Notes under the pieces: generated by a model
Told to the model about the DNA's origin: nothing
What the model saw: the letters and a program-made list of their open reading frames with translations, nothing else
The model's database searches: none
IMG/VR virus record: IMGVR_UViG_3300020416_000001
Location: 1 to 64,000 of that record
Length of the DNA stretch: 64,000 bases
DNA from: a virus
Direction: 5' to 3' (one strand)
In this document: positions 1-64,000 of the stretch, piece after piece
How the letters are laid out: the number at the start of each line of letters is the position of its first letter
Position numbering within the stretch: position 1 is the first letter of the stretch
Made by a program: the position numbers and the translations under genes

Positions 1-90
1 TTCGGTTCTGGTGGTAAAGATCTTAAAGATGAGATCAAAGAACACGCAAGAATGCACGAACTAGGAATCGCTCACGACCATAAGAAATGA
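1..90 (+). CDS. C-terminal fragment of an unidentified protein
   Basis: The frame is open from the first base and ends at the TGA at 88-90, giving the last 29 residues of a gene that starts outside the window. The tail is charged and His-rich and ends HDHKK. Its stop overlaps the next start (ATGA, 87-90), which is typical of translationally coupled phage genes. Too little is left to name a function. Confidence 0.7.
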   Translation, partial: FGSGGKDLKDEIKEHARMHELGIAHDHKK

Positions 91-314
91 AGAAAGTAGA
101 AAATTACGAACAACTCATCCAACGCTTCACAAAGCGTACTATGCAACTCTCAGCGAGAAATGCAGAGTTACAAAAGTCCTATGATGAGTATGTTAAAAAT
201 GAGAATGACCTCAAAAGACTTGAGGGTTCTTTACAGGCAATCGAGTACGTCGCTTATGGTAAAATGCCTGGGGACGGAAACCACGACAAATTCAAAGACC
301 ACAAACCAGAGTGA
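87..314 (+). CDS. small coiled-coil hypothetical protein
   Basis: A 75-aa charged protein with no recognised family. The first half (roughly residues 5-50) has heptad-like spacing of Leu/Met/Tyr among Lys, Glu and Arg and is probably helical or coiled-coil; the Gly/His/Lys-rich tail is probably disordered. It starts in an ATGA overlap with the gene before, and its stop overlaps the next start (GTGA), so it belongs to a coupled operon. No signal peptide or membrane segment is visible. Confidence 0.65.
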   Translation: MKKVENYEQLIQRFTKRTMQLSARNAELQKSYDEYVKNENDLKRLEGSLQAIEYVAYGKMPGDGNHDKFKDHKPE

Positions 315-559
315 CCGAGTATGAAAAGAGAGCACTTGATCCGTGTTGGCAACACAAACAAACGTGCATCGCTGTATTCCCCATCAGTTCACACGACACT
401 AGTTGGTTATATCGTAGAGAAGATGGAACATATTACTGGCAGCATCATCGAAAGAACGAAGAGGACGACCGATTCGTAGATGCTGAAGGTATTCAGTTGA
501 CTCTCTTTGGCAGTCCAGAACTGTCAAAGGAGTTTATTATGAAAGCATTATTTGAGTAA
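311..559 (+). CDS. hypothetical protein, GTG start
   Basis: An 82-aa protein rich in Trp, Tyr and His (WLYRREDGTYYWQHH near residues 32-46). It starts with GTG at 311, overlapping the TGA of the previous gene, which supports this start over any internal ATG. I do not recognise a family. The soluble, aromatic-rich composition does not point to a membrane or DNA-binding role. A weak late-promoter-like AGTAAATA spans its stop codon (554-561), ahead of the glutaredoxin-like gene. Confidence 0.65.
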   Translation: MTEYEKRALDPCWQHKQTCIAVFPISSHDTSWLYRREDGTYYWQHHRKNEEDDRFVDAEGIQLTLFGSPELSKEFIMKALFE

Positions 560-583
560 ATAGTATTACCAATCGAAAAACGA

Positions 584-823
584 ATGACGTACCCAAATGC
601 TGTCCTTTATAGCAATGGTTCACAAGAATGTGAGAGAGCAGAACAACTGCTAAACGCAAATAATTTTGATTTCCAGACATATAAACTAGGTTTACACTTC
701 ACACAGAAAGCATTTGAACAGGAATTTGGTTCAGATGCAGAATATCCACAAATTTCGATTGGTGCACGACACATTGGTAGTCTAAAAGGTACGCTTCAAC
801 ACCTCTATCTCCAACGTGTATAA
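584..823 (+). CDS. glutaredoxin-like protein with a degenerate active site
   Basis: A 79-aa protein with the size and layout of phage glutaredoxins: a first strand ending VLYS, an active-site helix, the cis-proline strand YPQISIG (about residues 54-60) and a glycine-containing HIGSLKG turn. Canonical glutaredoxins have CPYC or CGFS. Here the aligned segment reads SQECERA (about 13-19), so the N-terminal nucleophilic Cys is Ser and only one Cys remains. Glutaredoxins reduce disulfides with glutathione, and this protein probably cannot do so by the usual mechanism. It may have become a structural or binding protein. The fold is inferred from the pattern only. Confidence 0.7.
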   Translation: MTYPNAVLYSNGSQECERAEQLLNANNFDFQTYKLGLHFTQKAFEQEFGSDAEYPQISIGARHIGSLKGTLQHLYLQRV

Positions 824-826
824 ATA
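819..826 (+). promoter_or_regulatory. T4-type late promoter TATAAATA
   Basis: An exact TATAAATA octamer overlaps the end of the glutaredoxin-like gene and lies 29 bases upstream of the GTG of the first structural gene. T4-like phages read such octamers with the gp55 late sigma factor and the sliding clamp. Confidence 0.7.
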
Positions 827-854
827 AGATTGTATAAAATAGCGCCTGAGTTAA

Positions 855-2180
855 GTGGGAACAAAAAGAATTTCACAATTAGAGACTCTGGCAGATGCCG
901 TGCTTACGGGAGAGGCAATCCTTCCCGTTGTGATTTCTGACCCTCTGATTCCGAATAGAAAAGCAAAAATTAATCAACTTTTCAAAGGTGTATCGGCAGG
1001 AAGTCAGTCCCAACCTGGACTAGCGTTCGATTTGGACAGGGACACAGGACTATATCAGAATGCATATGATGAGATAGGTATTGCTTTTGGTACATCAAGT
1101 ATGTACTATAGAAAGCAACCTAACGCTGACGGTTCTGCTACGATCAGGATGATTGCGGGGGATACTACAAGTGCCAACGTAAACATCGATATGCGTCCAC
1201 AGGGATCTGGTAGATTCCTAGTCAATGGACCTGCTGAGTTCCAAGATGTCAACCTGCTGATTGCAGATGACCAGAACCCAGACAAGAAAGCAAAATTTGA
1301 AGTCTCTGGTGTTTCTACTGGTGCAGGTATTCGTACCTTCGCACTTCCAAGCACAGGTAACTTTACATCAACAACTCTTGTTGGTAATGATACTGCTCAG
1401 ACTCTAAGTAGCAAGACAATCATCATCAAAGATGGTGACTTGAGGGTTACTGGATCATCTGACACATCTAAAATCGCGTTATTTGAGTGTGACTCTTGGG
1501 AATCCCCTGGAACTCACATTTATAGATTACCTGACTATGGTTCTGGTGTTGCACAATCAACACTTCTTGATACTATTACTCAACAGAATGTTAGTAATAA
1601 AAACTTTATTAATCCCTCAATCAGTAACATTGAGTCTGGAGACCCTGAGAATCCGACACCACAAGTCACATTCCAATCTGGTGATGTAACTTCTAATCGT
1701 ATTGTCACATTCCCCGACCAGTCACTTACTGTCGCAGGTACTGAGGCATCACAGGTATTCAAAAACAAAGAATATGCTGATCCTAGATTCGCAGATGGAA
1801 CTGACGTTACTAAACGTATCCAGTTTGATCTCTCTGCTATCTCAGGAACAACACTCTTACGTTATTCATTCCCACATAACAATCTAAACGTACCTATCTC
1901 TGAGAACAATGTAGTTCTTACTGAGAAGGCACAACAAGTTATTGAAAATAAATCTGTTATCGGTCTCCAACTTATCAGTGGAGATAACGATCAGAACAAG
2001 ATTAATTTTGTCCTAGATAATGTAGAAGGCACACGTTCAATCAGATTCCCGAATGCTGATGCGACGCTGCTATCAACCGAAAACGTTACAACTCTTGGTG
2101 TTAGTTTCGGTGGTTCAATTTCTGCTCCCGATCTTGGTGGTAGATTAAGATTACAACAACACTTTTTCTCTGGTTTCTAA
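855..2180 (+). CDS. virion structural protein (tail fibre/baseplate-associated)
   Basis: A 441-aa protein starting with GTG (MGTKRISQLETL), directly downstream of a late promoter. The N-terminal 60 residues (RISQLETLADAVLTGEAILP, then a short helix) are followed by repetitive beta-strand sequence rich in Ser, Thr, Asn and Gly (VNLLIADDQNPDKKAKFEV, IIIKDGDLRVTGSSD), as in phage fibre shafts. It has no signal peptide. It is the first of six consecutive structural genes and probably belongs to the tail-fibre or baseplate-edge assembly. I cannot match it to a specific T4 gene product. Confidence 0.75.
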   Translation: MGTKRISQLETLADAVLTGEAILPVVISDPLIPNRKAKINQLFKGVSAGSQSQPGLAFDLDRDTGLYQNAYDEIGIAFGTSSMYYRKQPNADGSATIRMIAGDTTSANVNIDMRPQGSGRFLVNGPAEFQDVNLLIADDQNPDKKAKFEVSGVSTGAGIRTFALPSTGNFTSTTLVGNDTAQTLSSKTIIIKDGDLRVTGSSDTSKIALFECDSWESPGTHIYRLPDYGSGVAQSTLLDTITQQNVSNKNFINPSISNIESGDPENPTPQVTFQSGDVTSNRIVTFPDQSLTVAGTEASQVFKNKEYADPRFADGTDVTKRIQFDLSAISGTTLLRYSFPHNNLNVPISENNVVLTEKAQQVIENKSVIGLQLISGDNDQNKINFVLDNVEGTRSIRFPNADATLLSTENVTTLGVSFGGSISAPDLGGRLRLQQHFFSGF

Positions 2181-2183
2181 AAA

Positions 2184-4097
2184 ATGAGCGCAGGTAGACT
2201 CGCTGCATCCGCCCCTGCAGCAACAACAAATACTGTGCTGTACTCAACCGATGCGTTGACGACAGCATCCACTGTACTACTCGCAGCGGAAAGAGGTGGA
2301 TCCGCAGCGACATATCGTGTTGGTCTCAAGGACTACACACAGCAACTAACTCTCAACGCAAGTAATTACAAGTTTAATAGAGGCAACCCAGTTTCTACAT
2401 ACAAACTTGAGATTGCACCTGGGATTTCTAGATCCGATGCAACCCCTGGTTTAGGTATTGCTTCTTCAGACTTTGCTAAAACGGCATCAGTCTTGGACGT
2501 TGTTGTAGATACAAGCGTTATCACAAACTATGTGAAGGTAAAGACATATACTTCTATTGGTATTGATTCAACTGGTATCTCAGGAACGTTTCAGGGCGGT
2601 GAAACTGTAACTGGTGGTACTTCAGGTGTCACTGCTACATTCCGTGGTATCGGGACCACAATGAGTATCGAGATTGCAGACATCGCTTCTGGTGCTACTA
2701 CACTGAAAGTATCTGATGGTTCAGCATCTGTTGGTTCTTCATATTTCGTTCTATCAGATGGTGTAAACGGATATACCCCTGAGATTATTCAAGTTGGTAC
2801 TCCTACTTTCTACAGTGGTACAACTGGTGGTGCTAACGTAACTGTCACACGAGCACAGTTTGGTACATCTGCTGCTGCACACAGATCAGGACAGATGGTT
2901 TCCTTCTATCAGGATGCAGGTACAACTACCACTATCAACGAAGGTGCACAGTTCCAAGTAGCAGACACTACACTGACTGTTACTGATGCAACTGTGGTTG
3001 TGTCTGGTCAGTATATTCGTGTTGGTAACGAGATTATGCTTGTTACTGGTGTTACTGGTAATGACCTCTCAGTTACTAGAGGACAGTTCGGAACTACTGA
3101 CGCTGCACACGCTGATGGTGCAACTGTGATTCCTATGTCACAAGGAAGTCAGGCGATGGTCAACTGGTTTGATGCTGCTGAAACTCTCACAGGTGGTACT
3201 TCTGCTGCTACTGTTGATACTCAGTTCACTGCAACTGCAAGTGCTATCTACACAACTGGATTTGTGTGGGGCACAGTTGCAGGACAGGAGGTCGTTCCTT
3301 CTACATTCTCGATGGATGTTGAGAGAACATATAGATTTGATCAGTCAGATTCATCAAACACTTCACTTCCTCTTAGATTCTCTGATACACAAGAGGGTAC
3401 AGGAGCAACTCCAGTTGCGGGTACTGAGTACACAACTGGCGTAACGAAGTCTGGTACTGCAGGCACGGACGGTATCATCGATATTATTCCTGATACTCAG
3501 TCACCAAACCCACTGTATTACTACGCTGAGGGAACTGCTTCAACTCAAGGTAGTACAGTATATTCTGCTGCACTAACTATCGTTCAAGATCCACAGTACA
3601 CTGAGATTCTTCTCTACGACATCGTAGGAACTTGGGTTACTGGTGATACTTTCTTGGTTGGTACATCAACAATCACAGTTGGTACTGTAACTGGTGGTAA
3701 GTATGGTTGGGTTACCGACTGGACTGCACCAGTCCTATCAGTCTCTCTTGGACCTGGGTCTGCAGCATTTGCAGGATCCGATACATTTGTAGATACACCA
3801 CCTGAGCAGGGTGGTGAAAGAAGTACCGTTACTGTTAACTCGGTCACGCAACCGTCAGATCTTGCCACGGAAGATTACATTTATTATGACTTTGCTATCG
3901 GTGCAAATGGTGCCAACAAACACAGTGGAATTGTTGTAGGACCTAATTCACATATCGTGGTCTATGCATCAAGTGCAGATCTATCATTCCAAGTGAATGG
4001 ATTTGAGAACCAAGTCAACGATTTCCTACCTGATCAGTACAACCAAGCAGCAGCAGGTGGTGGTGGCGCAGGTGGTGGCGGTGGTGCTGCACCCTAA
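2184..4097 (+). CDS. virion structural protein with duplicated beta modules and poly-Gly tail
   Basis: A 637-aa protein rich in Thr, Gly, Val and Ala with no membrane segments, probably a beta-structured virion protein. Residues of about 168-238 and 255-318 are two copies of one module, each ending in an RGQFGT/RAQFGT...AAH..G motif. A related module (about residues 825-890) occurs in the 6920-aa structural protein at 42311. The C-terminus (IVVGPNSHIVVYAS...VNGF) resembles the closing strand of phage collar or sheath-type beta domains and is followed by a GGGGAGGGGG tail. It sits three bases after the previous gene, in the late structural operon. Confidence 0.75.
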   Translation: MSAGRLAASAPAATTNTVLYSTDALTTASTVLLAAERGGSAATYRVGLKDYTQQLTLNASNYKFNRGNPVSTYKLEIAPGISRSDATPGLGIASSDFAKTASVLDVVVDTSVITNYVKVKTYTSIGIDSTGISGTFQGGETVTGGTSGVTATFRGIGTTMSIEIADIASGATTLKVSDGSASVGSSYFVLSDGVNGYTPEIIQVGTPTFYSGTTGGANVTVTRAQFGTSAAAHRSGQMVSFYQDAGTTTTINEGAQFQVADTTLTVTDATVVVSGQYIRVGNEIMLVTGVTGNDLSVTRGQFGTTDAAHADGATVIPMSQGSQAMVNWFDAAETLTGGTSAATVDTQFTATASAIYTTGFVWGTVAGQEVVPSTFSMDVERTYRFDQSDSSNTSLPLRFSDTQEGTGATPVAGTEYTTGVTKSGTAGTDGIIDIIPDTQSPNPLYYYAEGTASTQGSTVYSAALTIVQDPQYTEILLYDIVGTWVTGDTFLVGTSTITVGTVTGGKYGWVTDWTAPVLSVSLGPGSAAFAGSDTFVDTPPEQGGERSTVTVNSVTQPSDLATEDYIYYDFAIGANGANKHSGIVVGPNSHIVVYASSADLSFQVNGFENQVNDFLPDQYNQAAAGGGGAGGGGGAAP

Positions 4098-4108
4098 TCC
4101 AGAACCTG

Positions 4109-4116
4109 AATAAATA
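4109..4116 (+). promoter_or_regulatory. late promoter variant AATAAATA
   Basis: AATAAATA in the 42-bp gap before the 1191-aa gene, 23 bases upstream of its ATG. It differs from the T4 late octamer by one base. Confidence 0.55.
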
Positions 4117-4139
4117 ACCATATAGAAGGACTCCCATAG

Positions 4140-7100
4140 ATGGCACTAACACGTCTTAAAAATATCATCACGTCTAGGACGGGTCGTATTATATACGTCA
4201 ACCCTGACGACTTTGATGCATCGGATGCATATGACAACCGAGGTAACTCAGCATTGCGTCCATTTAAGACGTTGCAACGTGCCTTCCTTGAGGTATCGAG
4301 ATTTTCATATAGAGTTGGACTTAGTAATGACGAATTTGACGCTTTCAGTATATACCTTTACCCTTCCGAATACGTTCTAGATAACAGACCAGGGACAAGT
4401 AATTTTAACGAGATCACACCATTTGACGAGAACACTAACTTTGATCTCACTTCTCCTAACAATATTCTTTACAAGTTCAACTCCGTAGATGGTGGTATCA
4501 TCGTCCCAAGGGGTTGTTCTGTTGTGGGATCTGACCTTAGAAGAACTAAGATCATTCCTAAGTATGTTCCATATCCTACTATTAACGCATCACTTGGTAT
4601 CACAGGTGCAAACGAACCAACAGCGTCAGCAATCTTCAGACTGACTGGTGGTACTTATTTCTGGCAGATGTCCTTCTTTGATGGGGACAATAACGGTGTA
4701 TATTATAGAGGAGATGTTGCAGATACCATTGCACCTAACTTCTCACACCACAAGATTACTTGTTTTGAGTATGCTACGGTTAATGACCTAGATCTATTCT
4801 ATCAAAAGATCTCAAAGGCATACGCAACAATTCCAGATACCTCTGGTACTATCGCACAAGACCAGTTACAGGCAAGGGTCGAGGAAAACAGAATCGTTGG
4901 TCCGATCTCCGACGAATTCCGAGTTTCTCAGATCATTAGAAACGGTCAGACTGCTACAGCATTTACAGTTGATATTCAGGACAACCCTGTCAACCACGGA
5001 TTCTCAGTTGGTGTTGCTGTTAATATTTCAGGTGTAACAGGACCGACTGAAGCGGACTCTAATCTATACAACGGATCATTCCTAGTTACCTCAGCACAAG
5101 GTAATCAGTTCACGTATCAGATGTCAGCAGAACCGTCAGGTAATGCAATCGGATCCAACGTGTTGGTGAAGGTTGAAATTGATACTGTTGACTCTGCATC
5201 ACCATATGTGTTCAACTGCTCACTCCGCTCAGTGTGGGGTATTTGTGGTATGCACGCAGATGGTTCAAAGGCAACTGGTTTCAAATCGATGGTGGTTGCC
5301 CAGTTCACTGGTATCTCACTTCAGAAAGATGACAGAGCATTCGTTTTATACAACCCCTCTACTGGAAACTATGAAGCACAAGCTTCAGGTTCTGGTGCAC
5401 ACATTAACGGACTTTGTAAGTACCGCAAAGGATGGCGTCACGTCCATATCAGAGCATCAAACGACTCGTTCATTCAGGTTGTTTCTGTCTTTGCTGTTGG
5501 ATTTGGTGATCATTTCTTTAGCGATAGCGGTGGCGACCTTTCGATTACTAACTCAAACAGTAATTTCGGAAATACAAGTCTTCGTTCCAAAGGATTCAAA
5601 TCAGCAGCATTCACAAAAGACAAAGCAGGACAGATCACCCACGTCATACCCCCCAAGGATATATCAGACGTAGCAGAGATCTCTATCAACTGGGTTACAT
5701 TTGATATTAACAAGATTCGTGCTGCAGCAGACCCAACTAAACTATATCTCTACGGATACACAAACGAGAATGCGAAACCCCCTTCTAAGATTCAGGGTTA
5801 TACCATTGGTGCTCGTAGAGATTCACCTACACTTCCTGACAAGATTAACGTTCTGTTGATCGCTTCAGGTGCGAACTCACCTACAACTCACACAGCGAAG
5901 ATTGATCCATCTGGACAGGATGTCACAGGTACATCCCCAGGTGATGACAACTCACCTATCAAGTATGATGCCAACCAGTCCAACTGGTATCTTCAGGTTG
6001 ACTCAAACCAGAATGACATCTATACAACTCTAATCGCAAATAGTCAGTATCAAAATCTTGGATTCACACCCACATCATTCATTAGAAGAGTACCCGACGC
6101 AAGAGACCTCAAAGATAGAATCTACAGATTTAGATATGTACTGGACAAGGATGCATTCCCGATTCCTAGACAACCCATTACTGGTTTCGTGGTACAACCT
6201 AGATCTTCAGAGACTAACTCACCTGCATATGACAAAACATATTACATCTATGAAGTAGAAACCTATCAAGAGTTTGAAAGAGGTGTCAGGGATGGTATCT
6301 ATTATCTTACATTCTTGAATGCGTCGGTTTCACCTTCAACTTCTAACTTCGATGACTTTGCATTCTCTCAACAAACAGTCGATCTATATCCCGCATTTGA
6401 TAGAGATAACCCAGTTGCAGACCCAGGTCCTGCTGTATCAGTTGCTGACAACGATGTACTTGGTGTTGTTACTACAACTGACGGTGCTTCACCAACACCT
6501 AATCAGAATACCAAACTTTCTATCACCAAAGAAACAACACAGTTCTTCTTACTTGAACAGGAAAACAACTTAGGATATAACACAACATCTAATACACTGA
6601 ATAGTATTGTTGTTACAGGACGTCTTGGTGATGAAGAAGAGAGAAAGATCCCTCTGAAACTGAATGCTGATAACTCAGTAGCACCTATTCTATGTGAACT
6701 ACGAAGATACTCCATCCTTAGAGCATCTGGACATACGTTTGAGTATCTTGGTTTCGGACCAGGGAACTACTCAACAGCGTTCCCATCTACACAGGTGGAA
6801 GTTCTATCACCTGCACAGGTCAGACTGTCACAGTCTCTGAAAGAAGCAGCAGGTGTTGCATACTACTCAGGTGTTAACTCTGACGGTGAACTATTCGTTG
6901 GTAACCAAGTTATCAACCCAGTTACAGGTCAGATCACCAACGAAGATATTGCACAGTTGAACGTCTTGGGTGAAGAAGGAACAACTATTGAAACCTTCTC
7001 CGAGATCGTTCTTACTGATAAGTTGACTGTTATTGGTGGTGCATCCAACCAGTTAGAATCAGTCTTCTCTGGTCCAGTTACATTCCAAAAGAGAATTACT

Positions 7101-7715
7101 GCTCAGGAGAATATTCAGACTCTGAAGTTGACTTACTCCAACGACGATGGAACTGTACTAAAGCAGACGTTCCTTGCAGAAGATGATGGGTCAGGTCAAC
7201 CAGATATTGACTCTGCATTGGCATTTAATGATGGTGATATTATCTATAACATTGACTGGCAGGCAGGTGATTCACTTGGTTGGATCTATGATGCAGGTGT
7301 GTGGTACAAGTTCGGTATGACAGATACTGGACCTATCACTGCTCGTAGGTTCTCAGGTGTTACTAACTATGGTATTGGAATGGCACCTGATGCTTCCAAT
7401 AGAATGAAGATCAGTGGTAATACATTCATTTCTGGTGACCTTGATGTTACTGGTAAGTATGGTTCTGCTGATAAGTATAGACTCGCAACGGGTCTTGCTA
7501 ACAATAATAACGGGGTCACATACAATGGCAACGGATCTACATCATCCTTTGCAATTTCCCCAGGGCACACCTCTTATTCTGTTCTTGTATTCTTGAATGG
7601 TGTTGCTCAAATCCCAGGAACTGACTACCAAGTCAGCGGTAACTCTGTTGACTTCTCAATCGGTACACCCCCTTCTACTGGTGATGTGATCCAGATCAGG
7701 GAGTTGGTCATCTAA
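4140..7715 (+). CDS. large virion structural protein, probable tail fibre
   Basis: A 1191-aa protein. The N-terminus (GRIIYVNPDDFDASDAYDN, then LRPFKTLQRAFLEVSRFS) resembles the start of right-handed beta-helix fibre proteins, where a series of turns is laid down after an 'all-in-order' helix. About residues 280-345 carry a module (HGFSVGVAVNISG...YNGSFLVTS) also found near residue 970 of the 6920-aa protein. The C-terminal 90 residues hold a fibre-tip module with FLNGVAQIPGTDYQVSGNSV, also seen in several places in the giant protein. It has its own late promoter. Likely a long fibre or peripheral baseplate component; the exact role is unknown. Confidence 0.8.
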   Translation: MALTRLKNIITSRTGRIIYVNPDDFDASDAYDNRGNSALRPFKTLQRAFLEVSRFSYRVGLSNDEFDAFSIYLYPSEYVLDNRPGTSNFNEITPFDENTNFDLTSPNNILYKFNSVDGGIIVPRGCSVVGSDLRRTKIIPKYVPYPTINASLGITGANEPTASAIFRLTGGTYFWQMSFFDGDNNGVYYRGDVADTIAPNFSHHKITCFEYATVNDLDLFYQKISKAYATIPDTSGTIAQDQLQARVEENRIVGPISDEFRVSQIIRNGQTATAFTVDIQDNPVNHGFSVGVAVNISGVTGPTEADSNLYNGSFLVTSAQGNQFTYQMSAEPSGNAIGSNVLVKVEIDTVDSASPYVFNCSLRSVWGICGMHADGSKATGFKSMVVAQFTGISLQKDDRAFVLYNPSTGNYEAQASGSGAHINGLCKYRKGWRHVHIRASNDSFIQVVSVFAVGFGDHFFSDSGGDLSITNSNSNFGNTSLRSKGFKSAAFTKDKAGQITHVIPPKDISDVAEISINWVTFDINKIRAAADPTKLYLYGYTNENAKPPSKIQGYTIGARRDSPTLPDKINVLLIASGANSPTTHTAKIDPSGQDVTGTSPGDDNSPIKYDANQSNWYLQVDSNQNDIYTTLIANSQYQNLGFTPTSFIRRVPDARDLKDRIYRFRYVLDKDAFPIPRQPITGFVVQPRSSETNSPAYDKTYYIYEVETYQEFERGVRDGIYYLTFLNASVSPSTSNFDDFAFSQQTVDLYPAFDRDNPVADPGPAVSVADNDVLGVVTTTDGASPTPNQNTKLSITKETTQFFLLEQENNLGYNTTSNTLNSIVVTGRLGDEEERKIPLKLNADNSVAPILCELRRYSILRASGHTFEYLGFGPGNYSTAFPSTQVEVLSPAQVRLSQSLKEAAGVAYYSGVNSDGELFVGNQVINPVTGQITNEDIAQLNVLGEEGTTIETFSEIVLTDKLTVIGGASNQLESVFSGPVTFQKRITAQENIQTLKLTYSNDDGTVLKQTFLAEDDGSGQPDIDSALAFNDGDIIYNIDWQAGDSLGWIYDAGVWYKFGMTDTGPITARRFSGVTNYGIGMAPDASNRMKISGNTFISGDLDVTGKYGSADKYRLATGLANNNNGVTYNGNGSTSSFAISPGHTSYSVLVFLNGVAQIPGTDYQVSGNSVDFSIGTPPSTGDVIQIRELVI

Positions 7716-7718
7716 ATA
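7711..7718 (+). promoter_or_regulatory. late promoter TCTAAATA
   Basis: TCTAAATA overlaps the stop of the preceding gene, 23 bases before the ATG at 7742. CTAAATA-type octamers recur at several gene starts in this window and fit a late promoter. Confidence 0.5.
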
Positions 7719-7741
7719 GTAACAGGAAGTAGTAGGATCCT

Positions 7742-8608
7742 ATGTCAACAAAGATTAATGGTAATCAGATACAGGCGACGACCAGAGGTTTGGTCGAAGC
7801 GTGGTCTATTTCCGAACAACTAAATCTACCCGCACTGAACCAGTCAGCAGTTAATGCTCTGGGAACTCCTGCCTTTGGTACTTTGATCTACAATAGTACC
7901 GAGGATATGGCACAGATCTACAAACAGGATGCCAATCAAGGTAACCCTGGTTGGACTGATGTTGGTGGAGGTGGTCCTGCTATTGGTGAAGGTTCTATCA
8001 TTAGAACTAACGGTACAAATATTTCAGAGAACTTAACTGTTGGTCCAACTGCAAACGGCGGTGTAGAATTCACAAACGGTTTTTCAGCAGGTCCAATACA
8101 AATCGATTCAGGTTATACAGTCACGATTGAAAATGGAGCATCGTGGACTATGCTTGGAGACGACGATCTTTCCTACGCTGAGTTCGTTGACATTGAGTCA
8201 CAGCACGCTACTTTCACTGGTACACTTCATTACGGTGAAACAAAAGAAAGCGTTTACTATTACACAACAAGTGGTTCTATAACCCACGACTACAATAATT
8301 CAAACTCTATCTGGATCAACAAAACAGGAGGTGGTAACTTTACTATCAGTTTCACTAACGTTCCTACTGATGGTGCACACGCATATGGTATGACGGTTGC
8401 TATCAAACAGCAGGGTGGTGAAGGTATTCCAACTTCAGTCAATATAAACGGACAGTCAACAACTATATACTGGTCAGGAGGTAATCAACCTTCTTGGGGA
8501 AGCGATGATACTTATGTTGTTGTATCATTTGCTCTCATCTATACACCTAACACTAACTTCCATTCATTTACTGTGATGGGTTCTGCTACTGGTTATTATC
8601 AAGCATAA
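7742..8608 (+). CDS. tail fibre-like protein
   Basis: A 288-aa protein. Residues 1-60 (MSTKINGNQIQATTRGLVEAWSIS, then GTPAFGTLIYNSTEDMAQIYK) look like an attachment domain with a small 'image-of-data' beta motif common in phage fibres. A segment near residue 120 (IQIDSGYTVTIENGASWTML) is a classic cyanophage fibre repeat strand. The second half is a predicted beta domain with many Thr and Asn. It is followed after two bases by the glycine-rich gene, so the pair may form one distal fibre unit. Confidence 0.7.
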   Translation: MSTKINGNQIQATTRGLVEAWSISEQLNLPALNQSAVNALGTPAFGTLIYNSTEDMAQIYKQDANQGNPGWTDVGGGGPAIGEGSIIRTNGTNISENLTVGPTANGGVEFTNGFSAGPIQIDSGYTVTIENGASWTMLGDDDLSYAEFVDIESQHATFTGTLHYGETKESVYYYTTSGSITHDYNNSNSIWINKTGGGNFTISFTNVPTDGAHAYGMTVAIKQQGGEGIPTSVNINGQSTTIYWSGGNQPSWGSDDTYVVVSFALIYTPNTNFHSFTVMGSATGYYQA

Positions 8609-8610
8609 TT

Positions 8611-9591
8611 ATGTCAACTAATATTGGATATTCTGGGATGTTTAATCCCTTTGGTTCTTCCTTAGGTTCTCGTGGAGCAGGGGCAGGCGGAGGTGGTGCG
8701 GTTAGACTTATTGCTGATGATAACGGAACTGTTTTCGATCAAGCATACGAAGGAAAAAACTTTAGATTCCATAGGTTTACGAGTACAGGAGATAATAGTC
8801 TATACATTCGTGGTGGTGCAGGTGGAACTCTATACGCTTGGATGTGGGGTGCTGCAGGTGGTAGAGGTGGACAAGGTGGTGCAAATGGTGGTGCAGGTGG
8901 TTTTTCATATGGAGAGATTCAGGTTCAAAGTTCTTGGATTTCTGAAGGTGGTAGGATGAGAATTTACGTCGGTGGTGGCGGTGGAGGAGGAAACGGTTGC
9001 TACGGATGTTGGGGTGGCGGTGGAAATGGTACTAATGGTTCAGGATATGGTTCAGGAGGACGTGGTACACACGCTTCTTGTAGTGGATGTTCAGCAGGTG
9101 GAGGAGGAGGTGGAGCAGCATCTATGCTCTTCTCACCTCTAGGTGTCAATATGAATGAAGGAAATATTCTCCAAGTCGCAGCAGGCGGTGGTGGAGGAGG
9201 AGGTCGTGAAGGTTGTGGTGGTGCAGGAAACGGTGGAGCAGGTGGACAGAGAGGAGCAAACGGACAATGTGGTTCACAGGGTGGAGCAATGGGAGGTAAC
9301 AGTGATACCAATGGAGATGAGTGTGGCAGACCAGGGAATGACGCTTCTGGTGGCGGAGGCGGTGGAGGTGGATATAACGCAGGTCAGTGTGGTGGAAACC
9401 CAGGTTGTGACTGCAATGGAGCAGCAGGGGGAGGTGGAGGACAATCTTGGATCTCTTCTCCATACCATACTGGTGGGTATATAAGTAATGGTGACTGGAA
9501 TACCCCAGGTGAGAACTCTTCTCAATTCAGACAAGGTGCTGCACAACCCAATGGTGGTAATGGCATCGTCACTCTTGGTTACCTAGTATAA
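8611..9591 (+). CDS. glycine-rich, cysteine-rich adhesin-like protein
   Basis: A 326-aa protein. The N-terminal 90 residues are ordinary (LIADDNGTVFDQAYEGKNFRF), then LYIRGGAGGTLYAWMWGAAG leads into about 200 residues of Gly-rich runs. Such domains (glycine-rich family, as in the S16 gp38 adhesin) can form sandwiches of polyglycine-II helices and display host-binding loops. Unusually, the runs contain many Cys, often paired (CYGCWGG, CSGCSAGG, CGGNPGCDCNG). The C-terminus (NGIVTLGYLV) is the usual closing strand. Likely host-recognition or particle-surface protein; the antisense Pro-rich frame is an artefact. Confidence 0.75.
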   Translation: MSTNIGYSGMFNPFGSSLGSRGAGAGGGGAVRLIADDNGTVFDQAYEGKNFRFHRFTSTGDNSLYIRGGAGGTLYAWMWGAAGGRGGQGGANGGAGGFSYGEIQVQSSWISEGGRMRIYVGGGGGGGNGCYGCWGGGGNGTNGSGYGSGGRGTHASCSGCSAGGGGGGAASMLFSPLGVNMNEGNILQVAAGGGGGGGREGCGGAGNGGAGGQRGANGQCGSQGGAMGGNSDTNGDECGRPGNDASGGGGGGGGYNAGQCGGNPGCDCNGAAGGGGGQSWISSPYHTGGYISNGDWNTPGENSSQFRQGAAQPNGGNGIVTLGYLV

Positions 9592-9594
9592 ATT

Positions 9595-10128
9595 ATGGCA
9601 ACAGTAAATGACCCTAAAACGGCAGACAACGATTACGAACAGTATAACGTTGCTTCCGTAGTCTTCGATATAGGGGAAGACACAAGTGTTGGTGGCGGAT
9701 TTTCTACTCTAAAATCTAGAGACGTCACTATCAAGATCGGTGTAAGAGATTTTGGTAAATGGAATTTGAATTGGTCAAACGGTCTAAGGATCGGCATTTC
9801 AGTTGCAGAACCAGATGGTACACAGATCTTCAAACAGTCACTTGAGAACATTATCTCATCTGACACTAAGTATCAGTTGACAGTATCATTACCGATGCTG
9901 AATACTGAAATGAAGTATGCGGTTAATTTGTGGGCAGGCACAAATACTAAAACACTAACGCATAGGGAAGATATTGAGATCCCTGATTATCAAGATCCAA
10001 CCACTCAAAGAGTGAACCCTGCAGGTACAGTTGTTTATCACGAAGGATACTATCCTGACGACGAACAATGGGAAAGAGATCAACCTTTCTTACCCTCTGG
10101 TTTTGAACGCCCTGTGCCACCTACATAA
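9595..10128 (+). CDS. hypothetical protein between two glycine-rich adhesins
   Basis: A 177-aa protein with no Gly-rich region. Residues of about 20-115 alternate hydrophobic and polar positions (VVFDIGEDTSVGGGF, VTIKIGVRDFGKWNLNW) as in a beta sandwich. The C-terminal 40 residues are Pro-rich (DYQDPTTQRVNPAG, then PFLPSGFERPVPPT) and probably extended. It starts four bases after the previous stop. I do not recognise a family; its position between two adhesin-like genes suggests an accessory structural or assembly role. Confidence 0.7.
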   Translation: MATVNDPKTADNDYEQYNVASVVFDIGEDTSVGGGFSTLKSRDVTIKIGVRDFGKWNLNWSNGLRIGISVAEPDGTQIFKQSLENIISSDTKYQLTVSLPMLNTEMKYAVNLWAGTNTKTLTHREDIEIPDYQDPTTQRVNPAGTVVYHEGYYPDDEQWERDQPFLPSGFERPVPPT

Positions 10129-10131
10129 TTG

Positions 10132-10139
10132 TATAAATA
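10132..10139 (+). promoter_or_regulatory. late promoter TATAAATA
   Basis: An exact TATAAATA in the 39-bp gap before the gene at 10168. It is the last clear late promoter before the halogenase/oxygenase run, where gaps are tiny until 19.8 kb, so it probably drives that cassette too. Confidence 0.7.
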
Positions 10140-10167
10140 ACTAACGAGGAAATTTTAACAGGCAAAA

Positions 10168-10968
10168 ATGAGTACACTTAAAGTAGCATCTATTAGAGAC
10201 CTGTCTGGCATTGGTGGTTTTACCCTCGCATCTGGTAATATCACTGCTAATGGTACGCTGACTGTTAGTAACATCACTATTAACGGAACTATTTCAGGTT
10301 CATCTAGTCAGATTGTGCCTAGTGTCTCAGGTCAAGCAGGTAAGTTTCTTACCACAAACGGATCATCAATGTCTTGGACAGATGTTAGTTCCGAAAATAT
10401 TTCATCATTACAAGTTTGGACAGGAAACGGTACTTGGAACAGACCAAGTGGTGTTAAATACATCCACGTTCGCTGTCAAGGTGGTGGAGGAGGAGGTGCA
10501 GGTCACGGAGAATCAGGCGGTGCAGGAGGTTATTCTGAACGTGTGATGAGTGTGGCAAACATTTCATCCGTTGGTATCACTATTGGTGGTGGCGGTGGAG
10601 GTACTTGGTACTTCAACCGTGGTGGAGACGGAGGATCATCTTCATTCGGTCCATATATGTCAGCAGGTGGAGGACACGGTGCTGCCAGAAACAACTCTCA
10701 CTCAGGTGGATTAGGACGAAACGGTTCTGGTGGAGACCTTAACATCTGGGGTGGTGGTGGACAGTCCCACGCTGCACACGGTGGAGGAACTGGAGGACCA
10801 TCTCACTTTGGAGGATCTGTTGCTGCAGGTTGGCCCAATGGAGGAAACTTCAGTCATAACCATCAAGATCACTCGGCATATGGTTCAGGTGGTTCAGGTG
10901 GTCACTTCCATAGTTTCCGTGGTTCAAACGGTAAGTATGGTGTTGTTACTGTTATCAACTACAAATAA
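10168..10968 (+). CDS. tail-fibre protein with glycine-rich tip domain
   Basis: A 266-aa two-part protein. Residues 1-80 are a fibre-like segment (LKVASIRDLSGIGGFTLAS, strands ITANGTLTVSNITINGTISG). From about residue 84 there is a glycine-rich domain with the family's usual opening (QVWTGNGTWNRPSGVKYIHV) and then many GGGGG runs rich in His and Ser (GHFHSFRGS). It closes with YGVVTVINYK. Such domains sit at fibre tips and contact the host. It is probably a paralogue of the gene at 8611 but lacks its cysteines. Confidence 0.75.
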   Translation: MSTLKVASIRDLSGIGGFTLASGNITANGTLTVSNITINGTISGSSSQIVPSVSGQAGKFLTTNGSSMSWTDVSSENISSLQVWTGNGTWNRPSGVKYIHVRCQGGGGGGAGHGESGGAGGYSERVMSVANISSVGITIGGGGGGTWYFNRGGDGGSSSFGPYMSAGGGHGAARNNSHSGGLGRNGSGGDLNIWGGGGQSHAAHGGGTGGPSHFGGSVAAGWPNGGNFSHNHQDHSAYGSGGSGGHFHSFRGSNGKYGVVTVINYK

Positions 10969-10977
10969 GGGGACACG

Positions 10978-11496
10978 ATGAAAAAAGCATTGATGGATTT
11001 CACAGGGTATGTCGCTGACATCGTAGAACCAGGGGAGGAATATGCACTATTTCTTGGTCGTGGTTGTGCACAGATGTGGGTGAATGCACCCGATGATATT
11101 ACTAAGGTTTGGACTCTTGAGTGGTCACCCTCAGCAGAGGATATGATCTGGGTCAAGAGAGAAGAAACTTATGCAGACCCTGCAACTACTCGAAGAGTTG
11201 CATATGGTGAGGTGGGAGCACAATTAGATATGCTCTACAAAGACCTCGTAGCAGGTAGAGACTTAGCAGGTGCAGATGCACTATGGTTTAACCATATTAA
11301 GACAGTTAAAGACAATACAACTTCACCTTCTTCAGTAGAAGAACCAATGGATCCGTCGATGACGGAAGAGGAAGTTGCAGAGTTTATGTCTGATGCAGTC
11401 GAACCTTCAGTCAACAGACCTTGCAAGATCTCATCACAAGAACAACCTTGTTGGGAGAGATATTCTAACTGGGGAAGATCCTACGAAGAACTGTAA
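10978..11496 (+). CDS. phage tail-associated protein (YGEVGAQLDMLY type)
   Basis: A 172-aa protein with an SD-like GGGGAC just before ATG. The N-terminal 60 residues are a small beta domain. Residues of about 73-111 (RVAYGEVGAQLDMLYKDLV...WFNHIKTVK) match a helical tail segment very common at the C-terminus of phage fibre and chaperone-like proteins. The tail (from about 115) is acidic and Ser/Pro-rich, then CKISSQEQPCWERY. It lies between the fibre gene and the first halogenase and may be a fibre assembly or linker protein. Confidence 0.7.
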   Translation: MKKALMDFTGYVADIVEPGEEYALFLGRGCAQMWVNAPDDITKVWTLEWSPSAEDMIWVKREETYADPATTRRVAYGEVGAQLDMLYKDLVAGRDLAGADALWFNHIKTVKDNTTSPSSVEEPMDPSMTEEEVAEFMSDAVEPSVNRPCKISSQEQPCWERYSNWGRSYEEL

Positions 11497-11502
11497 CTTG
11501 GT

Positions 11503-12999
11503 ATGAAATTTGATAATATCTGTATTGTCGGTGGTGGCAGTGCAGGGTGGATGACCGCTAGTGTACTAGCAAAACATTTTGGTGATGCAAAAGAAATTGT
11601 GTTGATCGAGTCACCTACGAAACCTAGAATCGGTGTAGGAGAAGCGACAACGCAATTTTTTAATACATTCGTACGGTATCTGGGTCTGGAGGATTCAGAC
11701 TGGATGCCTAAGTGTGATGCAACATATAAGCACAGCGTACGATTCGATAACTTTAATCCCAATGGTTCATTCCATTACCCATTTGGGGATATGAATGGAC
11801 CTGCATCGATTGCGGATTACTATACTTGGAGAAAGGGGAAACCCATCCACAGTATGACGTTTGGTATGATATACTCGGATGTAATACGGAGCGTAGAAAA
11901 GGGTAAAATCATCCCTGATCTCCTCAAATTTCGAGTTGGTTACCACTTCGATGCAATCTTATTCGCAGACTACCTTAAACACAACTATGCAATTCCGAGA
12001 GGCGTTAAACTCATTGAAGATACAGTCCACGAAGTTAAATCCTGCGTGGATGGGGTTAGCGGAGTTCGTCTTTCTAGTGGCGATTGGCACAACTATGACC
12101 TTTTTATAGATTGCACAGGGTTCGATGCTCTACTTACTAATGCAGTAGATAGTGAGTGGGAATCGTGGAATGATGAATTGGTATGCGACAGAGCAATAAC
12201 GACGAGATTAGAATATACAGATAAACAGGAACAACTGGTTGCACATACAAACTGCACAGGAATGAGCAGTGGATGGGTATGGAAAGCACCAACGTGGTCA
12301 AGAATTGGAACGGGTTATGTCTATTCATCCCGTCATCAAGACGAAGAGAGTGCACTAAAAGAGTTTCAGAAACACCTTGTAGATAGTAAAGGTATTTGTC
12401 CAAATTGTGTAGATAAACAGTATTACAAGAAACTAGCATTCCCTACAGGTGTAAGGAAGGAGATATGGAAAAAGAATGTGGTGTCTATAGGACTAGCAGC
12501 AGGTTTTATTGAACCTTTGGAATCAGGTGGGTTGTTCTCAGTTCACGAGTTCCTATTCAATTTAATCGGTGTGCTTCCTAAGAATAGAGATAACTACAAT
12601 GGTTTTATAAGAGAACAGTTCAACTGGGGTTCTAAGAGAAGACTGAAATCATTCAAGGATTTTGTATTGGCACACTATTGTTTGAGTCCTCGTGATGATA
12701 CACCATTCTGGAAACACTACAATCAAATGAATTTTGAGTCGGAGTTCCCTGATGTATTGACACAGAGATTCGAACAGATTCAAAATCTAAACTATTTGTC
12801 AGAGGGTGCTGTATATTTGCTAGGAGGATACGAATATGATATAATACCAGATAGGTTTGATATACTTGCAAATGAGCAAGGATACCAGATTCCTGAGTTT
12901 AACGATATGTTTGAGGATGCTCTAAAAAGGCAAGATCCAGACTATCCTACACCCTTAGAGTATTATCAATCTACCCTATATAAGACAGAAGATTCTTAG
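11503..12999 (+). CDS. flavin-dependent halogenase (tryptophan-halogenase family), copy 1
   Basis: A 498-aa protein. The family uses FADH2, O2 and halide to make hypohalous acid, which a conserved Lys passes to an aromatic substrate. Visible motifs: FAD-binding GGGSAGW (10-16); GVGEAT (44-49); DATYK with the presumed catalytic Lys at residue 76; WVWKAP at about 258-263, the family WxWxIP motif with Ile replaced by Ala; and GFIEPLESGG at about 334-343, carrying the presumed catalytic Glu. Length fits the family (about 500-540). Related to marine viral VirX1-type enzymes by pattern. It abuts a second halogenase two bases downstream. Substrate unknown. Confidence 0.9.
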   Translation: MKFDNICIVGGGSAGWMTASVLAKHFGDAKEIVLIESPTKPRIGVGEATTQFFNTFVRYLGLEDSDWMPKCDATYKHSVRFDNFNPNGSFHYPFGDMNGPASIADYYTWRKGKPIHSMTFGMIYSDVIRSVEKGKIIPDLLKFRVGYHFDAILFADYLKHNYAIPRGVKLIEDTVHEVKSCVDGVSGVRLSSGDWHNYDLFIDCTGFDALLTNAVDSEWESWNDELVCDRAITTRLEYTDKQEQLVAHTNCTGMSSGWVWKAPTWSRIGTGYVYSSRHQDEESALKEFQKHLVDSKGICPNCVDKQYYKKLAFPTGVRKEIWKKNVVSIGLAAGFIEPLESGGLFSVHEFLFNLIGVLPKNRDNYNGFIREQFNWGSKRRLKSFKDFVLAHYCLSPRDDTPFWKHYNQMNFESEFPDVLTQRFEQIQNLNYLSEGAVYLLGGYEYDIIPDRFDILANEQGYQIPEFNDMFEDALKRQDPDYPTPLEYYQSTLYKTEDS

Positions 13000-13001
13000 T
13001 T

Positions 13002-14657
13002 ATGCAAGTTAACAATGTTGTAGTGGTTGGCGGTGGGTCATCTGGATGGATGACAGCAGCAGCACTATTGAAATTATGCCCTTGGATTAGTGTTGTACTG
13101 GTCGAATCCAAAAAGCATAAACCAGTCGGAGTAGGAGAATCAACGCTCGGACAGTTTAACAAATATTTGCGTGCACTCGGTCTGAAAGATGAAGAGTGGA
13201 TGCCCAAAGTAGGAGCAACATTCAAGAACAGTATTCAGTTCACAGACTTCCGTGAAATTGGATCTAAGTTCCAGTATCCATTTGGACCTGCAGATTTATA
13301 TAATTGCAAGAACGATATTCAAGATTTCTTCGATCTTCAAAGATTATATCCTGATGAGTTCCCACCAGAATTGTTTGCGAAGTATTACTTGGCAGGCAAT
13401 ACTTGTATGGCAGAGCATAACAAGATGTGGGGCAATAAGGATGGTAGGATCAGAGATTTTGATTTTGCTAGTGATACTGCATACCATATTGATGCTGACA
13501 GATTTGCAGAATTCTTAAAGAATGACATATGTTATCCGTTTGCTTCACAGGATAGATTCACACATATCATTGGCGATGTGCGAGGTATGGTGAAGGATGT
13601 GATGGCAGGTGGATCACCCGCTCAGAGCAACAGAATCATCAAACAACTTGCAGTTAAACTATCAGAAGATAAGAAAACGGTAGGAGTACAGGGAGATCTA
13701 TTCATTGACTGCACAGGATTCAAGGGTGCACTCATTGAAGAAATGATGTCAGTAAGACATATCAGTTTCGAGAAGTATCTACCAAACAATAAAGCATTCT
13801 TTGCTCGCATTCCTTATTACTCACAGAGTGCAAGAAAGAAACTGATGCACAACGTGACAGACTGTCGTGGTGCTAATAGTGGTTGGATGTGGACTATTCC
13901 TCTGTGGGATAGGATCGGAGTTGGTTATTGTTGGTCTGATCGGTTCGCAATGGAAACCGAAGCAAGACAAGAATTCGAAATGTGGATTGATAATGAATTC
14001 CACTTAGAACCTGATGAGTATGAAATCAAGACTATTGATATTAAGCACGGATATAGAGAAAAAGCGTGGGAGTTGAATTGTGTAGCAATCGGGATGTCAT
14101 ATGGATTCATTGAACCCTTGGAATCCACAGGTCTATTGACAACACACGAGAATATCCTTAGACTGGTTGATGTCTTAAATCGACGTCAGGGTTATGTGTC
14201 AGGTATTGAGCGACAATGGTTCAATTACGCTGCACAACGTGAAGTCATTGGATTCAGTCATTTTGTAGCAATGCACTATGCATTAAGCAAGAGAACTGAC
14301 AATCCATATTGGAGACACGCATCACAACGATGTGAGTATATGCTCGAACAGTTCGATGGCAACATCAAAACTAATGATGAGTATGAGAGGATGGGAGATA
14401 TTCTGGATCTTGGAAGACCACTCAGAGCAAACATTGCAGGTATGAACTTCATCGCTGCAGGTATGGGATTGAGATTGGGAACTAGATTCAATGGATATGG
14501 AGACGTCGAAGAACTCACACATATTGGAAATGAGCGTCTAGACTATATCAAAGATGTGGAGGAATTCATCAAGTCAGATGAAGTGCCTACACATTATGAA
14601 TTCTTATTGAAACACATTTATGGTGGTGAAGACAATGTTGAATGCCCTGAGGAATAA
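13002..14657 (+). CDS. flavin-dependent halogenase (tryptophan-halogenase family), copy 2
   Basis: A 551-aa protein, a divergent paralogue of its neighbour. Motifs are complete: GGGSSGW (10-16), GVGEST (43-48), GATFK with Lys75, WMWTIP (295-300, exact family motif) and GFIEPLESTG (about 368-377). FAD and substrate sites therefore look intact. It is about 50 residues longer than copy 1, with an insertion around residues 100-150. A free partner flavin reductase is not visible in the window, so reduced flavin would come from the host. Both copies lie in the late, fibre-containing transcription unit. Confidence 0.9.
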   Translation: MQVNNVVVVGGGSSGWMTAAALLKLCPWISVVLVESKKHKPVGVGESTLGQFNKYLRALGLKDEEWMPKVGATFKNSIQFTDFREIGSKFQYPFGPADLYNCKNDIQDFFDLQRLYPDEFPPELFAKYYLAGNTCMAEHNKMWGNKDGRIRDFDFASDTAYHIDADRFAEFLKNDICYPFASQDRFTHIIGDVRGMVKDVMAGGSPAQSNRIIKQLAVKLSEDKKTVGVQGDLFIDCTGFKGALIEEMMSVRHISFEKYLPNNKAFFARIPYYSQSARKKLMHNVTDCRGANSGWMWTIPLWDRIGVGYCWSDRFAMETEARQEFEMWIDNEFHLEPDEYEIKTIDIKHGYREKAWELNCVAIGMSYGFIEPLESTGLLTTHENILRLVDVLNRRQGYVSGIERQWFNYAAQREVIGFSHFVAMHYALSKRTDNPYWRHASQRCEYMLEQFDGNIKTNDEYERMGDILDLGRPLRANIAGMNFIAAGMGLRLGTRFNGYGDVEELTHIGNERLDYIKDVEEFIKSDEVPTHYEFLLKHIYGGEDNVECPEE

Positions 14658-15426
14658 GTTTAGACCGAAGAAACCTTGGTTGCGTTTCTTCTCTCTAGAA
14701 CCTGGGTTGGTCGAAAACTATCCACTTATACCTACATCACAGGTAAAACGTAGATGGTTAACGAAAGAAAGCAGGGAAGCAAAATGTCCTTTTAGGGGCA
14801 GTATGAATGTTGCAAATTGCCCAGGTCTGAAACAGATCACTCGTATGGGTTATGTTGTAGTCGCACCAATGGATTTCATCATCCGTACAAACGGCGATGG
14901 AGTTGGTTACGAGTATGAAATACCCACAATGTTCACTAGGCACGCTAACTTTATTGGAGATCATTCTCCAGATCAGGTAGTTCCTTTGGTGGATAGTCCA
15001 CGCGAGTCACTTGCTCACATCATTAAATTGGAAACACCTTGGAGAGTAAGATCAAGTGATGATCTTATTTTCTTACAAACACCCGTGTACTGGAACAATG
15101 AGTCCCGTTTCGAAGCGACTGCAGGGATCTATGATCCACGTTTCGCTATGCAAGTTAACGTGCAACTTATTTGGCACGTCTTGGACGGTGAAACTCTTGT
15201 AAAGGCAGGGACACCACTAGCACAGTTTATACCAGTACCTCGTTACACACTTGAAAAAAGTTGGTACGATATGCGTATAGATAATGCAACAGATAAAGAC
15301 TGGGATCTCGAAAACGCTTTTAACTATTCACTTAAAGCGGAGTATCCGAACGATGACAGCGTTACTCGCAAGGTCGGTCGTGCAGTTAAAACAATTAAAC
15401 ACCACAGCAACGGAGTTGATCGATGA
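14620..15426 (+). CDS. DUF6065-like protein, copy 1 (function unknown)
   Basis: A 268-aa protein. An ATG at 14635 (MLNALRNKF) is an equally good start; both overlap the end of the halogenase. After a basic N-terminus it has KCPFRGSMNVANCPG (55-69), then MGYVVVAPMDFII, a strand HIIKLETPWRV, and a C-terminal beta domain ending GTPLAQFIPVPR. This layout (aromatic-rich beta sandwich, CP motif, then hVxxPhD strand) resembles DUF6065 proteins, whose activity is unknown to me. A second protein of the same layout is at 16448. Gene order next to halogenases and oxygenases suggests a shared pathway. Confidence 0.75.
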   Translation: MVVKTMLNALRNKFRPKKPWLRFFSLEPGLVENYPLIPTSQVKRRWLTKESREAKCPFRGSMNVANCPGLKQITRMGYVVVAPMDFIIRTNGDGVGYEYEIPTMFTRHANFIGDHSPDQVVPLVDSPRESLAHIIKLETPWRVRSSDDLIFLQTPVYWNNESRFEATAGIYDPRFAMQVNVQLIWHVLDGETLVKAGTPLAQFIPVPRYTLEKSWYDMRIDNATDKDWDLENAFNYSLKAEYPNDDSVTRKVGRAVKTIKHHSNGVDR

Positions 15427-15749
15427 GTATTACCCTTGATGCATTGATTCAAAACTTCCACTTACAAAAAGAGGAAGTTGAAAAGATCATCACTAAGTAT
15501 GATGAGGATTTCGCAAACAAGAAACTAAATCCTTATGGAGTTACCACTATTGAGTTTCAAAAGAGATCTGATGCATATGCACAGAAATCAAGATTGGAGG
15601 GTGCTATTGATGCTCTCTTTATTGTGAAACGAGATATTATGGGAGACGATACCGATGTGAATATCCCGATGGCAGAATTGGATGCCGTGGATACTGAAAT
15701 GGAAATTATCGGAAATGTATCGGAGGAAAACGAAACGGAGGAAGAATGA
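15423..15749 (+). CDS. small helical hypothetical protein
   Basis: A 108-aa protein, predicted mostly helical in its first 75 residues (LDALIQNFHLQKEEVEKII, then RSDAYAQKSRLEGAIDALF), with a strongly acidic C-terminal 30 residues ending in EENETEEE. It starts in an ATGA overlap with the DUF6065-like gene and its stop overlaps the next ATG. It may be a scaffold or adaptor within the cassette, but I recognise no family. Confidence 0.7.
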   Translation: MSITLDALIQNFHLQKEEVEKIITKYDEDFANKKLNPYGVTTIEFQKRSDAYAQKSRLEGAIDALFIVKRDIMGDDTDVNIPMAELDAVDTEMEIIGNVSEENETEEE

Positions 15750-15925
15750 CACTCACTAACGACACATACCACATATACTACGATGGTAAGGTTCTATTCA
15801 AAAACCTAGATCAAGAAGAGTTTGATGTTGTATGGGGTCGTATCTATCGGTCGTATCATATGGACAAGATTGAATATGTGAAATGCGACAACGATGATCT
15901 AACTGGTGTCGAACAAAGTTACTGA
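15746..15925 (+). CDS. small hypothetical protein, coupled between cassette genes
   Basis: A 59-aa reading frame with ATGA-type overlaps at both ends (ATG at 15746 within the previous stop; TGA at 15923-15925 shares its A with the next ATG). Its sequence (YHIYYDGKVLFKNLDQEEFDVVW) resembles small proteins found beside phage structural and metabolic genes. The double overlap is strong evidence that it is translated. No function can be assigned. Confidence 0.7.
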   Translation: MTLTNDTYHIYYDGKVLFKNLDQEEFDVVWGRIYRSYHMDKIEYVKCDNDDLTGVEQSY

Positions 15926-16458
15926 TGAGAATTATTCGTAATGTTATCTCACCTGTATATCAGATGAGAATAAAGCAAATGATGGAGGATGTGGGATTTC
16001 CTTGGGGATACCTAAAGGATGTTACCTATCGAGATACAGATGAAGTTAAGAACAGATTTCCACAGGCAACAGGAACTTCTGGTTTTGCTCATCTGTTTTA
16101 TGATGCAGAGACAAACACATCGTCGGAGTATGTAAATATAATTCTACCGTTGTTGTTCTCCTTCCTAGATACAACAGAGTATAATTTGTTTCGTATTAAA
16201 GGTGGTCTCCTGTTACCAACAAACACAGGATATAATATGCCACACATTGATATGAACAGACCACATACAACGGCACTATATTATGTGAACACGAGTGATG
16301 GTGACACCGTGTTTTTCGATGAAACAAACAACATCATTAAGACAGTCAAACCCGAACAGGGTAAAGTCGTTATTTTTGATGGTTCTATCTACCACGCATC
16401 GAGTTGCCCTACCACCGCTACAAATAGAATGACACTAAATTTTAATTATGACTATTGA
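15925..16458 (+). CDS. 2OG-Fe(II) oxygenase-like protein, cassette copy 1
   Basis: A 177-aa protein of the double-stranded beta-helix fold that uses Fe(II), O2 and 2-oxoglutarate. The iron ligands are visible: H107-x-D109 in MPHIDMN, a distal His157 in IYHASS, and the 2OG-binding Arg168 in NRMTLNFN. TALYYVNTSDGDTVFFDE is the typical strand between them. It shares this architecture with the genes at 18475 and 33531. Substrate unknown: prolyl/lysyl hydroxylation of a protein or oxidation of a small molecule are both possible. Confidence 0.85.
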   Translation: MRIIRNVISPVYQMRIKQMMEDVGFPWGYLKDVTYRDTDEVKNRFPQATGTSGFAHLFYDAETNTSSEYVNIILPLLFSFLDTTEYNLFRIKGGLLLPTNTGYNMPHIDMNRPHTTALYYVNTSDGDTVFFDETNNIIKTVKPEQGKVVIFDGSIYHASSCPTTATNRMTLNFNYDY

Positions 16459-17164
16459 AGTATTTTACTATCAATACGACGGCGGTCAAGACATCCTAAA
16501 CTGTTGGGATTCTCCTCTTAGTCTCGAAGGTATTGGCATCGAACCAAAGAAAGTGATCGATGAATTCGAGGGAGAGAAATTCGTACCATATATGCAATGC
16601 CCCGCGTGGACTCACAAGAACACACGAGAGTTTGTGATGTACAGTCCAAAAGACTTGACATTCAAAATTCACGACGAGGGATATGTAACAGTAAAAGAAC
16701 TGAACGATCAGCAAATCCAGAAATATCTAAAGGTCGAAGATCTAGAACCACCTATCAAAACTCTACAGGTATCAGTCCCACAGTTGTTAGTGTGGACAAA
16801 AGCAAAAGGTGTATGGGTCGAAGCACGAGACTACCCCTTGACAAGCAGAAATAATAACTTTACACTAGTAAACGGTTGGTTTAATCTATCCGATTGGTGC
16901 AGACCTATCTCATTTGGTATTAACGTCGTTGATAGCAAGGAAGATGTCAAGATTAAACGTGGCGATCCAATTTATAAATTTGCCTTCTATAAAGAAGGAG
17001 ACCTTACAGAATCGTTTAAGTTAACCAAAGCAGCACCACCACAGGAAATGTTACTGCAAATGCATAAACGTTTGTCAGTTAAACAGTTCACACCATTTCT
17101 TGCTAAAGATATTATCTTTGGTGAAAGAGATAAAAAATGTCCTTTTAGGTGGTTTAGAAAATGA
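16448..17164 (+). CDS. DUF6065-like protein, copy 2
   Basis: A 238-aa protein with the same layout as the one at 14620: CPAW at 51-54, EFVMYSPKDLTFKI right after it, a Trp/Tyr-rich central strand (LLVWTKAKGVWVEARDYPL) and a closing half with FGINVV and GDPIYKFAFY. It ends KKCPFRWFRK, whereas copy 1 carries KCPFRG near its N-terminus, so the CPFR element has moved. It overlaps the preceding oxygenase by 11 bases and the next gene by four. Function unknown. Confidence 0.75.
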   Translation: MTIEVFYYQYDGGQDILNCWDSPLSLEGIGIEPKKVIDEFEGEKFVPYMQCPAWTHKNTREFVMYSPKDLTFKIHDEGYVTVKELNDQQIQKYLKVEDLEPPIKTLQVSVPQLLVWTKAKGVWVEARDYPLTSRNNNFTLVNGWFNLSDWCRPISFGINVVDSKEDVKIKRGDPIYKFAFYKEGDLTESFKLTKAAPPQEMLLQMHKRLSVKQFTPFLAKDIIFGERDKKCPFRWFRK

Positions 17165-17820
17165 GTGAATATATCCCTACTATCGTTGTAGATAACTTTT
17201 TCGAGACACCATCCGCAATCGTAAAATTAGCACAACAGCAAGAATATTTTAGGTGTTACGATCATCCCAATAAGGGGAATTGGCCTGGGAAGAGGTCAGT
17301 TTTACTTGATAAATTAGACCCTATCTTGCACGAAATTATATGTCGCAAAGTTAAATCACATCTACCACAGTTTGTAGGATTTGATATTGCTGACGTTGCA
17401 TTTCATATATGTGATGGTAAGAACAAACGTGGATGGATACACGCTGACCCACCACACTTAGGTGTGGGGATGGTTATCTATTTGAATGATGGTAGAGTTG
17501 CAGACCGTGGGACAACAATTTATGATGTGCCACCAGATTTTGCAGGTCAAGGATTCGAAGAAGAGTTCAAGAAACAGTTACTTGCTCAGGATGATGAGGA
17601 AGCAGCAGGGGCATACGAGAAATATAAAGAGGAGTGCAATGAAATGTATCAAGCATCAATATCTGTTGAGTCTAGGTACAATCGTTGCTTAATCTTTGAT
17701 GGTAGAAAATACCACGGTGGTATGGATTTCTTCGGAAATGATGTACACGATTCTCGCCTAACTATTGTTGGGTTCTTTCACGGTATTGCCACCGACCCAC
17801 TTGACAACCCACCACAATAA
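17161..17820 (+). CDS. 2OG-Fe(II) oxygenase-like protein (DUF6445-like)
   Basis: A 219-aa protein. A WPGKRS motif at 41-46 and a His/Asp pair in WIHADPPH (H94, D96) match the DUF6445 branch of 2OG-type proteins. The distal His185 lies in KYHGGMDFFG and Arg199 in DSRLTIVGFF. A charged helical insertion (about 131-163) lies between the two halves. ATGA overlap with the upstream gene. Likely a non-haem iron oxygenase; substrate unknown. Confidence 0.8.
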   Translation: MSEYIPTIVVDNFFETPSAIVKLAQQQEYFRCYDHPNKGNWPGKRSVLLDKLDPILHEIICRKVKSHLPQFVGFDIADVAFHICDGKNKRGWIHADPPHLGVGMVIYLNDGRVADRGTTIYDVPPDFAGQGFEEEFKKQLLAQDDEEAAGAYEKYKEECNEMYQASISVESRYNRCLIFDGRKYHGGMDFFGNDVHDSRLTIVGFFHGIATDPLDNPPQ

Positions 17821-17821
17821 T

Positions 17822-18475
17822 ATGCAAGTGATTATTACAGAACAAACGGAGGAATTCGCAAACGGTAAACTTTGGCGAATTCGTAATGCTTTACCTAAGG
17901 AAACTTGTGAACATTTGAAACACGAATTCCTTATGATTAAAGACATAATTGAAGCAACAACAACTGGACCAACTAGTGATCCCATAATGCCTGGGGCATT
18001 TGCAATGTACAGTCCTGTATGTTTTGAAGCAATGGGTCAGGTAATTAAACCACAAGTTGAACAGACTGTTGGTTGTAAATTATGGCAGACATTTTCATAT
18101 GCCAGAGTATATACTAAAGGCACTAATTTGGTAAGGCACAGAGATAGAACAAGTGGGGAATGGGTTGGCAATATATGTGTAACAAGAGACGATACTAATT
18201 GGCCCTTTTACATCGAAATTGAGGGAAAATCCTATGACCTACTGATGAATCAGGGGGATATGATTATATTCAGAGGACATAAGGATTTCCATTGGAGACC
18301 AAAATATACTGGAGAATTGCAAGTACAAGCATTCGTCTCTTATGTCGATCAAGAGGGTAGATACGCAGATAATAAATGGGACGGACGTCCGATGTTGGCA
18401 GCACCTTGGGAAACCGCGAGTCAGAAAATACAGAATGAACAGTCAATGATTAACACATCGCCTTATTACACCTGA
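17822..18475 (+). CDS. 2OG-Fe(II) oxygenase-like protein, RHRD type
   Basis: A 217-aa protein when started at the ATG one base after the previous stop; an in-frame upstream extension is possible but would overlap the previous gene. Iron site: H106-x-D108 in VRHRDRTSGEW, as in prolyl-4-hydroxylase-like enzymes, and a distal His (153 or 157) in GHKDFHWRP. The strand LMNQGDMIIFRG is typical of the fold. The stop overlaps the next ATG. Divergent from the other oxygenases in the cassette. Confidence 0.75.
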   Translation: MQVIITEQTEEFANGKLWRIRNALPKETCEHLKHEFLMIKDIIEATTTGPTSDPIMPGAFAMYSPVCFEAMGQVIKPQVEQTVGCKLWQTFSYARVYTKGTNLVRHRDRTSGEWVGNICVTRDDTNWPFYIEIEGKSYDLLMNQGDMIIFRGHKDFHWRPKYTGELQVQAFVSYVDQEGRYADNKWDGRPMLAAPWETASQKIQNEQSMINTSPYYT

Positions 18476-19164
18476 TGAAACTGACAGTCAACAATCCATT
18501 TGACACAGCATATAAAAAACTGGATGATGTTATCGTATTCGAGGATATTATCCCACCAGTCTATCAAGATTGGTTGCTGTTATGTGCAGAGAATCCTGAT
18601 CTTGCTTGGTATCGTAAAGACAAGGCGATCACGGACATCCCTGACTTTATAGATGACCCTCGCAATGGGTTCGCTAACCTACATTATTTGTATGAGATTG
18701 AGTATGCTGATAAAGCACATTGCTCAACACTCACAAATGGTTTTATGCCACTTGCATTGCAGTTCCGTGAAGCATTGAAGGCAGAATGTTTATTGCGTAT
18801 GCGTATCAATGCAGTCCCTGCGATGGGAAGCAATCAGGTACAAATGCCACACATTGACAGTTACGTCCCGAACTCTTGGAATATCATTTACTATCTAAAT
18901 GACACCGATGGGGATACAATCATCTACAATGAGAGGACTCAGGATGCCTTTGAGTACCCTGCAATGGTCTCGAAGGATGTCTGGACTATAAAGCAACGTA
19001 TCGCCCCTAAGAAGGGCAGAGCGGTTGCATTCAAGGGCGATCTGTTCCACAGTTCATCCTATCCGACTAATAATTCAAGATTAGTAGTCAATATAAATGT
19101 GAGTGAGAAGACACCCACAGACCCCCGAACTTCATACAATCCTAACTATGGCAACATTAATTAA
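18475..19164 (+). CDS. 2OG-Fe(II) oxygenase-like protein, cassette copy 2
   Basis: A 229-aa protein close in layout to the gene at 15925: QMPHIDSY (H126, D128), IIYYLNDTDGDTIIYNE, LFHSSSYP with H192, and SRLVVNIN with Arg202. The 2OG and iron sites are therefore complete. It is about 50 residues longer, mainly at the N-terminus. The next gene starts inside its last six codons. Confidence 0.85.
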   Translation: MKLTVNNPFDTAYKKLDDVIVFEDIIPPVYQDWLLLCAENPDLAWYRKDKAITDIPDFIDDPRNGFANLHYLYEIEYADKAHCSTLTNGFMPLALQFREALKAECLLRMRINAVPAMGSNQVQMPHIDSYVPNSWNIIYYLNDTDGDTIIYNERTQDAFEYPAMVSKDVWTIKQRIAPKKGRAVAFKGDLFHSSSYPTNNSRLVVNINVSEKTPTDPRTSYNPNYGNIN

Positions 19165-19822
19165 AAAAGGTGATGACTGGTCACTATGGAGATCACCTTG
19201 CATCGTCCACGAAAAGGACGAAATGGTCACACAACTGGGTAGAGCGTATCGTCTATTCAAAAATACCTTTACAGGTTTCGATTCATCGCTGACTGACAAT
19301 GGTCTAACGTTGGGAAATCTTCCTAGTCTATTCAATTATGAAGAGAAACGCAAGGAAGACGAGGAATTTATTAGAAATATGGGGAAAGAGCAACATTCGG
19401 GGTACAGATTTTACAACATATTTGCATTAACCTCGCCTAGTCCGCTATTCTGGTTATTGTACAGAGATCTTACTACTGTAGTCCGAACCACCTTAGGAAC
19501 TGATGAACCACTATGGTTTCAATGTTGGATGAATCATCACAACCCTAATCAAGTCTTAAGATGGCACGACCACAAGTTTGATTATCACGGTTATATTAGT
19601 ATTGAACCGCACAATACTACAACCGAGTTCAGACAAGACGGACAACCACTTTATAATATAAAGAATGAAGTGGGGAATATCTACTTTGGGCCTGGGTGGG
19701 ACAGACAGCATCAAGTTGTAGTCCACGAGGAATTTGAAACACCTCGTATAACATTAGGGTTCGATATTCAAACAACGTCCGATCTTCCTGACGATCAGTT
19801 CTCGCTTATTCCACTATTGTAA
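19148..19822 (+). CDS. 2OG-Fe(II) oxygenase-like protein, divergent
   Basis: A 224-aa protein from the ATG at 19148, which overlaps the previous gene by 17 bases; a longer form from 19103 is less likely. RWHDHKFDYHGYISI (H140, D141, H142) followed 45 residues later by DRQHQVVVHE (H188) and TPRITLGFDI (R200) fits a jelly-roll iron site with the 2OG Arg. The order of ligands is less standard than in its neighbours, so activity is less certain. It closes the halogenase/oxygenase run. Confidence 0.7.
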   Translation: MATLIKKGDDWSLWRSPCIVHEKDEMVTQLGRAYRLFKNTFTGFDSSLTDNGLTLGNLPSLFNYEEKRKEDEEFIRNMGKEQHSGYRFYNIFALTSPSPLFWLLYRDLTTVVRTTLGTDEPLWFQCWMNHHNPNQVLRWHDHKFDYHGYISIEPHNTTTEFRQDGQPLYNIKNEVGNIYFGPGWDRQHQVVVHEEFETPRITLGFDIQTTSDLPDDQFSLIPLL

Positions 19823-19850
19823 ATAGTGTTATCATTCGCTTGGGGGAGCG

Positions 19851-20036
19851 ATGTTCTTAAAATCCAGAATGCTAAACGACACGCAACAATCAGTATTAAG
19901 AAAGGCACTATTGTTGTATATTTCTTCATCACACAGGAGAAGACACAACGGTCAGATTAGTGAAGAGACTCTACAGTCATCACTATCAGAAGTTGATGCC
20001 ATTGCAGAAATACTGCATCTTAAGCACGTCGAATGA
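19851..20036 (+). CDS. small hypothetical protein
   Basis: A 61-aa helical, Ser/Leu-rich protein. A strong GGGGGAG ribosome site lies just before ATG (19843-19849). TGTAAATA overlaps the preceding stop and could be a weak late promoter. The gene begins a run of small hypotheticals leading to the helicase. Its stop overlaps the next ATG (ATGA). No family recognised. Confidence 0.65.
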   Translation: MFLKSRMLNDTQQSVLRKALLLYISSSHRRRHNGQISEETLQSSLSEVDAIAEILHLKHVE

Positions 20037-20362
20037 CAACACCATTATTCCTATCCGAATCTATTCCATTGGAAATCCACAAAATACTCAAGTCCCTTGA
20101 AATAGGGATGCCCGCGAAGATTGGTAGTATTCAAGGAACTATCGAATTCATTTGCGAAGAATACATTACTGTTTGCGTTTCGACGAAACCGAACCCTGTA
20201 GGTTCACGACAACCTATGAATAAATGTTGTGTTTGCGTATATCCTAATCAATGGGATGATCTGGAAATTGAGGATTCGCACTTCCAAAATGTAAAGAATT
20301 ACAAGGGAAAAACCAATGACCACCCTGGAAATGAGATGTTACCAGATATGGAGGATAGATGA
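20033..20362 (+). CDS. hypothetical protein
   Basis: A 109-aa protein starting in an ATGA overlap. A central IGSIQGTIEFICEEYITVCVS segment looks like a small SH3- or OB-like beta barrel, followed by NKCCVCVYPNQWDDL. The Cys-x-Cys pair might bind metal, but there is no complete zinc motif. No family recognised. Confidence 0.65.
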   Translation: MTTPLFLSESIPLEIHKILKSLEIGMPAKIGSIQGTIEFICEEYITVCVSTKPNPVGSRQPMNKCCVCVYPNQWDDLEIEDSHFQNVKNYKGKTNDHPGNEMLPDMEDR

Positions 20363-20404
20363 AACAATACGATTACAAACTATACAAAGAAATCTTAGTA
20401 TATT

Positions 20405-20635
20405 ATGACAATCGAAACAAACTACGAACAAAGGTACAAAAGTCTGTTAAGATGGACAAAGAAACACTTCAAACAAATGGAAGCGAACTCACTCAGTAAA
20501 ACTGAACTACTCGGATGTATGAGTGCTCTACAAATGCTAGACCAACAGTCTCAGGACAACTGGGAGAAGTTGCTAGGTATTTCATACAATGAACTTTATT
20601 TCAAATTAGAAAATGCCCTTGAGGAAACTAGTTAA
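20405..20635 (+). CDS. small helical hypothetical protein
   Basis: A 76-aa amphipathic, helix-rich protein (YKSLLRWTKKHFKQMEA, then LLGCMSALQMLDQQSQDNW). No clear ribosome site is seen; an internal ATG at 20477 is a possible alternative start. Overlaps the start of the next gene by 23 bases. Function unknown. Confidence 0.6.
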   Translation: MTIETNYEQRYKSLLRWTKKHFKQMEANSLSKTELLGCMSALQMLDQQSQDNWEKLLGISYNELYFKLENALEETS

Positions 20636-20822
20636 GGTCACACCTAAATCAGACCGAACTAAAAAACAATTTGTTGAACATATGAACAACAATCCTATTT
20701 GCGTAATTGAGGATAGGAGAAAAGACGGACGTATGTTTATGTCATCGCAACACAATCCACAATTCTGGATATGGAGCGATGGAGACGATGACCCCGATTG
20801 GAGTTATGAACGCATCGCCTGA
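20613..20822 (+). CDS. small hypothetical protein
   Basis: A 69-aa basic-then-acidic protein: a Lys/Arg-rich N-terminus (LRKLVKVTPKSDRTKKQF) and a Trp/Asp-rich C-terminus (FWIWSDGDDDPDWSYERIA). Overlapping starts on both sides indicate translational coupling. Function unknown. Confidence 0.6.
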   Translation: MPLRKLVKVTPKSDRTKKQFVEHMNNNPICVIEDRRKDGRMFMSSQHNPQFWIWSDGDDDPDWSYERIA

Positions 20823-21018
20823 GTTTTTCGAAACCACCTCGGACTTGCCATATTCGAGGAATTGGTATAAAATATGGTGCAAAGACAACTCAGTTAAAAT
20901 CGTGGAGTCTTATGAAGAAGTGCAAACCGCTTGGTGGAACTTCGCACATCACATTTCACACATTGAAGTTATCGATGCCAAACGAACAAAAGGAGGGAAA
21001 AGCAGGGGATTCTCTTAA
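20806..21018 (+). CDS. small hypothetical protein
   Basis: A 70-aa protein from the ATG at 20806, which overlaps the end of the previous gene. The longer upstream frame would run inside that gene and is not favoured. Trp-rich middle (WYKIWCKDNSVKIVES, AWWNFAHHI) and a basic tail. Function unknown. Confidence 0.55.
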   Translation: MNASPEFFETTSDLPYSRNWYKIWCKDNSVKIVESYEEVQTAWWNFAHHISHIEVIDAKRTKGGKSRGFS

Positions 21019-21202
21019 AATTGCAATAGGAGAAGACGGTCAGATTACCCTTGATTGGGATGATAATGACCCCCATTGGAACTTTTTATCAAAACTATCC
21101 ACTAATGAGGTACAGGAATTTGTCGAATCAGCAATCAAAAACGGACTTGGATCTATTGATCTCTCTAGCGAAATTGTTGAACCAGAAAGTGACGCATCTT
21201 GA
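20975..21202 (+). CDS. small hypothetical protein
   Basis: A 75-aa acidic protein from the ATG at 20975 (MPNEQKEGKAG). IAIGEDGQITLDWDDNDPHW is a probable beta hairpin, followed by a helix NEVQEFVESAIKNGL. It overlaps the previous gene by 44 bases. Function unknown. Confidence 0.55.
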   Translation: MPNEQKEGKAGDSLKIAIGEDGQITLDWDDNDPHWNFLSKLSTNEVQEFVESAIKNGLGSIDLSSEIVEPESDAS

Positions 21203-21461
21203 TTACGTCAACTATCTACAATCACACTTAAATACCGTAATTTGTGAACTTGAACGACAACAGACCTTACTGGAGTCCGATGAACTTAAATTCATTCAAG
21301 AAAACAACGGTGGACATATCAGGAGAGATCTTGATGCACTAGGGGAGAACATTGACTTCGGTGAAGTTGATCTCACGACACCCATTGCAGGCACTACATT
21401 CTCAGTCCCTGACACAGTTGAACATTCTGACTATTATTGGCAAACAGATAGGAACACATAA
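21189..21461 (+). CDS. hypothetical protein, GTG start
   Basis: A 90-aa protein if started at the GTG at 21189 (MTHLDYVNYLQSHLNTVICEL), which overlaps the previous gene by 14 bases. An ATG much further upstream would run through that gene. The N-terminal helix with ELERQQTLLESDELKF looks coiled-coil. Family unknown, but the start has the style of many phage small proteins of this size. Confidence 0.55.
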   Translation: MTHLDYVNYLQSHLNTVICELERQQTLLESDELKFIQENNGGHIRRDLDALGENIDFGEVDLTTPIAGTTFSVPDTVEHSDYYWQTDRNT

Positions 21462-21631
21462 AGTTATGCGAACTTATACTTAGTTGTATTAAATAGCAAT
21501 AAAACTTTGTTATGATTTCTTAACTTTTATAAGTAGTATCAGAATTGTGGAGGGAAAAATGAACCCTAACTTTATTATTATGAATCAAGTTACGAGTGAG
21601 TATTATGCACAATTTAATAGCAAAGGAGCAA

Positions 21632-21763
21632 ATGGCAGAGTGGTCAGTTGACCACACCGACGATGAAATGGATTTAATCAACGACTATTTCGACTGTCTA
21701 ATCGAATGTTCTATTGAACAACACCCACACGAATGCAAACGGATTTGTAGGGACACTTGGTAA
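21632..21763 (+). CDS. 43-aa hypothetical protein in the 21.5-21.8 kb gap
   Basis: Small frame starting at an ATG preceded by AAGGAG five bases upstream. It encodes MAEWSVDHTDDEMDLINDYF... with three Cys in the second half and ends DTW. An in-frame ATG at 21605 is a possible longer start without a good ribosome site. The rest of the gap (21462-21631) holds a possible weak promoter (TATGAT near 21510) and nothing else I can support. Confidence 0.5.
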   Translation: MAEWSVDHTDDEMDLINDYFDCLIECSIEQHPHECKRICRDTW

Positions 21764-21765
21764 GT

Positions 21766-21825
21766 AGGACAATTCAAGAACTGACCACCAGACACCCCCT
21801 CTGGTGGTTTTTTATGTGCTATAAT
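21766..21825 (+). promoter_or_regulatory. promoter with degenerate dyad box, helicase gene
   Basis: A weak copy of the dyad element (AGGACA, ten bases, TGACCA; 21766-21787) is followed 32 bases later by TATAAT (21820-21825). A terminator hairpin lies between them. The arrangement is almost base-for-base like that at 23590. Confidence 0.5.
21784..21813 (+). terminator. rho-independent terminator
   Basis: ACCACCAGA pairs with TCTGGTGGT around a short C-rich loop and is followed by six T's. It ends the small-gene run upstream of the helicase. Confidence 0.85.
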
Positions 21826-21848
21826 TTGGGTATCAAACAGGGGAGTGA

Positions 21849-23120
21849 ATGACAGTCAATCTACGCAAGCACCAACAGAGAGCAGTTGACGCGATGAAGC
21901 GTCACACAAAAGGTCAGATCATCGTGCCTACAGGCGGTGGTAAAACAATGTGTATGATTTATGACTGTCTCCGCCAGTTGAACAGCAACAGCAACAGCAC
22001 AATCATTGTTGTAGCACCTCGTATCCTACTCGCTAATCAGTTGAGTGAGGAGTTTCTACAGTTTATGAAGGCAGATTGGGTATATCCTTATCACGTCCAC
22101 TCAGGCGAGACTCATCACGAGTCAGGTACAAAACCAGATAAACTTGCTCAGTTCATCAAGGACAACAAAGCAAAGAATGCAGTTGCTACTCACATCATCT
22201 TTACAACATATCACTCATTGAGAAGAGTTGTTGAAGCAGTTACACGTCATCAACTTGAGATCGATGTAGCATATTTTGATGAAGCACACAACAGCGTAAC
22301 ACGCAATTTCTTTGATTCAACCGAGGACATCAGTTATATTTCAAAGAGAACATACTTTTTTACTGCTACCCCTCGTATCCACAACAGAGGTAGGCACAAC
22401 AGAGGTATGAACAACACTAAGGTGTATGGTCAGATCATTCAACAAGTACCCGCACCAGAATTGATTGAATCAGGTTCTATCATCCCACCTACTATTGTGC
22501 CATTTGAGCAAGATATTGAGCGTGTAAAGAAAATGAGTTGGGATACTGACGCTCAAACAGTCCTAGATGTACTTGACACACTTGACAGTAAGAATGCTCA
22601 GAAGGTGCTATGTGCCGTCCCTAGCAGTAAGATTCTAGGTAATATGCTAGGTCAGACCAACTTGCTTGATGAGTTGAAGAAACGCGGTTACGATGTTCTA
22701 CACGTTACCAGTAAATTCGGTGCATATGTCAATGACAAGAAGGTAAATCGTGAGAAGTTTTTCGAGACAATGGATTCATTCGGACGTGACGATGACAGAA
22801 AATTCATCATCTTTCACTATTCTATTTTGAGTGAGGGCATCAACGTCCACGGATTGACCCATACTATTCTATTGAGACAACTTCAAACCGTCGAAATGGC
22901 ACAGACTATTGGTAGAGTCATCCGCCTACATAAAGAGGACGCAAAGCGTATTCGCTCAGGCGAAATCGTAGCAGGTAAACTTGATATGTATCGTAAACCA
23001 ACTGGTTACGTTACAGTTCCTACCTATACGAACTATGGTAAGCACATCGCTAAGCGTTTACAAAACGTTGTAGATGCGATTTTCGTACACGGAATTCATC
23101 CCGAGTCACTAGTTGCATAA
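21849..23120 (+). CDS. SF2 DEAH-box helicase (UvsW-like)
   Basis: A 423-aa protein. The N-terminus goes straight into LRKHQQRAVDAM (Q-motif region), Walker A PTGGGKT at 27-33, DEAH at 144-147, TATP (motif III) at 172-175 and QTIGRVIR (motif VI) at 352-359. UvsW of T4 is longer (587 aa) with an extra N-terminal domain that is absent here, so this may be a compact relative or a type III restriction-type helicase. A GGGGAG ribosome site precedes ATG and a promoter lies just upstream. Probable role: branch migration or remodelling of replication and recombination intermediates. Confidence 0.85.
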   Translation: MTVNLRKHQQRAVDAMKRHTKGQIIVPTGGGKTMCMIYDCLRQLNSNSNSTIIVVAPRILLANQLSEEFLQFMKADWVYPYHVHSGETHHESGTKPDKLAQFIKDNKAKNAVATHIIFTTYHSLRRVVEAVTRHQLEIDVAYFDEAHNSVTRNFFDSTEDISYISKRTYFFTATPRIHNRGRHNRGMNNTKVYGQIIQQVPAPELIESGSIIPPTIVPFEQDIERVKKMSWDTDAQTVLDVLDTLDSKNAQKVLCAVPSSKILGNMLGQTNLLDELKKRGYDVLHVTSKFGAYVNDKKVNREKFFETMDSFGRDDDRKFIIFHYSILSEGINVHGLTHTILLRQLQTVEMAQTIGRVIRLHKEDAKRIRSGEIVAGKLDMYRKPTGYVTVPTYTNYGKHIAKRLQNVVDAIFVHGIHPESLVA

Positions 23121-23123
23121 ATA
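23116..23123 (+). promoter_or_regulatory. late promoter variant CATAAATA
   Basis: CATAAATA overlaps the helicase stop, 32 bases before the ATG at 23156. Confidence 0.5.
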
Positions 23124-23155
23124 ACTTTAACAAAGTACAGTTACAGAGATTGACA

Positions 23156-23584
23156 ATGGCAACAAGTCAAGTTAATGGATGGGCAGATCAGTTGCTCACT
23201 AAATTATCTGAGAAGGCAAAGGCATACCGCCTTGCAACTATTGATAAAAGACTAGCAGAAGGTGTTGGCACAACTGCTGAGATCGCTAGGACATTGCACT
23301 CAGGTGTGAACGTATTGGTCACTAAACGTGAGAAAATAGTAGCGGATGATGCTTCAGTAACGTGGACATTCGCAAAGGCGGATGATGGCGAAGACATCAA
23401 AATTAGTGCTACCGCACCCTCGGATAGGGGCGGACATACAAAAGATTTACTCTGGATTGAGGGTTCTACTGGTAAATGTAAGAAACTCAAAGGAGATCTA
23501 TACAACGTAGATGCTAACAGTCTCGACGATACTTATCGTGAGACATTCTTTGGCAAGGTAACACATTTGGGAACATTCTGGTAA
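23156..23584 (+). CDS. hypothetical protein
   Basis: A 142-aa protein from ATG 23156 (MATSQVNGWADQLL); an alternative TTG two codons upstream is less likely. Helical N-terminus, then a beta region (VTWTFAKADDGEDIKISA). A late-type octamer lies just upstream and a rho-independent terminator follows, so it may be a single-gene late unit. Function unknown. Confidence 0.65.
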   Translation: MATSQVNGWADQLLTKLSEKAKAYRLATIDKRLAEGVGTTAEIARTLHSGVNVLVTKREKIVADDASVTWTFAKADDGEDIKISATAPSDRGGHTKDLLWIEGSTGKCKKLKGDLYNVDANSLDDTYRETFFGKVTHLGTFW

Positions 23585-23589
23585 ACACT

Positions 23590-23647
23590 AGGACAATTAA
23601 ATAACTGTACCACTAGACCCCCACAGGGGTCTTTTTTATGGCATTAT
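23590..23647 (+). promoter_or_regulatory. promoter with degenerate dyad box, upstream of candidate ncRNA
   Basis: AGGACA, ten bases, TGTACC (23590-23611) is followed at exactly 30 bases by CATTAT (23642-23647), a weak -10. The bases after it (ATAAGAGTAA) match those after the -10 at 24603. Predicted start is about 23654, the first base of the ncRNA helix. Confidence 0.55.
23615..23637 (+). terminator. rho-independent terminator
   Basis: AGACCCC pairs with GGGGTCT around CACA and runs into six T's. It ends transcription of the gene at 23156. Confidence 0.85.
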
Positions 23648-23653
23648 ATAAGA

Positions 23654-23817
23654 GTAAGGGAAACAACTTAGACGGTTGCTATACCCGAAACTCTCATTTG
23701 TGGGGTTATCCTACTAAGATATGAGTCAGTAGGGGTACAGGTGTAAGCGATTCCTATAGCGTAAATTTGGACTCTTGAGTGAAACTCATTACAGTAGTCC
23801 CGCGTTGTTCCCCTTAC
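23654..23817 (+). ncRNA. candidate structured non-coding RNA, about 164 nt
   Basis: No convincing protein is encoded here, yet the two ends pair over 14 positions with one mismatch: 23654-23667 (GTAAGGGAAACAAC) and 23804-23817 (GTTGTTCCCCTTAC). Within it, GCTATA (23678-23683) pairs with TATAGC (23755-23760), CCTACT (23710) with AGTAGG (23728), and GGACT (23769) with AGTCC (23795) enclosing a TGAGT-GAA-ACTCA hairpin. The first paired base is where transcription should begin from the promoter at 23642. Possible roles include a 6S-like RNA or an unnamed phage RNA. No Rfam family is recognised. Confidence 0.55.
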
Positions 23818-23827
23818 AACACCCACT

Positions 23828-23885
23828 ATGACAGTTGATAAACTGCACACCTATCTCACACAGGAAGCAGAATCAACGTTATAGT
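23828..23885 (+). promoter_or_regulatory. dyad-box promoter
   Basis: ATGACA-GTT, spacer, AAC-TGCACA (23828-23849), then 30 bases, then TATAGT (23880-23885). Predicted start near 23892, the first base of the leader hairpin. Confidence 0.6.
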
Positions 23886-23891
23886 ATAAAT

Positions 23892-23944
23892 GTTGAGAGC
23901 GTTGCTCACATTCACAATCGCTGAGGGATACCCTCGCTCTCAAC
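23892..23944 (+). other. 5' leader stem-loop with perfect 10-bp arms
   Basis: GTTGAGAGCG (23892-23901) and CGCTCTCAAC (23935-23944) are perfect inverted repeats around a 33-base loop at the very start of the predicted transcript. The first coding ATG (23971) is 26 bases downstream. It could protect the 5' end from decay or control translation. Confidence 0.6.
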
Positions 23945-23970
23945 ACATAATTCACACACAACTTAATACG

Positions 23971-24132
23971 ATGACCAGAGTACAAATCACATTACTAGTT
24001 GAAGTTGACACCGAGGACGAAGTTAATTGCCCTGACGGTGACCCTATCACACAAAACGTAGTAGTCAACGCAGTTGACAATGATTTCTTTCTTGACCCTG
24101 TAACTGTATTAGATGCGAGGATAGTAGATTGA
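23971..24132 (+). CDS. small acidic hypothetical protein
   Basis: A 53-aa protein starting at ATG 23971 (MTRVQITLLVEVDTEDEV). A longer in-frame start at 23890 would run through the leader hairpin and is not favoured. Beta-strand pattern, acidic. It overlaps the next gene by four bases. It heads the early small-gene region. Confidence 0.6.
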   Translation: MTRVQITLLVEVDTEDEVNCPDGDPITQNVVVNAVDNDFFLDPVTVLDARIVD

Positions 24133-24302
24133 TAAACCTAAAACTCACAAGAGAACAGTTCGAAGAGATTTATGATGCAGTCAGAGATCTACCTGACATT
24201 TATAAATCAGAACTAAAAGAATCAGGCGATGAACCCGACGCTGCACACATCGACCTATTTGATGCAGTCAACATAATGAAGGAGATTTATGAATCATACT
24301 AA
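24129..24302 (+). CDS. small hypothetical protein, TTG start
   Basis: A 57-aa frame (residues INLKLTREQFEEIYDAV...) with a GAGG ribosome site 8 bases before a TTG overlapping the previous stop. There is no ATG until near its end, but the clear amphipathic sequence and overlaps on both sides (the next ATG is at 24289) argue that it is real. LTREQFEEIYDAV resembles the SRRELGLLHYY segment of the next protein, so the two may be distant paralogues. Confidence 0.55.
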   Translation: MINLKLTREQFEEIYDAVRDLPDIYKSELKESGDEPDAAHIDLFDAVNIMKEIYESY

Positions 24303-24612
24303 CAACAAAAAAGAATTTACAATCGCTCTATCTCGTAGAGAACTAGGACTATTACATTACTATACTAGAGGACTAGTTGCAAGAATTGACAGCGACGTAA
24401 CAGACTGGGGTTCTAGTTGTACTGGTCACGATACTATAGAGCACGATGACTATGGTAAGGACGCGATTCTAGGATTATTCAAACAAGTTAAACCACTTGT
24501 TGAATCTAACTATGGCACACAGTTCGAAGACTGGCAACAAATGACTCTCAAGGTCAATCCACAAACTGTCACACCCGAACCACTAGACCTTGCACCATCC
24601 TCTATAATATAA
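24289..24612 (+). CDS. hypothetical protein with promoter box inside its 3' end
   Basis: A 107-aa protein beginning MNHTNNKKEFTIALSRRELGLL, mainly helical up to about residue 75, then a Pro/Thr-rich tail. The dyad box (24551) and the -10 at 24603 lie within its last 21 codons, so its C-terminus is constrained by the downstream promoter. Function unknown. Confidence 0.65.
   Translation: MNHTNNKKEFTIALSRRELGLLHYYTRGLVARIDSDVTDWGSSCTGHDTIEHDDYGKDAILGLFKQVKPLVESNYGTQFEDWQQMTLKVNPQTVTPEPLDLAPSSII
24551..24608 (+). promoter_or_regulatory. dyad-box promoter inside coding sequence
   Basis: Degenerate left half AGGTCA, ten bases, perfect right half TGTCAC (24567-24572), then 30 bases, TATAAT (24603-24608). 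Drives the DUF7417-like gene at 24632. Confidence 0.65.
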
Positions 24613-24631
24613 GAGTAAAGCAAACAACTCA

Positions 24632-24820
24632 ATGATTATTATGACACCTGATCTTGATTTGCTACTTTCATATGAAAATGGCACTATAACTGAAGATGAT
24701 TTCTTTTTCCTCTTTCAACAAATATATGACACTAAGGCATATCAATGGTTGCAGGGGCATTACGGTAGAACTGTTCAACTATTACTAGAGGAGGGATTGA
24801 TTTATGAGTCGTCCAAATAG
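24632..24820 (+). CDS. DUF7417-like small protein
   Basis: A 62-aa protein; an ATG at 24641 (MTPDLDLLLSYENGT) is also possible. LLSYENGTITEDDF followed by WLQGHYGRTVQLLLEEG is the standard signature of a small protein family found in many phages (DUF7417, about 60-65 aa), of unknown function. It overlaps the next gene. Confidence 0.7.
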   Translation: MIIMTPDLDLLLSYENGTITEDDFFFLFQQIYDTKAYQWLQGHYGRTVQLLLEEGLIYESSK

Positions 24821-25010
24821 AGATTTAACTTTTGATGAACTGGACGCACTTTGGGAATTGACTCAAGTCGCATCTCATCAACAATTAAATCAACTTGAGA
24901 AGACTTTTACAGTCAGGTTTCGAGTTATTCGCAAGAAACTAGACAGTATGAGCACAACTCAAAGAAACACATACTTGAAAAAAGTAAACATCCCTGACCC
25001 ACAATGGTAA
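24804..25010 (+). CDS. small helical hypothetical protein
   Basis: A 68-aa, basic, helix-rich protein (DELDALWELTQVASHQQLNQL). Starts within the end of the previous gene and its end overlaps the next. Function unknown. Confidence 0.6.
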   Translation: MSRPNRDLTFDELDALWELTQVASHQQLNQLEKTFTVRFRVIRKKLDSMSTTQRNTYLKKVNIPDPQW

Positions 25011-25291
25011 TTAGAAAAATGAATCAAAACTCAGATCTTGAAGGTGCTAACCTTATCCGCACAATGTCACAAAGTGAACTAGACACATTCAAAGAGGTAT
25101 TTGTAGAGCGTTACATTGAAAATTGTACTGTTGAGCAATTAGAGCAAATTGCACGAGATTCAATGATTGACTACGCTAACAATGTATCAGAGAATGATTT
25201 GATCGATGAATTGATCGGATACGGTGGCGAGGAATTTGTAGATGAGTGCCTAGAGGAGTCTAGGGAACTCGTTGCACTTCGCAACAAATAA
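25004..25291 (+). CDS. small acidic hypothetical protein
   Basis: A 95-aa protein; an ATG at 25019 (MNQNSDLEG) could be the real start. Two predicted helices flank a central ERYIENCTVEQLEQIARDSM segment, then an acidic C-terminal half (LIDELIGYGGEEFVDECLEE). The stop lies two bases before the next dyad box. Function unknown. Confidence 0.6.
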   Translation: MVIRKMNQNSDLEGANLIRTMSQSELDTFKEVFVERYIENCTVEQLEQIARDSMIDYANNVSENDLIDELIGYGGEEFVDECLEESRELVALRNK

Positions 25292-25292
25292 T

Positions 25293-25350
25293 ATGACAGT
25301 TTGACAAGTGTCACACACATACACTATTATGGAGCATACACCCCTATAAT
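25293..25350 (+). promoter_or_regulatory. dyad-box promoter
   Basis: ATGACA-GTT and TGTCAC (25293-25314), 30 bases, TATAAT (25345-25350). Followed by AATTACATAAGCAAC. Drives the nuclease-like gene at 25376. Confidence 0.8.
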
Positions 25351-25375
25351 AATTACATAAGCAACAGACAAACAA

Positions 25376-25879
25376 ATGCAAGTGACCACACCCGAAGCAA
25401 GATACCAACAACTATTTGAAGCAATGTATGAACTTTGCGATCAACAGGGATGGGGAGACCCATTCAGTTACGCGAGGTCTAGAGAGATTCATCTAGCAGG
25501 TATTTTAGGTCACTCAGTTGCTGACGATTATAGCGGTGCGGATGCATTTGACGCTGATGGAAACCCAGTAGAGTATAAATCTACTATAGGTAAGAAACTG
25601 ACTGCTACATACAACGGCATTTCAGTTCAAGATACTTGGGACAATCAAGTCAAGTATCTTAAAGAGGAAAAAATCGGCAAGTACAAAGATCATTTTTTCG
25701 CACGCTATTCAAATGGTCAAGTTGTTGAGGTCTGGCAAATGTCAGGCGATGACGTCTTGAAATTGCTTTTACCTAGTCTAAAAAAGCAATTCTATTCTAC
25801 AAAAGTTAGAAAAGATCCCAGACTAGGTTATACTATCCCATTCAAACAGATTCAAAACTATGGACAACGAATTAAGTAG
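25376..25879 (+). CDS. putative PD-(D/E)XK endonuclease
   Basis: A 167-aa protein. REIHLAGILGHSVADD carries a candidate acidic residue (E38), and SGADAFDADGNPVEYKST gives D56 and the E66-x-K68 pair in the order and spacing of restriction-type nucleases, where D, E and K bind Mg and attack DNA. No separate recognition domain or methyltransferase partner is visible, so it could degrade host DNA or act in early replication. The next gene overlaps it by 20 bases. The call is motif-based. Confidence 0.6.
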   Translation: MQVTTPEARYQQLFEAMYELCDQQGWGDPFSYARSREIHLAGILGHSVADDYSGADAFDADGNPVEYKSTIGKKLTATYNGISVQDTWDNQVKYLKEEKIGKYKDHFFARYSNGQVVEVWQMSGDDVLKLLLPSLKKQFYSTKVRKDPRLGYTIPFKQIQNYGQRIK

Positions 25880-26090
25880 AATCGAAGAGTATGACTCAGA
25901 GATTAATCCTAAGATGCAGGAAGCAATCGACGTGCTAGGAGAGCACTATATGAAGCAAATTGCAGGATTAATTGAGAATAATCGATTTGATGATGCTGAC
26001 GCAATTTATAAAGAATTTGTTGTAAATGGATGTGACCCCGAAGATGGTAACTATGAGTGGATATTTTTGGATGATATGTTGGACAGTTGA
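25860..26090 (+). CDS. small acidic hypothetical protein
   Basis: A 76-aa helical protein (MDNELSRIEEYDSEINPKM). It begins inside the nuclease-like gene and ends inside the next promoter box, whose left half (from 26080) lies in its last codons. Function unknown. Confidence 0.6.
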   Translation: MDNELSRIEEYDSEINPKMQEAIDVLGEHYMKQIAGLIENNRFDDADAIYKEFVVNGCDPEDGNYEWIFLDDMLDS

Positions 26091-26137
26091 ATAACTGGCA
26101 CACAACTACACTATTCACATACAACACACACTATAAT
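26080..26137 (+). promoter_or_regulatory. dyad-box promoter
   Basis: TGGACA-GTT and AAC-TGGCAC (26080-26101), 30 bases, TATAAT (26132-26137). Drives 26161. Confidence 0.8.
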
Positions 26138-26160
26138 AATAATATACAAAACAAAACACA

Positions 26161-26409
26161 ATGAACTCAAAGGCAATTTACACAACACCAGTAAACAGAA
26201 TCAAACAGAAAGTTTTATTCAACGATGGTTTAAGCAGATTGACCCATATATGTGCTAACTGGGCGGAGTATGTTCAAGAGTTAGCAGAGTGGGGTATCAC
26301 AACAAACAACACTCTAGCAGGTGTGAACTTAAATAATCTATCCGAGTGGGATATTCAGTATCTTGACATCTTTATCAAGAATCAGAACGGTTACGAGGAG
26401 GAGGTTTAA
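26161..26409 (+). CDS. small hypothetical protein
   Basis: An 82-aa protein, mixed helix with Trp-rich NWAEYVQELAEWGI. Single-gene start of a four-gene unit behind the promoter at 26132. Function unknown. Confidence 0.6.
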   Translation: MNSKAIYTTPVNRIKQKVLFNDGLSRLTHICANWAEYVQELAEWGITTNNTLAGVNLNNLSEWDIQYLDIFIKNQNGYEEEV

Positions 26410-26411
26410 TA

Positions 26412-26633
26412 ATGTCACAACAGCACATTTTCGCAGACCCTACAGAACTTGAAGCAAGATATGGTTTCAGTTACGAAGCATTAGAGCAATTTGAAGCAGT
26501 ATTTCGCTATCTTGATGAGGAAGCAGACCCTAGTCTAGTTGATGAGATTAAAACAAGTGATGTAGGTTTAGAGCAATTAGTTAACTTTGCAACTGAGTTA
26601 AGAGTATTCGATGGAGTCAATTTAGATGCTTAA
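26412..26633 (+). CDS. small acidic hypothetical protein
   Basis: A 73-aa, Glu/Asp-rich, helical protein, separated from the preceding gene by two bases, with a GAGGAGG ribosome site in that gene's last codons. Its stop overlaps the next gene. Function unknown. Confidence 0.6.
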   Translation: MSQQHIFADPTELEARYGFSYEALEQFEAVFRYLDEEADPSLVDEIKTSDVGLEQLVNFATELRVFDGVNLDA

Positions 26634-26790
26634 TATTCCTATTACTTTCGATCAGTCCTATCAAATGATAAAATTATGGGACACTCTCAGAGATATGGAT
26701 TTCGAACTGACTGACGAGCAAACAGCAGTATTTGAACTCATTCAAACAGGCGATTATCTAGTTAAGGAGCATCCAAAGAATGAAAACTGA
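26626..26790 (+). CDS. 54-aa hypothetical protein
   Basis: Frame from ATG 26626 overlapping the previous gene by 8 bases, with LNIPITFDQSYQMIKLWDTL and a helical rest. Its own end overlaps the next ATG by 11 bases. Overlap on both sides supports translation. Function unknown. Confidence 0.55.
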   Translation: MLNIPITFDQSYQMIKLWDTLRDMDFELTDEQTAVFELIQTGDYLVKEHPKNEN

Positions 26791-26890
26791 TTTACTTCTT
26801 AAAATCTACATTGCTGCTAAAAAGGAAGCGAAGAAGAAAAAAGCAATCAAACCAATTAGAACACATTACAACGCACATTCATTTGGTTGA
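26780..26890 (+). CDS. 36-aa basic peptide
   Basis: Very small frame from ATG 26780: LLLKIYIAAKKEAKKKKAIK then an HYNAHSFG tail. Strongly basic, possibly nucleic acid-binding. Located between overlapping gene ends and a dyad box. Call uncertain because of size. Confidence 0.45.
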   Translation: MKTDLLLKIYIAAKKEAKKKKAIKPIRTHYNAHSFG

Positions 26891-26891
26891 T

Positions 26892-26949
26892 GTGACAGTC
26901 ACATAAGTGGCACACAGTTTTACCATATGCCACACAGAGTGACTATAAT
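26892..26949 (+). promoter_or_regulatory. dyad-box promoter
   Basis: GTGACA and TGGCAC (26892-26913), 30 bases, TATAAT (26944-26949). Drives 26974. Confidence 0.85.
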
Positions 26950-26973
26950 GTTAATATACAAAAGAAAACACAA

Positions 26974-27165
26974 ATGGCACAATCACACAGAACACCCACA
27001 AAAGGACTAAACATCGATTTGACTATTGGTCAGTATCAACACCTTTATGATCTCGTTTGCGATGCATATGACCGAGGTTATGACCAGAGACCTAGAATCG
27101 ATACTCAAACTTTTGATAATATGTTTGATGCTATTTGTAACGCAAAGTCAACTTACCTTAAATAA
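26974..27165 (+). CDS. small hypothetical protein
   Basis: A 63-aa protein (GLNIDLTIGQYQHLYDLV) of helical, His/Asp-rich character, first gene after the promoter at 26944. Function unknown. Confidence 0.6.
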   Translation: MAQSHRTPTKGLNIDLTIGQYQHLYDLVCDAYDRGYDQRPRIDTQTFDNMFDAICNAKSTYLK

Positions 27166-27171
27166 TAAATT

Positions 27172-27333
27172 ATGAGATATTCAATCCACGTCCCAACCGC
27201 ACCATTTGAAAATACAAGTTTTGTAAACTTGGATGACTGTTGGAGTCTTTGCTATGATCTAGCACAAGAATATGGATATGCTGAGGTTAGATATGGAAAT
27301 TGTCTAATGGGTTCTTATTGTGACAGAGATTAA
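27172..27333 (+). CDS. 53-aa hypothetical protein
   Basis: Frame from ATG 27172 starting six bases after the previous stop: beta pattern MRYSIHVPTAPF, Cys-containing helix DDCWSLCYDLAQEYG, tail YGNCLMGSYCDRD with two further Cys. Its last codons lie inside the next dyad box. Function unknown. Confidence 0.55.
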   Translation: MRYSIHVPTAPFENTSFVNLDDCWSLCYDLAQEYGYAEVRYGNCLMGSYCDRD

Positions 27334-27377
27334 ACTGTCACACAATTATCCTATTTAATCAACATAACCTTTATAAT
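27320..27377 (+). promoter_or_regulatory. dyad-box promoter
   Basis: GTGACA and AAC-TGTCAC (27320-27341), 30 bases, TATAAT (27372-27377), then ATTACTATACACAGG. Drives 27401. Confidence 0.85.
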
Positions 27378-27400
27378 ATTACTATACACAGGAAAACAAA

Positions 27401-27604
27401 ATGAATTACGATCACGAATTTTATGTAACTCAAAAGTGCACAACATACAAATACTATACTGTTGTTGCTGCAACTATGGAGGAAGCAAAAGAGAAAATCG
27501 AGGATGATGATATGGATTTACAGGACTGGGAAGAATTTGACTATAAAACAGTTGAAATCGAAGAGCAAGAGATACCAGTTCAACAACTGGCACTCGCCTT
27601 ATAG
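27401..27604 (+). CDS. small acidic hypothetical protein
   Basis: A 67-aa protein, EFYVTQKCTTYKYYTVVAA then acidic EEAKEKIEDDDMDLQDW. Resembles small beta-alpha proteins of many phages (the 'Y-TVVAATMEEA' pattern) of unknown role. A dyad box lies in its last codons (27572). Confidence 0.6.
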   Translation: MNYDHEFYVTQKCTTYKYYTVVAATMEEAKEKIEDDDMDLQDWEEFDYKTVEIEEQEIPVQQLALAL

Positions 27605-27630
27605 ACTTCACACCCATTACCCTCTATAAT
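27572..27630 (+). promoter_or_regulatory. dyad-box promoter inside coding sequence
   Basis: ATACCA-GTT and AAC-TGGCAC (27572-27593), 31 bases, TATAAT (27625-27630). The box is within the last 11 codons of the previous gene. Drives 27654. Confidence 0.75.
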
Positions 27631-27653
27631 ATTACTATACACAGGAAAACAAA

Positions 27654-27917
27654 ATGCACAACTTTCAAGAATTCTCAGACTACATCGAAATGTTCTATTG
27701 CCCTGAGCACCCTGACTGTTTATATCCTATCGAAGGATTAACTAAGGGCGAGATCGCAATCGCAATACTTAACTATCTTGACCTATGTGCAGATAATGAG
27801 AATATTAACTGGGGCGATGGCGATTCACTTGATCGCGAGCGTGTAAGGGATATTATTAAGGACAATAGAGCAAAGGACTATAGATCAGTTTTGAGTATCA
27901 TAGGAGTTCAAAAGTGA
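27654..27917 (+). CDS. small hypothetical protein
   Basis: An 87-aa acidic protein, EFSDYIEMFYCPEHPDCLYP then helical GEIAIAILNYLDLC. GTGA overlap with the next gene. Function unknown. Confidence 0.6.
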   Translation: MHNFQEFSDYIEMFYCPEHPDCLYPIEGLTKGEIAIAILNYLDLCADNENINWGDGDSLDRERVRDIIKDNRAKDYRSVLSIIGVQK

Positions 27918-28126
27918 AAAATTACAACACATACGAGACATTTTCAGAAATAAGTGTGGGCGATACAGTTGCCTACACTAATGAGAATGGCAAGAGAATC
28001 ATAGGGCAAGTTATTATAAGATGGGGCAAATATTGTGACCCCCAACTTGAAATATGCAACGATGACTCAATTAACTACTACCCAGTAAAGGATTACACTA
28101 AATGCAAAGTTTTGGAAAGGTTCTAG
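27914..28126 (+). CDS. small SH3-like hypothetical protein, GTG start
   Basis: A 70-aa protein from GTG 27914. ISVGDTVAYTNENGKRIIGQVII is the pattern of a small SH3-type barrel (turn G-D-x-V, then strand with G-x-V), followed by a charged C-terminus. Possible binding domain; ligand unknown. Confidence 0.6.
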   Translation: MKNYNTYETFSEISVGDTVAYTNENGKRIIGQVIIRWGKYCDPQLEICNDDSINYYPVKDYTKCKVLERF

Positions 28127-28184
28127 TGCCAGTTTTATTAGTGGCACACACTATAATGATTTTACAGCAATCATCCTCTATAAT
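28126..28184 (+). promoter_or_regulatory. dyad-box promoter
   Basis: GTGCCA and TGGCAC, perfect inverted arms (28126-28147), 31 bases, TATAAT (28179-28184), then ATTAGTATAAG. A second TATAAT at 28152 is only four bases from the box. Drives 28208. Confidence 0.85.
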
Positions 28185-28207
28185 ATTAGTATAAGACAAA
28201 AAACACT

Positions 28208-28585
28208 ATGACTACACAAACACCAGTTAAACTAGACACATATCAAAAATTACTAGTTGACAGAATTGACACATACGGAACAGGGGACTGGAAAAATAAT
28301 GTCTCAATACATCATAAGCACGATTCTAGTATGTTCTCAAATATTTTGATCGGTCGCGAAGTTGTTGCTAAGGTAGTTTATGAAGTGCCATCCGAGGATA
28401 TATCCGCCGATGATTATAGAGCGATTCACATCGATAAGACCAAAAAAGCGAAAGTTTCTTATATCGCATTTGGCAATGATATTTGGGCATATCGTAGTCC
28501 AACACAAGTTTCAAGATATAGAAACATTTTGAAAAAACTCGGTTATCTCATCATTCAAGTAGATAACAAAGTTATTCAATACTAG
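28208..28585 (+). CDS. hypothetical protein
   Basis: A 125-aa protein, helical N-terminus (YQKLLVDRIDTYG), beta middle (VVAKVVYEVPS), then AKVSYIAFGNDIWAYRSP and a C-terminal ILKKLGYLIIQVDNKVI. Alone behind its promoter. No family recognised. Confidence 0.65.
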   Translation: MTTQTPVKLDTYQKLLVDRIDTYGTGDWKNNVSIHHKHDSSMFSNILIGREVVAKVVYEVPSEDISADDYRAIHIDKTKKAKVSYIAFGNDIWAYRSPTQVSRYRNILKKLGYLIIQVDNKVIQY

Positions 28586-28597
28586 TCAAGCGATGGT

Positions 28598-28655
28598 GTG
28601 ACAGTTTAACTAGTGTCACATCATCACACCATACTCACACATTACCCACTATAAT
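28598..28655 (+). promoter_or_regulatory. dyad-box promoter
   Basis: GTGACA-GTT and TGTCAC (28598-28619), 30 bases, TATAAT (28650-28655). Drives 28683. Confidence 0.85.
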
Positions 28656-28682
28656 AAGAATATACAAACGAGGTTAAAACAA

Positions 28683-28850
28683 ATGTCACAAGAAAAAACT
28701 TTCACTTACACTTTCACTCAAGCACAAGATGACGTGCTAGTTCAAATGATAAGATATTTCAATGAGTTGGGAGTTGGTGGCGATATGAACGAAGATGATT
28801 TTGATTCACTTGTTGATGTCGTTTGCAATCATCCTAACTCAGTTGCTTAA
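28683..28850 (+). CDS. 55-aa hypothetical protein
   Basis: Frame from ATG 28683 with MSQEKTFTYTFTQAQDDVLV then acidic GGDMNEDDFDSLVDVV. The pattern 'strand, then helix, then (D/E)-rich loop with DSLVDVV' is common to small phage proteins of unknown function. First of at least four tiny genes in one unit. Confidence 0.6.
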   Translation: MSQEKTFTYTFTQAQDDVLVQMIRYFNELGVGGDMNEDDFDSLVDVVCNHPNSVA

Positions 28851-28854
28851 GACT

Positions 28855-29028
28855 ATGAACATTTTTAAGTACACAATCCACACCCCTAAGTTATTCAACA
28901 GCGAAGTATTCACGGATGACTTAGACAGAGCGAAGCAATTAGCAACAGAATTTGGTCAAGACTACGATTTTAGTTTTGTTGTTGATAATGCTACAAATAA
29001 AACTATTTTCGAGGGAGTTCGATGGTAA
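28855..29028 (+). CDS. 57-aa hypothetical protein
   Basis: From ATG 28855 (MNIFKYTIHTPKLFNSEVF), four bases after the previous stop. Beta strand, helix (DDLDRAKQLATEFG), strand FSFVVDNATNKTIFEG. A longer upstream start would overlap the gene before. Function unknown. Confidence 0.55.
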   Translation: MNIFKYTIHTPKLFNSEVFTDDLDRAKQLATEFGQDYDFSFVVDNATNKTIFEGVRW

Positions 29029-29099
29029 CACTTATCTCAATACTTTTAATAGTATTCATTCTTTTAATTATTGTCAACTATTACAATCCACACAACTAA
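29022..29099 (+). CDS. 25-aa single-pass membrane peptide
   Basis: Frame from ATG 29022 overlapping the previous stop: MVTLISILLIVFILLIIVNY followed by NPHN, an uninterrupted transmembrane segment. Too small to rule out chance, but the overlap start and full hydrophobicity argue for a real small membrane peptide. Confidence 0.45.
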   Translation: MVTLISILLIVFILLIIVNYYNPHN

Positions 29100-29100
29100 A

Positions 29101-29250
29101 ATGATTTTCATTACTACATCCGTCCCTACTTACGATTTTCCTAGTAGTCCTATTCTTTGGTTAGGGTTCTTAGGTATCCTAGTAGCAGTATTTACAGTTT
29201 ACACAGTAAATAAAGCATATTTCAATAGTCCACTTAATCAAGATAAATGA
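29101..29250 (+). CDS. 49-aa single-pass membrane protein
   Basis: From ATG 29101, one base after the previous stop. Short polar N-terminus, transmembrane segment ILWLGFLGILVAVFTVYTV, then a charged tail (NKAYFNSPLNQDK). Probably inserted in the host inner membrane early in infection. Confidence 0.55.
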   Translation: MIFITTSVPTYDFPSSPILWLGFLGILVAVFTVYTVNKAYFNSPLNQDK

Positions 29251-29309
29251 GACAGTTAAGACTCATCAATTTTAGATTAACACAATGACCTAGGACACCC
29301 CCCAAATAT

Positions 29310-29367
29310 GTGCCAATTTTATTACTGTCACACTCTAACAACTAAAGAGTACAATTTGCTCTATAAT
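29310..29367 (+). promoter_or_regulatory. dyad-box promoter
   Basis: GTGCCA and AC-TGTCAC (29310-29331), 30 bases, TATAAT (29362-29367). Drives 29390. The 59 bases before the box (29251-29309) hold no gene. Confidence 0.85.
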
Positions 29368-29389
29368 AAGTATAACAACACAGATAACG

Positions 29390-29518
29390 ATGACAAACGA
29401 ACAACGCTACAAAAATTTCCTAAAGTGGGAAGCAATGATACAGAGACGCGAAGCACGTCTTGCCAACAAAGCAGAAAAATTTCTTAATGCACATTTTCAA
29501 ATCGTGGAGGTCAAGTAA
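29390..29518 (+). CDS. 42-aa basic helical peptide
   Basis: From ATG 29390: MTNEQRYKNFLKWEAMIQRR then EARLANKAEKFLNAHF, a single amphipathic basic helix. Could bind nucleic acid or a host protein; no family recognised. Confidence 0.5.
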   Translation: MTNEQRYKNFLKWEAMIQRREARLANKAEKFLNAHFQIVEVK

Positions 29519-29677
29519 ATGAGTTGCCTACAAAATGAAATCTTAATGGAAAATCTTTTTGAAGAAGAGTATGCAGCAATGCAAGAGAGTGGTCTAGCGG
29601 ATACACTCACACCCGAAGCATTACAGGAGCATTGCGAGTTTATTGCAAAAGAGCGATTTTGGGACTTAGCAGAGTGA
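29519..29677 (+). CDS. 52-aa acidic hypothetical protein
   Basis: From ATG 29519, directly after the previous stop, with a GGAGGT site upstream (29506). Helical and Glu-rich (EILMENLFEEEYAAMQE). Its last codons overlap the next dyad box. Function unknown. Confidence 0.55.
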   Translation: MSCLQNEILMENLFEEEYAAMQESGLADTLTPEALQEHCEFIAKERFWDLAE

Positions 29678-29731
29678 CAGTTATGAAAGTGGCACAACTT
29701 GCCACTATTCTCACTCTATCCCCTCTATAAT
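29674..29731 (+). promoter_or_regulatory. dyad-box promoter
   Basis: GTGACA-GTT and TGGCAC (29674-29695), 30 bases, TATAAT (29726-29731), then AATTACATAAGCAAC as at 25345. Drives 29762. Confidence 0.85.
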
Positions 29732-29761
29732 AATTACATAAGCAACACAGGAGTAACACCG

Positions 29762-29956
29762 ATGGCATACAGAGCAACTAAGCAAGAGGTTCTAACACAG
29801 TTCAGATATAACTGGAAAGTCGCTACAATGCAGAATCCTAGACTTAAGGGCGATGTAGTTGCCAAACGTGAAGACTGGAATAATTTTGTTGATGCATTGA
29901 ATAAAGATGGATATGTATCAGACAATCAAGCATATAACTGGACAAATCCATTCTAA
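29762..29956 (+). CDS. small basic hypothetical protein
   Basis: A 64-aa protein from ATG 29762 with MAYRATKQEVLTQFRYNW. An in-frame start at 29699 would include the promoter, so it is not used. Helical then RLKGDVVAKREDWNNFVDAL, a small DNA- or protein-binding-like unit; family unknown. Confidence 0.6.
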   Translation: MAYRATKQEVLTQFRYNWKVATMQNPRLKGDVVAKREDWNNFVDALNKDGYVSDNQAYNWTNPF

Positions 29957-29961
29957 GAACT

Positions 29962-30249
29962 ATGAACGACATTTTCACTAACACACAACTTTTATTAAAC
30001 AATCTCACAATCCGCCCACAAATGACTAAAGATCAATTTATTGAAGAAGTTTATGAAATAGCATTTGGCGATAATGCTATTAATCGCGATTTCGCATTTG
30101 ATGAAGTAATAGAGAAACTTCGCGAGTTTTCAGACAATGCTCTCATATTTGAAGAGAGCGGGTTTACAGAGAGCGAACTAGAGGAACTAAGCAACAAAAG
30201 ATTTTCTAATCTTGAATCAACAGCACCCGATTATGGAGTAGGCAAATGA
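29962..30249 (+). CDS. small acidic hypothetical protein
   Basis: A 95-aa helical protein (MTKDQFIEEVYEIAFG, then FDEVIEKLREFSD). Its stop overlaps the next start (ATGA). Function unknown. Confidence 0.6.
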   Translation: MNDIFTNTQLLLNNLTIRPQMTKDQFIEEVYEIAFGDNAINRDFAFDEVIEKLREFSDNALIFEESGFTESELEELSNKRFSNLESTAPDYGVGK

Positions 30250-30371
30250 GAGTGGTTTTTACTATCATCGTTTTTTTACTAGGATTAAATCTTATTGTTG
30301 ATCTTAGCAATTCTAACCTGATCGAACTACTAAACGAGAGACAGCAGCAGATTGAAAACGTCACTAAGTGA
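30246..30371 (+). CDS. 41-aa single-pass membrane protein
   Basis: From ATG 30246: a transmembrane segment VVFTIIVFLLGLNLIV then a coiled-coil-like tail LIELLNERQQQIENV. The third tiny membrane protein in the early region. ATGA-coupled to the gene before. Its stop sits inside the next dyad box. Confidence 0.55.
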   Translation: MRVVFTIIVFLLGLNLIVDLSNSNLIELLNERQQQIENVTK

Positions 30372-30425
30372 CAGTTGACAAAGTGGCACACACAGGCGAG
30401 CATCCGCCTCGGTATCCACTATAAT
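30368..30425 (+). promoter_or_regulatory. dyad-box promoter
   Basis: GTGACA-GTT and TGGCAC (30368-30389), 30 bases, TATAAT (30420-30425), then ATTAGTATAAGCAAC. Drives 30457. Last copy of the array. Confidence 0.85.
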
Positions 30426-30456
30426 ATTAGTATAAGCAACACAGGAGCACACACAA

Positions 30457-30786
30457 ATGCGTAAGATCGAAACACAAATGAATCAAGCAATCAGAGCACA
30501 AAAGAACTGGGCAGGTTCTAATACCACAGTTTTTACTTCTGATAATGGTCTTGAGTCAACTGTTTACTTACACGGCAATCACATCGCAACATATTTTCAC
30601 GCTGAGCGTAAAATCCAATTATTCGATGGCGGTTGGCAGTCTAATACAACTAAGTCACGTTTGAATGCATTACTTGACGAATTTGCATACGGCACTTATG
30701 TATTTCAAAAAAACTGGTCTTGGTTTATCGCTAGAAACTTCAACCCAAATCACAAATCTGATTTTGTAAGTGGTGTTACCATATAG
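30457..30786 (+). CDS. conserved small phage protein (MRKIE type)
   Basis: A 109-aa protein. MRKIETQMNQAIRAQKNW, then VYLHGNHIATYFH and TKSRLNALLDEF is a pattern common to many phage small proteins of unknown function. It is the last gene behind the dyad-box promoters. Its stop is immediately followed by a consensus -35 hexamer. Confidence 0.7.
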   Translation: MRKIETQMNQAIRAQKNWAGSNTTVFTSDNGLESTVYLHGNHIATYFHAERKIQLFDGGWQSNTTKSRLNALLDEFAYGTYVFQKNWSWFIARNFNPNHKSDFVSGVTI

Positions 30787-30815
30787 TTGACATAAGTCAC
30801 TATATAGACTATAAT
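30787..30815 (+). promoter_or_regulatory. perfect consensus sigma-70 promoter
   Basis: TTGACA (30787-30792), exactly 17 bases, TATAAT (30810-30815). Both hexamers are perfect. It is unlike the dyad-box promoters, which lack a -35, and is followed at once by a terminator-like hairpin. Confidence 0.85.
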
Positions 30816-30818
30816 ACA

Positions 30819-30844
30819 GGGGACTAAATCAGTCCTCTTTTTTT
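30819..30844 (+). terminator. terminator hairpin directly downstream of the consensus promoter
   Basis: GGGGACT pairs with AGTCCTC (one G-T pair) around AAATC, followed by seven T's that end one base before ATG 30845. It lies at the very start of the transcript from the promoter at 30787. Confidence 0.75.
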
Positions 30845-31489
30845 ATGCATAATCCTAAAGAACTAAGCGACGATTTCGAGGGCATCCAACAGACAAATGT
30901 CTATGGTCTTTTTATGTCTCCCGTAGGCAATTTTACCAATAAGAACCACGATAGAGACAAAAAATTAATTACTGACTTTATTAATCAATGCTCTAAAGAA
31001 GATTTATTCCAGTCCCCTAACAGCGATATATGCCACGGTGTGACGCAAATAGGTCAAAATAACGTATTAGATCATCCCTTACTTAAGGAGGTCAAGCAGA
31101 GCATTCTCACGGCAGTAAATGAAGTGAATGACAATGCACTTAAGTATGACCTAAGCAGTATGGAGTTAATTGACTCTCATATCGAAGTTGCTAGTCAGTC
31201 GTCAATCTATGCCCCGCACGAGTTTTCAAACTGTCTTTATAGTGGATGCTACTTCATTAACTACGATGCAGAAAAGCACGCCCCTCTAAAATTTAAGCGA
31301 ACAACTCAGTCAACATTTTACCCAATAATGCAATGTAAGCAAACTGGACTAACGCCTTTTAATTTACTTGATGCGAGTGTGCCCACGGTAGAAGGGGATA
31401 TTATTATTTTCCCTAGTAACTTAACTCACGGTTACGAGACTAACGGCGAGCACAATCGAATTACTTTAACCTTTAACGTATCACCCTAA
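30845..31489 (+). CDS. 2OG-Fe(II) oxygenase-like protein, PF13759-like
   Basis: A 214-aa protein. The N-terminus (TNVYGLFMSPVGNF) and core resemble the 'putative 2OG-Fe(II) oxygenase' family (PF13759): APHEFSNCLYSGCYFINYD (H125, E126), GDIIIFPSNLTHGY (H195) and HNRITLTFNV (R205). The second ligand is weak (Phe in place of the usual His), so activity is uncertain. It begins right after the T-run of the preceding terminator, with no visible ribosome site. Unlinked to the main oxygenase cassette. Confidence 0.75.
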   Translation: MHNPKELSDDFEGIQQTNVYGLFMSPVGNFTNKNHDRDKKLITDFINQCSKEDLFQSPNSDICHGVTQIGQNNVLDHPLLKEVKQSILTAVNEVNDNALKYDLSSMELIDSHIEVASQSSIYAPHEFSNCLYSGCYFINYDAEKHAPLKFKRTTQSTFYPIMQCKQTGLTPFNLLDASVPTVEGDIIIFPSNLTHGYETNGEHNRITLTFNVSP

Positions 31490-31490
31490 A

Positions 31491-31835
31491 ATGAACCCAT
31501 TCAAAAAAATTGATGATTCAACCTATCAGGATAGCGACGGCACACTATACAAACCTATCCCCCTATATGAAGATTATTATGTTTCGAACCTAGGGAACAT
31601 ATATTCAACTAAGTGGGGTAAATGGAAAAAATTGAAAATTCATCTAAATGAAAATGGTTATCGTCGTGTAACCCTAAGGCAGAATGGTAAGACAGTAGTA
31701 AGGCGAGTTGCGAAACTTACCGCACTTGCATTCATCTCGGCACACTCTAGTCAGGTTAACGTATTACACAGGGATGGTAATAAACTGAATGACCACGTTA
31801 ACAATCTGAAACTAGCAAATCAAGCAATTTCATAA
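31491..31835 (+). CDS. NUMOD4/HNH homing endonuclease, small
   Basis: A 114-aa protein. IPLYEDYYVSNLGNIYS matches NUMOD4; the C-terminal VLHRDGNKLNDHVNNLKLA (H93, N97, N100) is an HNH_3 core lacking a long DNA-binding tail. Starts right after the oxygenase stop. Free-standing homing endonucleases spread between related phages by cutting a neighbouring allele. Confidence 0.8.
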   Translation: MNPFKKIDDSTYQDSDGTLYKPIPLYEDYYVSNLGNIYSTKWGKWKKLKIHLNENGYRRVTLRQNGKTVVRRVAKLTALAFISAHSSQVNVLHRDGNKLNDHVNNLKLANQAIS

Positions 31836-31842
31836 ATGTACA

Positions 31843-31850
31843 AATAAATA
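31843..31850 (+). promoter_or_regulatory. late promoter variant AATAAATA
   Basis: AATAAATA just after the HNH gene, followed by a 165-base leader before the next ATG (32015). Confidence 0.4.
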
Positions 31851-31928
31851 TGTTTGAGTGTTTTATATCTCTCAGTAATGCACGGATGAATAGCAACCTT
31901 AGACCCTAACATATCGACATCACTCTGT

Positions 31929-31966
31929 CAACCTCTGAGGGGAAATTGTAATATTTCAGAGGGTTG
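31929..31966 (+). other. stem-loop in leader of the gene at 32015
   Basis: CAACCTCTGA (31929) pairs with TCAGAGGGTTG (ending 31966) with one bulged base around a 17-base loop. There is no T-run, so it is not a simple terminator. The rest of 31836-32014 shows no gene. Confidence 0.5.
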
Positions 31967-32014
31967 CATTATTCCCCCCTATGGTATAGAATCAATCCGT
32001 CGTTATTCAATACT

Positions 32015-32161
32015 ATGGGACGCACTTACAAACGTAATGACACATACAAATCGAATAGAGCGAAATCGTTAAGAGAGAAACGAGACAATCACAAACAGAC
32101 AGAGTACAAACCACCCTACCACAATCCGAGTAAAAAGTCAAGCAAGAAAAAAGATGAATGA
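32015..32161 (+). CDS. small basic hypothetical protein
   Basis: A 48-aa, strongly basic, disordered protein from ATG 32015 (MGRTYKRNDTYKSNRAKSLR; tail SKKSSKKKDE). Could bind nucleic acid. Its stop overlaps the next ATG. Confidence 0.55.
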   Translation: MGRTYKRNDTYKSNRAKSLREKRDNHKQTEYKPPYHNPSKKSSKKKDE

Positions 32162-32291
32162 ACTGACTAAGGACTGGATCGATCTACTACTTGACGAACC
32201 CGACGAGGATATGATACAATTAGACTATGAACAAAACGAACCCGAACCCTATGACGATTTAACAGAAATGACAATCATTTTCAATGACTAG
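32154..32291 (+). CDS. 45-aa acidic hypothetical protein
   Basis: Frame from ATG 32154 overlapping both neighbours: MNELTKDWIDLLLDEPDEDM then a strongly acidic tail. Opposite in charge to its neighbour at 32015. Function unknown. Confidence 0.5.
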   Translation: MNELTKDWIDLLLDEPDEDMIQLDYEQNEPEPYDDLTEMTIIFND

Positions 32292-32460
32292 ATTTGAGTT
32301 TCTAAATGAGTTAGTCGAGTCCAGTAGTTGCCCACCCTCGGAGTTAATCGAGTGGGGTCAGTTCTTGCTAGATACTGAACTACAACCCCACTTCAATAAG
32401 CATCAAAAAATATTGATGTATCTCGTCGCTGAGGGGTGTTGCTATTGGGTGCCAACTTAG
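32284..32460 (+). CDS. 58-aa hypothetical protein
   Basis: Frame from ATG 32284 overlapping the previous gene by 8 bases. Helical RFEFLNELVESSS then ELIEWGQFLLDTEL and a Cys-rich EGCCYW end. Function unknown. The 120-bp gap that follows contains a perfect 6-bp hairpin CGAAAT-CGC-ATTTCG (32529-32543) and nothing coding. Confidence 0.5.
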   Translation: MTRFEFLNELVESSSCPPSELIEWGQFLLDTELQPHFNKHQKILMYLVAEGCCYWVPT

Positions 32461-32580
32461 TCGGGTCGGTGCATATTAAAAAGGGAACCTAGTGATAACC
32501 TACAACAGTATAGGGACGAGTATATTATCGAAATCGCATTTCGGGTCCCCCCATATACAAAAAAATTTTCCAAGTAAAAA

Positions 32581-33000
32581 ATGACCAAAAAGATCGATTC
32601 GTACCGTGAAGAGTACAAGGAGTGGTTAGGGAGAGAATGGAAAGGACAGAAAGGAGGAGGATGCTTCAAACTCCTCTATGATTATGGTATTGCTACTGGG
32701 TATCACACTTGTAAGGAGGATTACTCATTCAATCACCGATCATTCCTCAAGAACATCTGGGAGGACGAAGGATGGACTGCCATCAAGGTTTCCGAGATGG
32801 GCGATGAGTTCGGTATCGAGGATCTGGAGAAGTATGACATATTGCTGATGAACTTAGAGAGTAATCGCCTCAATCACGGTGCTTTGTATCTTGGAGAGGG
32901 ATTCGTATTACACCATAAGGCATTTGACGTATCACGGATAGAAAAAGTAAAACCCTATATAGGGCAGACACTATACGTGATACGAAAGAATGTCTCATAG
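32581..33000 (+). CDS. NlpC/P60-like phage hydrolase
   Basis: A 139-aa protein of the NlpC/P60 type found at phage tail tips (lambda gpK-like). GGGCFKLLYDYG gives the catalytic Cys28; NHGALYLGEGFVLHH supplies His99 and His111 or 112. These enzymes cleave peptide bonds of peptidoglycan. The compact size and position (not within the tail-tip cluster) leave it open whether it is structural or lytic. Confidence 0.8.
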   Translation: MTKKIDSYREEYKEWLGREWKGQKGGGCFKLLYDYGIATGYHTCKEDYSFNHRSFLKNIWEDEGWTAIKVSEMGDEFGIEDLEKYDILLMNLESNRLNHGALYLGEGFVLHHKAFDVSRIEKVKPYIGQTLYVIRKNVS

Positions 33001-33157
33001 GTATATACTTCCCATAGAGGAGGATGAAGAAAGTGGAGAACTTCTGCTCAATCTACCAGACGAGTTACTTGACGAAATGGGATGGTACTTTGGTGATGAG
33101 TTAGAATATTCCATTGAAGACGATCAACTTACACTTCGAAAGTTCAAAGAACCTTAG
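32990..33157 (+). CDS. AbrB/SpoVT-like small protein
   Basis: A 55-aa frame from ATG 32990 overlapping the previous stop. LPDELLDEMGWYFGDELEYSI followed by DDQLTLRK has the swapped-hairpin pattern of SpoVT/AbrB-type DNA-binding subunits. It could be an antitoxin-like or regulatory protein. Its target is unknown. Confidence 0.6.
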   Translation: MSHRYILPIEEDEESGELLLNLPDELLDEMGWYFGDELEYSIEDDQLTLRKFKEP

Positions 33158-33158
33158 T

Positions 33159-33362
33159 ATGAAGAAACCTTTATCATTTGATAAGTTAGGTATTGAACAT
33201 AAACGTGTCATTTATGCTGCAATACGTTACTATCAAGGTAACGGACTCACATCACAGTCTATTACCGAGTATAATAAATGTGATGAGATCTTAAATTCTA
33301 TCTCAGACACCTTGAACCGTTATGATCTTGGAACCCATCCCGACTTCGAATGTGACATCTAA
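33159..33362 (+). CDS. small helical hypothetical protein
   Basis: A 67-aa protein from ATG 33159 (MKKPLSFDKLGIEHKRVIYA), one base after the previous stop. Helical, with a C-terminus overlapping the next gene. Function unknown. Confidence 0.55.
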   Translation: MKKPLSFDKLGIEHKRVIYAAIRYYQGNGLTSQSITEYNKCDEILNSISDTLNRYDLGTHPDFECDI

Positions 33363-33534
33363 AGAGGAGTGGACAATTACAATCTCCAAAGAGGAGAGAC
33401 AGTTGATTGTGAACTCTGGTGCGTGGGCACTGATGTACAAACCTGAGGTATGTGGTGGTAAAGAACTAGCAAAGGTTCAAGCATTGCATAGGTCTCTGAG
33501 AGAGAAGTTAGGAGTTACCGAGGGTTTCGTATGA
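33322..33534 (+). CDS. small hypothetical protein
   Basis: A 70-aa protein; the middle ISKEERQLIVNSGAWALMYK and helix KELAKVQALHRSLREKLG are clearly protein-like. Overlaps its neighbours at both ends; the true start may be a little downstream of 33322. Function unknown. Confidence 0.55.
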   Translation: MILEPIPTSNVTSKEEWTITISKEERQLIVNSGAWALMYKPEVCGGKELAKVQALHRSLREKLGVTEGFV

Positions 33535-34103
33535 GTTATTCACACAAGATGCAGCACCAACGTGTTGTAGACAATTTTCTACCAGAGGAGGAGTTCCTTA
33601 AGATGAGGGACGAGATCTGTGGTGATCAGTGTTTTCCTTGGTATTTGAATCACGCAAAGGTGATGCACGTAGCAAGGATGATAGACCCAGACTTACAGGC
33701 AAAGGAAATATATAACTGGCAGATGGTTCACAAGTTCTATGAAGGAGGAAGACCACAGAGTCCACAGTGGGATCTGATCTTACCTCTTATCAATAGAATC
33801 CAACCCAGAGCACTGATACGTGTCAAGGCAAATTTGAATCATCATACTGATGAACTTATCGAATACGATTATCATACTGACTGTGGGGAGTATCATCCTG
33901 ATGGTGGTGAGAACGTCTTCAAAGGCGCTACAACCGCTGTGTACTATCTAAATGATAACGATGGTTATACATTCTTTAAGGATGGCACTAGAGTGGAATC
34001 TAAGGCGAATCGAATAGTCTTCTTTCCTGTTAACATTCCACACGCAGGTACATCAACAACAAACAGCAAATTTAGATTTGTGCTAAACTTAAATTACTTT
34101 TAG
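33531..34103 (+). CDS. 2OG-Fe(II) oxygenase-like protein
   Basis: A 190-aa protein. YHTDCGEYHPDGG (H115, D117), TTAVYYLNDNDGYTFFKDG, IPHAGTSTTN (H171) and FRFVLNLN (R182) give the complete iron and 2OG-binding pattern. Closest in layout to the genes at 15925 and 18475. It is the seventh oxygenase-type protein in the window. It may be a protein hydroxylase as in other marine T4-like phages; substrate unknown. Confidence 0.85.
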   Translation: MSYSHKMQHQRVVDNFLPEEEFLKMRDEICGDQCFPWYLNHAKVMHVARMIDPDLQAKEIYNWQMVHKFYEGGRPQSPQWDLILPLINRIQPRALIRVKANLNHHTDELIEYDYHTDCGEYHPDGGENVFKGATTAVYYLNDNDGYTFFKDGTRVESKANRIVFFPVNIPHAGTSTTNSKFRFVLNLNYF

Positions 34104-34158
34104 GTATTAAACTACTGAGACGTTACCCCGCGAGCGTCGTAACTATTCTGAAAACACT

Positions 34159-35043
34159 ATGAAATACGAACTCTATACCTGGCCCTATGAAAAATCGTGG
34201 GATCTGGACTGGGAACCTAACTTTATCCAACCTCTGAATACTAAGAACTCTGGGAGTGATGTGCAAGCACCGCGACGGAAGCAATTATTGGAGGAACTAG
34301 AAGAAAAGGGAGATGATGAACTAATCCAAGTGTTAGGTCTGAGAGGATGTAAGAGAGGGACCGTAGTCACAACACTGCCGAATGAGATCTGGCGATGTAT
34401 GAGACATTATGATTCTGGTAAGGAGGTTATCTTACCTTACTACCACGTGAGTAATCTAGGGCGAGTTGTCAGTCACGTGCATCATCCTTCTCATAATAAG
34501 AGAACTAAGCAGACTGCAACGTGGTCAAAACAATATAACTGTCTAGCGTTCGGTAAGATGAAGAGTCAGAAAGGTCTGGACGGTAAGTGGAGAGATCGTG
34601 TTCACTATAAGATTAAGTATCGTGATGGTGATAAGTGGTATTTCTATCCTATCCTTCTACCTGAGGGAGTGGAGGGTAAGTATGCTCCATTTGTAAGTTG
34701 TGCAGCACAGCACGGAACAAAAGATATTGGAGCGCATATGATTATTGCTTCTACCTTTATTGACATATGTGATCATCCTCCTAACTGTAGAGATGAGAAC
34801 TTCCTAAAGGATATTGGATGGAAGCGTATGTCTAAGAAGGGAAAGCGGAAGATGTCTGCTCTCTTCGAGATTGATCATTGTAACCAAAAGTGTTATGATA
34901 ACAGATGGACAAACCTCGAACGTAAGAGAGGTGTTGACAATAACTTCGAATCACTGATTGCTCGTGGTGGAAACCATAGTAATAGTCACGATGATGTCTT
35001 TGTCAGTAAGCAAGTTCCTGTACTAGATGAGTTTTTTGTATGA
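34159..35043 (+). CDS. NUMOD4/HNH homing endonuclease, long
   Basis: A 294-aa protein. NEIWRCMRHYDSGKEVILPY with YHVSNLGRVVS (about 75-105) is NUMOD4; FEIDHCNQKCYDNRWTNLERK (from 237) is the HNH core (H240, N252). A basic middle of about 130 residues is the DNA-binding part. The 55-bp gap before it contains no gene. Free-standing homing endonuclease. Confidence 0.8.
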   Translation: MKYELYTWPYEKSWDLDWEPNFIQPLNTKNSGSDVQAPRRKQLLEELEEKGDDELIQVLGLRGCKRGTVVTTLPNEIWRCMRHYDSGKEVILPYYHVSNLGRVVSHVHHPSHNKRTKQTATWSKQYNCLAFGKMKSQKGLDGKWRDRVHYKIKYRDGDKWYFYPILLPEGVEGKYAPFVSCAAQHGTKDIGAHMIIASTFIDICDHPPNCRDENFLKDIGWKRMSKKGKRKMSALFEIDHCNQKCYDNRWTNLERKRGVDNNFESLIARGGNHSNSHDDVFVSKQVPVLDEFFV

Positions 35044-35330
35044 GCATTGAATTCCCAAAAGATGAACAACCTATCCCAGGTGTACCAAAGTTCGAGACCT
35101 ATCAGGAAGAACTAGAGTGGCGCTTTGAGAAGATCTCAGAGTCAATCAAGAATCTGGCAGAAAGGTCAATGCAACACGAGACATTCCTGATGAGGGGTGC
35201 TGATATGATTCAGTACAAACCCCCAGGTGCGGATAAGCATCTAAACCTGACGCAGTTATTTGACGATCTGTATGGCAGACTAAATACCTTGGAGGAAAAA
35301 CTATCTCAACGTGAGCATATATCTGATTGA
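35040..35330 (+). CDS. small coiled-coil hypothetical protein
   Basis: A 96-aa protein starting in an ATGA overlap. Coiled-coil parts at both ends (FRFEKISESIKNLAERS-type heptads, and DLYGRLNTLEEKL) separated by IQYKPPGADKHLNL. Found next to a structural gene, it may be a baseplate linker or chaperone. A CTAAATA near its end precedes the next gene. Confidence 0.65.
   Translation: MSIEFPKDEQPIPGVPKFETYQEELEWRFEKISESIKNLAERSMQHETFLMRGADMIQYKPPGADKHLNLTQLFDDLYGRLNTLEEKLSQREHISD
35280..35286 (+). promoter_or_regulatory. late promoter CTAAATA
   Basis: CTAAATA lies in the coding sequence of the small gene before, 24 bases upstream of the GTG of the 1143-aa gene. Confidence 0.45.
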
Positions 35331-38300
35331 GACGGGTCGTAGTTACGAGAATCCGATTGATTCTTTTGACTATCAACGTCTTTACACTACTGATGATCAC
35401 CCGTCCTTTTCAGGTACTGATGAGGATGGTTCTCCCTATGGACGTATTGAGATAGAAGGTGCAGGACCAGGGTCATATGCTTTCGGACGAGACGAGGTAT
35501 ATTACATTGGTATTCAGAATGAGACTTGTATAGCACACTGTGATGCAGAGAGACGAGAAGTCTATCGTTTCTACAGTGGTAGAAGAGAGGATCATACTTA
35601 TTGGTATGAGACTGCTATGCCTGACAAAGCACCTCAAAACCCACAACGATATAATAGAGAACCCCGAAACGGAATCTGGGCGTTCTATTTGATGAAAAAT
35701 TCCCAGACGGGATCGCAACCAGTATATCTGCACTATGATTCTTCAAACTTTAATTCTTATTTCTCTAGTTCTTCTAGTGGTTCTATAGAACTATTGGGAT
35801 ATATCTTTACATCTTCTAGTGCTCCTAGTGATGTATTGAATCCTAATGAACAAACAATACCTTTATATCACTATAGAAAGAATATAAACGGTCACTATGA
35901 TGATTTCTATACTGTAGATCCTGCCAATGAGGTCAATCTACAGACTGGTGTCCCAGGAGTTCCTGACCCTGCTAAACCATTCCAACAAGAATACCAGTAT
36001 GTTGGCATCTATGGGTATGTGCTTAGTGCATTTGCTCCTAGAAAGAAGAAAACTGTTATTGATACTGGTGGTCCACAGAACACTGGAGAGGTTGACCGCT
36101 CTAGTTGGTACAGTTACGGAAGTGGATATGATGAAGATGACTATAGAGATCAAACACTAACACCTGCACAACAAGGATGGGGTGATCCTAACAACGCAGA
36201 CATCATCTCAGGTGATGCAAACTTCGAATGGTACTTCGGTAAGAATGGTGCTGTCAAGTGTGCACTGCCTAGGTTCTTAGGATTCCACGATGCCTTTGAA
36301 GGGCAGTTTGTGTACTACTTGTATGACACAGAGAAACCTTTTAATGGTCCTGTGTTTGGTATCAACTTCACTACTACTGATGCACCTTGTTTTGATGGTG
36401 ATGATTATGGTGGTGTACAGACTCCTAACGTACAATACTACTCTGTTTACTATAAAATACGTGATGATGCGTGGCAAACACAGAAAACACGCTTAACTGT
36501 CTCTGCTCCTAACGCAGATAACATCGCTGACTCGTTCTGGGCAGTAGGAACGGACGATCAGATGGTGTTTTTCCGTTATACATCGTCAACTGGTGCGTTT
36601 TTAGTCGGAGAAACACTCAAAGGATGGTTAATTACCCAAGTTAGGTACTTTGGAGACGAACTTAGGTGCGGTTACATACGTTTGCAGCACAAAAAAGCAA
36701 GAAATGGACAGGAATTTAGTTACAATGAGGTAATTACGGCACAGGACGGTGCAACTGGACTCGTTTTGGCGGGTTATGGCATAAAAGACAAGGCAGCGTT
36801 CTTCGGAGTGTACGAATTTCCGAAAAGAATCTCATATTTTAAGATAAAAGTCGATAATAGAGCGTTAATACCAAAAAGAACGCTTGATGAAGCGATTATT
36901 GAGGCAACTATTGACGAACAGGGGCGTGTTGCGTCGGCAGAGATCATAAATGCAGGTCTAGGTTATATAAATCCCGATGTTATCGTGTCAGTTCCCGATG
37001 AATTCAAGGAAGAGGGGTTTGCAGACACCGCAGACAACGTTGTGGAGTCATTTGAGGACGGAAGGTTTGCAAAATACAATATTAACGTCGAAACTTCGGA
37101 TGAATTCAAAACTGCAGACAAGGCACCGCGTGCTTTGGGACGAAAACTGAGAGATGAGAAGTTTTTGACTGATGCAGGATTCGCAAGAGAGATCAGACAG
37201 GCAAAAGCACGTATTACACTGAATGAGCAAGGTGCTGTTAAGACTGTAACCATTACTGAGAAGGGAAAGGGTTACACACCTGGAGATAAGGTTGCAATTT
37301 ACGTTGTGGAGCGAGAAATCGAGGTTAGAGCGGATGAATTCATTGGTGATCCTATGAAAGGGGTAACTGAGAAGATGAATAACACATTTTCCGACCCAGA
37401 TATGCCTATGGCGGATACTCCTGCATATATTCTCAATGAAAACGGTGATAAAGTCGAAGTTTCGACTAATACACTGTTTGATGAGGGTCTAGGAACGTAT
37501 AATAGCGTAGTTGGTGAGTTTGATCACACTGTTGAGACAAATATAGTCACTTCTTACATCGAAGCACACGATAAGAGCGATACTGAGAAGATGAAGTTCT
37601 GTAAAGATGTGCTTCCTGTCAAGTGTTTAGATCTAGGAATCGGTGGTGAGTGGCATAATTTAAGAAATTACATCAATCCATCAGAAATTTTCTCTTCTGC
37701 AAAGCAGTATAATCCTAACTTGGAGAAGGAAGAGGAGGAACTTGCACGTATTGTTGCAGAAGGAGAGGAAACATCACAGATAATCAACAACAGAATGAAC
37801 AATGGGATGGTTGGATTCCTCGGTGGAGACTGTCTTGAGGTATCTCAGTCAACACTTTACGGTGTTAGACGCTTCTTTGACATACCTTGTCCCTATACTG
37901 AGTTGGGTAAAGACGGTGTTTCACGAACTTTTGGTTATTTGCCGTACAAATATTGCGGATCTGACAGAGAAAGTGCACAAATTAGGGTAACAATGGAGGT
38001 AGAAGGTAATGTAATTAAGAAAGGAGAGGCAATAAACACTGATTTTATTGATTTTCTGAAGACATTACCCAAACCAACCCTTACTAGACCGCGCCCAACC
38101 ACAAATACCAGTGGAAAATCGCACGCTTGTAAGCGAGGAAGCAATGTAGAGGGTAAATGTTACTCAACTGGCAAAGGTCAATACACATTTGTGCCTGATT
38201 CTGGGGATGAAAACACGTTTGACTTCTACGGTACTGAGTTAGAGCAGTTAGAAACGTGGTTAGGTGCAGGTAATTTCACTGGATACGGTGCAGGAACTGC

Positions 38301-38742
38301 AACATACACTGTGACAGACCCTAATACTGGTACATCTGTTCCTTATACTGAGAATTACAACACGATTCAGATCGTAGCGTGCAGTGGAGGTAAGTTCCCT
38401 AACCCGTGTTGGCACAATTTTGTCACAGATGGTGTACTTGATGTGTACAATGCATACGATAGTTCGGGAAATGCTTCCGTAACTTGGGGTGCAAATATGT
38501 GTACGTCACCTCCATTCAATAATTACCTCTTGAGTTGTGAAGCATTGAGGAGTGTTATCTTCTCAACCATCGCATTTGACCCAGGTGCGATCTCAGATGT
38601 TGACAATAACATTGAACTTGCTCCTATTGGGGGAAGATTGAACTATACAAACTACTTGACTGGCGCAACTATCCTCCTTGATAGATCGCTAGATAGATTT
38701 GGGAACCCATATTTCGAAGAATGTGACTTGGAGACCTACTAA
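35311..38742 (+). CDS. large virion structural protein with DUF5648-like N-terminal repeats
   Basis: A 1143-aa protein, GTG start. The N-terminal 250 residues contain paired segments like DUF5648 (REVYRFYSGRREDHTYWYE; PLYHYRKNINGHYDDFYTVD followed by YQYVGIYGYVLS), a fold seen in extracellular and surface proteins. The middle has GxGY modules (AGLGYINPDVIVSV; GKGYTPGDKVAIYV) shared with the 6920-aa protein. The rest is mixed and Cys-containing. It lies just before the PAAR tip gene, so a baseplate hub or tail-tip role is plausible. Codon use shifts between about 36.5 and 37.2 kb. Confidence 0.75.
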   Translation: MSIYLIETGRSYENPIDSFDYQRLYTTDDHPSFSGTDEDGSPYGRIEIEGAGPGSYAFGRDEVYYIGIQNETCIAHCDAERREVYRFYSGRREDHTYWYETAMPDKAPQNPQRYNREPRNGIWAFYLMKNSQTGSQPVYLHYDSSNFNSYFSSSSSGSIELLGYIFTSSSAPSDVLNPNEQTIPLYHYRKNINGHYDDFYTVDPANEVNLQTGVPGVPDPAKPFQQEYQYVGIYGYVLSAFAPRKKKTVIDTGGPQNTGEVDRSSWYSYGSGYDEDDYRDQTLTPAQQGWGDPNNADIISGDANFEWYFGKNGAVKCALPRFLGFHDAFEGQFVYYLYDTEKPFNGPVFGINFTTTDAPCFDGDDYGGVQTPNVQYYSVYYKIRDDAWQTQKTRLTVSAPNADNIADSFWAVGTDDQMVFFRYTSSTGAFLVGETLKGWLITQVRYFGDELRCGYIRLQHKKARNGQEFSYNEVITAQDGATGLVLAGYGIKDKAAFFGVYEFPKRISYFKIKVDNRALIPKRTLDEAIIEATIDEQGRVASAEIINAGLGYINPDVIVSVPDEFKEEGFADTADNVVESFEDGRFAKYNINVETSDEFKTADKAPRALGRKLRDEKFLTDAGFAREIRQAKARITLNEQGAVKTVTITEKGKGYTPGDKVAIYVVEREIEVRADEFIGDPMKGVTEKMNNTFSDPDMPMADTPAYILNENGDKVEVSTNTLFDEGLGTYNSVVGEFDHTVETNIVTSYIEAHDKSDTEKMKFCKDVLPVKCLDLGIGGEWHNLRNYINPSEIFSSAKQYNPNLEKEEEELARIVAEGEETSQIINNRMNNGMVGFLGGDCLEVSQSTLYGVRRFFDIPCPYTELGKDGVSRTFGYLPYKYCGSDRESAQIRVTMEVEGNVIKKGEAINTDFIDFLKTLPKPTLTRPRPTTNTSGKSHACKRGSNVEGKCYSTGKGQYTFVPDSGDENTFDFYGTELEQLETWLGAGNFTGYGAGTATYTVTDPNTGTSVPYTENYNTIQIVACSGGKFPNPCWHNFVTDGVLDVYNAYDSSGNASVTWGANMCTSPPFNNYLLSCEALRSVIFSTIAFDPGAISDVDNNIELAPIGGRLNYTNYLTGATILLDRSLDRFGNPYFEECDLETY

Positions 38743-39284
38743 TGGCACTAGGATTAGCAAAACCAGTAGCAAATCATAACGGTTTGCCCTGTACAGGACA
38801 CGGAATACCCATTCCGTCAACAATACACTCAACACAATCGTGTGGAACACCACCGATTAGGTTAGGAATTGTGATGAAAAACAAAACTTGTCTGTGGCCA
38901 CCCACGCCTTTAGTCTCTTTGACTGGTCTAAATCCCTTCAGAGCGATGGTTGTGGTCAATAAAATACCTATAATGATCAAAGGTGATGTGTTCACTCCTC
39001 ATTCGTCACCAACAACTAACATTATTAACTATTTGTGTCCTTGTGGTAAGGCAACCTGTATCATTCCTACTCCAACAATTTGCTCCCTACTGACTGCTGA
39101 AGATATTACAGGTGGTCATCCTAGGGTTCTTGATACTGGGTTCTACCAGTCTGTGAGAGCGTTTAAGATACCCATAGGTAGATTGGGTGATAACTTAGGT
39201 AAAGGCAGTCTACCGCCCGTCAGCATAGGGTATCCGTGTATGTCTAAGATTGCATACGGATCACCTAATGTCCTTGCGGGATAA
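38742..39284 (+). CDS. PAAR-domain spike-tip protein (T4 gp5.4-like)
   Basis: A 180-aa protein. ATG overlaps the previous stop. Alternating Gly/Pro/His turns (GLPCTGHGIPIPSTIHST; HSSPTTNIINYLCPCGKATC; SIGYPCMSKIAYGSPNVLAG) fit the conical PAAR fold that caps the tail spike and pierces the outer membrane, often holding a metal ion with His and Cys. T4 gp5.4 is shorter (about 97 aa); the extension here may be a second half of the cone. Confidence 0.8.
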   Translation: MALGLAKPVANHNGLPCTGHGIPIPSTIHSTQSCGTPPIRLGIVMKNKTCLWPPTPLVSLTGLNPFRAMVVVNKIPIMIKGDVFTPHSSPTTNIINYLCPCGKATCIIPTPTICSLLTAEDITGGHPRVLDTGFYQSVRAFKIPIGRLGDNLGKGSLPPVSIGYPCMSKIAYGSPNVLAG

Positions 39285-39290
39285 GTATGC

Positions 39291-39317
39291 TATAATTTTC
39301 GAGTAGTTTGATTACTC
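39291..39317 (+). promoter_or_regulatory. possible promoter and hairpin before the 39.3-kb small genes
   Basis: TATAAT at 39291-39296, then a GAGTA-GTTTGAT-TACTC hairpin (39301-39317) five bases before the ATG at 39322. No clear -35 and no late octamer. The hairpin could hide or expose the ribosome site. Confidence 0.4.
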
Positions 39318-39321
39318 TCTA

Positions 39322-39468
39322 ATGGCAAAGGCAAAAGTCGGTCTCGGTGGAGGCGTCTTTATCCAAGCAATTCCAAAGAGCACCCGTCAAGGAAACGGGA
39401 AAAACACAAAATACTCGGCAACATCTAGGAATGGTGCTAAGAAAAAATATCGAGGACAAGGTAAATGA
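39322..39468 (+). CDS. 48-aa basic conserved protein
   Basis: Frame from ATG 39322: MAKAKVGLGGGVFIQAIPKS, then a Lys/Arg/Gly-rich, disordered tail (KYSATSRNGAKKKYRGQGK). Its stop overlaps the next start (ATGA). I recognise this type of very small basic protein from T4-like cyanophage structural regions, with no function assigned. Confidence 0.65.
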   Translation: MAKAKVGLGGGVFIQAIPKSTRQGNGKNTKYSATSRNGAKKKYRGQGK

Positions 39469-39635
39469 GACCAGAGACCAGACACGCAATGGAGATGCTA
39501 TGGGGGGCAAAATGGAACTTGCCAACTGCAGCACTCCACTGTGGTCTAACAAACAAAGAAATGAAAATCACTTTCAATGAATATTGTGCCCTTCACCCCC
39601 CAACGGAGGAATATGAGTTCGAAAGGTCTAAATAA
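39465..39635 (+). CDS. 56-aa conserved small protein
   Basis: Frame from ATG 39465: MRPETRHAMEMLWGAKWNLP, LHCGLTNKEMKITFNEYCAL, PPTEEYEFERSK. Coupled by ATGA to the gene before. The sequence type is familiar from T4-like cyanophages next to gp25. Function unknown. Confidence 0.7.
   Translation: MRPETRHAMEMLWGAKWNLPTAALHCGLTNKEMKITFNEYCALHPPTEEYEFERSK
39627..39634 (+). promoter_or_regulatory. late promoter TCTAAATA
   Basis: TCTAAATA overlaps the end of the 56-aa gene, 60 bases before the ATG at 39694. Likely drives the baseplate block starting there. Confidence 0.5.
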
Positions 39636-39693
39636 TAACAGCAGCGATAGGAACCGCTCTAAAAGTTCTTCTTTACAAACGGAGGAACGACCA

Positions 39694-39843
39694 ATGGTAC
39701 AAGTTGACAGAGCACAGTGGTTCATCGATTCTGGTATGGTTTTAGTGACTGATCCTGTTGCTGATAAATACCTAAAACAAGTCCCAAAATCGAAGGATGG
39801 CGTACAGGTTCAAAGCAGACAAGAATCTAAGCAGACAGTTTAG
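39694..39843 (+). CDS. 49-aa hypothetical protein before gp25
   Basis: From ATG 39694, preceded by a strong GGAGGA site (39681-39686). MVQVDRAQWFIDSGMVLVTD, then a basic tail. In-frame upstream ATGs at 39613 and 39577 overlap the previous gene and precede the likely promoter. The gp25 start lies inside its last codons. Confidence 0.6.
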   Translation: MVQVDRAQWFIDSGMVLVTDPVADKYLKQVPKSKDGVQVQSRQESKQTV

Positions 39844-40204
39844 AGATTTTGGTATTGGGATGAAAGCAAATCCCAATACTGAAGACTTTTCTGTTGTGAA
39901 GAATGAAAACGCAATCAAACAAGCAATGAAAAACCTGCTGCTGACGCAGTTTGGTGAAAGACCTTTTCAACCCAATACAGGATCACGTGTAAGGGGAATG
40001 CTGTTTGAGAATTTCGATGTCTTTATGATTGAGGGTCTAACTGACGAGATTAAGAACACTCTTCGTCGGTTAGAACCTCGTATTATTGTTAATGACGTTC
40101 GAACTGTAATAGAAGACAGAAACGAACTAGCAGTGGAAATTGATTACACTATTGTCGGTCAGACACTTGTTCAAACTGTTGACTTTCTATTAGAAAAGGC
40201 GTAA
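39797..40204 (+). CDS. 25: baseplate wedge subunit gp25
   Basis: A 135-aa protein, T4 gp25 (132 aa) homologue. KNENAIKQAMKNLLLTQFGERPFQPNTGS followed by a beta part is the classic signature, with EKGRRPFQP-type turn near residues 55-62, and the C-terminus (RNELAVEIDYTIVGQTLVQT) is the typical strand pair. gp25 pairs with gp6 at the inner baseplate and starts sheath polymerisation. Its ATG lies within the preceding small gene; gp6 follows after three bases. Confidence 0.93.
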   Translation: MAYRFKADKNLSRQFRDFGIGMKANPNTEDFSVVKNENAIKQAMKNLLLTQFGERPFQPNTGSRVRGMLFENFDVFMIEGLTDEIKNTLRRLEPRIIVNDVRTVIEDRNELAVEIDYTIVGQTLVQTVDFLLEKA

Positions 40205-40207
40205 AAA

Positions 40208-42292
40208 ATGGCAGCAATTCCCTCAAATCTAACATCATTAGATTTTTCCGAAATAAGAGAATCTATTAGATCATATCTGCGAACCAGAGACGAGTTTACG
40301 GATTATGACTTCGATGGTTCCGCTGCGTCCTATCTTTTGGATGTATTATCATATAACACGTACTATGCTGCGTTCAACGCTAATATGGCGATGAATGAAG
40401 CGTTCTTGGAGTCTGCAACTGTTAGAGACAACGTTGTAAAGATTGCCAAGCAACTTAATTACACTCCTAGATCTATCAAAGCGTCAAAAGCGTGTGTTAG
40501 GTTTAGTGTACAGACAGCACTTCTAGGTGACAACACATCTTACCCAACACAGGTAACTCTTCATAGCGGTGATGTGTTTGTGTCCACAACTAACGGTGAT
40601 GCATATACATTTACTCTACCTAATGACATCAGAGCAACTGTAAACCAATCTGACGGTGTTGCTACGTTTGATAAGGTTATCATCTATCAGGGTAACACTC
40701 TTGAGTTCCAATATACAGTCGATGACGTCAATAAGAGAGAATATCTAGTTCCTGCAGAGAATGTTGACACAGAACTCCTCAGCGTGTCAATTTCTCCCAA
40801 TGCACAGTCAACAGAAATCGATACTTACAATCTAGTACAGAATATTGTAGATGTAGACGGAACTACTCGTGGTTACTTCTTAGAAGAGACTGATGATCTA
40901 CGTTACAACGTCATTTTCGGTGATGGCGTCATTTGTCGTAGATTGATCTCTGGTGAGGTCATCCGTTTGAAGTATGTTCGCACTGACGGTCCAGAAGCGA
41001 ACGGATGTAAGCGTTTTAACTTCATTGGTAGAGTTCAAGACAGCGAAGGTCGTTTTATCAACAACGCAAGCATCTCTCTAGTGACCATAGACGGGTCACA
41101 GGATGGTGAAGCGTTAGAAACTACCTTGAGCATCAAATATAACGCTCCTAGGGCGTTTAACAGTCAGAACAGAGCGGTTACTGAGTCAGATTACGAATAC
41201 ATCACTAAAAAGGTGTATCCTCAGGCAAGATCTGTAACTGCTTATGGTGGAGAGCGTCTTAATCCTCCTGTTTACGGAAAAGTGTATGTTGCAATCCGTA
41301 CGAAGTCTGGTGCAACGTTGAATACCACAACTAAGAAGCGTATCAAGAATAATTTGCAGAAATATGCGATTGCTGCTATTGAACCAGTAATTATCGATCC
41401 TATTTCACTCTATATCAGACCTAAGACTTGGGCGTTCTTTGATGGTACTAAAACTGCGTTGTCTAACAACGAAGTTGCAACAACTATCCTTGGATCTATC
41501 GATCAGTATAACCAACAAGGTTCTGCTGCAAGATTCAATGGACGTATTGACATCTCTGCATATCAGAGAATGATTGATGATGCTGATCCTGCGATTAGCG
41601 GTAACATCACTCATATGACACTCGGTATGAATGTGGAAGGATTTGAATTTGGTCAAACCTTCTCACAATGTGTTGACTTTGAGAATGAGATTGAGAATCC
41701 TAATGACCTGTCTGGTGGTGCTAAGAATGACACTGGATCTGGTGGCACAGGAACTTGTTTACCTAAGTTCTCAAGTGTGAAATCGGGAACATTCTATGCA
41801 ACTGGATATTCTGAGAATTTACTTGCTATCCAAGGCACAGAATCTAACTCAATTTCTGCTACATCATTCATTGATGGAGATACATCAGCACTCCTACCTG
41901 TAAACATCCGTGATGATGGTTATGGGAACTTGATTATGGTTACCAAGCAAGATGAGAAGGAAGTTGTACTCAAATCCTCAGTGGGGACTGTGGATTACAA
42001 GAGTGGACTTGTTTGTGTCGGTCCTATCGATGTAGATTCTACACCTGATGGAACAAACCGTATCCCTGTAACGGTGATTCCTAAATCACCAAATATCAAC
42101 GTAGGTTCTGGCGTTGACCCAACAATCTTTAACCCGATTGTAACAACCGTTGACTACACTATTGACGGCAGCAATATTGGTGCATTTGATCCATTTGACT
42201 TTACTGCAATCAACTTTGACGGAACTCCACTAAATATCATTGACTATCCAACAACAGTATTCGAACTTCCTGAGTTCAACTCCTGTTTCTAA
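40208..42292 (+). CDS. 6: baseplate wedge subunit gp6 (baseplate J family)
   Basis: A 694-aa protein, similar to T4 gp6 (660 aa). The N-terminus (LDFSEIRESIRSYLRTRDEF, then DYDFDGSAASYLLDVLSYN) is diagnostic. YNVIFGDGVICRRLISGEVI and RAFNSQNRAVTESDYEYITKKVYP in the middle are characteristic of the family. gp6 dimers form the inner ring of the baseplate and change conformation on contraction. Directly follows gp25, as is usual in marine T4-like phages. Confidence 0.93.
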   Translation: MAAIPSNLTSLDFSEIRESIRSYLRTRDEFTDYDFDGSAASYLLDVLSYNTYYAAFNANMAMNEAFLESATVRDNVVKIAKQLNYTPRSIKASKACVRFSVQTALLGDNTSYPTQVTLHSGDVFVSTTNGDAYTFTLPNDIRATVNQSDGVATFDKVIIYQGNTLEFQYTVDDVNKREYLVPAENVDTELLSVSISPNAQSTEIDTYNLVQNIVDVDGTTRGYFLEETDDLRYNVIFGDGVICRRLISGEVIRLKYVRTDGPEANGCKRFNFIGRVQDSEGRFINNASISLVTIDGSQDGEALETTLSIKYNAPRAFNSQNRAVTESDYEYITKKVYPQARSVTAYGGERLNPPVYGKVYVAIRTKSGATLNTTTKKRIKNNLQKYAIAAIEPVIIDPISLYIRPKTWAFFDGTKTALSNNEVATTILGSIDQYNQQGSAARFNGRIDISAYQRMIDDADPAISGNITHMTLGMNVEGFEFGQTFSQCVDFENEIENPNDLSGGAKNDTGSGGTGTCLPKFSSVKSGTFYATGYSENLLAIQGTESNSISATSFIDGDTSALLPVNIRDDGYGNLIMVTKQDEKEVVLKSSVGTVDYKSGLVCVGPIDVDSTPDGTNRIPVTVIPKSPNINVGSGVDPTIFNPIVTTVDYTIDGSNIGAFDPFDFTAINFDGTPLNIIDYPTTVFELPEFNSCF

Positions 42293-42310
42293 GACCGCCG
42301 TAGTTAAAAA

Positions 42311-45300
42311 ATGGTTGCACATAACACAGCAATTCAGGTCTCCCAGAGACTGAACAGTCAGATTCCTGCGTTTATCAAGGAAGATCACGACCAGTTCGTC
42401 AACTTGCTGACAGAGTATTACAAGTCACAAGAGAAATCGGGTCGCCCATACGATGTTCTAAACAGCATCTTATCGTATATCGACATCGGATCAGGTGAAT
42501 TTGATCCTAATTTCTTGTCATCAGAGTCTGCTGTGTTGGAGGCGGTCAATCCTACACAGAATAAGATCGTTGCTGAGAATGTAAACTACTTCTTAGAGAA
42601 GGATGGTACGCTAAAGATTGATGATGAAGTTTTATATTATGAGTCTGTAACACATTCCCCTGACATCGTTTTCACTCCTGGGGTCAACAAACAAGAATTT
42701 GACAGAAAGATACAAGAATTCGAACCAATCAATAATCAGTTTGATAGTTCAAAGACAGAATTTAACTTAAGATTACTCGGTAGACCAGTTACACCTCAGT
42801 CTTCCAATCATCTTTTGGTGATTGTAAATGGCGATTTTATGTTCCCTGACAGGGATTACTTTGTTGAGGGTGACAGGATACGCTTTGTAAACCCTCCTGC
42901 AGCGACTACAGGGGCGTTGACAGGTGCTATCAATACCATTCGTTACCTTATCGGTTACACAAGCGTTCCAGTGCGTTCTCTGGACACCATCACAGTTGAT
43001 GCTGATGCAAAAGAATTTCATCTAAAATTAAATACTCAACCATACACTCCTCTTTCAACAGTTTCTTCAATCGTTGTTGTTAACAGAGTTGAGAAAAGAC
43101 CGTTCGAAGACTTCACAGTTTTTAACGATAAACTCATATTCAAGCAGGATGTATCACAAAATGCTACAATCGACGTAAGATCTGTCGAACTGATCGCTCC
43201 TGAATTTGGTTCAGGTGCTGCAGCAGTCTCCCAAATCGAAGGTGGATCTGTTAGTGACATCCTTGTAAAGAATGGTGGTCAAGGTTATAGAGTAAGTTTT
43301 GCTCCTAGAATCACTATTCAGTCAAATAAAGGTCCTGGTGAGGGTGCAACTGCGGAAGCACTCGTAAATGGCATCAAGAATACTCAACTCTTGTTCCCAG
43401 GTCAAGGATATTCATCTAACAATCCTCCTATCGTAGTTGTGGATGATCCTGCTGATTCAGAAGGCAGTAGAGCACAAATTACAGCAATCGTATCTGATGA
43501 AATCGAAGGAGTCTCGGAACTGCGTGTTACATCGTCTGGATCTGGATATGACCGCATTCCTTCAATTAAGTTTGTTAATCCTGGTGGTGCTACTATCACC
43601 GATCCTGTCGTCGAAGGAGGATCAATCAAAACAGGATCAATCTCAGTCATAGACAGGGGTTCAGGGTATTCATCTCCACCTTTGGTGTATATGGATCCTC
43701 CTACTGGAGATAATGCTATCAATGCTACTGCTATTGCAGTTCTTGATGATGACGGTAGGGTTGAACGTATTGACATCATTTCTAACGGTCAAGGATATGA
43801 AGGTGCTATCAGGGCAAGAATTGTTGACCCTGTTGGTGCACAGATCCTTGATGTGTCTTGTACTGGTGGTAGAGTTACTAATATTGAACTACTGACTGGT
43901 GGTAAGGGATACACAGATGCACCTTCTGTGTATATCGTTGATAATAGAAAGGACACTAATGGTCAACCTATTGGTGGTGAGGGTGCAACAGCAGTTGCTA
44001 CCATCTTCAACGGTGAGATCACTGACATCAATATCACTAGTTTCGGTAACGGATACTCTGATACTGAACCTCCTAAGGTCTTTATCGCTGCTCCTCCTGT
44101 ACCTGAGGCGTCTTGTGACGTTGGTTTTGGAGAGATTACTGGTTTCACTATCCACAGTGACGGATCAGGATACGAACCTTCAGCATTTACTGGAGTAAAG
44201 CGCGGAGTTTCTGGTGTTACATCATTTGACCAGAAAGGTCATCAAATTTACAGCAAAGAATCCAGTCTGGTACAGAGTTCTCACGCTAAGGGAGCAGTTA
44301 TTCATAATCTGGATAATCTTTTTGCTAAAGAATTATACAGAAGATTTGTAAATCAATATCTTCCTAATGCGGAAATTGACTACACAAAAGTCAACGCTCC
44401 GCAGATTATCAAGACTATTTCGGATTTCTACGCATCTAAAGGTACGAAGATCTCTACACAGTACCTCTTTAAGATACTTTACTCCGAAAATGTCGATGTT
44501 TCTTATCCTAAGGATGAGGTTATCAAACCATCTGCTGCAACTTGGAACGTAGATACGGTTCTAAGAGCAGAACTTTTAGAAGGATCTCCTGAGAATCTAC
44601 TCGACTCACAGTTGATTCAGTACATTGACGACGTTGATGTTAACGTTAGAGGTGCATCTGCACTGGTTGAGAACGTTATTGCGATCAATACTGGTGTTGG
44701 TACGGTGTATGAACTTGCAATTTCTGAAGAAACACTGCAGGGTGCATTTACAATTCCATATAAGACCACACTGGTTGAGGAACTTTCTACTACAGAGTCT
44801 ATTATTACAGTTGACTCTACGATTGGTTGGCCAGAGAGAAATGGTACAATCCGCATCAATGACGATGAAGTTGTACAGTACAAAGAGAAAACACTGAACC
44901 AGTTCATCGAATGTACTCGTTCTAAGAACGGTGTAGTCGAAGATTGGGACGCAGGTACTATTGTTCACTCTGACATCTTCGTTTATGTCAACCGTGGCAC
45001 TGATACTGAGTGTAAGTTGCGTGTTCTTGGTATTGCTGATGCAGAATCTACAGTTCTATCTGATAACGGTTCATATTACCTCCCTGGAGATAAACTAAAC
45101 GTTGCATCACTTGGTTCTACAACTAACGACAAGAGAATCACCTCTTGGTTGTACAACGTTAAGAAACTAATCAATATTACTCAGATCATCCCTGGTGGTC
45201 TCAATAATCAGACTGCAACTGTTACCTGCTCTAATAATCACGGTCTGTTGGTTGGTGACACTGTTACCATCTACGGTGCGAACCCAACTGTGTTCAACGG

Positions 45301-48300
45301 AACCTTCTTGGTCACATCCCGTATCAATAACACACAGTTTGAATATAACATTCCTGCACCTGCTCCAAACGAACCACAGGGTAACATTCTTCTTTCTGTT
45401 GACCTGAACAAAGGTAAGTCTCCTGAAGAAGGTATCAGCGTTGCTATCAGAGACTTTACTACTAACGTACAGAATACATTCTTCAATGATGATTATGCAT
45501 ATGTTGCATCTTCAGGTATTCCTAACTATGAAGTTGGTCCTTTCCTAGGATCTGCGCTTCTCCCTGGAAACCAACGTAAGTTGATCCGTATTCCTAGAAC
45601 TATCAATACGATCTCTAAGCGTACAGACACAACATTCGGTCCTATTGGTTCTTGGGTCAATGGTGTATCAACTTGGTCTTACAAGTCACAGAACAAGATT
45701 AAGTTTGGTGGAGTGACTGGAATCAGTATTGATGACCCAGGTAAAGGATATGACGCAGCAAACCCTCCTGTCATTGAGATCAATGGTGGCGGTGGTACTG
45801 GTGCTAAAGCAAGTGTTGTTGTTAATGGTGCTCTAAGTGAAATCCAAGTTTCTTCTGGCGGTACTGGTTATACTAGTTCTCCTCTTGTTTCCATTGTGGG
45901 TGGTGGCGGATTTGGTGCAACTGCTACTGCTGTTATTACTAACGGCGTAGTTTCCAAGATTCTCGTCGAAACCCCAGGTCAGGGTTACACTTCACAACCT
46001 GACGTTTCTATATCTGGTGGAGGTGGTACTGGTTGTGCTGCTACTGCACAGGTACGTGGTCCAATTCAGTCTGTAACTGTAGATTCTGCAGGAGCAGCAT
46101 ATACGGCATCTCCTGAGATCAAACTAAACTCTGGTGAGGGTGCTGTTGCACAACCTATCATCATTAACGGTAGAATCGTTTCTATCGCTATCATTGCAGC
46201 AGGAAGAGGATATACAACCGCTCCTGAGATTGTTATCAACGGAGATGGTTACGGTGCTATTGCAAGAGCAACTATCGGTAATGTTGGTGAGGATAGAGGT
46301 AAGGTTATCGGTGTTACTGTTGTAAACAGAGGTATCGGTTACACTACTGGTAATACAACTATCCGCTTGGAAGCGGTTGGTGAATTGGCAGAGTTCACTG
46401 CAAGTGTATTTGAGTGGACTAGAAACCTTCAAGATGAACTAGGACAGAACTTTGATACAGCACGTGGTTACGTGTTTGCAGGTTATAACACTCAGTATGG
46501 TGGTGAGTACGCACACCTTTCTGATCCTAAGCAATTAAGATACGTTCTTGGTGATAACGTATTCAAGAATCAGGCAACTCAACAGTTACAGGAACTTACA
46601 ACTGGATACCAACACTCACCTATTTTGGGTTGGGCGTTTGATGGTAACCCCATCTACGGACCTTATGGTTACATTGATGCTACTAACCAATCATCTGGTG
46701 TCAGAAGGATTCGTTCATCTTACAGAATCAAACCCGCACTTATCTTCGACGCTGCAACTAACCCAGAACCAGTTAGAGCAGATGGTCCTCTTCTTACTGA
46801 TTACATTGCGGGATCATTCATTGATGACTTCGAATATGTCTTCCAAGAGGGTGATCTAGACCAATATAATGGTCGTTTCTGTAAGACTCCTGACTTCCCT
46901 GAAGGTGTTTACGCATATTTCGTATCAATCGACGCATCTGATGCAGGTAATCCTGTATTCCCTTACATTTGTGGTCCTCAACTGTACTCTTCACCTGATG
47001 AGTGGAACTTCTCTCAGAGTGCTGTACAGACAAATATCCCATCTAACGTGGTTAGATTCCGTGATCCTTATGAGGATGTGGATATTGATATTGATCGTAC
47101 ACCTAACCAAGCAACTGACACTCTTGTTACTGAACTTGGTGAGGATCTTATCTTTGAAATCGAAGATACTAACAGAGACGGTCTTATTAATAACCTAGAA
47201 GATACCACACCTATTCAGATCACTGAAGAACCCGTACTACAATTATTTGATTACTACCCTAAAGTTTCTACAAGATCTGTTGTTGACATTGATATTGAGA
47301 CTACGACTAAATTCGAAGACGCTAAAGTTGACGGATTCGTGGTTGAGAACCCAGGTATATCCTATAAGGTTAATGATAAACTGTTCTTTGATAATGAAGG
47401 AACTGATGGTTTTGGTGCATCTGCAAAAGTTGAGGCAGTTAAGGGTCTAGACATTGCAGGTTACTCTTCTTATATGACTGGTGATCAACCAGTTGGTAAG
47501 ATTACCACTGCAACTGAGCACGAACTCCGTGTAAATGATCAGATTATTGTTACCAGTACACCTATTCTTGATGACACTAACAAGACTTTCAAGGTAAAAG
47601 TCATATCTGGTGTTGAAAGAGTTACTGTTGATCAGTCTGGTTTAGGATACTCTGAGGATATTCCTCCTACTTACGAGGTTATCACTAACAGTGGACAAGA
47701 TTTTAACATCGACATCGTTAGAGATGAAGGTGGTAGAGTAGAGAACGTTAATATTATCAACTCTGGTTCAGGATACGACGAAAACAATCCTCCTCAGATT
47801 CGTGTTTCTCATCCTCAGAGATTCAAGAAAGCAACTTACTTCTTATCATTCTTGAAAGAAGCAGGTTCTACTCTTACTATTAATGACATTAAAGTTGCTG
47901 ATGATCGTACCTTCTATGTTTGTGGTAAGACTGAGATTGCAGATGGTGATGTAGCAGGTATTCTTGCTAAGTTCAATAGTGATGGTAGATTGCTTTGGCA
48001 GCGTACACTTATTCCTACTGTTCCTCAGACTGCTGATAAGTCACTTCAGTGGAAATCACTTCATATTGAGAACAGTAATCCTCATAACATCTACGTTATC
48101 GGTGAGACAGTTCCTAATGTAGGTAATCTTACTCACAACCCAGATATTGTTGTTGCTAAGTATCAGTCAGGATTTAATAACGCTAACAACCCTGATGGTA
48201 TCATTCAGTGGCAGCGTGATATTGCAGGCATCTCTGGTTCTACTAGAAGAGACTATGCTTCTAGCATTAGACTTGACCAAGATGGTCGTGTAATGATTGC

Positions 48301-51300
48301 AGGTTATACAGACTCTAACGCAACTGCTCCTGACGATATGTGGGTTGCGTTGATGGATATTGACGGATCTATTATGGAGAAGCGTAAGATCGCTTCTGCT
48401 GCTGCTAGTGAGCATCTACATCAAGTCGAATGGAGAACTGACGATACATTCCTCTTCACTGGTATCTCTGACCCTGCAGGTGCTGCTAACATCATTCTTG
48501 GTGAAACATACTATGATACTGCAACTATCGAGGTTGTATGGTCTAAACAAATTGAATCTGCTGCTTATCAGTTTGCTGATCCTACATTTACTATTGATGA
48601 ATACGGTTCAGTTTATGTAACTGCAACTGCCATTGACACAAACGGTAAGAATTACGGTGTTCTTTATTGTAAGTTTGATAATCAGGACTATACAGCAGTA
48701 TCTGTGTCTAAGATGTACGTTCCTACAGGAAATTACACATCTTGTAAGAATGCAGGTGTTGCTTTTGATGTATTTGGTAATATTGACGTCAGTGCACTTG
48801 TTGAGAGAGATTTCAACGATGTTCAATCAGTTACTGCAAAAATTTCTTGGAACAGTGGCAACATTCTTTCTGCTGCTGAAGCAAAAGAAGATTCTGGTAT
48901 TGGTTATCATCCAACTTGTGTTGCAAATGACAACTCTGGTGATACTTTGGTTGCAGGTAATAAGGTTGAGGCACAGCAACTTGCAATCTTCAACTGGAAC
49001 ACTGCAGACAACCTCTTTGATGAAACATACAATGACACTCTAAAAACTGGTACTAACAAGCAGTGGTATGCAACTGGTAACGCTGTTATTGATAACACCA
49101 AGTTTTATAACGGTGCTTCTTCAGTAAAACTTGATGCACCTAACTCATTGCTCCTCCAATACAGCACAACTGCTGATGTTAGTGTTGAGTGGACAATGGA
49201 AGGTTGGTTTGCTCTTGGTGCTACTCAATATGCTGCACAAGCATCTAAACCTGAATTCTTCGGTATTTACTCTCAGTTAGCACAAGAAGTCAAGGTTGGT
49301 GTTGATGGTACTTCAGGTAGTGCTAATTTTGGTAAGATCTTCCTTGATCTAAATGGAACTACATCATATTCAACTGGTACAGCATTCTGGACTGGATTTA
49401 ACTCAGAGGCGTGGGTTCACGTTGCTATTTCTAAGGAACGCCCTGGTGTTGGTTCTTACATCTATCGTATATACGTCAACGGTGTAGAGGCACATTCAGT
49501 AACTAGTGCCAGTGTTGATGTCAATATGATGCAGGTAACTCTTGGTCCTATCTCAACTCCAAGTTCTCAGAACAACTGGATTGGTTGGGTTGACAACTTT
49601 GTGGTTACACCTTCTGCTAAGTACACAGATGCATTCACTGCAGGACTGATAACTGGTACAAACAAAGTTACTGAAGCATTCATCTATAAGATTGACAAGG
49701 ATAAGACAAAACTTGGAACATTTACTCTAAACGATGTAGAGACTGGACATACTCTTACAACTTCCGCCACAAGCAATTATACGTTTAATACCCAACCTGT
49801 ATCTGTTAACCCTTGGTTGATCGGTCCTGCAGGTATTCAGATTCTTGATTACTCTGATGTTGTATCAACTCACGTCCCTGGAGTTTATACCGTAACATCT
49901 ACTGATGAGGCGTGGGCAAGTAGAACTGCTACTATTCCTACACAAGGTGGTAAGAAACTACTCTTAACTACTAAGGTTATTCCTAAGTTCTATATTAGAG
50001 ACGCAAAATACACTAGTATTGACCTTGTTAAGACAATTACATTCAATCAACCTGCAACCTTTACAAAAGGAACTGTTCTTCAGCAGTATTCTACTATTGG
50101 TGGTAACGATGTTGTATCAGCATATGGTACTGTTGTTGAGGTTGGAACTAGTTCTTGTAAGATCGGTAAGATTATTGGTTCGTTTGATACCTCTAAACTT
50201 CTTAAATCTACCGCAGGTGATGTAAACGAGACAGATAAAGAGTTTACAGTTCTAACTACAACTCCTGTCTGGGAACAAAACCAGAACTATGATGTTGGTG
50301 ATATTGTTTATAGTAACGGTAAGATCTATACATCTGGTACTGCTGCAACTGCAGGTCCTATTGCTCCTAATCATACATCTGGTACTGTCTCTGATGGTAA
50401 CATCAACTGGGCATTTACAAGCGTTGCAGGTACCTTCTCAGTAGATTTGGCGAATAGCGTACACGGTTCAGGTACTCTTGCACAGTTTGCATCTTGGAAA
50501 CCTTTCAATGCTTCTGACTATACTATTAGAATCCAACAGATCTATGATGATTCAGACTTCATTAAGGGTGACACCATTGATGCTGATGCTGTTAACTTGA
50601 CATTTGATGTTGATGCAACTGGTAAGATCGCAACATTTGGTGGTCTTGTTGGTGTTAAGCAGTTCAATCTTCAGGCAAAACTCAATAAAGACGTTATTCC
50701 TTCACAGGGACTAACAAATACTGATCTTGTTTACTGCTCTGCTAATACCAGACATAACTTTGCAGCAACTGACATCATCTTTACTGAAGGATTCTCCACT
50801 AATGAATACAACGGTTCATTCTTTGTGGAAGAAGTATTCACTTCTAGAGACTTTACATACAAATTAAGAAGCACTGCTGTTCAGGATCCAACATTCTCAG
50901 GTTCAGGTTCTTCTGTTTCTAACGTTAATATCTTTGCTAAGCATCCTAAGTTCCTATTTGTTAGAGGACATCAGTATATCTTTGACCTTGACGATTCTTC
51001 TAACCTTGGATACTACCTATCATTCTCTAAAGATAACCAGTATAAACTTGAATATCCATTCATTAACATCATTAGAGAGGGTACACCTGGATTTACTGAT
51101 GATGATTCACCAACTCCATTGGTTAAATTCGTCATCAATGATGATGTTACTAACATTTCATACTACTTTGACCCATCTAGAACCACAGCAGACAACTCTC
51201 CTGTTGGTGAAGGGTCATTTATTGACGTTATTGAGTCTCCTTACCAAGGTACATTTACAATTTCGAAGGTTTCTTCCGATGGATTGGAGTTTGACTTCCC

Positions 51301-54300
51301 ACTTCTTGTTGAACCTGAGAAAACTATCGCTCCTGTTGGTAATAATGAGTTTGGAAACCCACGTTCCTTCTACTCTACAACCTCAATCAAGGCGATTGGA
51401 CCTATTGCAAGCATTAAACTGGTAAACCCAGGTGGATTCTATCAGAAATTACCTATTGTTACTGATATTGCATCTAATAGAGAGATTGAAAAGGTCCGTG
51501 TTAACAACGGTGGTACTGAATATGTCAACGGTGTGTACTATAACGTTCCTATTGCAGGAGATGGTGAAGGTGCAACCTGTAATATCACTGTTCAGGATGA
51601 CGGAGACTTCACTGGTGTCATTACTGATGTTGTTTTAACCTCTGCAGGTAAGGGTTACACCTTTGCATCGATTGATGTAGACGCTATCCCTGGAATTCTT
51701 GGTCCTCTTCTTGCAGGTTCAGGTGCACAACTAGAAGTTGTGATTCCTTCTGAGGGATCTGGTGCATCTGTATTCTTACAAGGTAAGTCAATCGGACGTA
51801 TCAAGAAACTTAAGAACAACGAATTTGGTTTCGGTTATTCTCACGACTATACTTTGAGACCTGAAATCACTTTCCCCGTGAACCTTCAGTTGTTTAATAC
51901 CGCTATTCTTGCAGAAATCAAGATTACAGACCCTGGTTCTGGTTATACATCAACACCTGCTGTTGTTATCGAAGGTGGTGGCGGTACAGGTGCTCAGGCA
52001 GAAGCAGTTATTAAGAACAATAGACTTTCTGAAGTTATTATTAAGGATCCTGGTGCAGGATACAGTTCTGAACCTACAGTTACACTTAAGTCTGAGTTCA
52101 ACTACGTTGTTAACATTGACTTAGGTTATCTACAGTTTAACTTCCCACACGGTATTACAACTGGTGCTGAGATCCAGTTGAGAGCAGAAGATCTTGGATC
52201 TACAGTTGGTATCCTTCCAAAACCAAGTTCTGCAGGTTTGGTTAGTTTGTCATCATCTCAGACTTACTATGCTATCGCAGGTGAGGCAAATGGTCTTGAA
52301 TCTGACCAACTTCGTATCTCACTGACTAAACTTGACGCTGAATCTGGTTCTTACATTACATTCTTGACACAGGGTGAAGGTAGACAGATTCTCTTGACCG
52401 AAGTATTTGGTGGTCAAGCAACTGCAATCGTTGAGACTTCAAGATTCCTTGAGGGTGAACTTGTTTATCAGGGTTCATCACTTGAACTTGCATCTGCTAC
52501 TGGTTATGTTTCTACTAACGAAGGTTGGCAGATCGGACCTAGAATCCTTAAACTTGAGAACTATGACGGTGTTTGGACTGCAGGTGAGCGTGTAACTGGT
52601 GAAGTTTCCCGTGCATCTGGTTTGATTGATAACCTTTCAATCGCTCGTGGTACTCTTAATATTGACTCTCTTACCAATACCCCTGGTCAGTTCATTGATG
52701 ACGTTGGTAAACCATCTGAAATTGTTCAGAAAATACAAGACTCTTACTTCTATCAGAACTTCTCTTACGTTATTAAGTCTGAAACACCTATTAACACTTG
52801 GAGAAAACCTGTTCTAGAAACAAACCACCCTGTTGGTTTCAACCTCTTCGGTGAACTAGCAATTACTGGTGGTAAGGATATTTCTGGAAGAAAGGTTGTA
52901 TCTGATCTAATCAAAGAGGTTAATATCAATGCGTTCACAAATATTAACCAAATCACATCATTTGCTAACGCACAACCCATTTATACTCAGTTCAACAACA
53001 CTGAGGTGCTCTTCAGACAGAAGAGACTGACTAACTCTGAGGAAATCCTTACTTCTATTGTTAAGAAGATCGATAACATTTCTGATGACTTTGACGGTGT
53101 TAGAACTCAGTTCCCACTGAATGTTGAGGGTAGTTCTATCACTGCAACTGAAGATCAGATGTTTGTGCTACTCAATGGTGTTGCACAGTCACCTGGAACT
53201 TCATTCTCTACATCAGGTCCTTCTATTGTGTTCTCTGAACCACCTAAGGCACCTTCTAGAATTAAGTTTAGAACTGTAACCTTTGCTCAGTTATTAATTA
53301 CTCGTATCACCTTTGATTTGATCGGTGGTATCTTCCCGCTATCTGGTAACAGAGTCAGAGGTCTTGTTTCTGAGGCAACTGCTACTGTAGTCGATTCTGG
53401 TACTGATTATATCGATGTAATTAATATTGAGGGAACTTTCCAAGCAGGAGAGGCAGTTCTTAATAGTGCTACTGGTTTCAACTCAACTATTGCTTCAAAC
53501 GGTGTAAGCGGTCTTTCATCTAAGACAATCTTCGAACAAGGTGAAAGAATTACTAACCTTGATGGTAAGTTTGCAATCATTGAAGAGAACAACCTTGATG
53601 ATGGTAATATCAACAATGAACTGGTTGTTTCTAGAACATCTGGTACTGCTGAGTATGAAACTGGTGAATTTGAGATCAAGTTCAACGATATAATCTATTC
53701 TGCAAGATCTAAGATTGCAGCAACAGTTTCTGCTATCGCTCCTTATCAGGATGCAGTTTCAGAACAGATTATTGACACTGTTGACCTTTCACCTTCATCT
53801 AGTTTCTTTGCTCTTGTATTCCAGAGAGTTCCTTCAATCACATATCCTAACGTTATCCTTGATAACATTGGAGATACAGTTATTAACCCAACTGAACTCT
53901 ATGATATTGAATCACCTAATAACCAAGACTTCCTAGATTTCGAATCTGTTCGTAACCAAGAGATTCGTTATGATGGTTTGACTGGTAATGACTTTGCACC
54001 TGGAACTAACATCAGACTTAAGAAGATCTACTTTGGTAACTCTTCTATTAGAACTGTACACGATACCCGTGCAAATAACGCTGCAGAGGCACTAGTTAAG
54101 AACGACAGATTCATCGCTGAAGAAGCGGTGGGAATGATGTTGAATTTCTACCCCTCCTTTACTGTTCCTACAGGTAAAGTTAATTGTGAGGACGACATCG
54201 TTGATATGCTCAATCTAATTGCTTGGCAACTTGAGCACGATGGTAACTCTGAGGTTTGGGATGCTGCAAACTTCTATGTTCAGAACAATACTGTATATCA

Positions 54301-57300
54301 CGTTGATGGACAGGTTGCTCAGACAATATATGCAATGAATGCAGCGAGAGATCTCGCTAACAAGTGTATTAATATGGTGGACATCACTACTGAGTACACA
54401 ACTCTGTCTCAGTGGAAGGATCTCACTATTACACCTGAATATGAAGTTGTAAGTAATAGTCACGGTGACGCTAGAACCTTGTTGCTTGCTAACAAGTGGT
54501 TTATTGCGTATGAGTCACTTCACTATGCTAAGACTCTAAACCCAGGTTATAACGTATCTGGTGGAGATGAGCATTGCCTCTCTGACATCGTGGATGTTGT
54601 TGAAGCACTTGCATACAACGTTGCACACGGTGGTAACGATTTCATTTGGGAAGCAACAGATAGAATCCTTCACTACGGTGTAACATCTGGTGATAGAGAC
54701 ACTATTGTCAACTCCTTTACAAAGGCAAAGGCAATGTCTCTCGATATTATGAGAAATATTGCTGTTACCAAGGCAGGATCACACGATTGGAATCAGGTAA
54801 CCATTTCTATCACTGCTGACCCTGCAAGTCCAACTTGTCAGGCAGTTGCTGCTTCTATCACAACATTGATGGATATTCTCATCAATGCTCTTGGTACAAC
54901 TGCATCCCCAGGCACTAGAGAAGCATTCCAAGCAGCAGTTACATCAACTGCTCCTCAGGCAGACTACTCACAAGGTAGAACTACGATTCCTAATGAAAAT
55001 GCTTGTGTTGCTCAGACATCTGCTGTTGCAAACTTCTTCAAAATCATTACTGATACTCTATCAGATCCTACTGGAGCAGATCCTGCTACCTATCAGTGGT
55101 CTATCAGCAATGTTCCTAGAATTGCACCTGCATACACCTTTGAAGCGGGTGAGACAATCCGTTCTATCAAGCATTCTTATAAGGACAAATCATCTGGTGG
55201 ATTCTTCAACTTCGGACAAGTTCTTAAGGGTGTCTCCTCTGGTGCTGTTGCAGAGATCATTGGAACCAATGCAGGTAGCAAATGGGTCTATACAAAGGGT
55301 GTTACTGGAGCATTCAACCCTGCTGAGTACATTACAAACTCAACAATCACATATAATAACGTTACAACTGATAAGTTGAACCCTGGAACTGGCACTGGAT
55401 CACTTGAATTTAGTGGTACAAGTTCTAGACTTAGACACGATTCCAATGCAGCATTTGCCTTTGGAACTGGTGATTACACAGTTGAACTCTGGATCTATCC
55501 TACAACTGTATCTGGTACACAACGTATTATAGATTTCAGAACTGCTTCAAGTAGCAATGCAGGTAGCATCTTCTTACAAGGAACATCAATCAAGTTTGGT
55601 ATTGGCGTAAATGACCATATCACTGGATCTGCTGCAGTTCCTACTGCTAATCAGTGGTATCACGTTGCTATCTCTAGAGCATCTAACGTAACTAAGATGT
55701 TTGTCAACGGTCAACCCGTTGGTTCTGATTACACTGACGCTTCTGATTATCCTAACTCTCCAATCACTGTCGGTGCATCTTGGGCAAATGGTGAGACTTT
55801 CACAGGTAATATGGACAACCTTATTATCAGAAAAGGAACCGCCAGCTACTCTAGTGGGTTTACTCCCCCTACTGTTTACGATTTCAAAGCACTTGACATC
55901 TCATTCGGTTTCAATGGTGAATCACCGTTCCCAATGGAACTCTCTGCAGTCTACGCAACATATCAACAGACTATCATCTCATCTGCTAACGCTGACGGTG
56001 TAGAACTCTGGCGTGAAGAGATTATGACAGAGGAGATTGATGTTTCTCGTGATGATTATAGAGATTGTGCTGATATTATTGATAAGAACCGTTTCTGGAT
56101 CGCAGAAGAAGCAGTTGGACGTATGAAGGAGAAATATCCTGCATTTGTCATCCCAGGTGACGGTGGTGGATCTACTCAAGGTACTGACAAGTGTGTTCGT
56201 GACACTAACTCCTTTATTATCCCTGCAATCATTAATGACCTTAAGTTAGGTGGTAACTTCCACACTATCGTTGCAGGTCGTGGATACTTAGAAGGATCTG
56301 GTGCTCTCAAGCACGTTAATGGTGAACTTCTACAGTCAATCTATACTTGGCGTGAAGTTGGTAAGATCTGTATTGACGTTATCACTAAAGATGAATCAGA
56401 TCTAACTGGTGAGTACACAAATAGAATTAGAGTTCCTAATTATTTCTCATCTCCTGCATCATCAGCAATTCAAACATTCATTTCTGACTTGATTGACAAT
56501 ATGTTGGAAGTTATGTCTCCAACAGGTCACAGATACAGAGATGGTGCTGATCTTCTTTACTTCAACCGTGGCGCGATTGCTGATGAAGCAGTCTCTATGA
56601 TGGAGCAAGAATGGAACGTTCTAATCAACTTTGTCCAACAAGATAAGATTGACATTCCTAGCAGAGAGAAATGTGTAAGAGATATTAGAGACCATATCGT
56701 TCCTGCTGTTGCAGGTGACTTGATCACTGGTGGTAACTCAAATATCCAAGGTATGATTGATTCATATCTCGATTCACAAAGCAATATTAACTATATCGAG
56801 ACTGAGTTGCTTGCAATGCTTGATGCTCTTGAGCACGTCAAGTTCCTTTCAAACAAAGCACTTCAGAACCTCTTAGTTGGTAGAAACGAAAACATTGCTA
56901 ACATTGCAGGTACAACACCTCAAACTATCGATGATTTCTATCAACTTCAGTATAGTGACCTAACAGCATACAGAAAAGAGTATGATGCTGCTGTTAATTA
57001 CGATCTAACTGGCGGTGTTATTACTGAGAGCACCTTCTATCCACCTGATCCTAAGATCTTCCAAGGTACACATAGAGCACTTGATTCTGCAAATATCATT
57101 GAAAGAAATGCTCGTACTATTGCAGGTGAGGCAGTTGACATTGTAACTAAGACATCAGCATTCAAGCACTACAACTTCAGAGTTCCTGGTGGTAAAGTTC
57201 ATTGTGAAGACGACATCGTTGATTTCATCAACTCTGTTGCACACGACTTGAGATTCTCATCTAACAGTGAGGTATATGATGCTGCAGCACTATATCTGAA

Positions 57301-60300
57301 TACAGATATGGGTCTGTCACACGTTACTGGTCAATCACAAGAGACAATCTACGCTTACAAGATGGCGAGAGATATGTCAATTCTCGCGATCCGCAACAAA
57401 CTTGGGTTTACTCCCTTCGAGGAAGCAACCACAGGTGGTGGCGGTGGACAAGGTGGAAATGCCATTGGTGGAGGAGTTCCTCGTGGTGATTATGATAATA
57501 ACGCTACTACTAATAAGGACTACGACGCAGGCAATGAAATAGAAAATAACTTGAGATTCATCGCTACTACTGCTGTAGGACGTGGATATGCTCAGTATCC
57601 TAACCTTACATTTGGTGGTTACGGTTATCAGTCTTGTGTCGATGATGTTATTGACATCCTTGAGGCAATGGCGTGGAACCTCAAGCACGGTGGTAATAAC
57701 AAGGTTTGGTATGCAACTGAGTTCTATATTACTGATGCTAACGCTATTCAGCATATCAACTCTCAGGCAACTGAAGTTAAGTACATCTTCGAGCAGGCAC
57801 GTGACATCGCTATTGAGGTGATGAGACAGCAGTTGGTCACTGTAAATGGTTACACAGAAGGGTATCCAGTTTACGATACTACTATTACTATTGACTCTAG
57901 CAGTTCACAAACTGGTCAGTTAACTCCTACAAACGCAACTTATAATCCTGCCACAGGTGATTTGGTCTTGACTAAGACTGGTCACGGTTTGGTAGCAGGT
58001 GACGCTGTACAGATTGCAACTTATGGATTGAAGTTTACTTGTGACTTTGATGGTAATCAGTCAGAGCATACTTATCCAAGACCTCTCGATCCATCAAACG
58101 GTGCTCTTCTCCCTGTCACATCTTCTAATAGTTCTACATTTACAGTCAACGTTGGAACAACTACTAACGTTAACTACGATGTAAGTAACGCAATCTACGA
58201 AGAAGCAACTGGTAATCTATTCCTTGACATCGGTTCTAACACCTTAGATGTTGGCAGACACATCAAGTTACCTGATAATGCAATTACATTCACTTGTACT
58301 AAGGATGGAAATGCTACTAACCATTCATATCCTCGTCCTAGTGACTATGCATCTGGTAAATCTCTAACTGTTCTTGAGATTGGTGATTCAGAATTTACTG
58401 CAACTAATGCAGCATACGTTCCTGCAACTGGTGTTCTAACTCTTACAGTTCCTAACCACGGGTTTGCTAACGGGGACAACGTTCAGATTGTTACTAACTC
58501 ACTGAACTTCACTTGTGATATGGACAACAACTACACTGTTCATTCATATCCTCGTGTATCTGACCCTGCTGCTAACAAGTATCTTCCTGTTGGAAACGTT
58601 ACTACAAATACATTCACTGTAAACGTTGGTACTACAGGCACTGTCAACTTCACACCTACGAACGTTGCCTACAATCCTATTACAGGAAATATGGTTCTGA
58701 CTCTGGGTACTGGTCACGGTCTTGTTACTGGATCACATCTTAAGATCCAACCTAACTCACTCACCTTTACTTGTGAGGAAGACGACAACGCAACCAACCA
58801 CTCATATCCTAGAACTACAACTACAACTCATACTGTTACCGATGCTGCTTACAACGGCACAACTGGTATTATGACGTTGACCATTCCTCAGCACGGGTTC
58901 TCTAATGGTGATCAAATCAAGATTGCTGATAACTCTCTAACCTTTAGATGTGCTGAAGATAACTATGCAACTGATCACACATATCCAAGAAGCACTGATC
59001 CTGCATCAGGATCTTGGTTGGAAATCTCTAACGTAACTGCTAATACCTTCAAGGTTCAGGTTCTCCTTTCTGACGGTATTCCTTCAACTAACGTTACTGC
59101 TCACAACTTCATTTCAGCATCATCTAGTGGTGTTACTTGGAAGAAGGATAGAGCATACGATGTTCCTCTCGAAGTTATTGCTGCTACTGCAACTACAGTC
59201 ACAGTCAACGTTCTTGCCTCTGGTAGAACTCCTTCAACCAACACAACTACACACACATTTGTCGCTGCCACACCAAATGCAATTTCTGCAGGCGGTAACT
59301 ACACTCACACATTTACCAGTGCAGTTGCGAACGGAATCAAGTTCAAGAACGGTAGAATTAAGGTTAACGTTAACCCTGCACCTACTAGCGAACAATATCC
59401 ACATACATTTGTATCTGCTGTATCTAATGCTGTACAGGGTGGTGGTAACTACAATCACACATTCATCAGTTCTACAACCAACTCAATCAGTTGGATCACA
59501 GGTGGTGGTGGAGCAACAAGATGTGCTACTCAAGCATCTTCTATCACAACATTGATGGGAATCACTATAGATCTGTTCAATAGTGGTACAAGTAACCCAC
59601 AAAACTACATCGACGGCATCTCCAGAACTCTGCCAGGCGAATGGCCACTGACAGGTGAGCGTGCTGCCGTTCGTGATCTGACTATCACATATGATCAGGC
59701 AGGATCTGGTCAGTGTAACGTTGAATCCTCAACTATCAGTTCTCTCTTCGACATCGTTATCGGTGTTGTCAAGGATGCTGCTGCAGGCAATGGTAGTTAC
59801 TTCACTAACCAAGGTATTAGTAGAAACGCACCTATACAGAACAACACCCTGCTATTTGGTGGTGGTGTCTGCTATAACGTGACATCTGCTGCTAACGTTC
59901 TTTATGATCTTCTTGAGGATACACTTGGAAGAGCACCTGAGATGTATCGTCAGGCATCACGTATCATTTCACTGAATGATCTCTACATCAATAGAGAGGC
60001 ATATTACAAAACTGTTAACCAATACTCTGGATATACAGGTGATATTTCATTCGGTGATGATATAAGAAAGGCATACATTTATGACCTATTGACTGATGGT
60101 AATGCTAAAACCGTCGAACTGATTAATAATTGGTTTGATGCCGAGGGCAACTTCATTGCATTCCCTAACATCTTCAGAACATATTTGATCTTCCACGCTC
60201 AGGCAACCACGGATATGATTAAGCATATCCTTTCTGGAACTGCTCCTGAACCTGGAACCTATAATTTGGAACCTCTCTACAAAGATAGAGAACTTCGTCC

Positions 60301-63073
60301 AACAATGACTGCTGTCCATAAGATTGAACAGTTATGGCATTTGGTTTACACTGCACTTGCAGAATCCAAGTTACCAACTGTATTCATCAAGCAGGCAATC
60401 GATGTTGGTGTTGATGTGAATTCTGATGGTTCAATATTCAAACCAAATCATCCATTCGAGGCATATGACAGAGTTAATTACACTGTCTTGGGTACAAATA
60501 TTGTGGAACTTGACAGGTCACAATACTACATCCACCCAGACACTACTTCGGACAGAATCTTCTTGGCAGAGTACATTGATGGACACAAACTTACATCTCT
60601 GACCCCAGGACTCCCAGGTGAGATCCACACATTCTCTGTAAGCAGAACCACTGGTATTGAGCGTATCCCAACAACATTTGGTGATCGTGACATTCCTACA
60701 CCTACATCTGGTGGTATAGAACCTGCTGACATCTTCTACGGTACAACATCTGACGCATACGCTGAAGTTATCCGTGTTCAGGACAACCTTGCTGCTATCA
60801 ATTACAGGGTTGTATTCCTTCCTATCACACTTACATCTGCTCCTGAGGTATTCCTTCAGGGTGAACAGATTGTTAAGACAGGTGCTACAGGTAATGAAGG
60901 TAAGATTATCGCTACTGACAACGCAACTTACATAAAAGTAGAGATGACCAGTGGTTCATTTACTGCTACAGACAATATTGAGGGTATAACTTCAGGTGCA
61001 ACTGGTCTTGTTGGCACAGGAATCCACGATAGATTGATCGTCAACTTCAAGCAAGGTGAGTTTATTGCTACTGATAACATCTATTCTAAGGAAGACAGTG
61101 GTAAAGCAAACGCTCTTATCGTCAGAAATAACGATGGTGCTCTAATTGATAACCAATCAGGTAGAATTACCTATGACATTGAGAGTGTTGTTGGTAACTT
61201 TGAACCTAACGATGTTATCTACGGTTCTGTTACTGATCAGATTATCGAGGTTGAAGCATTCACAATCCTCCCAGGATTCGGTGAGTACGTTCATTCTACT
61301 CAGATTACTAAGTTTACATACGCAGGATTGATTACTGACACAGGAGTTACTGACACATTCAACGTTGGTGATGTGTTACAACTCCAGAACGCAGGACAAT
61401 CTGTTGGTCACACCTTCGTGGTCACTGAGCACGACATTGATAACAACGAAATCTACCTCGCAAATGAGACTGGACGCTTTGTTTCTATCGGTGATGATCT
61501 AAGCGTGATCGCAAATGATGCAGCATATCAACTTGCTAAGATCCCACCTGGATCTAACTTCCCAAGCGTTTACACCTCTGGTATCACACTCGTTACACAG
61601 ACTACAACATCTGCCTACGGTAAGGTCGAGAAGATTCAACAAATTGGTCTTCGCTTGATTATTCACCTTGGTGACACTTCTGGAACATTCCTCAAGAATG
61701 CACAGATCATTGGTGATGCAGGATTCAGAGCAGCGTGTTCAGTCGCTAAGACTCTACGCGGGCGTGTGAAGAGATTCTTCAGAGGATTTGATGGTGTTCA
61801 ACAGAACTTCAAGTTAACTACTGGAAACGGTACTGCATACTTCCCAGATCCTGCAGGTCATATGATGATCTTCGTGAATGGTATCCTACAACCTCCAGGT
61901 GGTAACAACGCATTCACTGCATTCTCTGATAACATCCAGTTCACTGAACCACCTGCGATTGGATCTACATTCCACGGCGTGTACGTTGGTAAATTGAGAC
62001 AGTTGGATGACATCTCATTCGACTTCGACTCCTTGAGAAACTCCTTCAACTTGAAACTTGGTGGTGTGTTCTACTCACTTACACTGACTGATGGTGTACA
62101 ATCCAACACCATTCTTCCTGAGAACAACATCATCTGTCAGTTGAACGGTGTTATTCAGGAACCTGGAATTGGTTTCGAGATCGTTGGTTCTAGAATCATC
62201 TTCTCTGAAGTACCTCGTGCAGGTTCAACCTTCGTTGCCTTCTCATACATTGGTTCTGACGTTGACGTTATCGCAGCAACAGTTGTACCACCTATTGAAT
62301 CGGGTGACATTCTACAGATTGAGGGTGAGGACGAGACTAGAGAGGTTGCTCTAATTGAATCTTCTAACTCACTTATCACATTCGAATACTCGGGTGCTGT
62401 TAAGGGACGTAACGGATCTGCTCTCGCGAACATCGAGAAGGGTCGCGTTATCGAAGCAATCCTTACAAACTCTGGTGATGGTTATACTTCACGTCCTAAC
62501 ATTGACGTGATCTCCTCCTCAGGTTTTGGTGCACGCATCAAGGCACTTGTGGGTCTAGCACGCATCGACGTGAAGAACGCAGGACAGGGTTATGTACAAC
62601 CAACCATCAACGTGAACACTACCGTTCCTGATAGTTTCTTCGCACCTTCTGGTGTTGGAGTCAACGGTGGTATTGACATCTACGATCCAAACTACGTTCC
62701 CCCAGGTGAATCTCAGGCACAGGGTGAGCAGGCGATTGTCATTGAATCTCAACCTGTTAACACAACTGTTAACCAAGGAGATACTGCATCATTCACAGTG
62801 GTCGCTTCTACTAACCCTGTCGGTGGCACAATCACCTATCAGTGGCAGAAGAAGAACTACGGTGAAAGTGACTGGAATAACATCAACGGTGCTACTTCCC
62901 CAACATACACAACGCCAGACACAACTCAGGCAGACGGTGGTGATGAATTCAGATGTGGTCTTACCGCAGCGGGTGCAACACCAACATTATCCAACTCTGC
63001 AGTTCTTACAATCAACATTGGAGCAACTACAGTGGATAACTTCACTCCTGATCAGATCTTCGATGACAACTAA
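42311..63073 (+). CDS. giant multidomain virion structural protein (6920 aa)
   Basis: A single uninterrupted frame of 20.8 kb right after gp6, where T4 has gp7; whether its first 600 residues stand in for gp7 is uncertain. Order of parts by residue: fibre-tip-like module (about 140-220); GxGY repeats (320-630, 1140-1350, 1670-1835, 3055-3260, 6715-6770); YHYH-like domain (about 1390-1560); beta-propeller-like repeats (about 1840-2235); LamG/ConA-like domains (about 2245-2445 and 4360-4525); six helical repeats (3920-5180); a Cys-led motif repeated five times; five HxYPR repeats (5200-5590); NGVxQxPG tip modules (about 3590, 6520, 6610); and a final Ig-like domain (6808-6908). Probable long baseplate-attached fibre; contacts with host surface are inferred. 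Confidence 0.85.
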   Translation: MVAHNTAIQVSQRLNSQIPAFIKEDHDQFVNLLTEYYKSQEKSGRPYDVLNSILSYIDIGSGEFDPNFLSSESAVLEAVNPTQNKIVAENVNYFLEKDGTLKIDDEVLYYESVTHSPDIVFTPGVNKQEFDRKIQEFEPINNQFDSSKTEFNLRLLGRPVTPQSSNHLLVIVNGDFMFPDRDYFVEGDRIRFVNPPAATTGALTGAINTIRYLIGYTSVPVRSLDTITVDADAKEFHLKLNTQPYTPLSTVSSIVVVNRVEKRPFEDFTVFNDKLIFKQDVSQNATIDVRSVELIAPEFGSGAAAVSQIEGGSVSDILVKNGGQGYRVSFAPRITIQSNKGPGEGATAEALVNGIKNTQLLFPGQGYSSNNPPIVVVDDPADSEGSRAQITAIVSDEIEGVSELRVTSSGSGYDRIPSIKFVNPGGATITDPVVEGGSIKTGSISVIDRGSGYSSPPLVYMDPPTGDNAINATAIAVLDDDGRVERIDIISNGQGYEGAIRARIVDPVGAQILDVSCTGGRVTNIELLTGGKGYTDAPSVYIVDNRKDTNGQPIGGEGATAVATIFNGEITDINITSFGNGYSDTEPPKVFIAAPPVPEASCDVGFGEITGFTIHSDGSGYEPSAFTGVKRGVSGVTSFDQKGHQIYSKESSLVQSSHAKGAVIHNLDNLFAKELYRRFVNQYLPNAEIDYTKVNAPQIIKTISDFYASKGTKISTQYLFKILYSENVDVSYPKDEVIKPSAATWNVDTVLRAELLEGSPENLLDSQLIQYIDDVDVNVRGASALVENVIAINTGVGTVYELAISEETLQGAFTIPYKTTLVEELSTTESIITVDSTIGWPERNGTIRINDDEVVQYKEKTLNQFIECTRSKNGVVEDWDAGTIVHSDIFVYVNRGTDTECKLRVLGIADAESTVLSDNGSYYLPGDKLNVASLGSTTNDKRITSWLYNVKKLINITQIIPGGLNNQTATVTCSNNHGLLVGDTVTIYGANPTVFNGTFLVTSRINNTQFEYNIPAPAPNEPQGNILLSVDLNKGKSPEEGISVAIRDFTTNVQNTFFNDDYAYVASSGIPNYEVGPFLGSALLPGNQRKLIRIPRTINTISKRTDTTFGPIGSWVNGVSTWSYKSQNKIKFGGVTGISIDDPGKGYDAANPPVIEINGGGGTGAKASVVVNGALSEIQVSSGGTGYTSSPLVSIVGGGGFGATATAVITNGVVSKILVETPGQGYTSQPDVSISGGGGTGCAATAQVRGPIQSVTVDSAGAAYTASPEIKLNSGEGAVAQPIIINGRIVSIAIIAAGRGYTTAPEIVINGDGYGAIARATIGNVGEDRGKVIGVTVVNRGIGYTTGNTTIRLEAVGELAEFTASVFEWTRNLQDELGQNFDTARGYVFAGYNTQYGGEYAHLSDPKQLRYVLGDNVFKNQATQQLQELTTGYQHSPILGWAFDGNPIYGPYGYIDATNQSSGVRRIRSSYRIKPALIFDAATNPEPVRADGPLLTDYIAGSFIDDFEYVFQEGDLDQYNGRFCKTPDFPEGVYAYFVSIDASDAGNPVFPYICGPQLYSSPDEWNFSQSAVQTNIPSNVVRFRDPYEDVDIDIDRTPNQATDTLVTELGEDLIFEIEDTNRDGLINNLEDTTPIQITEEPVLQLFDYYPKVSTRSVVDIDIETTTKFEDAKVDGFVVENPGISYKVNDKLFFDNEGTDGFGASAKVEAVKGLDIAGYSSYMTGDQPVGKITTATEHELRVNDQIIVTSTPILDDTNKTFKVKVISGVERVTVDQSGLGYSEDIPPTYEVITNSGQDFNIDIVRDEGGRVENVNIINSGSGYDENNPPQIRVSHPQRFKKATYFLSFLKEAGSTLTINDIKVADDRTFYVCGKTEIADGDVAGILAKFNSDGRLLWQRTLIPTVPQTADKSLQWKSLHIENSNPHNIYVIGETVPNVGNLTHNPDIVVAKYQSGFNNANNPDGIIQWQRDIAGISGSTRRDYASSIRLDQDGRVMIAGYTDSNATAPDDMWVALMDIDGSIMEKRKIASAAASEHLHQVEWRTDDTFLFTGISDPAGAANIILGETYYDTATIEVVWSKQIESAAYQFADPTFTIDEYGSVYVTATAIDTNGKNYGVLYCKFDNQDYTAVSVSKMYVPTGNYTSCKNAGVAFDVFGNIDVSALVERDFNDVQSVTAKISWNSGNILSAAEAKEDSGIGYHPTCVANDNSGDTLVAGNKVEAQQLAIFNWNTADNLFDETYNDTLKTGTNKQWYATGNAVIDNTKFYNGASSVKLDAPNSLLLQYSTTADVSVEWTMEGWFALGATQYAAQASKPEFFGIYSQLAQEVKVGVDGTSGSANFGKIFLDLNGTTSYSTGTAFWTGFNSEAWVHVAISKERPGVGSYIYRIYVNGVEAHSVTSASVDVNMMQVTLGPISTPSSQNNWIGWVDNFVVTPSAKYTDAFTAGLITGTNKVTEAFIYKIDKDKTKLGTFTLNDVETGHTLTTSATSNYTFNTQPVSVNPWLIGPAGIQILDYSDVVSTHVPGVYTVTSTDEAWASRTATIPTQGGKKLLLTTKVIPKFYIRDAKYTSIDLVKTITFNQPATFTKGTVLQQYSTIGGNDVVSAYGTVVEVGTSSCKIGKIIGSFDTSKLLKSTAGDVNETDKEFTVLTTTPVWEQNQNYDVGDIVYSNGKIYTSGTAATAGPIAPNHTSGTVSDGNINWAFTSVAGTFSVDLANSVHGSGTLAQFASWKPFNASDYTIRIQQIYDDSDFIKGDTIDADAVNLTFDVDATGKIATFGGLVGVKQFNLQAKLNKDVIPSQGLTNTDLVYCSANTRHNFAATDIIFTEGFSTNEYNGSFFVEEVFTSRDFTYKLRSTAVQDPTFSGSGSSVSNVNIFAKHPKFLFVRGHQYIFDLDDSSNLGYYLSFSKDNQYKLEYPFINIIREGTPGFTDDDSPTPLVKFVINDDVTNISYYFDPSRTTADNSPVGEGSFIDVIESPYQGTFTISKVSSDGLEFDFPLLVEPEKTIAPVGNNEFGNPRSFYSTTSIKAIGPIASIKLVNPGGFYQKLPIVTDIASNREIEKVRVNNGGTEYVNGVYYNVPIAGDGEGATCNITVQDDGDFTGVITDVVLTSAGKGYTFASIDVDAIPGILGPLLAGSGAQLEVVIPSEGSGASVFLQGKSIGRIKKLKNNEFGFGYSHDYTLRPEITFPVNLQLFNTAILAEIKITDPGSGYTSTPAVVIEGGGGTGAQAEAVIKNNRLSEVIIKDPGAGYSSEPTVTLKSEFNYVVNIDLGYLQFNFPHGITTGAEIQLRAEDLGSTVGILPKPSSAGLVSLSSSQTYYAIAGEANGLESDQLRISLTKLDAESGSYITFLTQGEGRQILLTEVFGGQATAIVETSRFLEGELVYQGSSLELASATGYVSTNEGWQIGPRILKLENYDGVWTAGERVTGEVSRASGLIDNLSIARGTLNIDSLTNTPGQFIDDVGKPSEIVQKIQDSYFYQNFSYVIKSETPINTWRKPVLETNHPVGFNLFGELAITGGKDISGRKVVSDLIKEVNINAFTNINQITSFANAQPIYTQFNNTEVLFRQKRLTNSEEILTSIVKKIDNISDDFDGVRTQFPLNVEGSSITATEDQMFVLLNGVAQSPGTSFSTSGPSIVFSEPPKAPSRIKFRTVTFAQLLITRITFDLIGGIFPLSGNRVRGLVSEATATVVDSGTDYIDVINIEGTFQAGEAVLNSATGFNSTIASNGVSGLSSKTIFEQGERITNLDGKFAIIEENNLDDGNINNELVVSRTSGTAEYETGEFEIKFNDIIYSARSKIAATVSAIAPYQDAVSEQIIDTVDLSPSSSFFALVFQRVPSITYPNVILDNIGDTVINPTELYDIESPNNQDFLDFESVRNQEIRYDGLTGNDFAPGTNIRLKKIYFGNSSIRTVHDTRANNAAEALVKNDRFIAEEAVGMMLNFYPSFTVPTGKVNCEDDIVDMLNLIAWQLEHDGNSEVWDAANFYVQNNTVYHVDGQVAQTIYAMNAARDLANKCINMVDITTEYTTLSQWKDLTITPEYEVVSNSHGDARTLLLANKWFIAYESLHYAKTLNPGYNVSGGDEHCLSDIVDVVEALAYNVAHGGNDFIWEATDRILHYGVTSGDRDTIVNSFTKAKAMSLDIMRNIAVTKAGSHDWNQVTISITADPASPTCQAVAASITTLMDILINALGTTASPGTREAFQAAVTSTAPQADYSQGRTTIPNENACVAQTSAVANFFKIITDTLSDPTGADPATYQWSISNVPRIAPAYTFEAGETIRSIKHSYKDKSSGGFFNFGQVLKGVSSGAVAEIIGTNAGSKWVYTKGVTGAFNPAEYITNSTITYNNVTTDKLNPGTGTGSLEFSGTSSRLRHDSNAAFAFGTGDYTVELWIYPTTVSGTQRIIDFRTASSSNAGSIFLQGTSIKFGIGVNDHITGSAAVPTANQWYHVAISRASNVTKMFVNGQPVGSDYTDASDYPNSPITVGASWANGETFTGNMDNLIIRKGTASYSSGFTPPTVYDFKALDISFGFNGESPFPMELSAVYATYQQTIISSANADGVELWREEIMTEEIDVSRDDYRDCADIIDKNRFWIAEEAVGRMKEKYPAFVIPGDGGGSTQGTDKCVRDTNSFIIPAIINDLKLGGNFHTIVAGRGYLEGSGALKHVNGELLQSIYTWREVGKICIDVITKDESDLTGEYTNRIRVPNYFSSPASSAIQTFISDLIDNMLEVMSPTGHRYRDGADLLYFNRGAIADEAVSMMEQEWNVLINFVQQDKIDIPSREKCVRDIRDHIVPAVAGDLITGGNSNIQGMIDSYLDSQSNINYIETELLAMLDALEHVKFLSNKALQNLLVGRNENIANIAGTTPQTIDDFYQLQYSDLTAYRKEYDAAVNYDLTGGVITESTFYPPDPKIFQGTHRALDSANIIERNARTIAGEAVDIVTKTSAFKHYNFRVPGGKVHCEDDIVDFINSVAHDLRFSSNSEVYDAAALYLNTDMGLSHVTGQSQETIYAYKMARDMSILAIRNKLGFTPFEEATTGGGGGQGGNAIGGGVPRGDYDNNATTNKDYDAGNEIENNLRFIATTAVGRGYAQYPNLTFGGYGYQSCVDDVIDILEAMAWNLKHGGNNKVWYATEFYITDANAIQHINSQATEVKYIFEQARDIAIEVMRQQLVTVNGYTEGYPVYDTTITIDSSSSQTGQLTPTNATYNPATGDLVLTKTGHGLVAGDAVQIATYGLKFTCDFDGNQSEHTYPRPLDPSNGALLPVTSSNSSTFTVNVGTTTNVNYDVSNAIYEEATGNLFLDIGSNTLDVGRHIKLPDNAITFTCTKDGNATNHSYPRPSDYASGKSLTVLEIGDSEFTATNAAYVPATGVLTLTVPNHGFANGDNVQIVTNSLNFTCDMDNNYTVHSYPRVSDPAANKYLPVGNVTTNTFTVNVGTTGTVNFTPTNVAYNPITGNMVLTLGTGHGLVTGSHLKIQPNSLTFTCEEDDNATNHSYPRTTTTTHTVTDAAYNGTTGIMTLTIPQHGFSNGDQIKIADNSLTFRCAEDNYATDHTYPRSTDPASGSWLEISNVTANTFKVQVLLSDGIPSTNVTAHNFISASSSGVTWKKDRAYDVPLEVIAATATTVTVNVLASGRTPSTNTTTHTFVAATPNAISAGGNYTHTFTSAVANGIKFKNGRIKVNVNPAPTSEQYPHTFVSAVSNAVQGGGNYNHTFISSTTNSISWITGGGGATRCATQASSITTLMGITIDLFNSGTSNPQNYIDGISRTLPGEWPLTGERAAVRDLTITYDQAGSGQCNVESSTISSLFDIVIGVVKDAAAGNGSYFTNQGISRNAPIQNNTLLFGGGVCYNVTSAANVLYDLLEDTLGRAPEMYRQASRIISLNDLYINREAYYKTVNQYSGYTGDISFGDDIRKAYIYDLLTDGNAKTVELINNWFDAEGNFIAFPNIFRTYLIFHAQATTDMIKHILSGTAPEPGTYNLEPLYKDRELRPTMTAVHKIEQLWHLVYTALAESKLPTVFIKQAIDVGVDVNSDGSIFKPNHPFEAYDRVNYTVLGTNIVELDRSQYYIHPDTTSDRIFLAEYIDGHKLTSLTPGLPGEIHTFSVSRTTGIERIPTTFGDRDIPTPTSGGIEPADIFYGTTSDAYAEVIRVQDNLAAINYRVVFLPITLTSAPEVFLQGEQIVKTGATGNEGKIIATDNATYIKVEMTSGSFTATDNIEGITSGATGLVGTGIHDRLIVNFKQGEFIATDNIYSKEDSGKANALIVRNNDGALIDNQSGRITYDIESVVGNFEPNDVIYGSVTDQIIEVEAFTILPGFGEYVHSTQITKFTYAGLITDTGVTDTFNVGDVLQLQNAGQSVGHTFVVTEHDIDNNEIYLANETGRFVSIGDDLSVIANDAAYQLAKIPPGSNFPSVYTSGITLVTQTTTSAYGKVEKIQQIGLRLIIHLGDTSGTFLKNAQIIGDAGFRAACSVAKTLRGRVKRFFRGFDGVQQNFKLTTGNGTAYFPDPAGHMMIFVNGILQPPGGNNAFTAFSDNIQFTEPPAIGSTFHGVYVGKLRQLDDISFDFDSLRNSFNLKLGGVFYSLTLTDGVQSNTILPENNIICQLNGVIQEPGIGFEIVGSRIIFSEVPRAGSTFVAFSYIGSDVDVIAATVVPPIESGDILQIEGEDETREVALIESSNSLITFEYSGAVKGRNGSALANIEKGRVIEAILTNSGDGYTSRPNIDVISSSGFGARIKALVGLARIDVKNAGQGYVQPTINVNTTVPDSFFAPSGVGVNGGIDIYDPNYVPPGESQAQGEQAIVIESQPVNTTVNQGDTASFTVVASTNPVGGTITYQWQKKNYGESDWNNINGATSPTYTTPDTTQADGGDEFRCGLTAAGATPTLSNSAVLTINIGATTVDNFTPDQIFDDN
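43266..44190 (+). repeat. GxGY repeat array, first cluster (in giant gene)
   Basis: Eight repeats of about 40 residues each, with core G-x-G-Y-x-x-x-P and a following beta strand (GGQGYRVSFAPRITIQ, GQGYSSNNPPIVVV, SGSGYDRIPSIKF, GSGYSSPPLVYM). Later clusters at 45731-46350, 47329-47812, 51480-52090 and 62460-62620 bring the total to about 23. Also present in the 1143-aa protein. Confidence 0.75.
46480..46995 (+). other. YHYH-like domain encoded within the giant gene
   Basis: YQHSPILGWAFDGNPIYGPY and then DQYNGRFCKTPDFPEGVYAYF fit the YHYH domain. The following truncated gene at 63274 has the same sequence blocks (GQYHYRD, CFDGYPIYGPYGY, DAYNGRFCHT). Confidence 0.75.
47827..49010 (+). other. 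beta-propeller-like region in the giant gene
   Basis: About six repeats with a strand pair such as DDRTFYVCGKTEIADGDVAG, ILAKFNSDGRLLWQR, HNIYVIGETV and RVMIAGYTDS. The alternation of 'G-Y/K-T' and 'D-G-x-x-x-W' resembles SBBP/delta-60 propeller blades. Probable ligand- or partner-binding module. Confidence 0.55.
49050..49640 (+). other. LamG/ConA-like domain, first copy (giant gene)
   Basis: VEWTMEGWFALGAT, AWVHVAISKERPGVGSYIYRI and YVNGVEAHSVTS are the typical strands of a ConA-like sandwich that often binds sugars. A second copy is at about 55390-55885. Confidence 0.7.
54070..57845 (+). repeat. six helical repeats of about 110 residues (giant gene)
   Basis: Copies begin near 54070, 54460, 56050, 56535, 57060 and 57515. 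Core pattern: N-R-x-I-A-x-E-A-V-x-x-M, a gap, C-x-x-D-I-x-D-x-I-x-x-x-A-x-D-L, GGN-x-x-x-(W/Y)-x-A, then a third helix. A LamG-like module lies between the second and third copies. Confidence 0.75.
55390..55885 (+). other. LamG/ConA-like domain, second copy (giant gene)
   Basis: GTGDYTVELWIYPTTVSGTQ, WYHVAISRASNVTKMFVNGQ and NMDNLIIRKGTA form the standard strand order. Occurs between helical repeats 2 and 3. Confidence 0.7.
57915..59075 (+). repeat. five HxYPR repeats of about 75-85 residues (giant gene)
   Basis: Each has Y-x-P-x-T-G-x-x-x-L-T, H-G-(F/L)-x-x-G-D-x-(I/V), S/L-x-F-x-C-x-x-D and ends in H-(S/T)-Y-P-R. The five tails are HTYPRP, HSYPRP, HSYPRV, HSYPRT and HTYPRS. Predicted beta-structured. 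Confidence 0.8.
62735..63035 (+). other. C-terminal Ig-like domain of the giant protein
   Basis: VIESQPVNTTVNQGDTASF, ITYQWQKK, SPTYTTP and GDEFRCGLTAAG follow the order of an I-set-like Ig domain, which phages use as an accessory surface-binding module. Confidence 0.75.
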
Positions 63074-63076
63074 ATA
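63069..63076 (+). promoter_or_regulatory. possible late promoter ACTAAATA
   Basis: ACTAAATA includes the stop codon of the giant gene and ends one base before the next ATG. It may serve the gene at 63274. It could also be chance. Confidence 0.3.
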
Positions 63077-63274
63077 ATGGAAGATAATGAATTCTATTGT
63101 GAGTGGAGGATGGGAATCCACGAACTTCGTGCATTCTACGATCACCTTACTTACTCGATCAAGATGTGGCCAGGTTCTCCTGCGAGACCTGCTGATGAAC
63201 AAGTGTTTCTCGAACGCTTGAAGAAACAAACTTTTGCGATGATCTGTGAATATAACCTTACGGAAATCGACTAA
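63077..63274 (+). CDS. small conserved hypothetical protein
   Basis: A 65-aa protein, start three bases after the giant gene's stop. CEWRMGIHELRAFYDHLTYSI and a WPGSPARPADEQVFLERLK segment are compact and helical. The last base of its stop is the first of the next ATG. Function unknown. Confidence 0.7.
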   Translation: MEDNEFYCEWRMGIHELRAFYDHLTYSIKMWPGSPARPADEQVFLERLKKQTFAMICEYNLTEID

Positions 63275-64000
63275 TGGCAGCAAACGGAAGTTACAACGCA
63301 GTAACTGAAATACTGACAATCACGGGAAATGGTCTTCCAACTCCTGTAGTTCCTGGTACCTTCCCGAATGCTGATAACTCAAATACGATTACATCATATA
63401 CTTTCTCTCATAACTTTACATATAGGGGTGGAGATAATACAACAACATCAGGTACATTACCTGTAGGTATCGTTGGTCTTAGTGCTAACGGCGTTGCTAT
63501 CTACAATCCTTCAGGTGGATCAGAGGGTACACCTCCACAAGGTTTCAACTGGGTTGCGTCAGCAACGAATACTGCTATTGACTTTGGTGAGGACAACTGT
63601 GGTGGTTATCCTGAGACAACTGGACAATATCATTACCGTGATTCACATCTCCTGAATTGTTGGAAAGCGAATCAGGTAATGTCAGGTTACAACGATTACT
63701 ACGGTTCAACACAATATCAAGGTGACAATATGCGTCATCCTGATGGTCATTCTAAGATCATCGGTTTTTGCTTTGATGGATACCCCATCTATGGACCATA
63801 TGGTTATGACGATCCGACAAACAATCTTTCACAAGTAAAGATTATGGTTACGGGTTATCAGATGCGTGATAATATCGCTGTTAATAGACCTGCATACGAT
63901 TCAACATATCCAAAAGGTGCATTTATTCAAGACTATGAATACAATGCAGATACAACTGGAAGACATCTAGACGCATATAATGGGCGTTTCTGTCACACTC
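63274..64000 (+). CDS. YHYH-domain virion protein, 3' end cut by window
   Basis: Frame open from ATG 63274 to the window end (242 residues seen). Sequence blocks GQYHYRDSHLLNCW, IIGFCFDGYPIYGPYGYDD and GRHLDAYNGRFCHT are diagnostic of the YHYH domain, whose role in cyanophages is not known to me. The last visible residues are the start of the CKT/CHT block also present in the giant protein. Overlaps the previous stop by one base. Confidence 0.85.
   Translation, partial: MAANGSYNAVTEILTITGNGLPTPVVPGTFPNADNSNTITSYTFSHNFTYRGGDNTTTSGTLPVGIVGLSANGVAIYNPSGGSEGTPPQGFNWVASATNTAIDFGEDNCGGYPETTGQYHYRDSHLLNCWKANQVMSGYNDYYGSTQYQGDNMRHPDGHSKIIGFCFDGYPIYGPYGYDDPTNNLSQVKIMVTGYQMRDNIAVNRPAYDSTYPKGAFIQDYEYNADTTGRHLDAYNGRFCHT

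Follow-up and report, generated by a model that had tools for sequence, protein, structure and literature searches.

The window analysed here, 64,000 nucleotides in length (positions 1 to 64,000 of IMG/VR virus record IMGVR_UViG_3300020416_000001), is part of a 171,756-bp virus record whose gene matches are to T4-like cyanophages of Synechococcus and Prochlorococcus. No close relative was found when the window was compared with phage records by megablast. A UvsW-like helicase gene and the baseplate genes enclose a block of small genes read exclusively from the plus strand, and gene groups in this block are preceded by copies of an imperfect 22-bp inverted repeat (the dyad), of which ten are strong (at most two mismatches to GTGMCASTTNNNNAASTGKCAC) and three are weak; a further weak copy precedes the helicase gene (Table 1). 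The ten strong dyads, spread across positions 25293-30389, are followed by an exact TATAAT hexamer, located 30 bp downstream in eight cases and 31 bp downstream in two (27572 and 28126). The three weak copies in the block (23590, 23828 and 24551) likewise show a spacing of 30, and the helicase copy (21766) one of 32. The 13 copies, plus one before the helicase gene, that had been counted in the first-pass annotation were correct in number and in spacing. At the dyad promoters of the block, the start codon typically comes no more than ~20-30 bases past the -10 hexamer. An Rfam search of the region returned no RNA family.

Table 1. Dyads, associated -10 hexamers and neighbouring features (spacing in bp from the right end of the dyad to the hexamer)
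Feature	Position	Strand	-10 hexamer	Spacing	Remarks
UvsW-like helicase gene	21849-23120				small-gene block lies between this gene and the baseplate genes
Weak dyad	21766-21787	+	TATAAT 21820-21825	32	before UvsW-like helicase gene; intrinsic-terminator-like hairpin 21783-21809 within spacer
Weak dyad	23590-23611	+	CATTAT at 23642	30	terminator-like hairpin 23615-23632 within spacer
Weak dyad	23828-23849	+	TATAGT at 23880	30	
Weak dyad	24551-24572	+	TATAAT 24603-24608	30	
Strong dyad	25293-25314	+	TATAAT 25345-25350	30	gene 25376-25879
Strong dyad	26080-26101	+	TATAAT 26132-26137	30	gene 26161-26409
Strong dyad	26892-26913	+	TATAAT 26944-26949	30	gene 26974-27165
Strong dyad	27320-27341	+	TATAAT 27372-27377	30	gene 27401-27604
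Strong dyad	27572-27593	+	TATAAT 27625-27630	31	gene 27654-27917
Strong dyad	28126-28147	+	TATAAT 28179-28184	31	gene 28208-28585
Strong dyad	28598-28619	+	TATAAT 28650-28655	30	gene 28683-28850
Strong dyad	29310-29331	+	TATAAT 29362-29367	30	gene 29390-29518
Strong dyad	29674-29695	+	TATAAT 29726-29731	30	next gene from ~29763
Strong dyad	30368-30389	+	TATAAT 30420-30425	30	gene 30457-30786 (Pfam Kyano_Gp96)
Consensus host-like promoter without dyad	30787-30815	+	TATAAT		TTGACA-17-TATAAT; contrast case, directly after dyad cluster
Baseplate wedge gene	40208-42292				

A search with the degenerate 22-bp pattern, allowing up to three mismatches, gave 21 matches over both strands, where shuffled sequence gave 0.32 on average and never more than 3, and all but one of these matches corresponded to the ten strong sites. 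The observation of a dyad set at a fixed distance from the -10 hexamer is confirmed. An additional dyad, at position 111605 of the record and beyond the window, precedes a gene annotated as 'peptidase'.

Anatomy of the site and geometry of its promoters

The 22-bp core described previously was borne out, but the full site is 24 bp long and is best written as TGTGMCASTTNNNNAASTGKCACA, since the core is preceded by T in 128 of 185 sites and followed by A in 98% of the sites with a spacing of 30. Positions that were left unconstrained in the IMG/VR search were still 94% A/C and 95% C/G. The inner positions of the two halves (7 and 16) are C or G, but the choice is not free, being anti-correlated between the halves: the pairs G.G, C.C, G-C and C-G occurred 58, 45, 21 and 3 times, respectively (Fisher p = 1.4e-14, kinship between phages ignored), G.G or C.C thus being present in 103 of 127 sites. 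In isolates the association had the same direction (p = 0.012, phage kinship again ignored). Both orientations of the asymmetry occur, and no fixed polarity was seen. Perfect palindromes numbered four, relative to 20 expected from re-dealt halves (also ignoring phage kinship), and the mean hairpin energy was -5.2 kcal/mol, relative to -6.9 kcal/mol for re-dealt halves, with none of 200 re-deals being as weak. Such avoidance of perfect complementarity between the halves speaks against a hairpin in RNA and in favour of a protein that recognises the DNA; it would fit a protein reading the DNA under selection against hairpin formation, or an asymmetric complex.

If TATAAT is taken as -12 to -7, the core of 22 bp spans -64 to -43, in agreement with the proposed centre near -53, and the dyad stands three helical turns before the promoter. 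The -10 element of dyad promoters is a nearly perfect TATAAT. Absence of a recognisable -35 element, as initially reported, holds for the copies in the window, which lack TTGACA within one mismatch, but not for the pooled sites, which show a weak preference for TTGAAA at -34 to -29; a -35-like hexamer within one mismatch of TTGACA was found in 20 of the 185 sites (3.5 expected). Dyad and consensus -35 promoters are nearly mutually exclusive: among exact-TATAAT promoters with a dyad in dyad-rich genomes, TTGACA was present in none of 62 and a hexamer within one mismatch of it in 7 of 62, and 48 TTGACA promoters of these genomes lacked the dyad. The spacer is fixed in length and free in sequence, and holds a terminator hairpin in 13 of the 185 sites; terminator-like hairpins are also present in two spacers of the window (the 21766 and 23590 copies). 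A subclass of dyads lies at 41 bp, one helical turn further, often together with TTGACA. The weak -35, the fixed spacer length and the 41-bp subclass make up the pattern expected from an activator acting on one face of the helix.

Occurrence in cyanophages, metagenomes and hosts

Fifteen cyanophage genomes were searched for the dyad (at most two mismatches) followed by TATAAT (at most one mismatch) at distances of 20-40. A distance of 30 was found 63 times and one of 31 was found 15 times, with any other distance occurring at most 9 times, and the combination at 30 bp was present in most of the cultured T4-like cyanophages tested. As the distance peaks at 30 in these genomes, the dyad is clearly not equally frequent without promoters, a possibility that the first-pass annotation had raised against its own proposal. 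The search of sister phages that it had suggested, with a joint profile of dyad and -10 hexamer, gave 17-32 matches above 12 bits in the ten richest genomes and 0-1 in shuffles; the profile was trained on matches from the same genomes, and shuffled genomes are therefore the fair comparison. Syn9, in which the dyad set is degenerate, had 11 such matches (0 in the shuffle) and S-MbCM6 had 9, the poorest genomes being S-WAM1, S-CREM1 and S-SM2 (6, 4 and 2, respectively). P-TIM40 contained 10 dyad/-10 combinations.

In IMG/VR, at least 120 stretches matched the dyad followed by 27-34 bp and TATAAT, with spacings of 29, 30 and 31 in 11, 83 and 44 cases, respectively, among the matches listed, and the reversed pattern, of the same composition, had no match in 2.9 million IMG/VR contigs. 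Nearly all metagenomic contigs bearing the element resemble T4-like cyanophages. Two contigs from one metagenome (L045 and L064), with dyads at 29-34 bp, show little or no likeness to these phages. In S-SSM7, P-TIM40 and P-SSM2, dyad clusters occupy the corresponding syntenic block downstream of the helicase gene, and in S-SSM7 and S-PM2 the helicase gene itself is preceded by a dyad. Dyads also precede a 700-750-aa 'peptidase' gene in P-SSM2, S-SSM7 and P-HM2, as at 111605 in this phage, and genes of the DUF6267 type in several phages.

The picocyanobacterial family, with 151 genomes searched, showed no enrichment: four sites were found with at most one mismatch, relative to eight for the reversed control. 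Exact dyads in 386 genomes formed no cyanobacterial regulon; in larger cyanobacteria, three of them lay at equivalent intergenic gene-end positions and the rest were scattered. A genome scan for the dyad together with a -10 hexamer likewise revealed no host promoter class. That the dyad is not the site of a host regulon favours a protein supplied by the phage. One host island was observed to carry two copies of the composite site.

Presence and absence over the 15 genomes gave no gene family that tracks the dyad. The candidates considered for the binding protein gained no support: an AbrB/MazE-like protein of 55 aa (window positions 32990-33157), which is present in 11 of the 15 genomes yet absent from dyad-rich S-SSM7; an HTH-like protein of 56 aa (39465-39635), absent from S-SSM7 and P-TIM40; a Cys-rich protein of 90 aa, absent from P-SSM2; and a CobS-like AAA+ protein. 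CobS-annotated AAA+ proteins occur in all 15 genomes, their own gene (cobS) is preceded by a dyad in S-SSM7 and P-SSM2, and their N-terminal domain is predicted to form a helix-turn-helix, its strands positioned as a wing would be (pLDDT ~85 in the core); a Foldseek search with the predicted domain gave no significant match, and no link to the dyad was found. For a PvuII-like nuclease, the predicted model was of poor quality.

A candidate activator site and its alternatives

The earlier suggestion that the dyad is the site of a dimeric protein for a set of co-regulated promoters is supported by the fixed spacing, the conservation among phages, the half-site specificity, the near-exclusion of a -35 element and the absence from hosts. 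We think it likely that the imperfect dyad is the site of a dimeric activator that recruits the host polymerase to a shared phage regulon. A sequence-specific dimeric protein would bind the 24-bp site, centred near -53, and the bound dimer would contact the host sigma-70-type RNA polymerase directly, replacing a good -35 element. The regulon so coordinated would consist of the small-gene block that separates the uvsW-like helicase gene from the baseplate genes; uvsW, cobS, 'peptidase' genes and a DUF6267 gene would belong to it as well in many cyanophages. Protein binding at the dyad and an activating role are suggested by the pattern of the sites, and the genes under its control would be early ones. 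The binding protein is probably supplied by the phage, as a virion-borne or immediate-early product, and not by the host. Should transcription of the genes begin immediately upon infection, a protein made in the infected cell would come late, and a virion or host factor would then have to be assumed. Against an activator stand the centre near -53, which differs from the classical activator positions of -41.5 and -61.5, the -35-like hexamers present at some sites, and the search for a binder, in which no gene family tracked the dyad. A more far-reaching version, in which a new phage-supplied activator, virion-borne or immediate-early, reads an obligately imperfect dyad across T4-like cyanophages, and in which some mobile host islands bear the same composite site so that an infecting phage turns on their restriction-modification operon and integrase, seems unlikely.

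The symmetry and conservation of the site would be equally compatible with an operator at which a phage repressor shuts the promoters off later in infection, and early genes are normally turned off. This is nevertheless improbable, as a core at -64 to -43 leaves the -10 hexamer and the start uncovered, the spacing is held to 1 bp, as expected for polymerase contact, and dyad promoters mostly lack the -35 element that a repressed strong promoter would keep. Just as improbable is that a host transcription factor recognises the dyad and is exploited by the phage, in the manner of PhoB at some S-PM2 and P-SSM2 promoters. Such a factor would explain use immediately upon infection, and host PhoB binding to S-PM2d promoters is a precedent (PMC10976474), but the picocyanobacterial genomes showed no enrichment at up to one mismatch (a limit that leaves room for degenerate sites of the host's own), the exact sites formed no regulon, and no host promoter class appeared in the -10 scan. 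Finally, a PeSL-like RNA or DNA hairpin that would serve the upstream gene as a terminator or processing signal is very hard to credit: dyads do sit at the ends of upstream genes, and some spacers, two of them in the window, contain true terminator hairpins, but the dyad halves are less complementary than a random deal, positions 7 and 16 mostly oppose G to G or C to C, no T run follows the dyad, none of the ten strong dyads was scored as a plus-strand terminator, and the fixed distance to the -10 hexamer would be left without explanation.

The dyad, present in most of the T4-like cyanophages examined and not in their hosts, is most likely where a protein switches on shared infection genes. 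In the ocean, T4-like cyanophages rank with the most abundant viruses, and they lack MotA/AsiA. With its fixed 30-bp spacing, the 24-bp site offers bait for the missing factor, allows the regulon of that factor to be listed for any cyanophage genome, and points to small genes of unassigned function that are used together in host takeover.

Comparison with known systems

Doron et al. 2016 reportedly described a novel regulatory element of Syn9 early genes, with similar results for P-TIM40; conservation of the element in other T4-like cyanophages and in metagenomic data is also reported there. The phage group is the same, and the dyad is quite probably that early-gene element, since Syn9 (a degenerate set) and P-TIM40 (a run) both carry the dyad. 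The initial view that there is no known published match is thus probably wrong; the element is widespread and has probably been reported already. New are the layout of the 24-bp site, the scarcity of perfect palindromes, the absence from hosts and the host island with two copies; neither the avoidance of perfect palindromes nor the comparison with host genomes is known from Doron et al. 2016.

Early and middle control in cyanomyoviruses was described as unclear in a 2010 review, motA and asi being absent (PMC2984593). At T4 middle promoters (MotA/AsiA), the activator site replaces the -35 element and the -10 is kept, as proposed for the dyad, but the MotA box lies near -30 and is no dyad, whereas the cyanophage dyad is centred near -53; MotA domains (PF09114, PF09158) had no match above cut-off in eight cyanophage records. 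The PeSL cassettes of T4-like phages, which combine promoter and terminator (Comeau 2014, named in PMC4503421), belong to regions where small genes are shuffled and inverted repeats lie close to promoters, and some cyanophage spacers likewise hold terminators; the PeSL stem-loop, however, has a complementary stem and a T run, and the dyad, having neither, is not a terminator. NtcA (GTA-N8-TAC) and CRP (TGTGA-N6-TCACA) sites are also palindromes upstream of sigma-70 promoters, from which the dyad was rightly set apart, its outer GTG and CAC being 16 bp apart. At the late promoters of P2/P4, the activator Ogr/Delta binds a dyad, TGT-N12-ACA, near -55 in the absence of a proper -35 element and contacts the polymerase. 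The Ogr_Delta protein (PF04606) was found in none of eight cyanophage records, and the cyanophage dyad differs from the P2/P4 box in sequence and arm spacing, but in its position and in the lack of a proper -35 element it is like these promoters.

Two dyads in a low-GC host island

Two of the four dyads recovered from a scan of 151 picocyanobacterial-family genomes sit in a low-GC island inside one high-GC, PsbA-positive genome (G377; see table), and this island also holds AlpA and weakly Sak-like genes. Induction of the island by the phage's regulator might occur. The island stands as a single example because the dyad was absent from the related integrase loci.

Promoters, leaders and dyads without an evident gene

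Leader features after the -10 hexamers are kept across phages; a common stretch lies 3' of the hexamers, and many genes have leaders without a regular ribosome-binding purine run. One consensus promoter in the window compactly overlaps a terminator hairpin that would close the upstream gene cluster, with the expected start falling within the hairpin. Some dyad promoters face no evident reading frame or are opposed to the gene block, and a subclass with the dyad 41 bp from the -10 precedes a conserved GAGATTCGGGGTAG-like start; non-coding transcripts are possible products of both. The table also lists other window genes.

Coordinates of the features described (L352 and L353, stretches given for the island; L037, L038 and L044, stretches listed for the dyad promoters; P-SSM2, a cultured dyad-rich T4-like cyanophage)
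Feature	Location	Description
Low-GC island	G377:C1 ~113.9-128.9 kb (L352 14042, L353 8295)	
Island dyad, exact		197 bp upstream of tyrosine integrase gene
Island dyad, second		31 bp from TATAGT; directed at operon with Type ISP restriction-modification protein
Common leader stretch (example)	window 25351-25375	ATAA(G/C)CAA(A/C)CAAA-like
Promoter and terminator	window 30787-30838	TTGACA-17-TATAAT
Dyad promoters without evident frame, and 41-bp subclass (listed jointly)	P-SSM2 66337-66613, 55758, 56568; L037, L038, L044	
D...EYK gene	window 25376-25879	first gene after a strong dyad
Small AbrB/MazE-like protein	window 32990-33157	55 aa; near baseplate genes; in 11 of 15 cyanophages
Tryptophan-halogenase-like genes	window 11503-14657	two, side by side
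One open frame	window 42311-63073	6,920 codons

A possible nuclease gene

The conserved protein with a D...EYK motif could be a nuclease against host DNA. Its match to the PvuII endonuclease was weak, below the cut-off, and a P-SSM2 homologue is likewise encoded downstream of a dyad.

Follow-up and report, generated by a model that had tools for sequence, protein, structure and literature searches.

The RNA described here, which we call R1, occupies positions 23654–23817 on the + strand of the window (the whole stretch of 64,000 nucleotides that was analyzed), running from the predicted start of transcription to the last base of a closing helix. Its covariance model matches positions 23656–23816 of the window with 91.5 bits (E 1.5e-23); the window copy is one of the 34 sequences behind this model, and the model E-values are rough. 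Upstream lies an ORF of 144 amino acids (23150–23584, +) with no Pfam match above the cut-off and no PHROG; relatives of the protein were found only in close sister phages. The terminator that an earlier note on this DNA had placed at 23615 is present just upstream of R1 (23615–23632; listed as 23615–23639, +, for the intrinsic terminator of the upstream gene or genes) and is conserved in the sister contigs L004–L007. It is followed by a −10 box, CATTAT (23642–23647, +; TATTAT in homologues), which was assigned from homology and from a family-wide position peak. The helix begins at 23654, six bases after this box, in agreement with the earlier proposal that the RNA starts at a promoter. Behind R1, the next promoter (23830–23890, +) contains the dyad GACAGTTGATAAACTGCAC and TATAGTATAAATG, and a separate hairpin element (23891–23945, +; fold −21.0 kcal/mol) stands at its start. 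The next gene begins at an internal ATG (23971–24132, +) of the ORF listed at 23890–24132. The hairpin behind the GACAGTTGATAAACTGCAC/TATAGTATAAATG dyad is kept in the sisters, including sister phages without R1, and the window and the sisters share 84–85% identity over about 240 bp around this element. The genome from which the window derives is distant from cultured Kyanoviridae.

The ends of the segment pair over 14 positions, GTAAGGG-A-AACAAC (23654–23667) with GTTGTT-C-CCCTTAC (23804–23817), giving 13 pairs and one A/C mismatch, as had been noticed before. No credible gene crosses the segment, the sole ORF being one of 60 amino acids on the minus strand. A protein-coding reading was also rejected for the family, in which the variable domain (insert) of the homologues takes lengths of every residue class modulo 3 and most frames contain stops. 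The idea of a replication origin was likewise dropped, as the GC skew has no switch at 23.6 kb.

The family was recognized through a blastn search with the surrounding region, which returned a 45-bp match of 91% identity inside the segment to the single-cell marine virus AG-345-E15. The flanks of this match differ in sequence from those of the window and again form a perfectly closing helix, GTGAGG/CCTCAC. A 17-mer common to the window and AG-345-E15, CAGGTGTAAGCGATTCC, was used as the search word in IMG/VR and matched at least 120 stretches. Among the matches listed are 98 distinct copies; their helices vary in sequence, whereas their joining regions are constant. Among named phages, R1 was found in the Prochlorococcus phages P-SSM2 and P-SSM5, where it lies unannotated between annotated genes (at about 56.7 kb in P-SSM2), and in several AG-345 single-cell viruses; the covariance model found none in 12 other cyanophage isolates, including S-PM2. 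The 15 exact 17-mer matches in GTDB genomes were considered to be chance, because the second core motif was present in none of them and the model scores were E 0.011 or weaker. Rfam gave no match for the whole window (gathering level), the segment (E up to 10) or two homologues (E up to 5), and neither Rfam 15 nor the open-access literature searched contained an earlier account of this RNA. R1 is a conserved structured RNA family of T4-like marine cyanophages, and the suggestion of a phage RNA of new type is borne out by a covarying fold without an Rfam match.

The fold of the window copy alone is suggestive: its energy of −50.1 kcal/mol (z −2.4; 4 of 200 shuffles were as good) is moderately better than that of shuffled sequences, so that comparison was needed, and it is the comparative evidence that settles the structure. 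We used two alignments. A1 consists of 34 natural copies aligned by MAFFT with no structure given, and its covariation score was 0.439, against 0.171 ± 0.010 for shuffled and ≤ 0.133 for slid controls. In A1, 26 of the 33 pairs have two-sided changes, and RNAalifold alone recovers the same helices. A2 consists of 100 copies aligned by the R1 covariance model and, unlike A1, leans towards that model; its score was 0.494 against 0.165 for shuffled alignments, 94.6% of its cells are paired, and two-sided changes again occur in 26 of 33 pairs. When column covariation was calculated without a given structure, the top ten column pairs were all helix pairs, and no extra pseudoknot pairs beyond the helices were seen by this method. 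The absence of compensatory changes among homologues had been set beforehand as the result that would overturn the proposal; the changes found are numerous and strongly uphold it. The G-U wobbles, such as the UG found at the base of P2 in 96 of the 100 copies, fix the RNA strand as +. We regard it as virtually certain that R1 is a real RNA family.

In the fold, the closing helix P1 (23654–23667 with 23804–23817, both strands on +) opens into two arms, P2/P3 and P4/P5, which meet at a conserved junction. Where three inner helices had been anticipated, the comparison gives P2, P3, P4 and P5. P1 is variable in sequence across the family and has a type-specific internal loop, and all seven of its modelled pairs show two-sided changes in the 100 copies. 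P2 is formed by UGCUAUA (23677–23683, +) and UAUAGCG (23755–23761, +). It has a probability of only 0.0025 in the single-sequence ensemble and is missed by the minimum-free-energy fold, which makes energy alone misleading, yet it is the best-supported helix of the family, with 99% of the cells of its seven pairs paired and two-sided changes in six of the seven (100 copies). The P3 arm (23684–23734, +) consists of a CCC/GGG helix, GAA (23687–23689) opposite AGUA (23728–23731), and a swappable hairpin insert, whose length ranges from 17 to > 150 nt across copies; GAA opposite AGUA is frequent and, by inspection, resembles a sarcin–ricin-type internal loop. P4 (23769–23773 with 23796–23800, within 23769–23800, +) is capped by the P5 hairpin (23776–23788), which is closed as N-GUGAAAC-N and appears T-loop-like by inspection. 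The conserved core, which includes GUGUAAGCGAUUCC, comprises two joining regions seen as conserved columns. The first, GUACAGGUGUAAGCGAUUCC (23735–23754, +), has the family form GUxCAGGUGUAAGCGAUUCC and is nearly invariant over its 20 bases; the 17-mer search word lies within it, so that exact invariance there is partly due to selection. The second joint, UAAAUUUGG, is invariant although it lies outside the search word (UAAAUUU at 23762–23768, +, then GG). Altogether, the family keeps about 30 unpaired bases of the core nearly unchanged.

We analyzed the genomic setting of R1 across the family. R1 has the same direction as the upstream gene at 83 of 91 loci, and its neighbors belong to dozens of different, unrelated gene families; downstream genes named by inspection include a uvsW helicase, HNH nuclease-like, orotate phosphoribosyltransferase-like and SprT-like genes, and unknowns. 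No tRNA gene was found near R1 at any of 93 loci. The position of −10-like hexamers peaks 6–7 nt before P1, and terminators within 160 nt of R1 were found upstream at 11 of 84 loci and downstream at 1 of 84. This peak, and terminators that occur before R1 and hardly behind it, indicate that R1 very probably forms the start of a transcript that runs on downstream, as judged from sequence. The next strong terminator on the + strand of the window lies at 30818, and none occurs for 7 kb behind R1. The expectation of an RNA of about 164 nt holds for a structured RNA started at a promoter, but there is no terminator behind it, and a discrete 164-nt species would need processing. At 16 loci, which represent about 12 unrelated ORFs and include short ones, an ATG lies 17–26 nt behind the 3′ end of P1, and Shine–Dalgarno use behind R1 (5 of 29, against 144 of 603) was not informative. 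The label "early" for the transcript is given by analogy, from gene content and promoters. Elsewhere in the window, the leaders of early promoters are short and plain. At 27333, 29686 and 30380, early promoters carry a dyad resembling TGTGACAG...CTGTCACA, placed about 35 nt ahead of TATAAT, which is a possible phage regulator box.

The number of copies per genome was also determined. Exactly one R1 was found in the 172-kb genome of the window (171,756 bases; E up to 0.001), in each of 20 long IMG/VR contigs, which had been selected for holding one, and in six phage records, namely P-SSM2 and P-SSM5 (both 252 kb) and four AG-345 records; the one-per-genome pattern is firm for a few near-complete genomes, most records being partial and all having been selected for at least one copy. 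A candidate second copy in the window genome, at 143757, was rejected (17.6 bits, second core motif missing). The only contig seen with two copies was L024, a short one, at 1214–1340(−) and 2123–2268(−), 0.8 kb apart with an ORF of 147 amino acids between them. Typically, ocean viruses of cyanobacteria carry one R1 copy each. R1 copies end at contig edges in L012, L021, L027, L031, L048, L052, L101, L102, L116, L119 and L121, as if assemblies of mixed populations break where the flanks differ around a shared RNA.

In the sisters L004–L007, the upstream gene, terminator, promoter and downstream element are as in the window, and the site of R1 is occupied by an unrelated hairpin. This alternative head (GGCAAG) has the form GGCAAGGGT-stem-TCGAACCTCT, in which the closing helix covaries (score 0.731, against 0.198), and stands directly behind a −10 box (L004:3004–3061, L006:3004–3068 and L298:1504–1561(−)); in L004 and L006 its site is orthologous to that of R1 in the window. 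The window and the sisters thus differ by replacement of the head, not by simple insertion. The alternative head occurs exactly once per record in 13 records and in none of 12 R1 records, and R1 was found in none of 14 records with the alternative head or with only the module D2 described below, nor in the sisters G017–G020. The leader RNA appears to be modular, with at least two heads, R1 and the GGCAAG hairpin, that can take each other's place, which had not been anticipated. It is probable that each phage has one head RNA and that the heads are interchangeable.

The module D2 (GTTTCAG..GGCGATAGGAAAC) occurs in L192, L210, L222 and > 100 other IMG/VR stretches, once per record in seven of seven records, and is placed behind R1, the alternative head or simple hairpins. 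It reads as an H-type pseudoknot, e.g., CAAGTC-CCTTT-GGTAGTTTC-A-GACTTG-GAGGCGATAG-GAAACTACC. Its matched part ends 7–9 nt before a tRNA gene at L192:8817–8843, L210:813–839(−) and L222:8568–8594(−), and in L189, L192 and L078 only the tRNA itself matches Rfam. The region L210:729–2887 is a phage tRNA cluster with nine tRNA genes and a doubtful tmRNA call, in which D2 is flanked by tRNA-Ser and tRNA-Pro. Other hairpin modules are found repeatedly ahead of the core, inside P3 and behind the core, and are nested in one another. In P-SSM2, an extra module precedes R1. All module copies are in the RNA orientation, and about 90% lie within 700 nt of the core.

R1 was then compared with known RNAs. 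6S RNA acts by binding the holoenzyme of the housekeeping RNA polymerase and serves as the template for pRNA. The earlier note had offered a 6S-like role, and R1 is indeed similar to 6S RNA in length and in its closed ends. However, there was no Rfam 6S match (up to E 10 with the window copy and up to E 5 with two homologues), and where 6S RNA is one long duplex opened by a central bubble, P1 of R1 leads to two arms around a conserved junction core. The 6S reading is not supported. The wcaG, manA and PhotoRC-II RNAs (RF01761, RF01745 and RF01717) are structured RNAs of T4-like cyanophages and marine samples, mostly putative 5′ leaders (PMC2864571), and resemble R1 in being cyanophage structured RNAs in a putative 5′ leader position. 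Their Rfam models gave no match in the window or in the family copies tested, and whereas they precede genes of defined pathways (PMC2864571), R1 precedes unrelated genes, is present once per genome and belongs to a set of interchangeable heads. GOLLD and ROOL are ornate phage RNAs of unknown function, often near tRNA islands (PMC12286853); R1 is smaller, lacks an Rfam match and has a tRNA gene nearby at 0 of 93 loci. CfrI, an RNA of cyanophage S-PM2 that is antisense to psbA (PMC9602691), is also a cyanophage noncoding RNA, but R1 is not antisense to a gene and is absent from S-PM2.

As a whole, the observations are best explained by one early head RNA per phage that is released and acts in trans, a reading to which we give a probability of roughly 45%. 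A single copy, arbitrary neighbors and mutual exclusion lead us to infer an RNA that acts in trans and is required a single time in each genome; taken separately, action in trans rather than purely in cis is, in our estimate, an even choice. Each such phage would carry one head RNA, which would be transcribed early, from a promoter of its own, at the front of an mRNA or a tRNA transcript and be stabilized by its paired 5′ end. As no terminator stands behind R1, the RNA must be cut out or act while attached. Endonuclease cleavage in the short linker behind the head RNA would release it, and before tRNA genes RNase P would free the leader. The invariant core (GUxCAGGUGUAAGCGAUUCC and UAAAUUUGG, held by P2, P3 and P4) would bind one host or phage macromolecule, and the variable P3 inserts and the extra modules would be accessory.

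The strongest rival is a cis-acting 5′ leader that stays on the mRNA, with its 5′ end hidden in a helix, and either shields the message from RNase E or sets the translation of the next gene. It owes this rank to the induction of RNase E in infected Prochlorococcus, which over-expresses the enzyme during cyanophage infection; antisense RNA has been put forward as a means of protecting phage transcripts (PMC9692554). The position of R1 at transcript starts, the lack of a terminator behind it and the ATG 17–26 nt behind P1 in several unrelated ORFs would all be expected of such a leader. A general shield, however, should recur at many promoters, whereas one copy per genome is observed and the other early promoters of the window have plain leaders; it has no need of about 30 invariant unpaired bases, and D2 heads tRNA transcripts as well. 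We hold this leader reading to be rather unlikely. An undescribed class of riboswitch or self-cleaving ribozyme would account for a conserved unpaired core in a multi-helix junction and for the T-loop-like GUGAAAC hairpin and sarcin–ricin-like GAA/AGUA, both recognized by inspection. The downstream genes (uvsW, HNH-like and others, named by inspection) come from no common pathway, however, and no Rfam riboswitch or ribozyme matched, and this is the least probable of the readings weighed here.

Two further explanations are very improbable, to the same degree. One is processive antitermination of the put type, in which the nascent RNA would bind RNA polymerase so that terminators or pauses are passed. 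Such an RNA would sit at the same place, the start of early phage transcripts ("early" by analogy), and would be indifferent to what lies downstream, tRNA genes included, but the window has no strong + strand terminator to be passed before 30818, and put has two sites per phage where R1 has one. No relation in sequence or structure has emerged between R1 (about 120–330 nt, with a multi-helix junction, an invariant core and a single copy) and put. HK022 put is likewise encoded by a phage and placed at the head of early transcripts, and it acts in cis, as RNA (PMC9378689). The other explanation is a selfish mobile element (MITE or REP-like) that folds by chance, which would fit the spread over dozens of gene neighborhoods, the recurring modules nested in one another and the many copies at contig ends. 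Against this, there is one copy per genome or record, the modules are in the RNA orientation only and mostly close to the core (about 90% at 700 nt or less), R1 is placed at promoter starts with strong helix covariation, and it excludes, and is excluded by, another head.

These results show that an RNA without an Rfam 15 match is common in T4-like phages of open-ocean samples. At minimum, the annotation of marine phages gains a new family, together with the second hairpin head and the pseudoknot module. Since R1 is present in the model isolate P-SSM2, its function is directly testable. Its single copy, the mutual exclusion of heads and the shuffling of modules are unusual among known phage RNAs, and together they suggest an RNA gene under diversifying selection. 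A more speculative form of the trans-acting reading, which we think distinctly unlikely, is that each phage has exactly one early trans-acting "identity" RNA, with heads interchangeable like alleles and with shuffled modules. Its diversity would reflect an arms race, for example with a host defence that targets RNA or, in the form of exclusion or compatibility types, with co-infecting phages.

Follow-up and report, generated by a model that had tools for sequence, protein, structure and literature searches.

The window analysed here, bases 1-64000 of a virus record of 171,756 bases, contains a giant open reading frame of 6920 codons at 42311-63073 on the plus strand, which starts with ATG at 42311, reaches its stop at 63073 and has no internal stop codons; a frame of this length cannot be a product of chance. 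It is preceded directly by a gp6-like baseplate wedge gene (40208-42292, plus strand; phrog_219, E 1.6e-197), and before that by a gene that order and PHROG matches (phrog_261 and phrog_43) name as a gp25-like baseplate wedge gene (39797-40204, plus strand). An earlier note on this DNA had described a single intact gene for a 6920-aa structural protein after gp6, and the frame and its place bear this out. The protein is of the PHROG 701 / T4-GC969 kind. The PHROG 701 profile, which has 6136 positions, aligns to the giant in a first, unbroken stretch over aa 8-3333 with 4173.8 bits, and in the C-terminal half with 2281.5 bits spread over 13 stretches.

Record tables list a giant-type gene in Syn19, ACG-2014b, S-RIM2, S-RIM4, S-RIM8, syn9, S-H38, S-SZBM1, P-RSM4, P-RSM6, S-P4, S-SSM4 and P-HM1. 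The earlier note had called for a comparison of gene length between strains and had considered virion proteins of this size rare; the orthologues range from 4446 aa (P-HM1) to 8573 aa (P-RSM6), and the supposed rarity does not hold, the family being common in the Kyanoviridae and having its own PHROG. Translation of six independently sequenced relatives (Syn19, 6483 aa; syn9, 6076; S-RIM8, 6395; S-RIM4, 6026; S-H38, 5512; P-HM1, 4446) gave, in all six, a single frame with no internal stops at the giant's place, so that an assembly error joining separate genes, which the same note had named as a finding that would speak against it, is ruled out. The P-RSM6 member is longer still (103907-129628, 8573 aa), and the P-HM1 orthologue is shorter and more diverged than the other five relatives compared. 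The labels of the orthologues differ from record to record, and include structural protein, putative fiber, gp7, baseplate wedge initiator and hypothetical.

The Syn19 orthologue (Syn19_088) is tagged T4-GC969, and passages of Sullivan et al. 2010 (PMC3037559) place T4-GC969 among 41 proteins detected by mass spectrometry in purified S-SM1 virions. The presence of the family in virions, which rests on the S-SM1 member and hence on a different phage from that of the window, supports the assignment as a structural protein; taken with the intact orthologues, it means that the gene is no artefact and that its family does occur in virions. The gene itself is ordinary for its already known family, with no novelty per se.

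Beyond the giant, the record continues with a 580-aa gene that carries a second YHYH domain (63274-63999 in the window and to 65016 in the record, plus strand; PF14240, E 2.6e-29), a gp9/10-like connector with the T4_gp9_10_N domain (65044-66720), a 623-aa gene (66725-68596), gp8 (68633-70168), a gene of 2403 aa where VrlC normally lies (70173-77384), named VrlC by position and size, and, from 77921, a further gene, separate from the giant, that encodes an Mtd N-terminal domain. The 580-aa gene has PHROG segments in common with the giant's YHYH part. The gene order resembles that of named cyanophages; in Syn19 it reads gp6-giant-gp9, and here one YHYH gene lies between the giant and the T4_gp9_10_N gene. 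These neighbours bear on the question, posed in the earlier note, of whether one giant chain stands in for wedge components, gp7 among them, and the long fibres, or is cut after translation to yield separate proteins. Its position directly after gp6 and the gp7 annotation of the orthologues in P-HM1 and S-RIM8 would agree with such a role, but the gp25- and gp6-like genes precede it, both gp8 and the gp9-like connector are present downstream and so are not replaced, and the Mtd-type gene stands apart. A VrlC-sized gene also follows, and VrlC is the published substitute for gp7, which is described as absent and apparently replaced by VrlC (passages of PMC7029224). On this gene order we consider it very improbable that the giant takes the place of gp7 and the long fibres or is cut into wedge and fibre parts.

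The giant itself has two conserved ends and a middle that varies. Its N-terminal scaffold (aa 9-3765; 42335-53605, plus strand) is collinear and ∼43-44% identical with those of S-RIM8 and S-RIM4, and includes a YHYH domain (aa 1373-1542; 46427-46936; PF14240, E 6.5e-30). A C-terminal segment (aa 6101-6792; 60611-62686) shows ∼43-47% identity to its counterparts in five of the six relatives and is followed by a weak Ig-like end (aa 6810-6877; 62738-62941; PF13927, E 0.01). Between these, from about aa 3770 to 6100, the alignments with relatives break up mostly into scattered, out-of-order pieces. Judged from these alignments, the middle is a variable, putative display region that holds a LamG / concanavalin-like domain (aa 4382-4506; 55454-55828; PF13385, E 2.9e-19), five HxYPR repeats (aa 5253-5560; 58067-58990) and phycobiliprotein-like repeats, all on the plus strand. 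The YHYH, LamG and HxYPR parts had been recognized in the earlier note and are recovered here, while its Ig-like part is reduced to a weak match; the helical part that it listed is real, and its phycobiliprotein identity had been missed. Residues ∼144-413 of the giant (42740-43549) are 24-28% identical to the C-terminal segment of the relatives' giants, which suggests that the two conserved ends go back to an ancient duplication within the gene.

The helical part is made up of seven copies of a domain of ∼100 residues, all on the plus strand. The first two lie between the N-terminal scaffold and the LamG domain: copy 1 at aa 3923-4022 (54077-54376; Cys3959 in the motif CEDD) and copy 2 at aa 4054-4150 (54470-54760; Cys4089, CLSD). 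Copy 3 (aa 4584-4693; 56060-56389; Cys4628, CVRD), copy 4 (aa 4743-4854; 56537-56872; Cys4788, CVRD), copy 5 (aa 4925-5030; 57083-57400; Cys4965, CEDD) and copy 6 (aa 5072-5173; 57524-57829; Cys5109, CVDD) follow between LamG and the HxYPR repeats. These six repeats have invariant columns N, IA, C, D and N, and a profile search adds a seventh copy without the Cys (aa 5880-5975; 59948-60235; E 7.3e-20).

Several profile comparisons connect this domain to phycobiliproteins. A Pfam search with the whole C-terminal half of the giant gives PF00502 (Phycobilisome) with E 3.4e-7 and 30.8 bits against a cut-off of 22.2, while the best single copy, copy 3, reaches E 0.0011 and 19.3 bits, under that same cut-off. 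With the profile of the six window repeats, 59 of the 60 PDB matches listed are phycobiliproteins or 8u0f, a "bacterial fluorescent protein" (best E 0.0018); with a profile of 53 diverse phage copies, the best 60 of 142 matches are all phycobiliprotein subunits or 8u0f, and the best E improves to 6.8e-7. An hhalign comparison with four host phycoerythrin subunits, taken from plasmid records, gives a probability of 94.7% and E 6e-8. At Pfam E values up to 0.1, 21 of the 53 copies match PF00502 on their own, whereas eight other families match one copy each and none matches more than one. In the reciprocal direction, a profile of five host proteins was run against the 6370 phage ORFs of the fetched loci, and all 185 of its domain matches fall on the phycobiliprotein-like domain; the same profile has no match among the reversed ORFs.

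Structure prediction gives a concordant picture. The AlphaFold2 model of copy 1, built from a 112-row alignment, has a pLDDT of 94.3 and a pTM of 0.86, and all 50 VIA-align rows listed for this model are phycobiliprotein entries, with 8u0f counted among them. The best row covers 104 of 108 residues at 2.1 A and chain residues 36-149, with a Z of 12.5, a value to be read with the alignment tool's caution that unrelated helical models may score as high as Z 13. Foldseek likewise returns phycobiliprotein entries, again with 8u0f, in its 50 listed rows, yet the best E is 0.06 and none is below 0.001. Because of the weak Foldseek E and the high chance Z of helical models, we take the predicted fold to support, not to carry, the homology claim. 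In nearly all VIA-align rows the match starts at chain residue 34-37 of the phycobiliproteins, and, since the aligned part begins at about residue 36, the N-terminal phycobiliprotein helices appear to be missing. A tandem model of copies 3 and 4, of moderate quality only (pLDDT 74), shows no helix in the stretch before copy 4 (residues 124-148). We class the domain as a relative of phycobiliproteins rather than as an antenna protein because it lacks these helices before the globin core. On profiles and predicted structure together, the homology of the giant's helical repeats to phycobiliproteins is well supported. The literature covered (titles, abstract openings and passages, with subscription papers mostly outside reach) yielded no report of a phycobiliprotein-like virion protein; the kinship appears to be new, and gives that part of a very large phage protein family its first identity.

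A tblastn survey was run three times over 50,697 phage records and matched 351, 334 and 302 of them, all Synechococcus, Prochlorococcus or cyanophage by name except for one "Marine virus", which its record assigns to the Kyanoviridae. No phycobiliprotein-like domain is present in T4 or in the pelagiphage HTVC008M, and a fold search of BFVD also lists uncultured phages of unknown host. A scan of bacterial genome contigs with a single divergent copy as query, which remoter relatives could escape, gave 55 pattern matches and no relative. Within the 16-cyanophage comparison published in 2010, twelve records were covered, and nine of them have the domain, the exceptions being P-SSM2, S-SSM7 and S-SM2; Syn1, Syn33, S-SSM5 and S-ShM2 lie outside the twelve, and S-SSM5 and S-ShM2 are among the tblastn matches. 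In S-PM2 the domains sit in a short tail fibre CDS (165928-177267), inside which the record annotates a run of tRNAs, an oddity of annotation.

The confinement of the domain to cyanophages among named records, and its predicted fold, which is that of antenna subunits, could be taken to mean that it mimics the phycobilisome, binding host linkers or degradation or repair proteins upon entry or while particles assemble, to disturb or exploit the antenna with no need of pigment. Virion tail parts, however, mostly remain outside the host cell. Moreover, Prochlorococcus phages are among the carriers, though their hosts lack intact phycobilisomes (passages of PMC3037559), and we regard such mimicry as a remote prospect.

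At the bilin site, the phage Cys aligns with the bilin-carrying Cys of the host chains, and the Asp three residues on matches the host Asp. In the window, six of the seven copies have the Cys and Asp of the CxRD motif and two have it in full. For the family, 628 phage copies from 159 loci were reduced to 166 near-full-length clusters at 70% identity; both Cys and Asp of CxxD are present in 143 of these and CxRD in 81, with the Arg position occupied by Asp in 47. Exactly one Cys occurs in the domain in 108 of the 166 clusters. A disulphide bond within the domain is thus unlikely in those clusters and is disfavoured as the role of the Cys, bonds between domains being a separate possibility. Many phycobiliproteins are described as having the motif CXRD, as are two of the bilin biosynthesis-associated globins (BBAGs), BBAG-1 and BBAG-3 (Rockwell et al. 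2023, passages of PMC10151467).

The same columns allow a reading without pigment, in which the domains, while homologous to phycobiliproteins, serve as rigid helical spacers or adhesion modules in the tail, folding accounts for the retained Cys and Asp, and the CpeT-type lyases of these phages act in host light harvesting, the role that the literature assumes for them. The loss of the Cys in some copies (copy 7 of the window, and 19 of the 163 clusters with a residue at that column), the frequent Asp in place of the CxRD Arg and the missing N-terminal helices would all sit well with it, as would the site preference of T-type lyases, which are known for Cys-153 of beta chains and not for the Cys-84-like site (passages of PMC10452541). 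Yet few columns are conserved in the family, whose mean column identity is 27%, and Cys (144 of 163) and Asp (153 of 166) belong to them; the distribution of CpeT, given below, also weighs against this reading. We find this pigment-free reading a serious contender, one to which we lend distinctly less than even credence.

A phage CpeT profile matches the same nine of the twelve records of the published set that bear the domain and none of the three that do not, so that CpeT presence follows the domain in 12 of 12; it has no match in T4 or HTVC008M. By Fisher's exact test, computed by hand and with relatedness not removed, 9/9 against 0/3 has a chance of 1 in 220, and five of those nine (Syn19, syn9, P-RSM4, P-HM1 and S-PM2) had been reached through matches to the gene or the domain. 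Of the seven records fetched by accession, after the published CpeT table was known, four carry domain and CpeT and three lack the two (1 in 35). CpeT is also present in every one of twelve further named records, which were chosen because they matched the giant gene or the domain. In total, each of the 21 domain-bearing named cyanophage records covered has a CpeT-type bilin lyase and none of the five without the domain does, in a selected set of which 17 of the 21 were reached via matches to the giant gene or domain and in which kinship is uncorrected. The two genes also adjoin each other in one lineage, that of S-PM2-like phages, where 40 contigs, some of them near duplicates, extend for 2.5 kb or more upstream of the tail ORF that carries the domain. 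In 37 of these CpeT precedes that ORF by 3-1809 bp and is on the same strand (the misses are L202, L204 and L248). A long distance separates the two genes in Syn19-like phages. A phage CpeT has reportedly been studied by Gasper et al. in 2017.

The window's own record encodes PcyA, with a match to the NCBIfam phycocyanobilin:ferredoxin oxidoreductase family above the cut-off and PcyA as its best PDB match; neither a haem oxygenase nor a match to CpeT was found in its 171,756 bases. Two longer relatives, G001 (187 kb) and G002 (182 kb), each have two CpeT genes in tandem together with a bilin reductase and the domain. Window base 99 aligns to base 3333 of the G001 stretch, which puts the CpeT genes of G001 ∼0.8-1.6 kb ahead of the point where the window's record would begin. 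CpeT is therefore probably absent because the record starts ∼0.8 kb short of its place. The tandem CpeT-like genes of G001 and G002 have diverged from each other, perhaps with a separate target site for each. Bilin reductases are not tied to the domain, since P-SSM2 and S-SSM7 encode one and have no domain. According to Table 3 of PMC3037559, in the passages available, PebS or PcyA is present in 6/6 Prochlorococcus phages as against 1/10 Synechococcus phages, and the role of phage pcyA and pebS is there called a mystery. This host skew fits a role in supplying bilin in bilin-poor hosts, but it also fits other uses.

These observations suggest the following arrangement. The giant would be a tail- or baseplate-associated virion protein whose N-terminal ∼3765 and C-terminal ∼690 residues form a fixed scaffold, probably anchored, to judge by gene order, at the baseplate wedge, with gp6 and the gp9-like connector close by. 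The variable middle would display binding modules, namely the lectin-like LamG domain, the HxYPR repeats and the seven phycobiliprotein homologues, the last probably acquired from a host bilin-binding globin and then multiplied. The CpeT-type lyase of the phage would attach to the conserved Cys a bilin that comes either from phage PcyA or PebS or from host synthesis, and the pigment in assembled tails might stabilise the modules or serve a light-dependent or contact function. The proposal that the domains bind bilins in the virion via CpeT, and that the tails are thus pigmented, draws on the homology, the predicted fold, the conservation of Cys and Asp, the co-occurrence with CpeT and its adjacency in one lineage, the PcyA of the record and the presence of the family in virions. 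Against it we count the Cys lost in copy 7 and in a minority of clusters, the frequent Asp for Arg, the missing N-terminal helices, the weak Foldseek E values, the different Cys used by T-type lyases, the reductases without domain, the selected and kinship-uncorrected set behind the co-occurrence, the single lineage with near-duplicate contigs behind the adjacency and the lack of a CpeT match in the record. Weighing the two sides, we judge it evenly balanced whether the tails carry bilin in this way. More tentatively, and with rather more doubt than belief, we extend the proposal to T4-like cyanophage virions in general, which would be biliproteins loaded by CpeT, with PcyA, PebS and HO1 supplying the pigment in bilin-poor hosts such as Prochlorococcus.

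Were this so, the bilin genes of cyanophages would serve the particle and not host photosynthesis, a photosynthetic antenna fold would have been recruited into a virus particle, and adsorption or tail function could be light-dependent. The bilin-gene mystery would find a concrete answer in a phage protein that is related to what the lyase normally acts on, occurs in the same genomes and belongs to a virion protein family.

Set beside known systems, the giant is closest to the T4-GC969 / PHROG 701 family of the Kyanoviridae (Syn19_088, the S-SM1 protein and the "putative fiber" of syn9), with which it has in common the place after gp6, a similar length, profile matches in both halves and the conserved ends; it carries seven phycobiliprotein-like copies where Syn19, syn9 and S-SM1 have three, and otherwise nothing essential differs. 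With the PF00502 phycobiliproteins (phycocyanin, phycoerythrin and allophycocyanin) the domains share a sequence profile, the predicted fold over residues 36-149, the Cys and Asp of CxRD and a conserved Asn. Unlike them, they are repeats embedded in a virion protein, the N-terminal helices are absent from the aligned part, the CxRD Arg is often replaced, and bilin binding is, on our proposal, only putative. The BBAGs, likened here by description only, are likewise non-antenna relatives of phycobiliproteins near bilin genes, with CXRD in BBAG-1 and BBAG-3, but they are single cellular proteins with shown bilin binding, and passages of PMC10151467 mention no phage member among them. Finally, the auxiliary genes CpeT, PcyA, PebS and HO1 of cyanophages provide for the supply and attachment of bilin in the same phages as the domain; so far explained by host light harvesting, they may have in this domain a phage-encoded acceptor.
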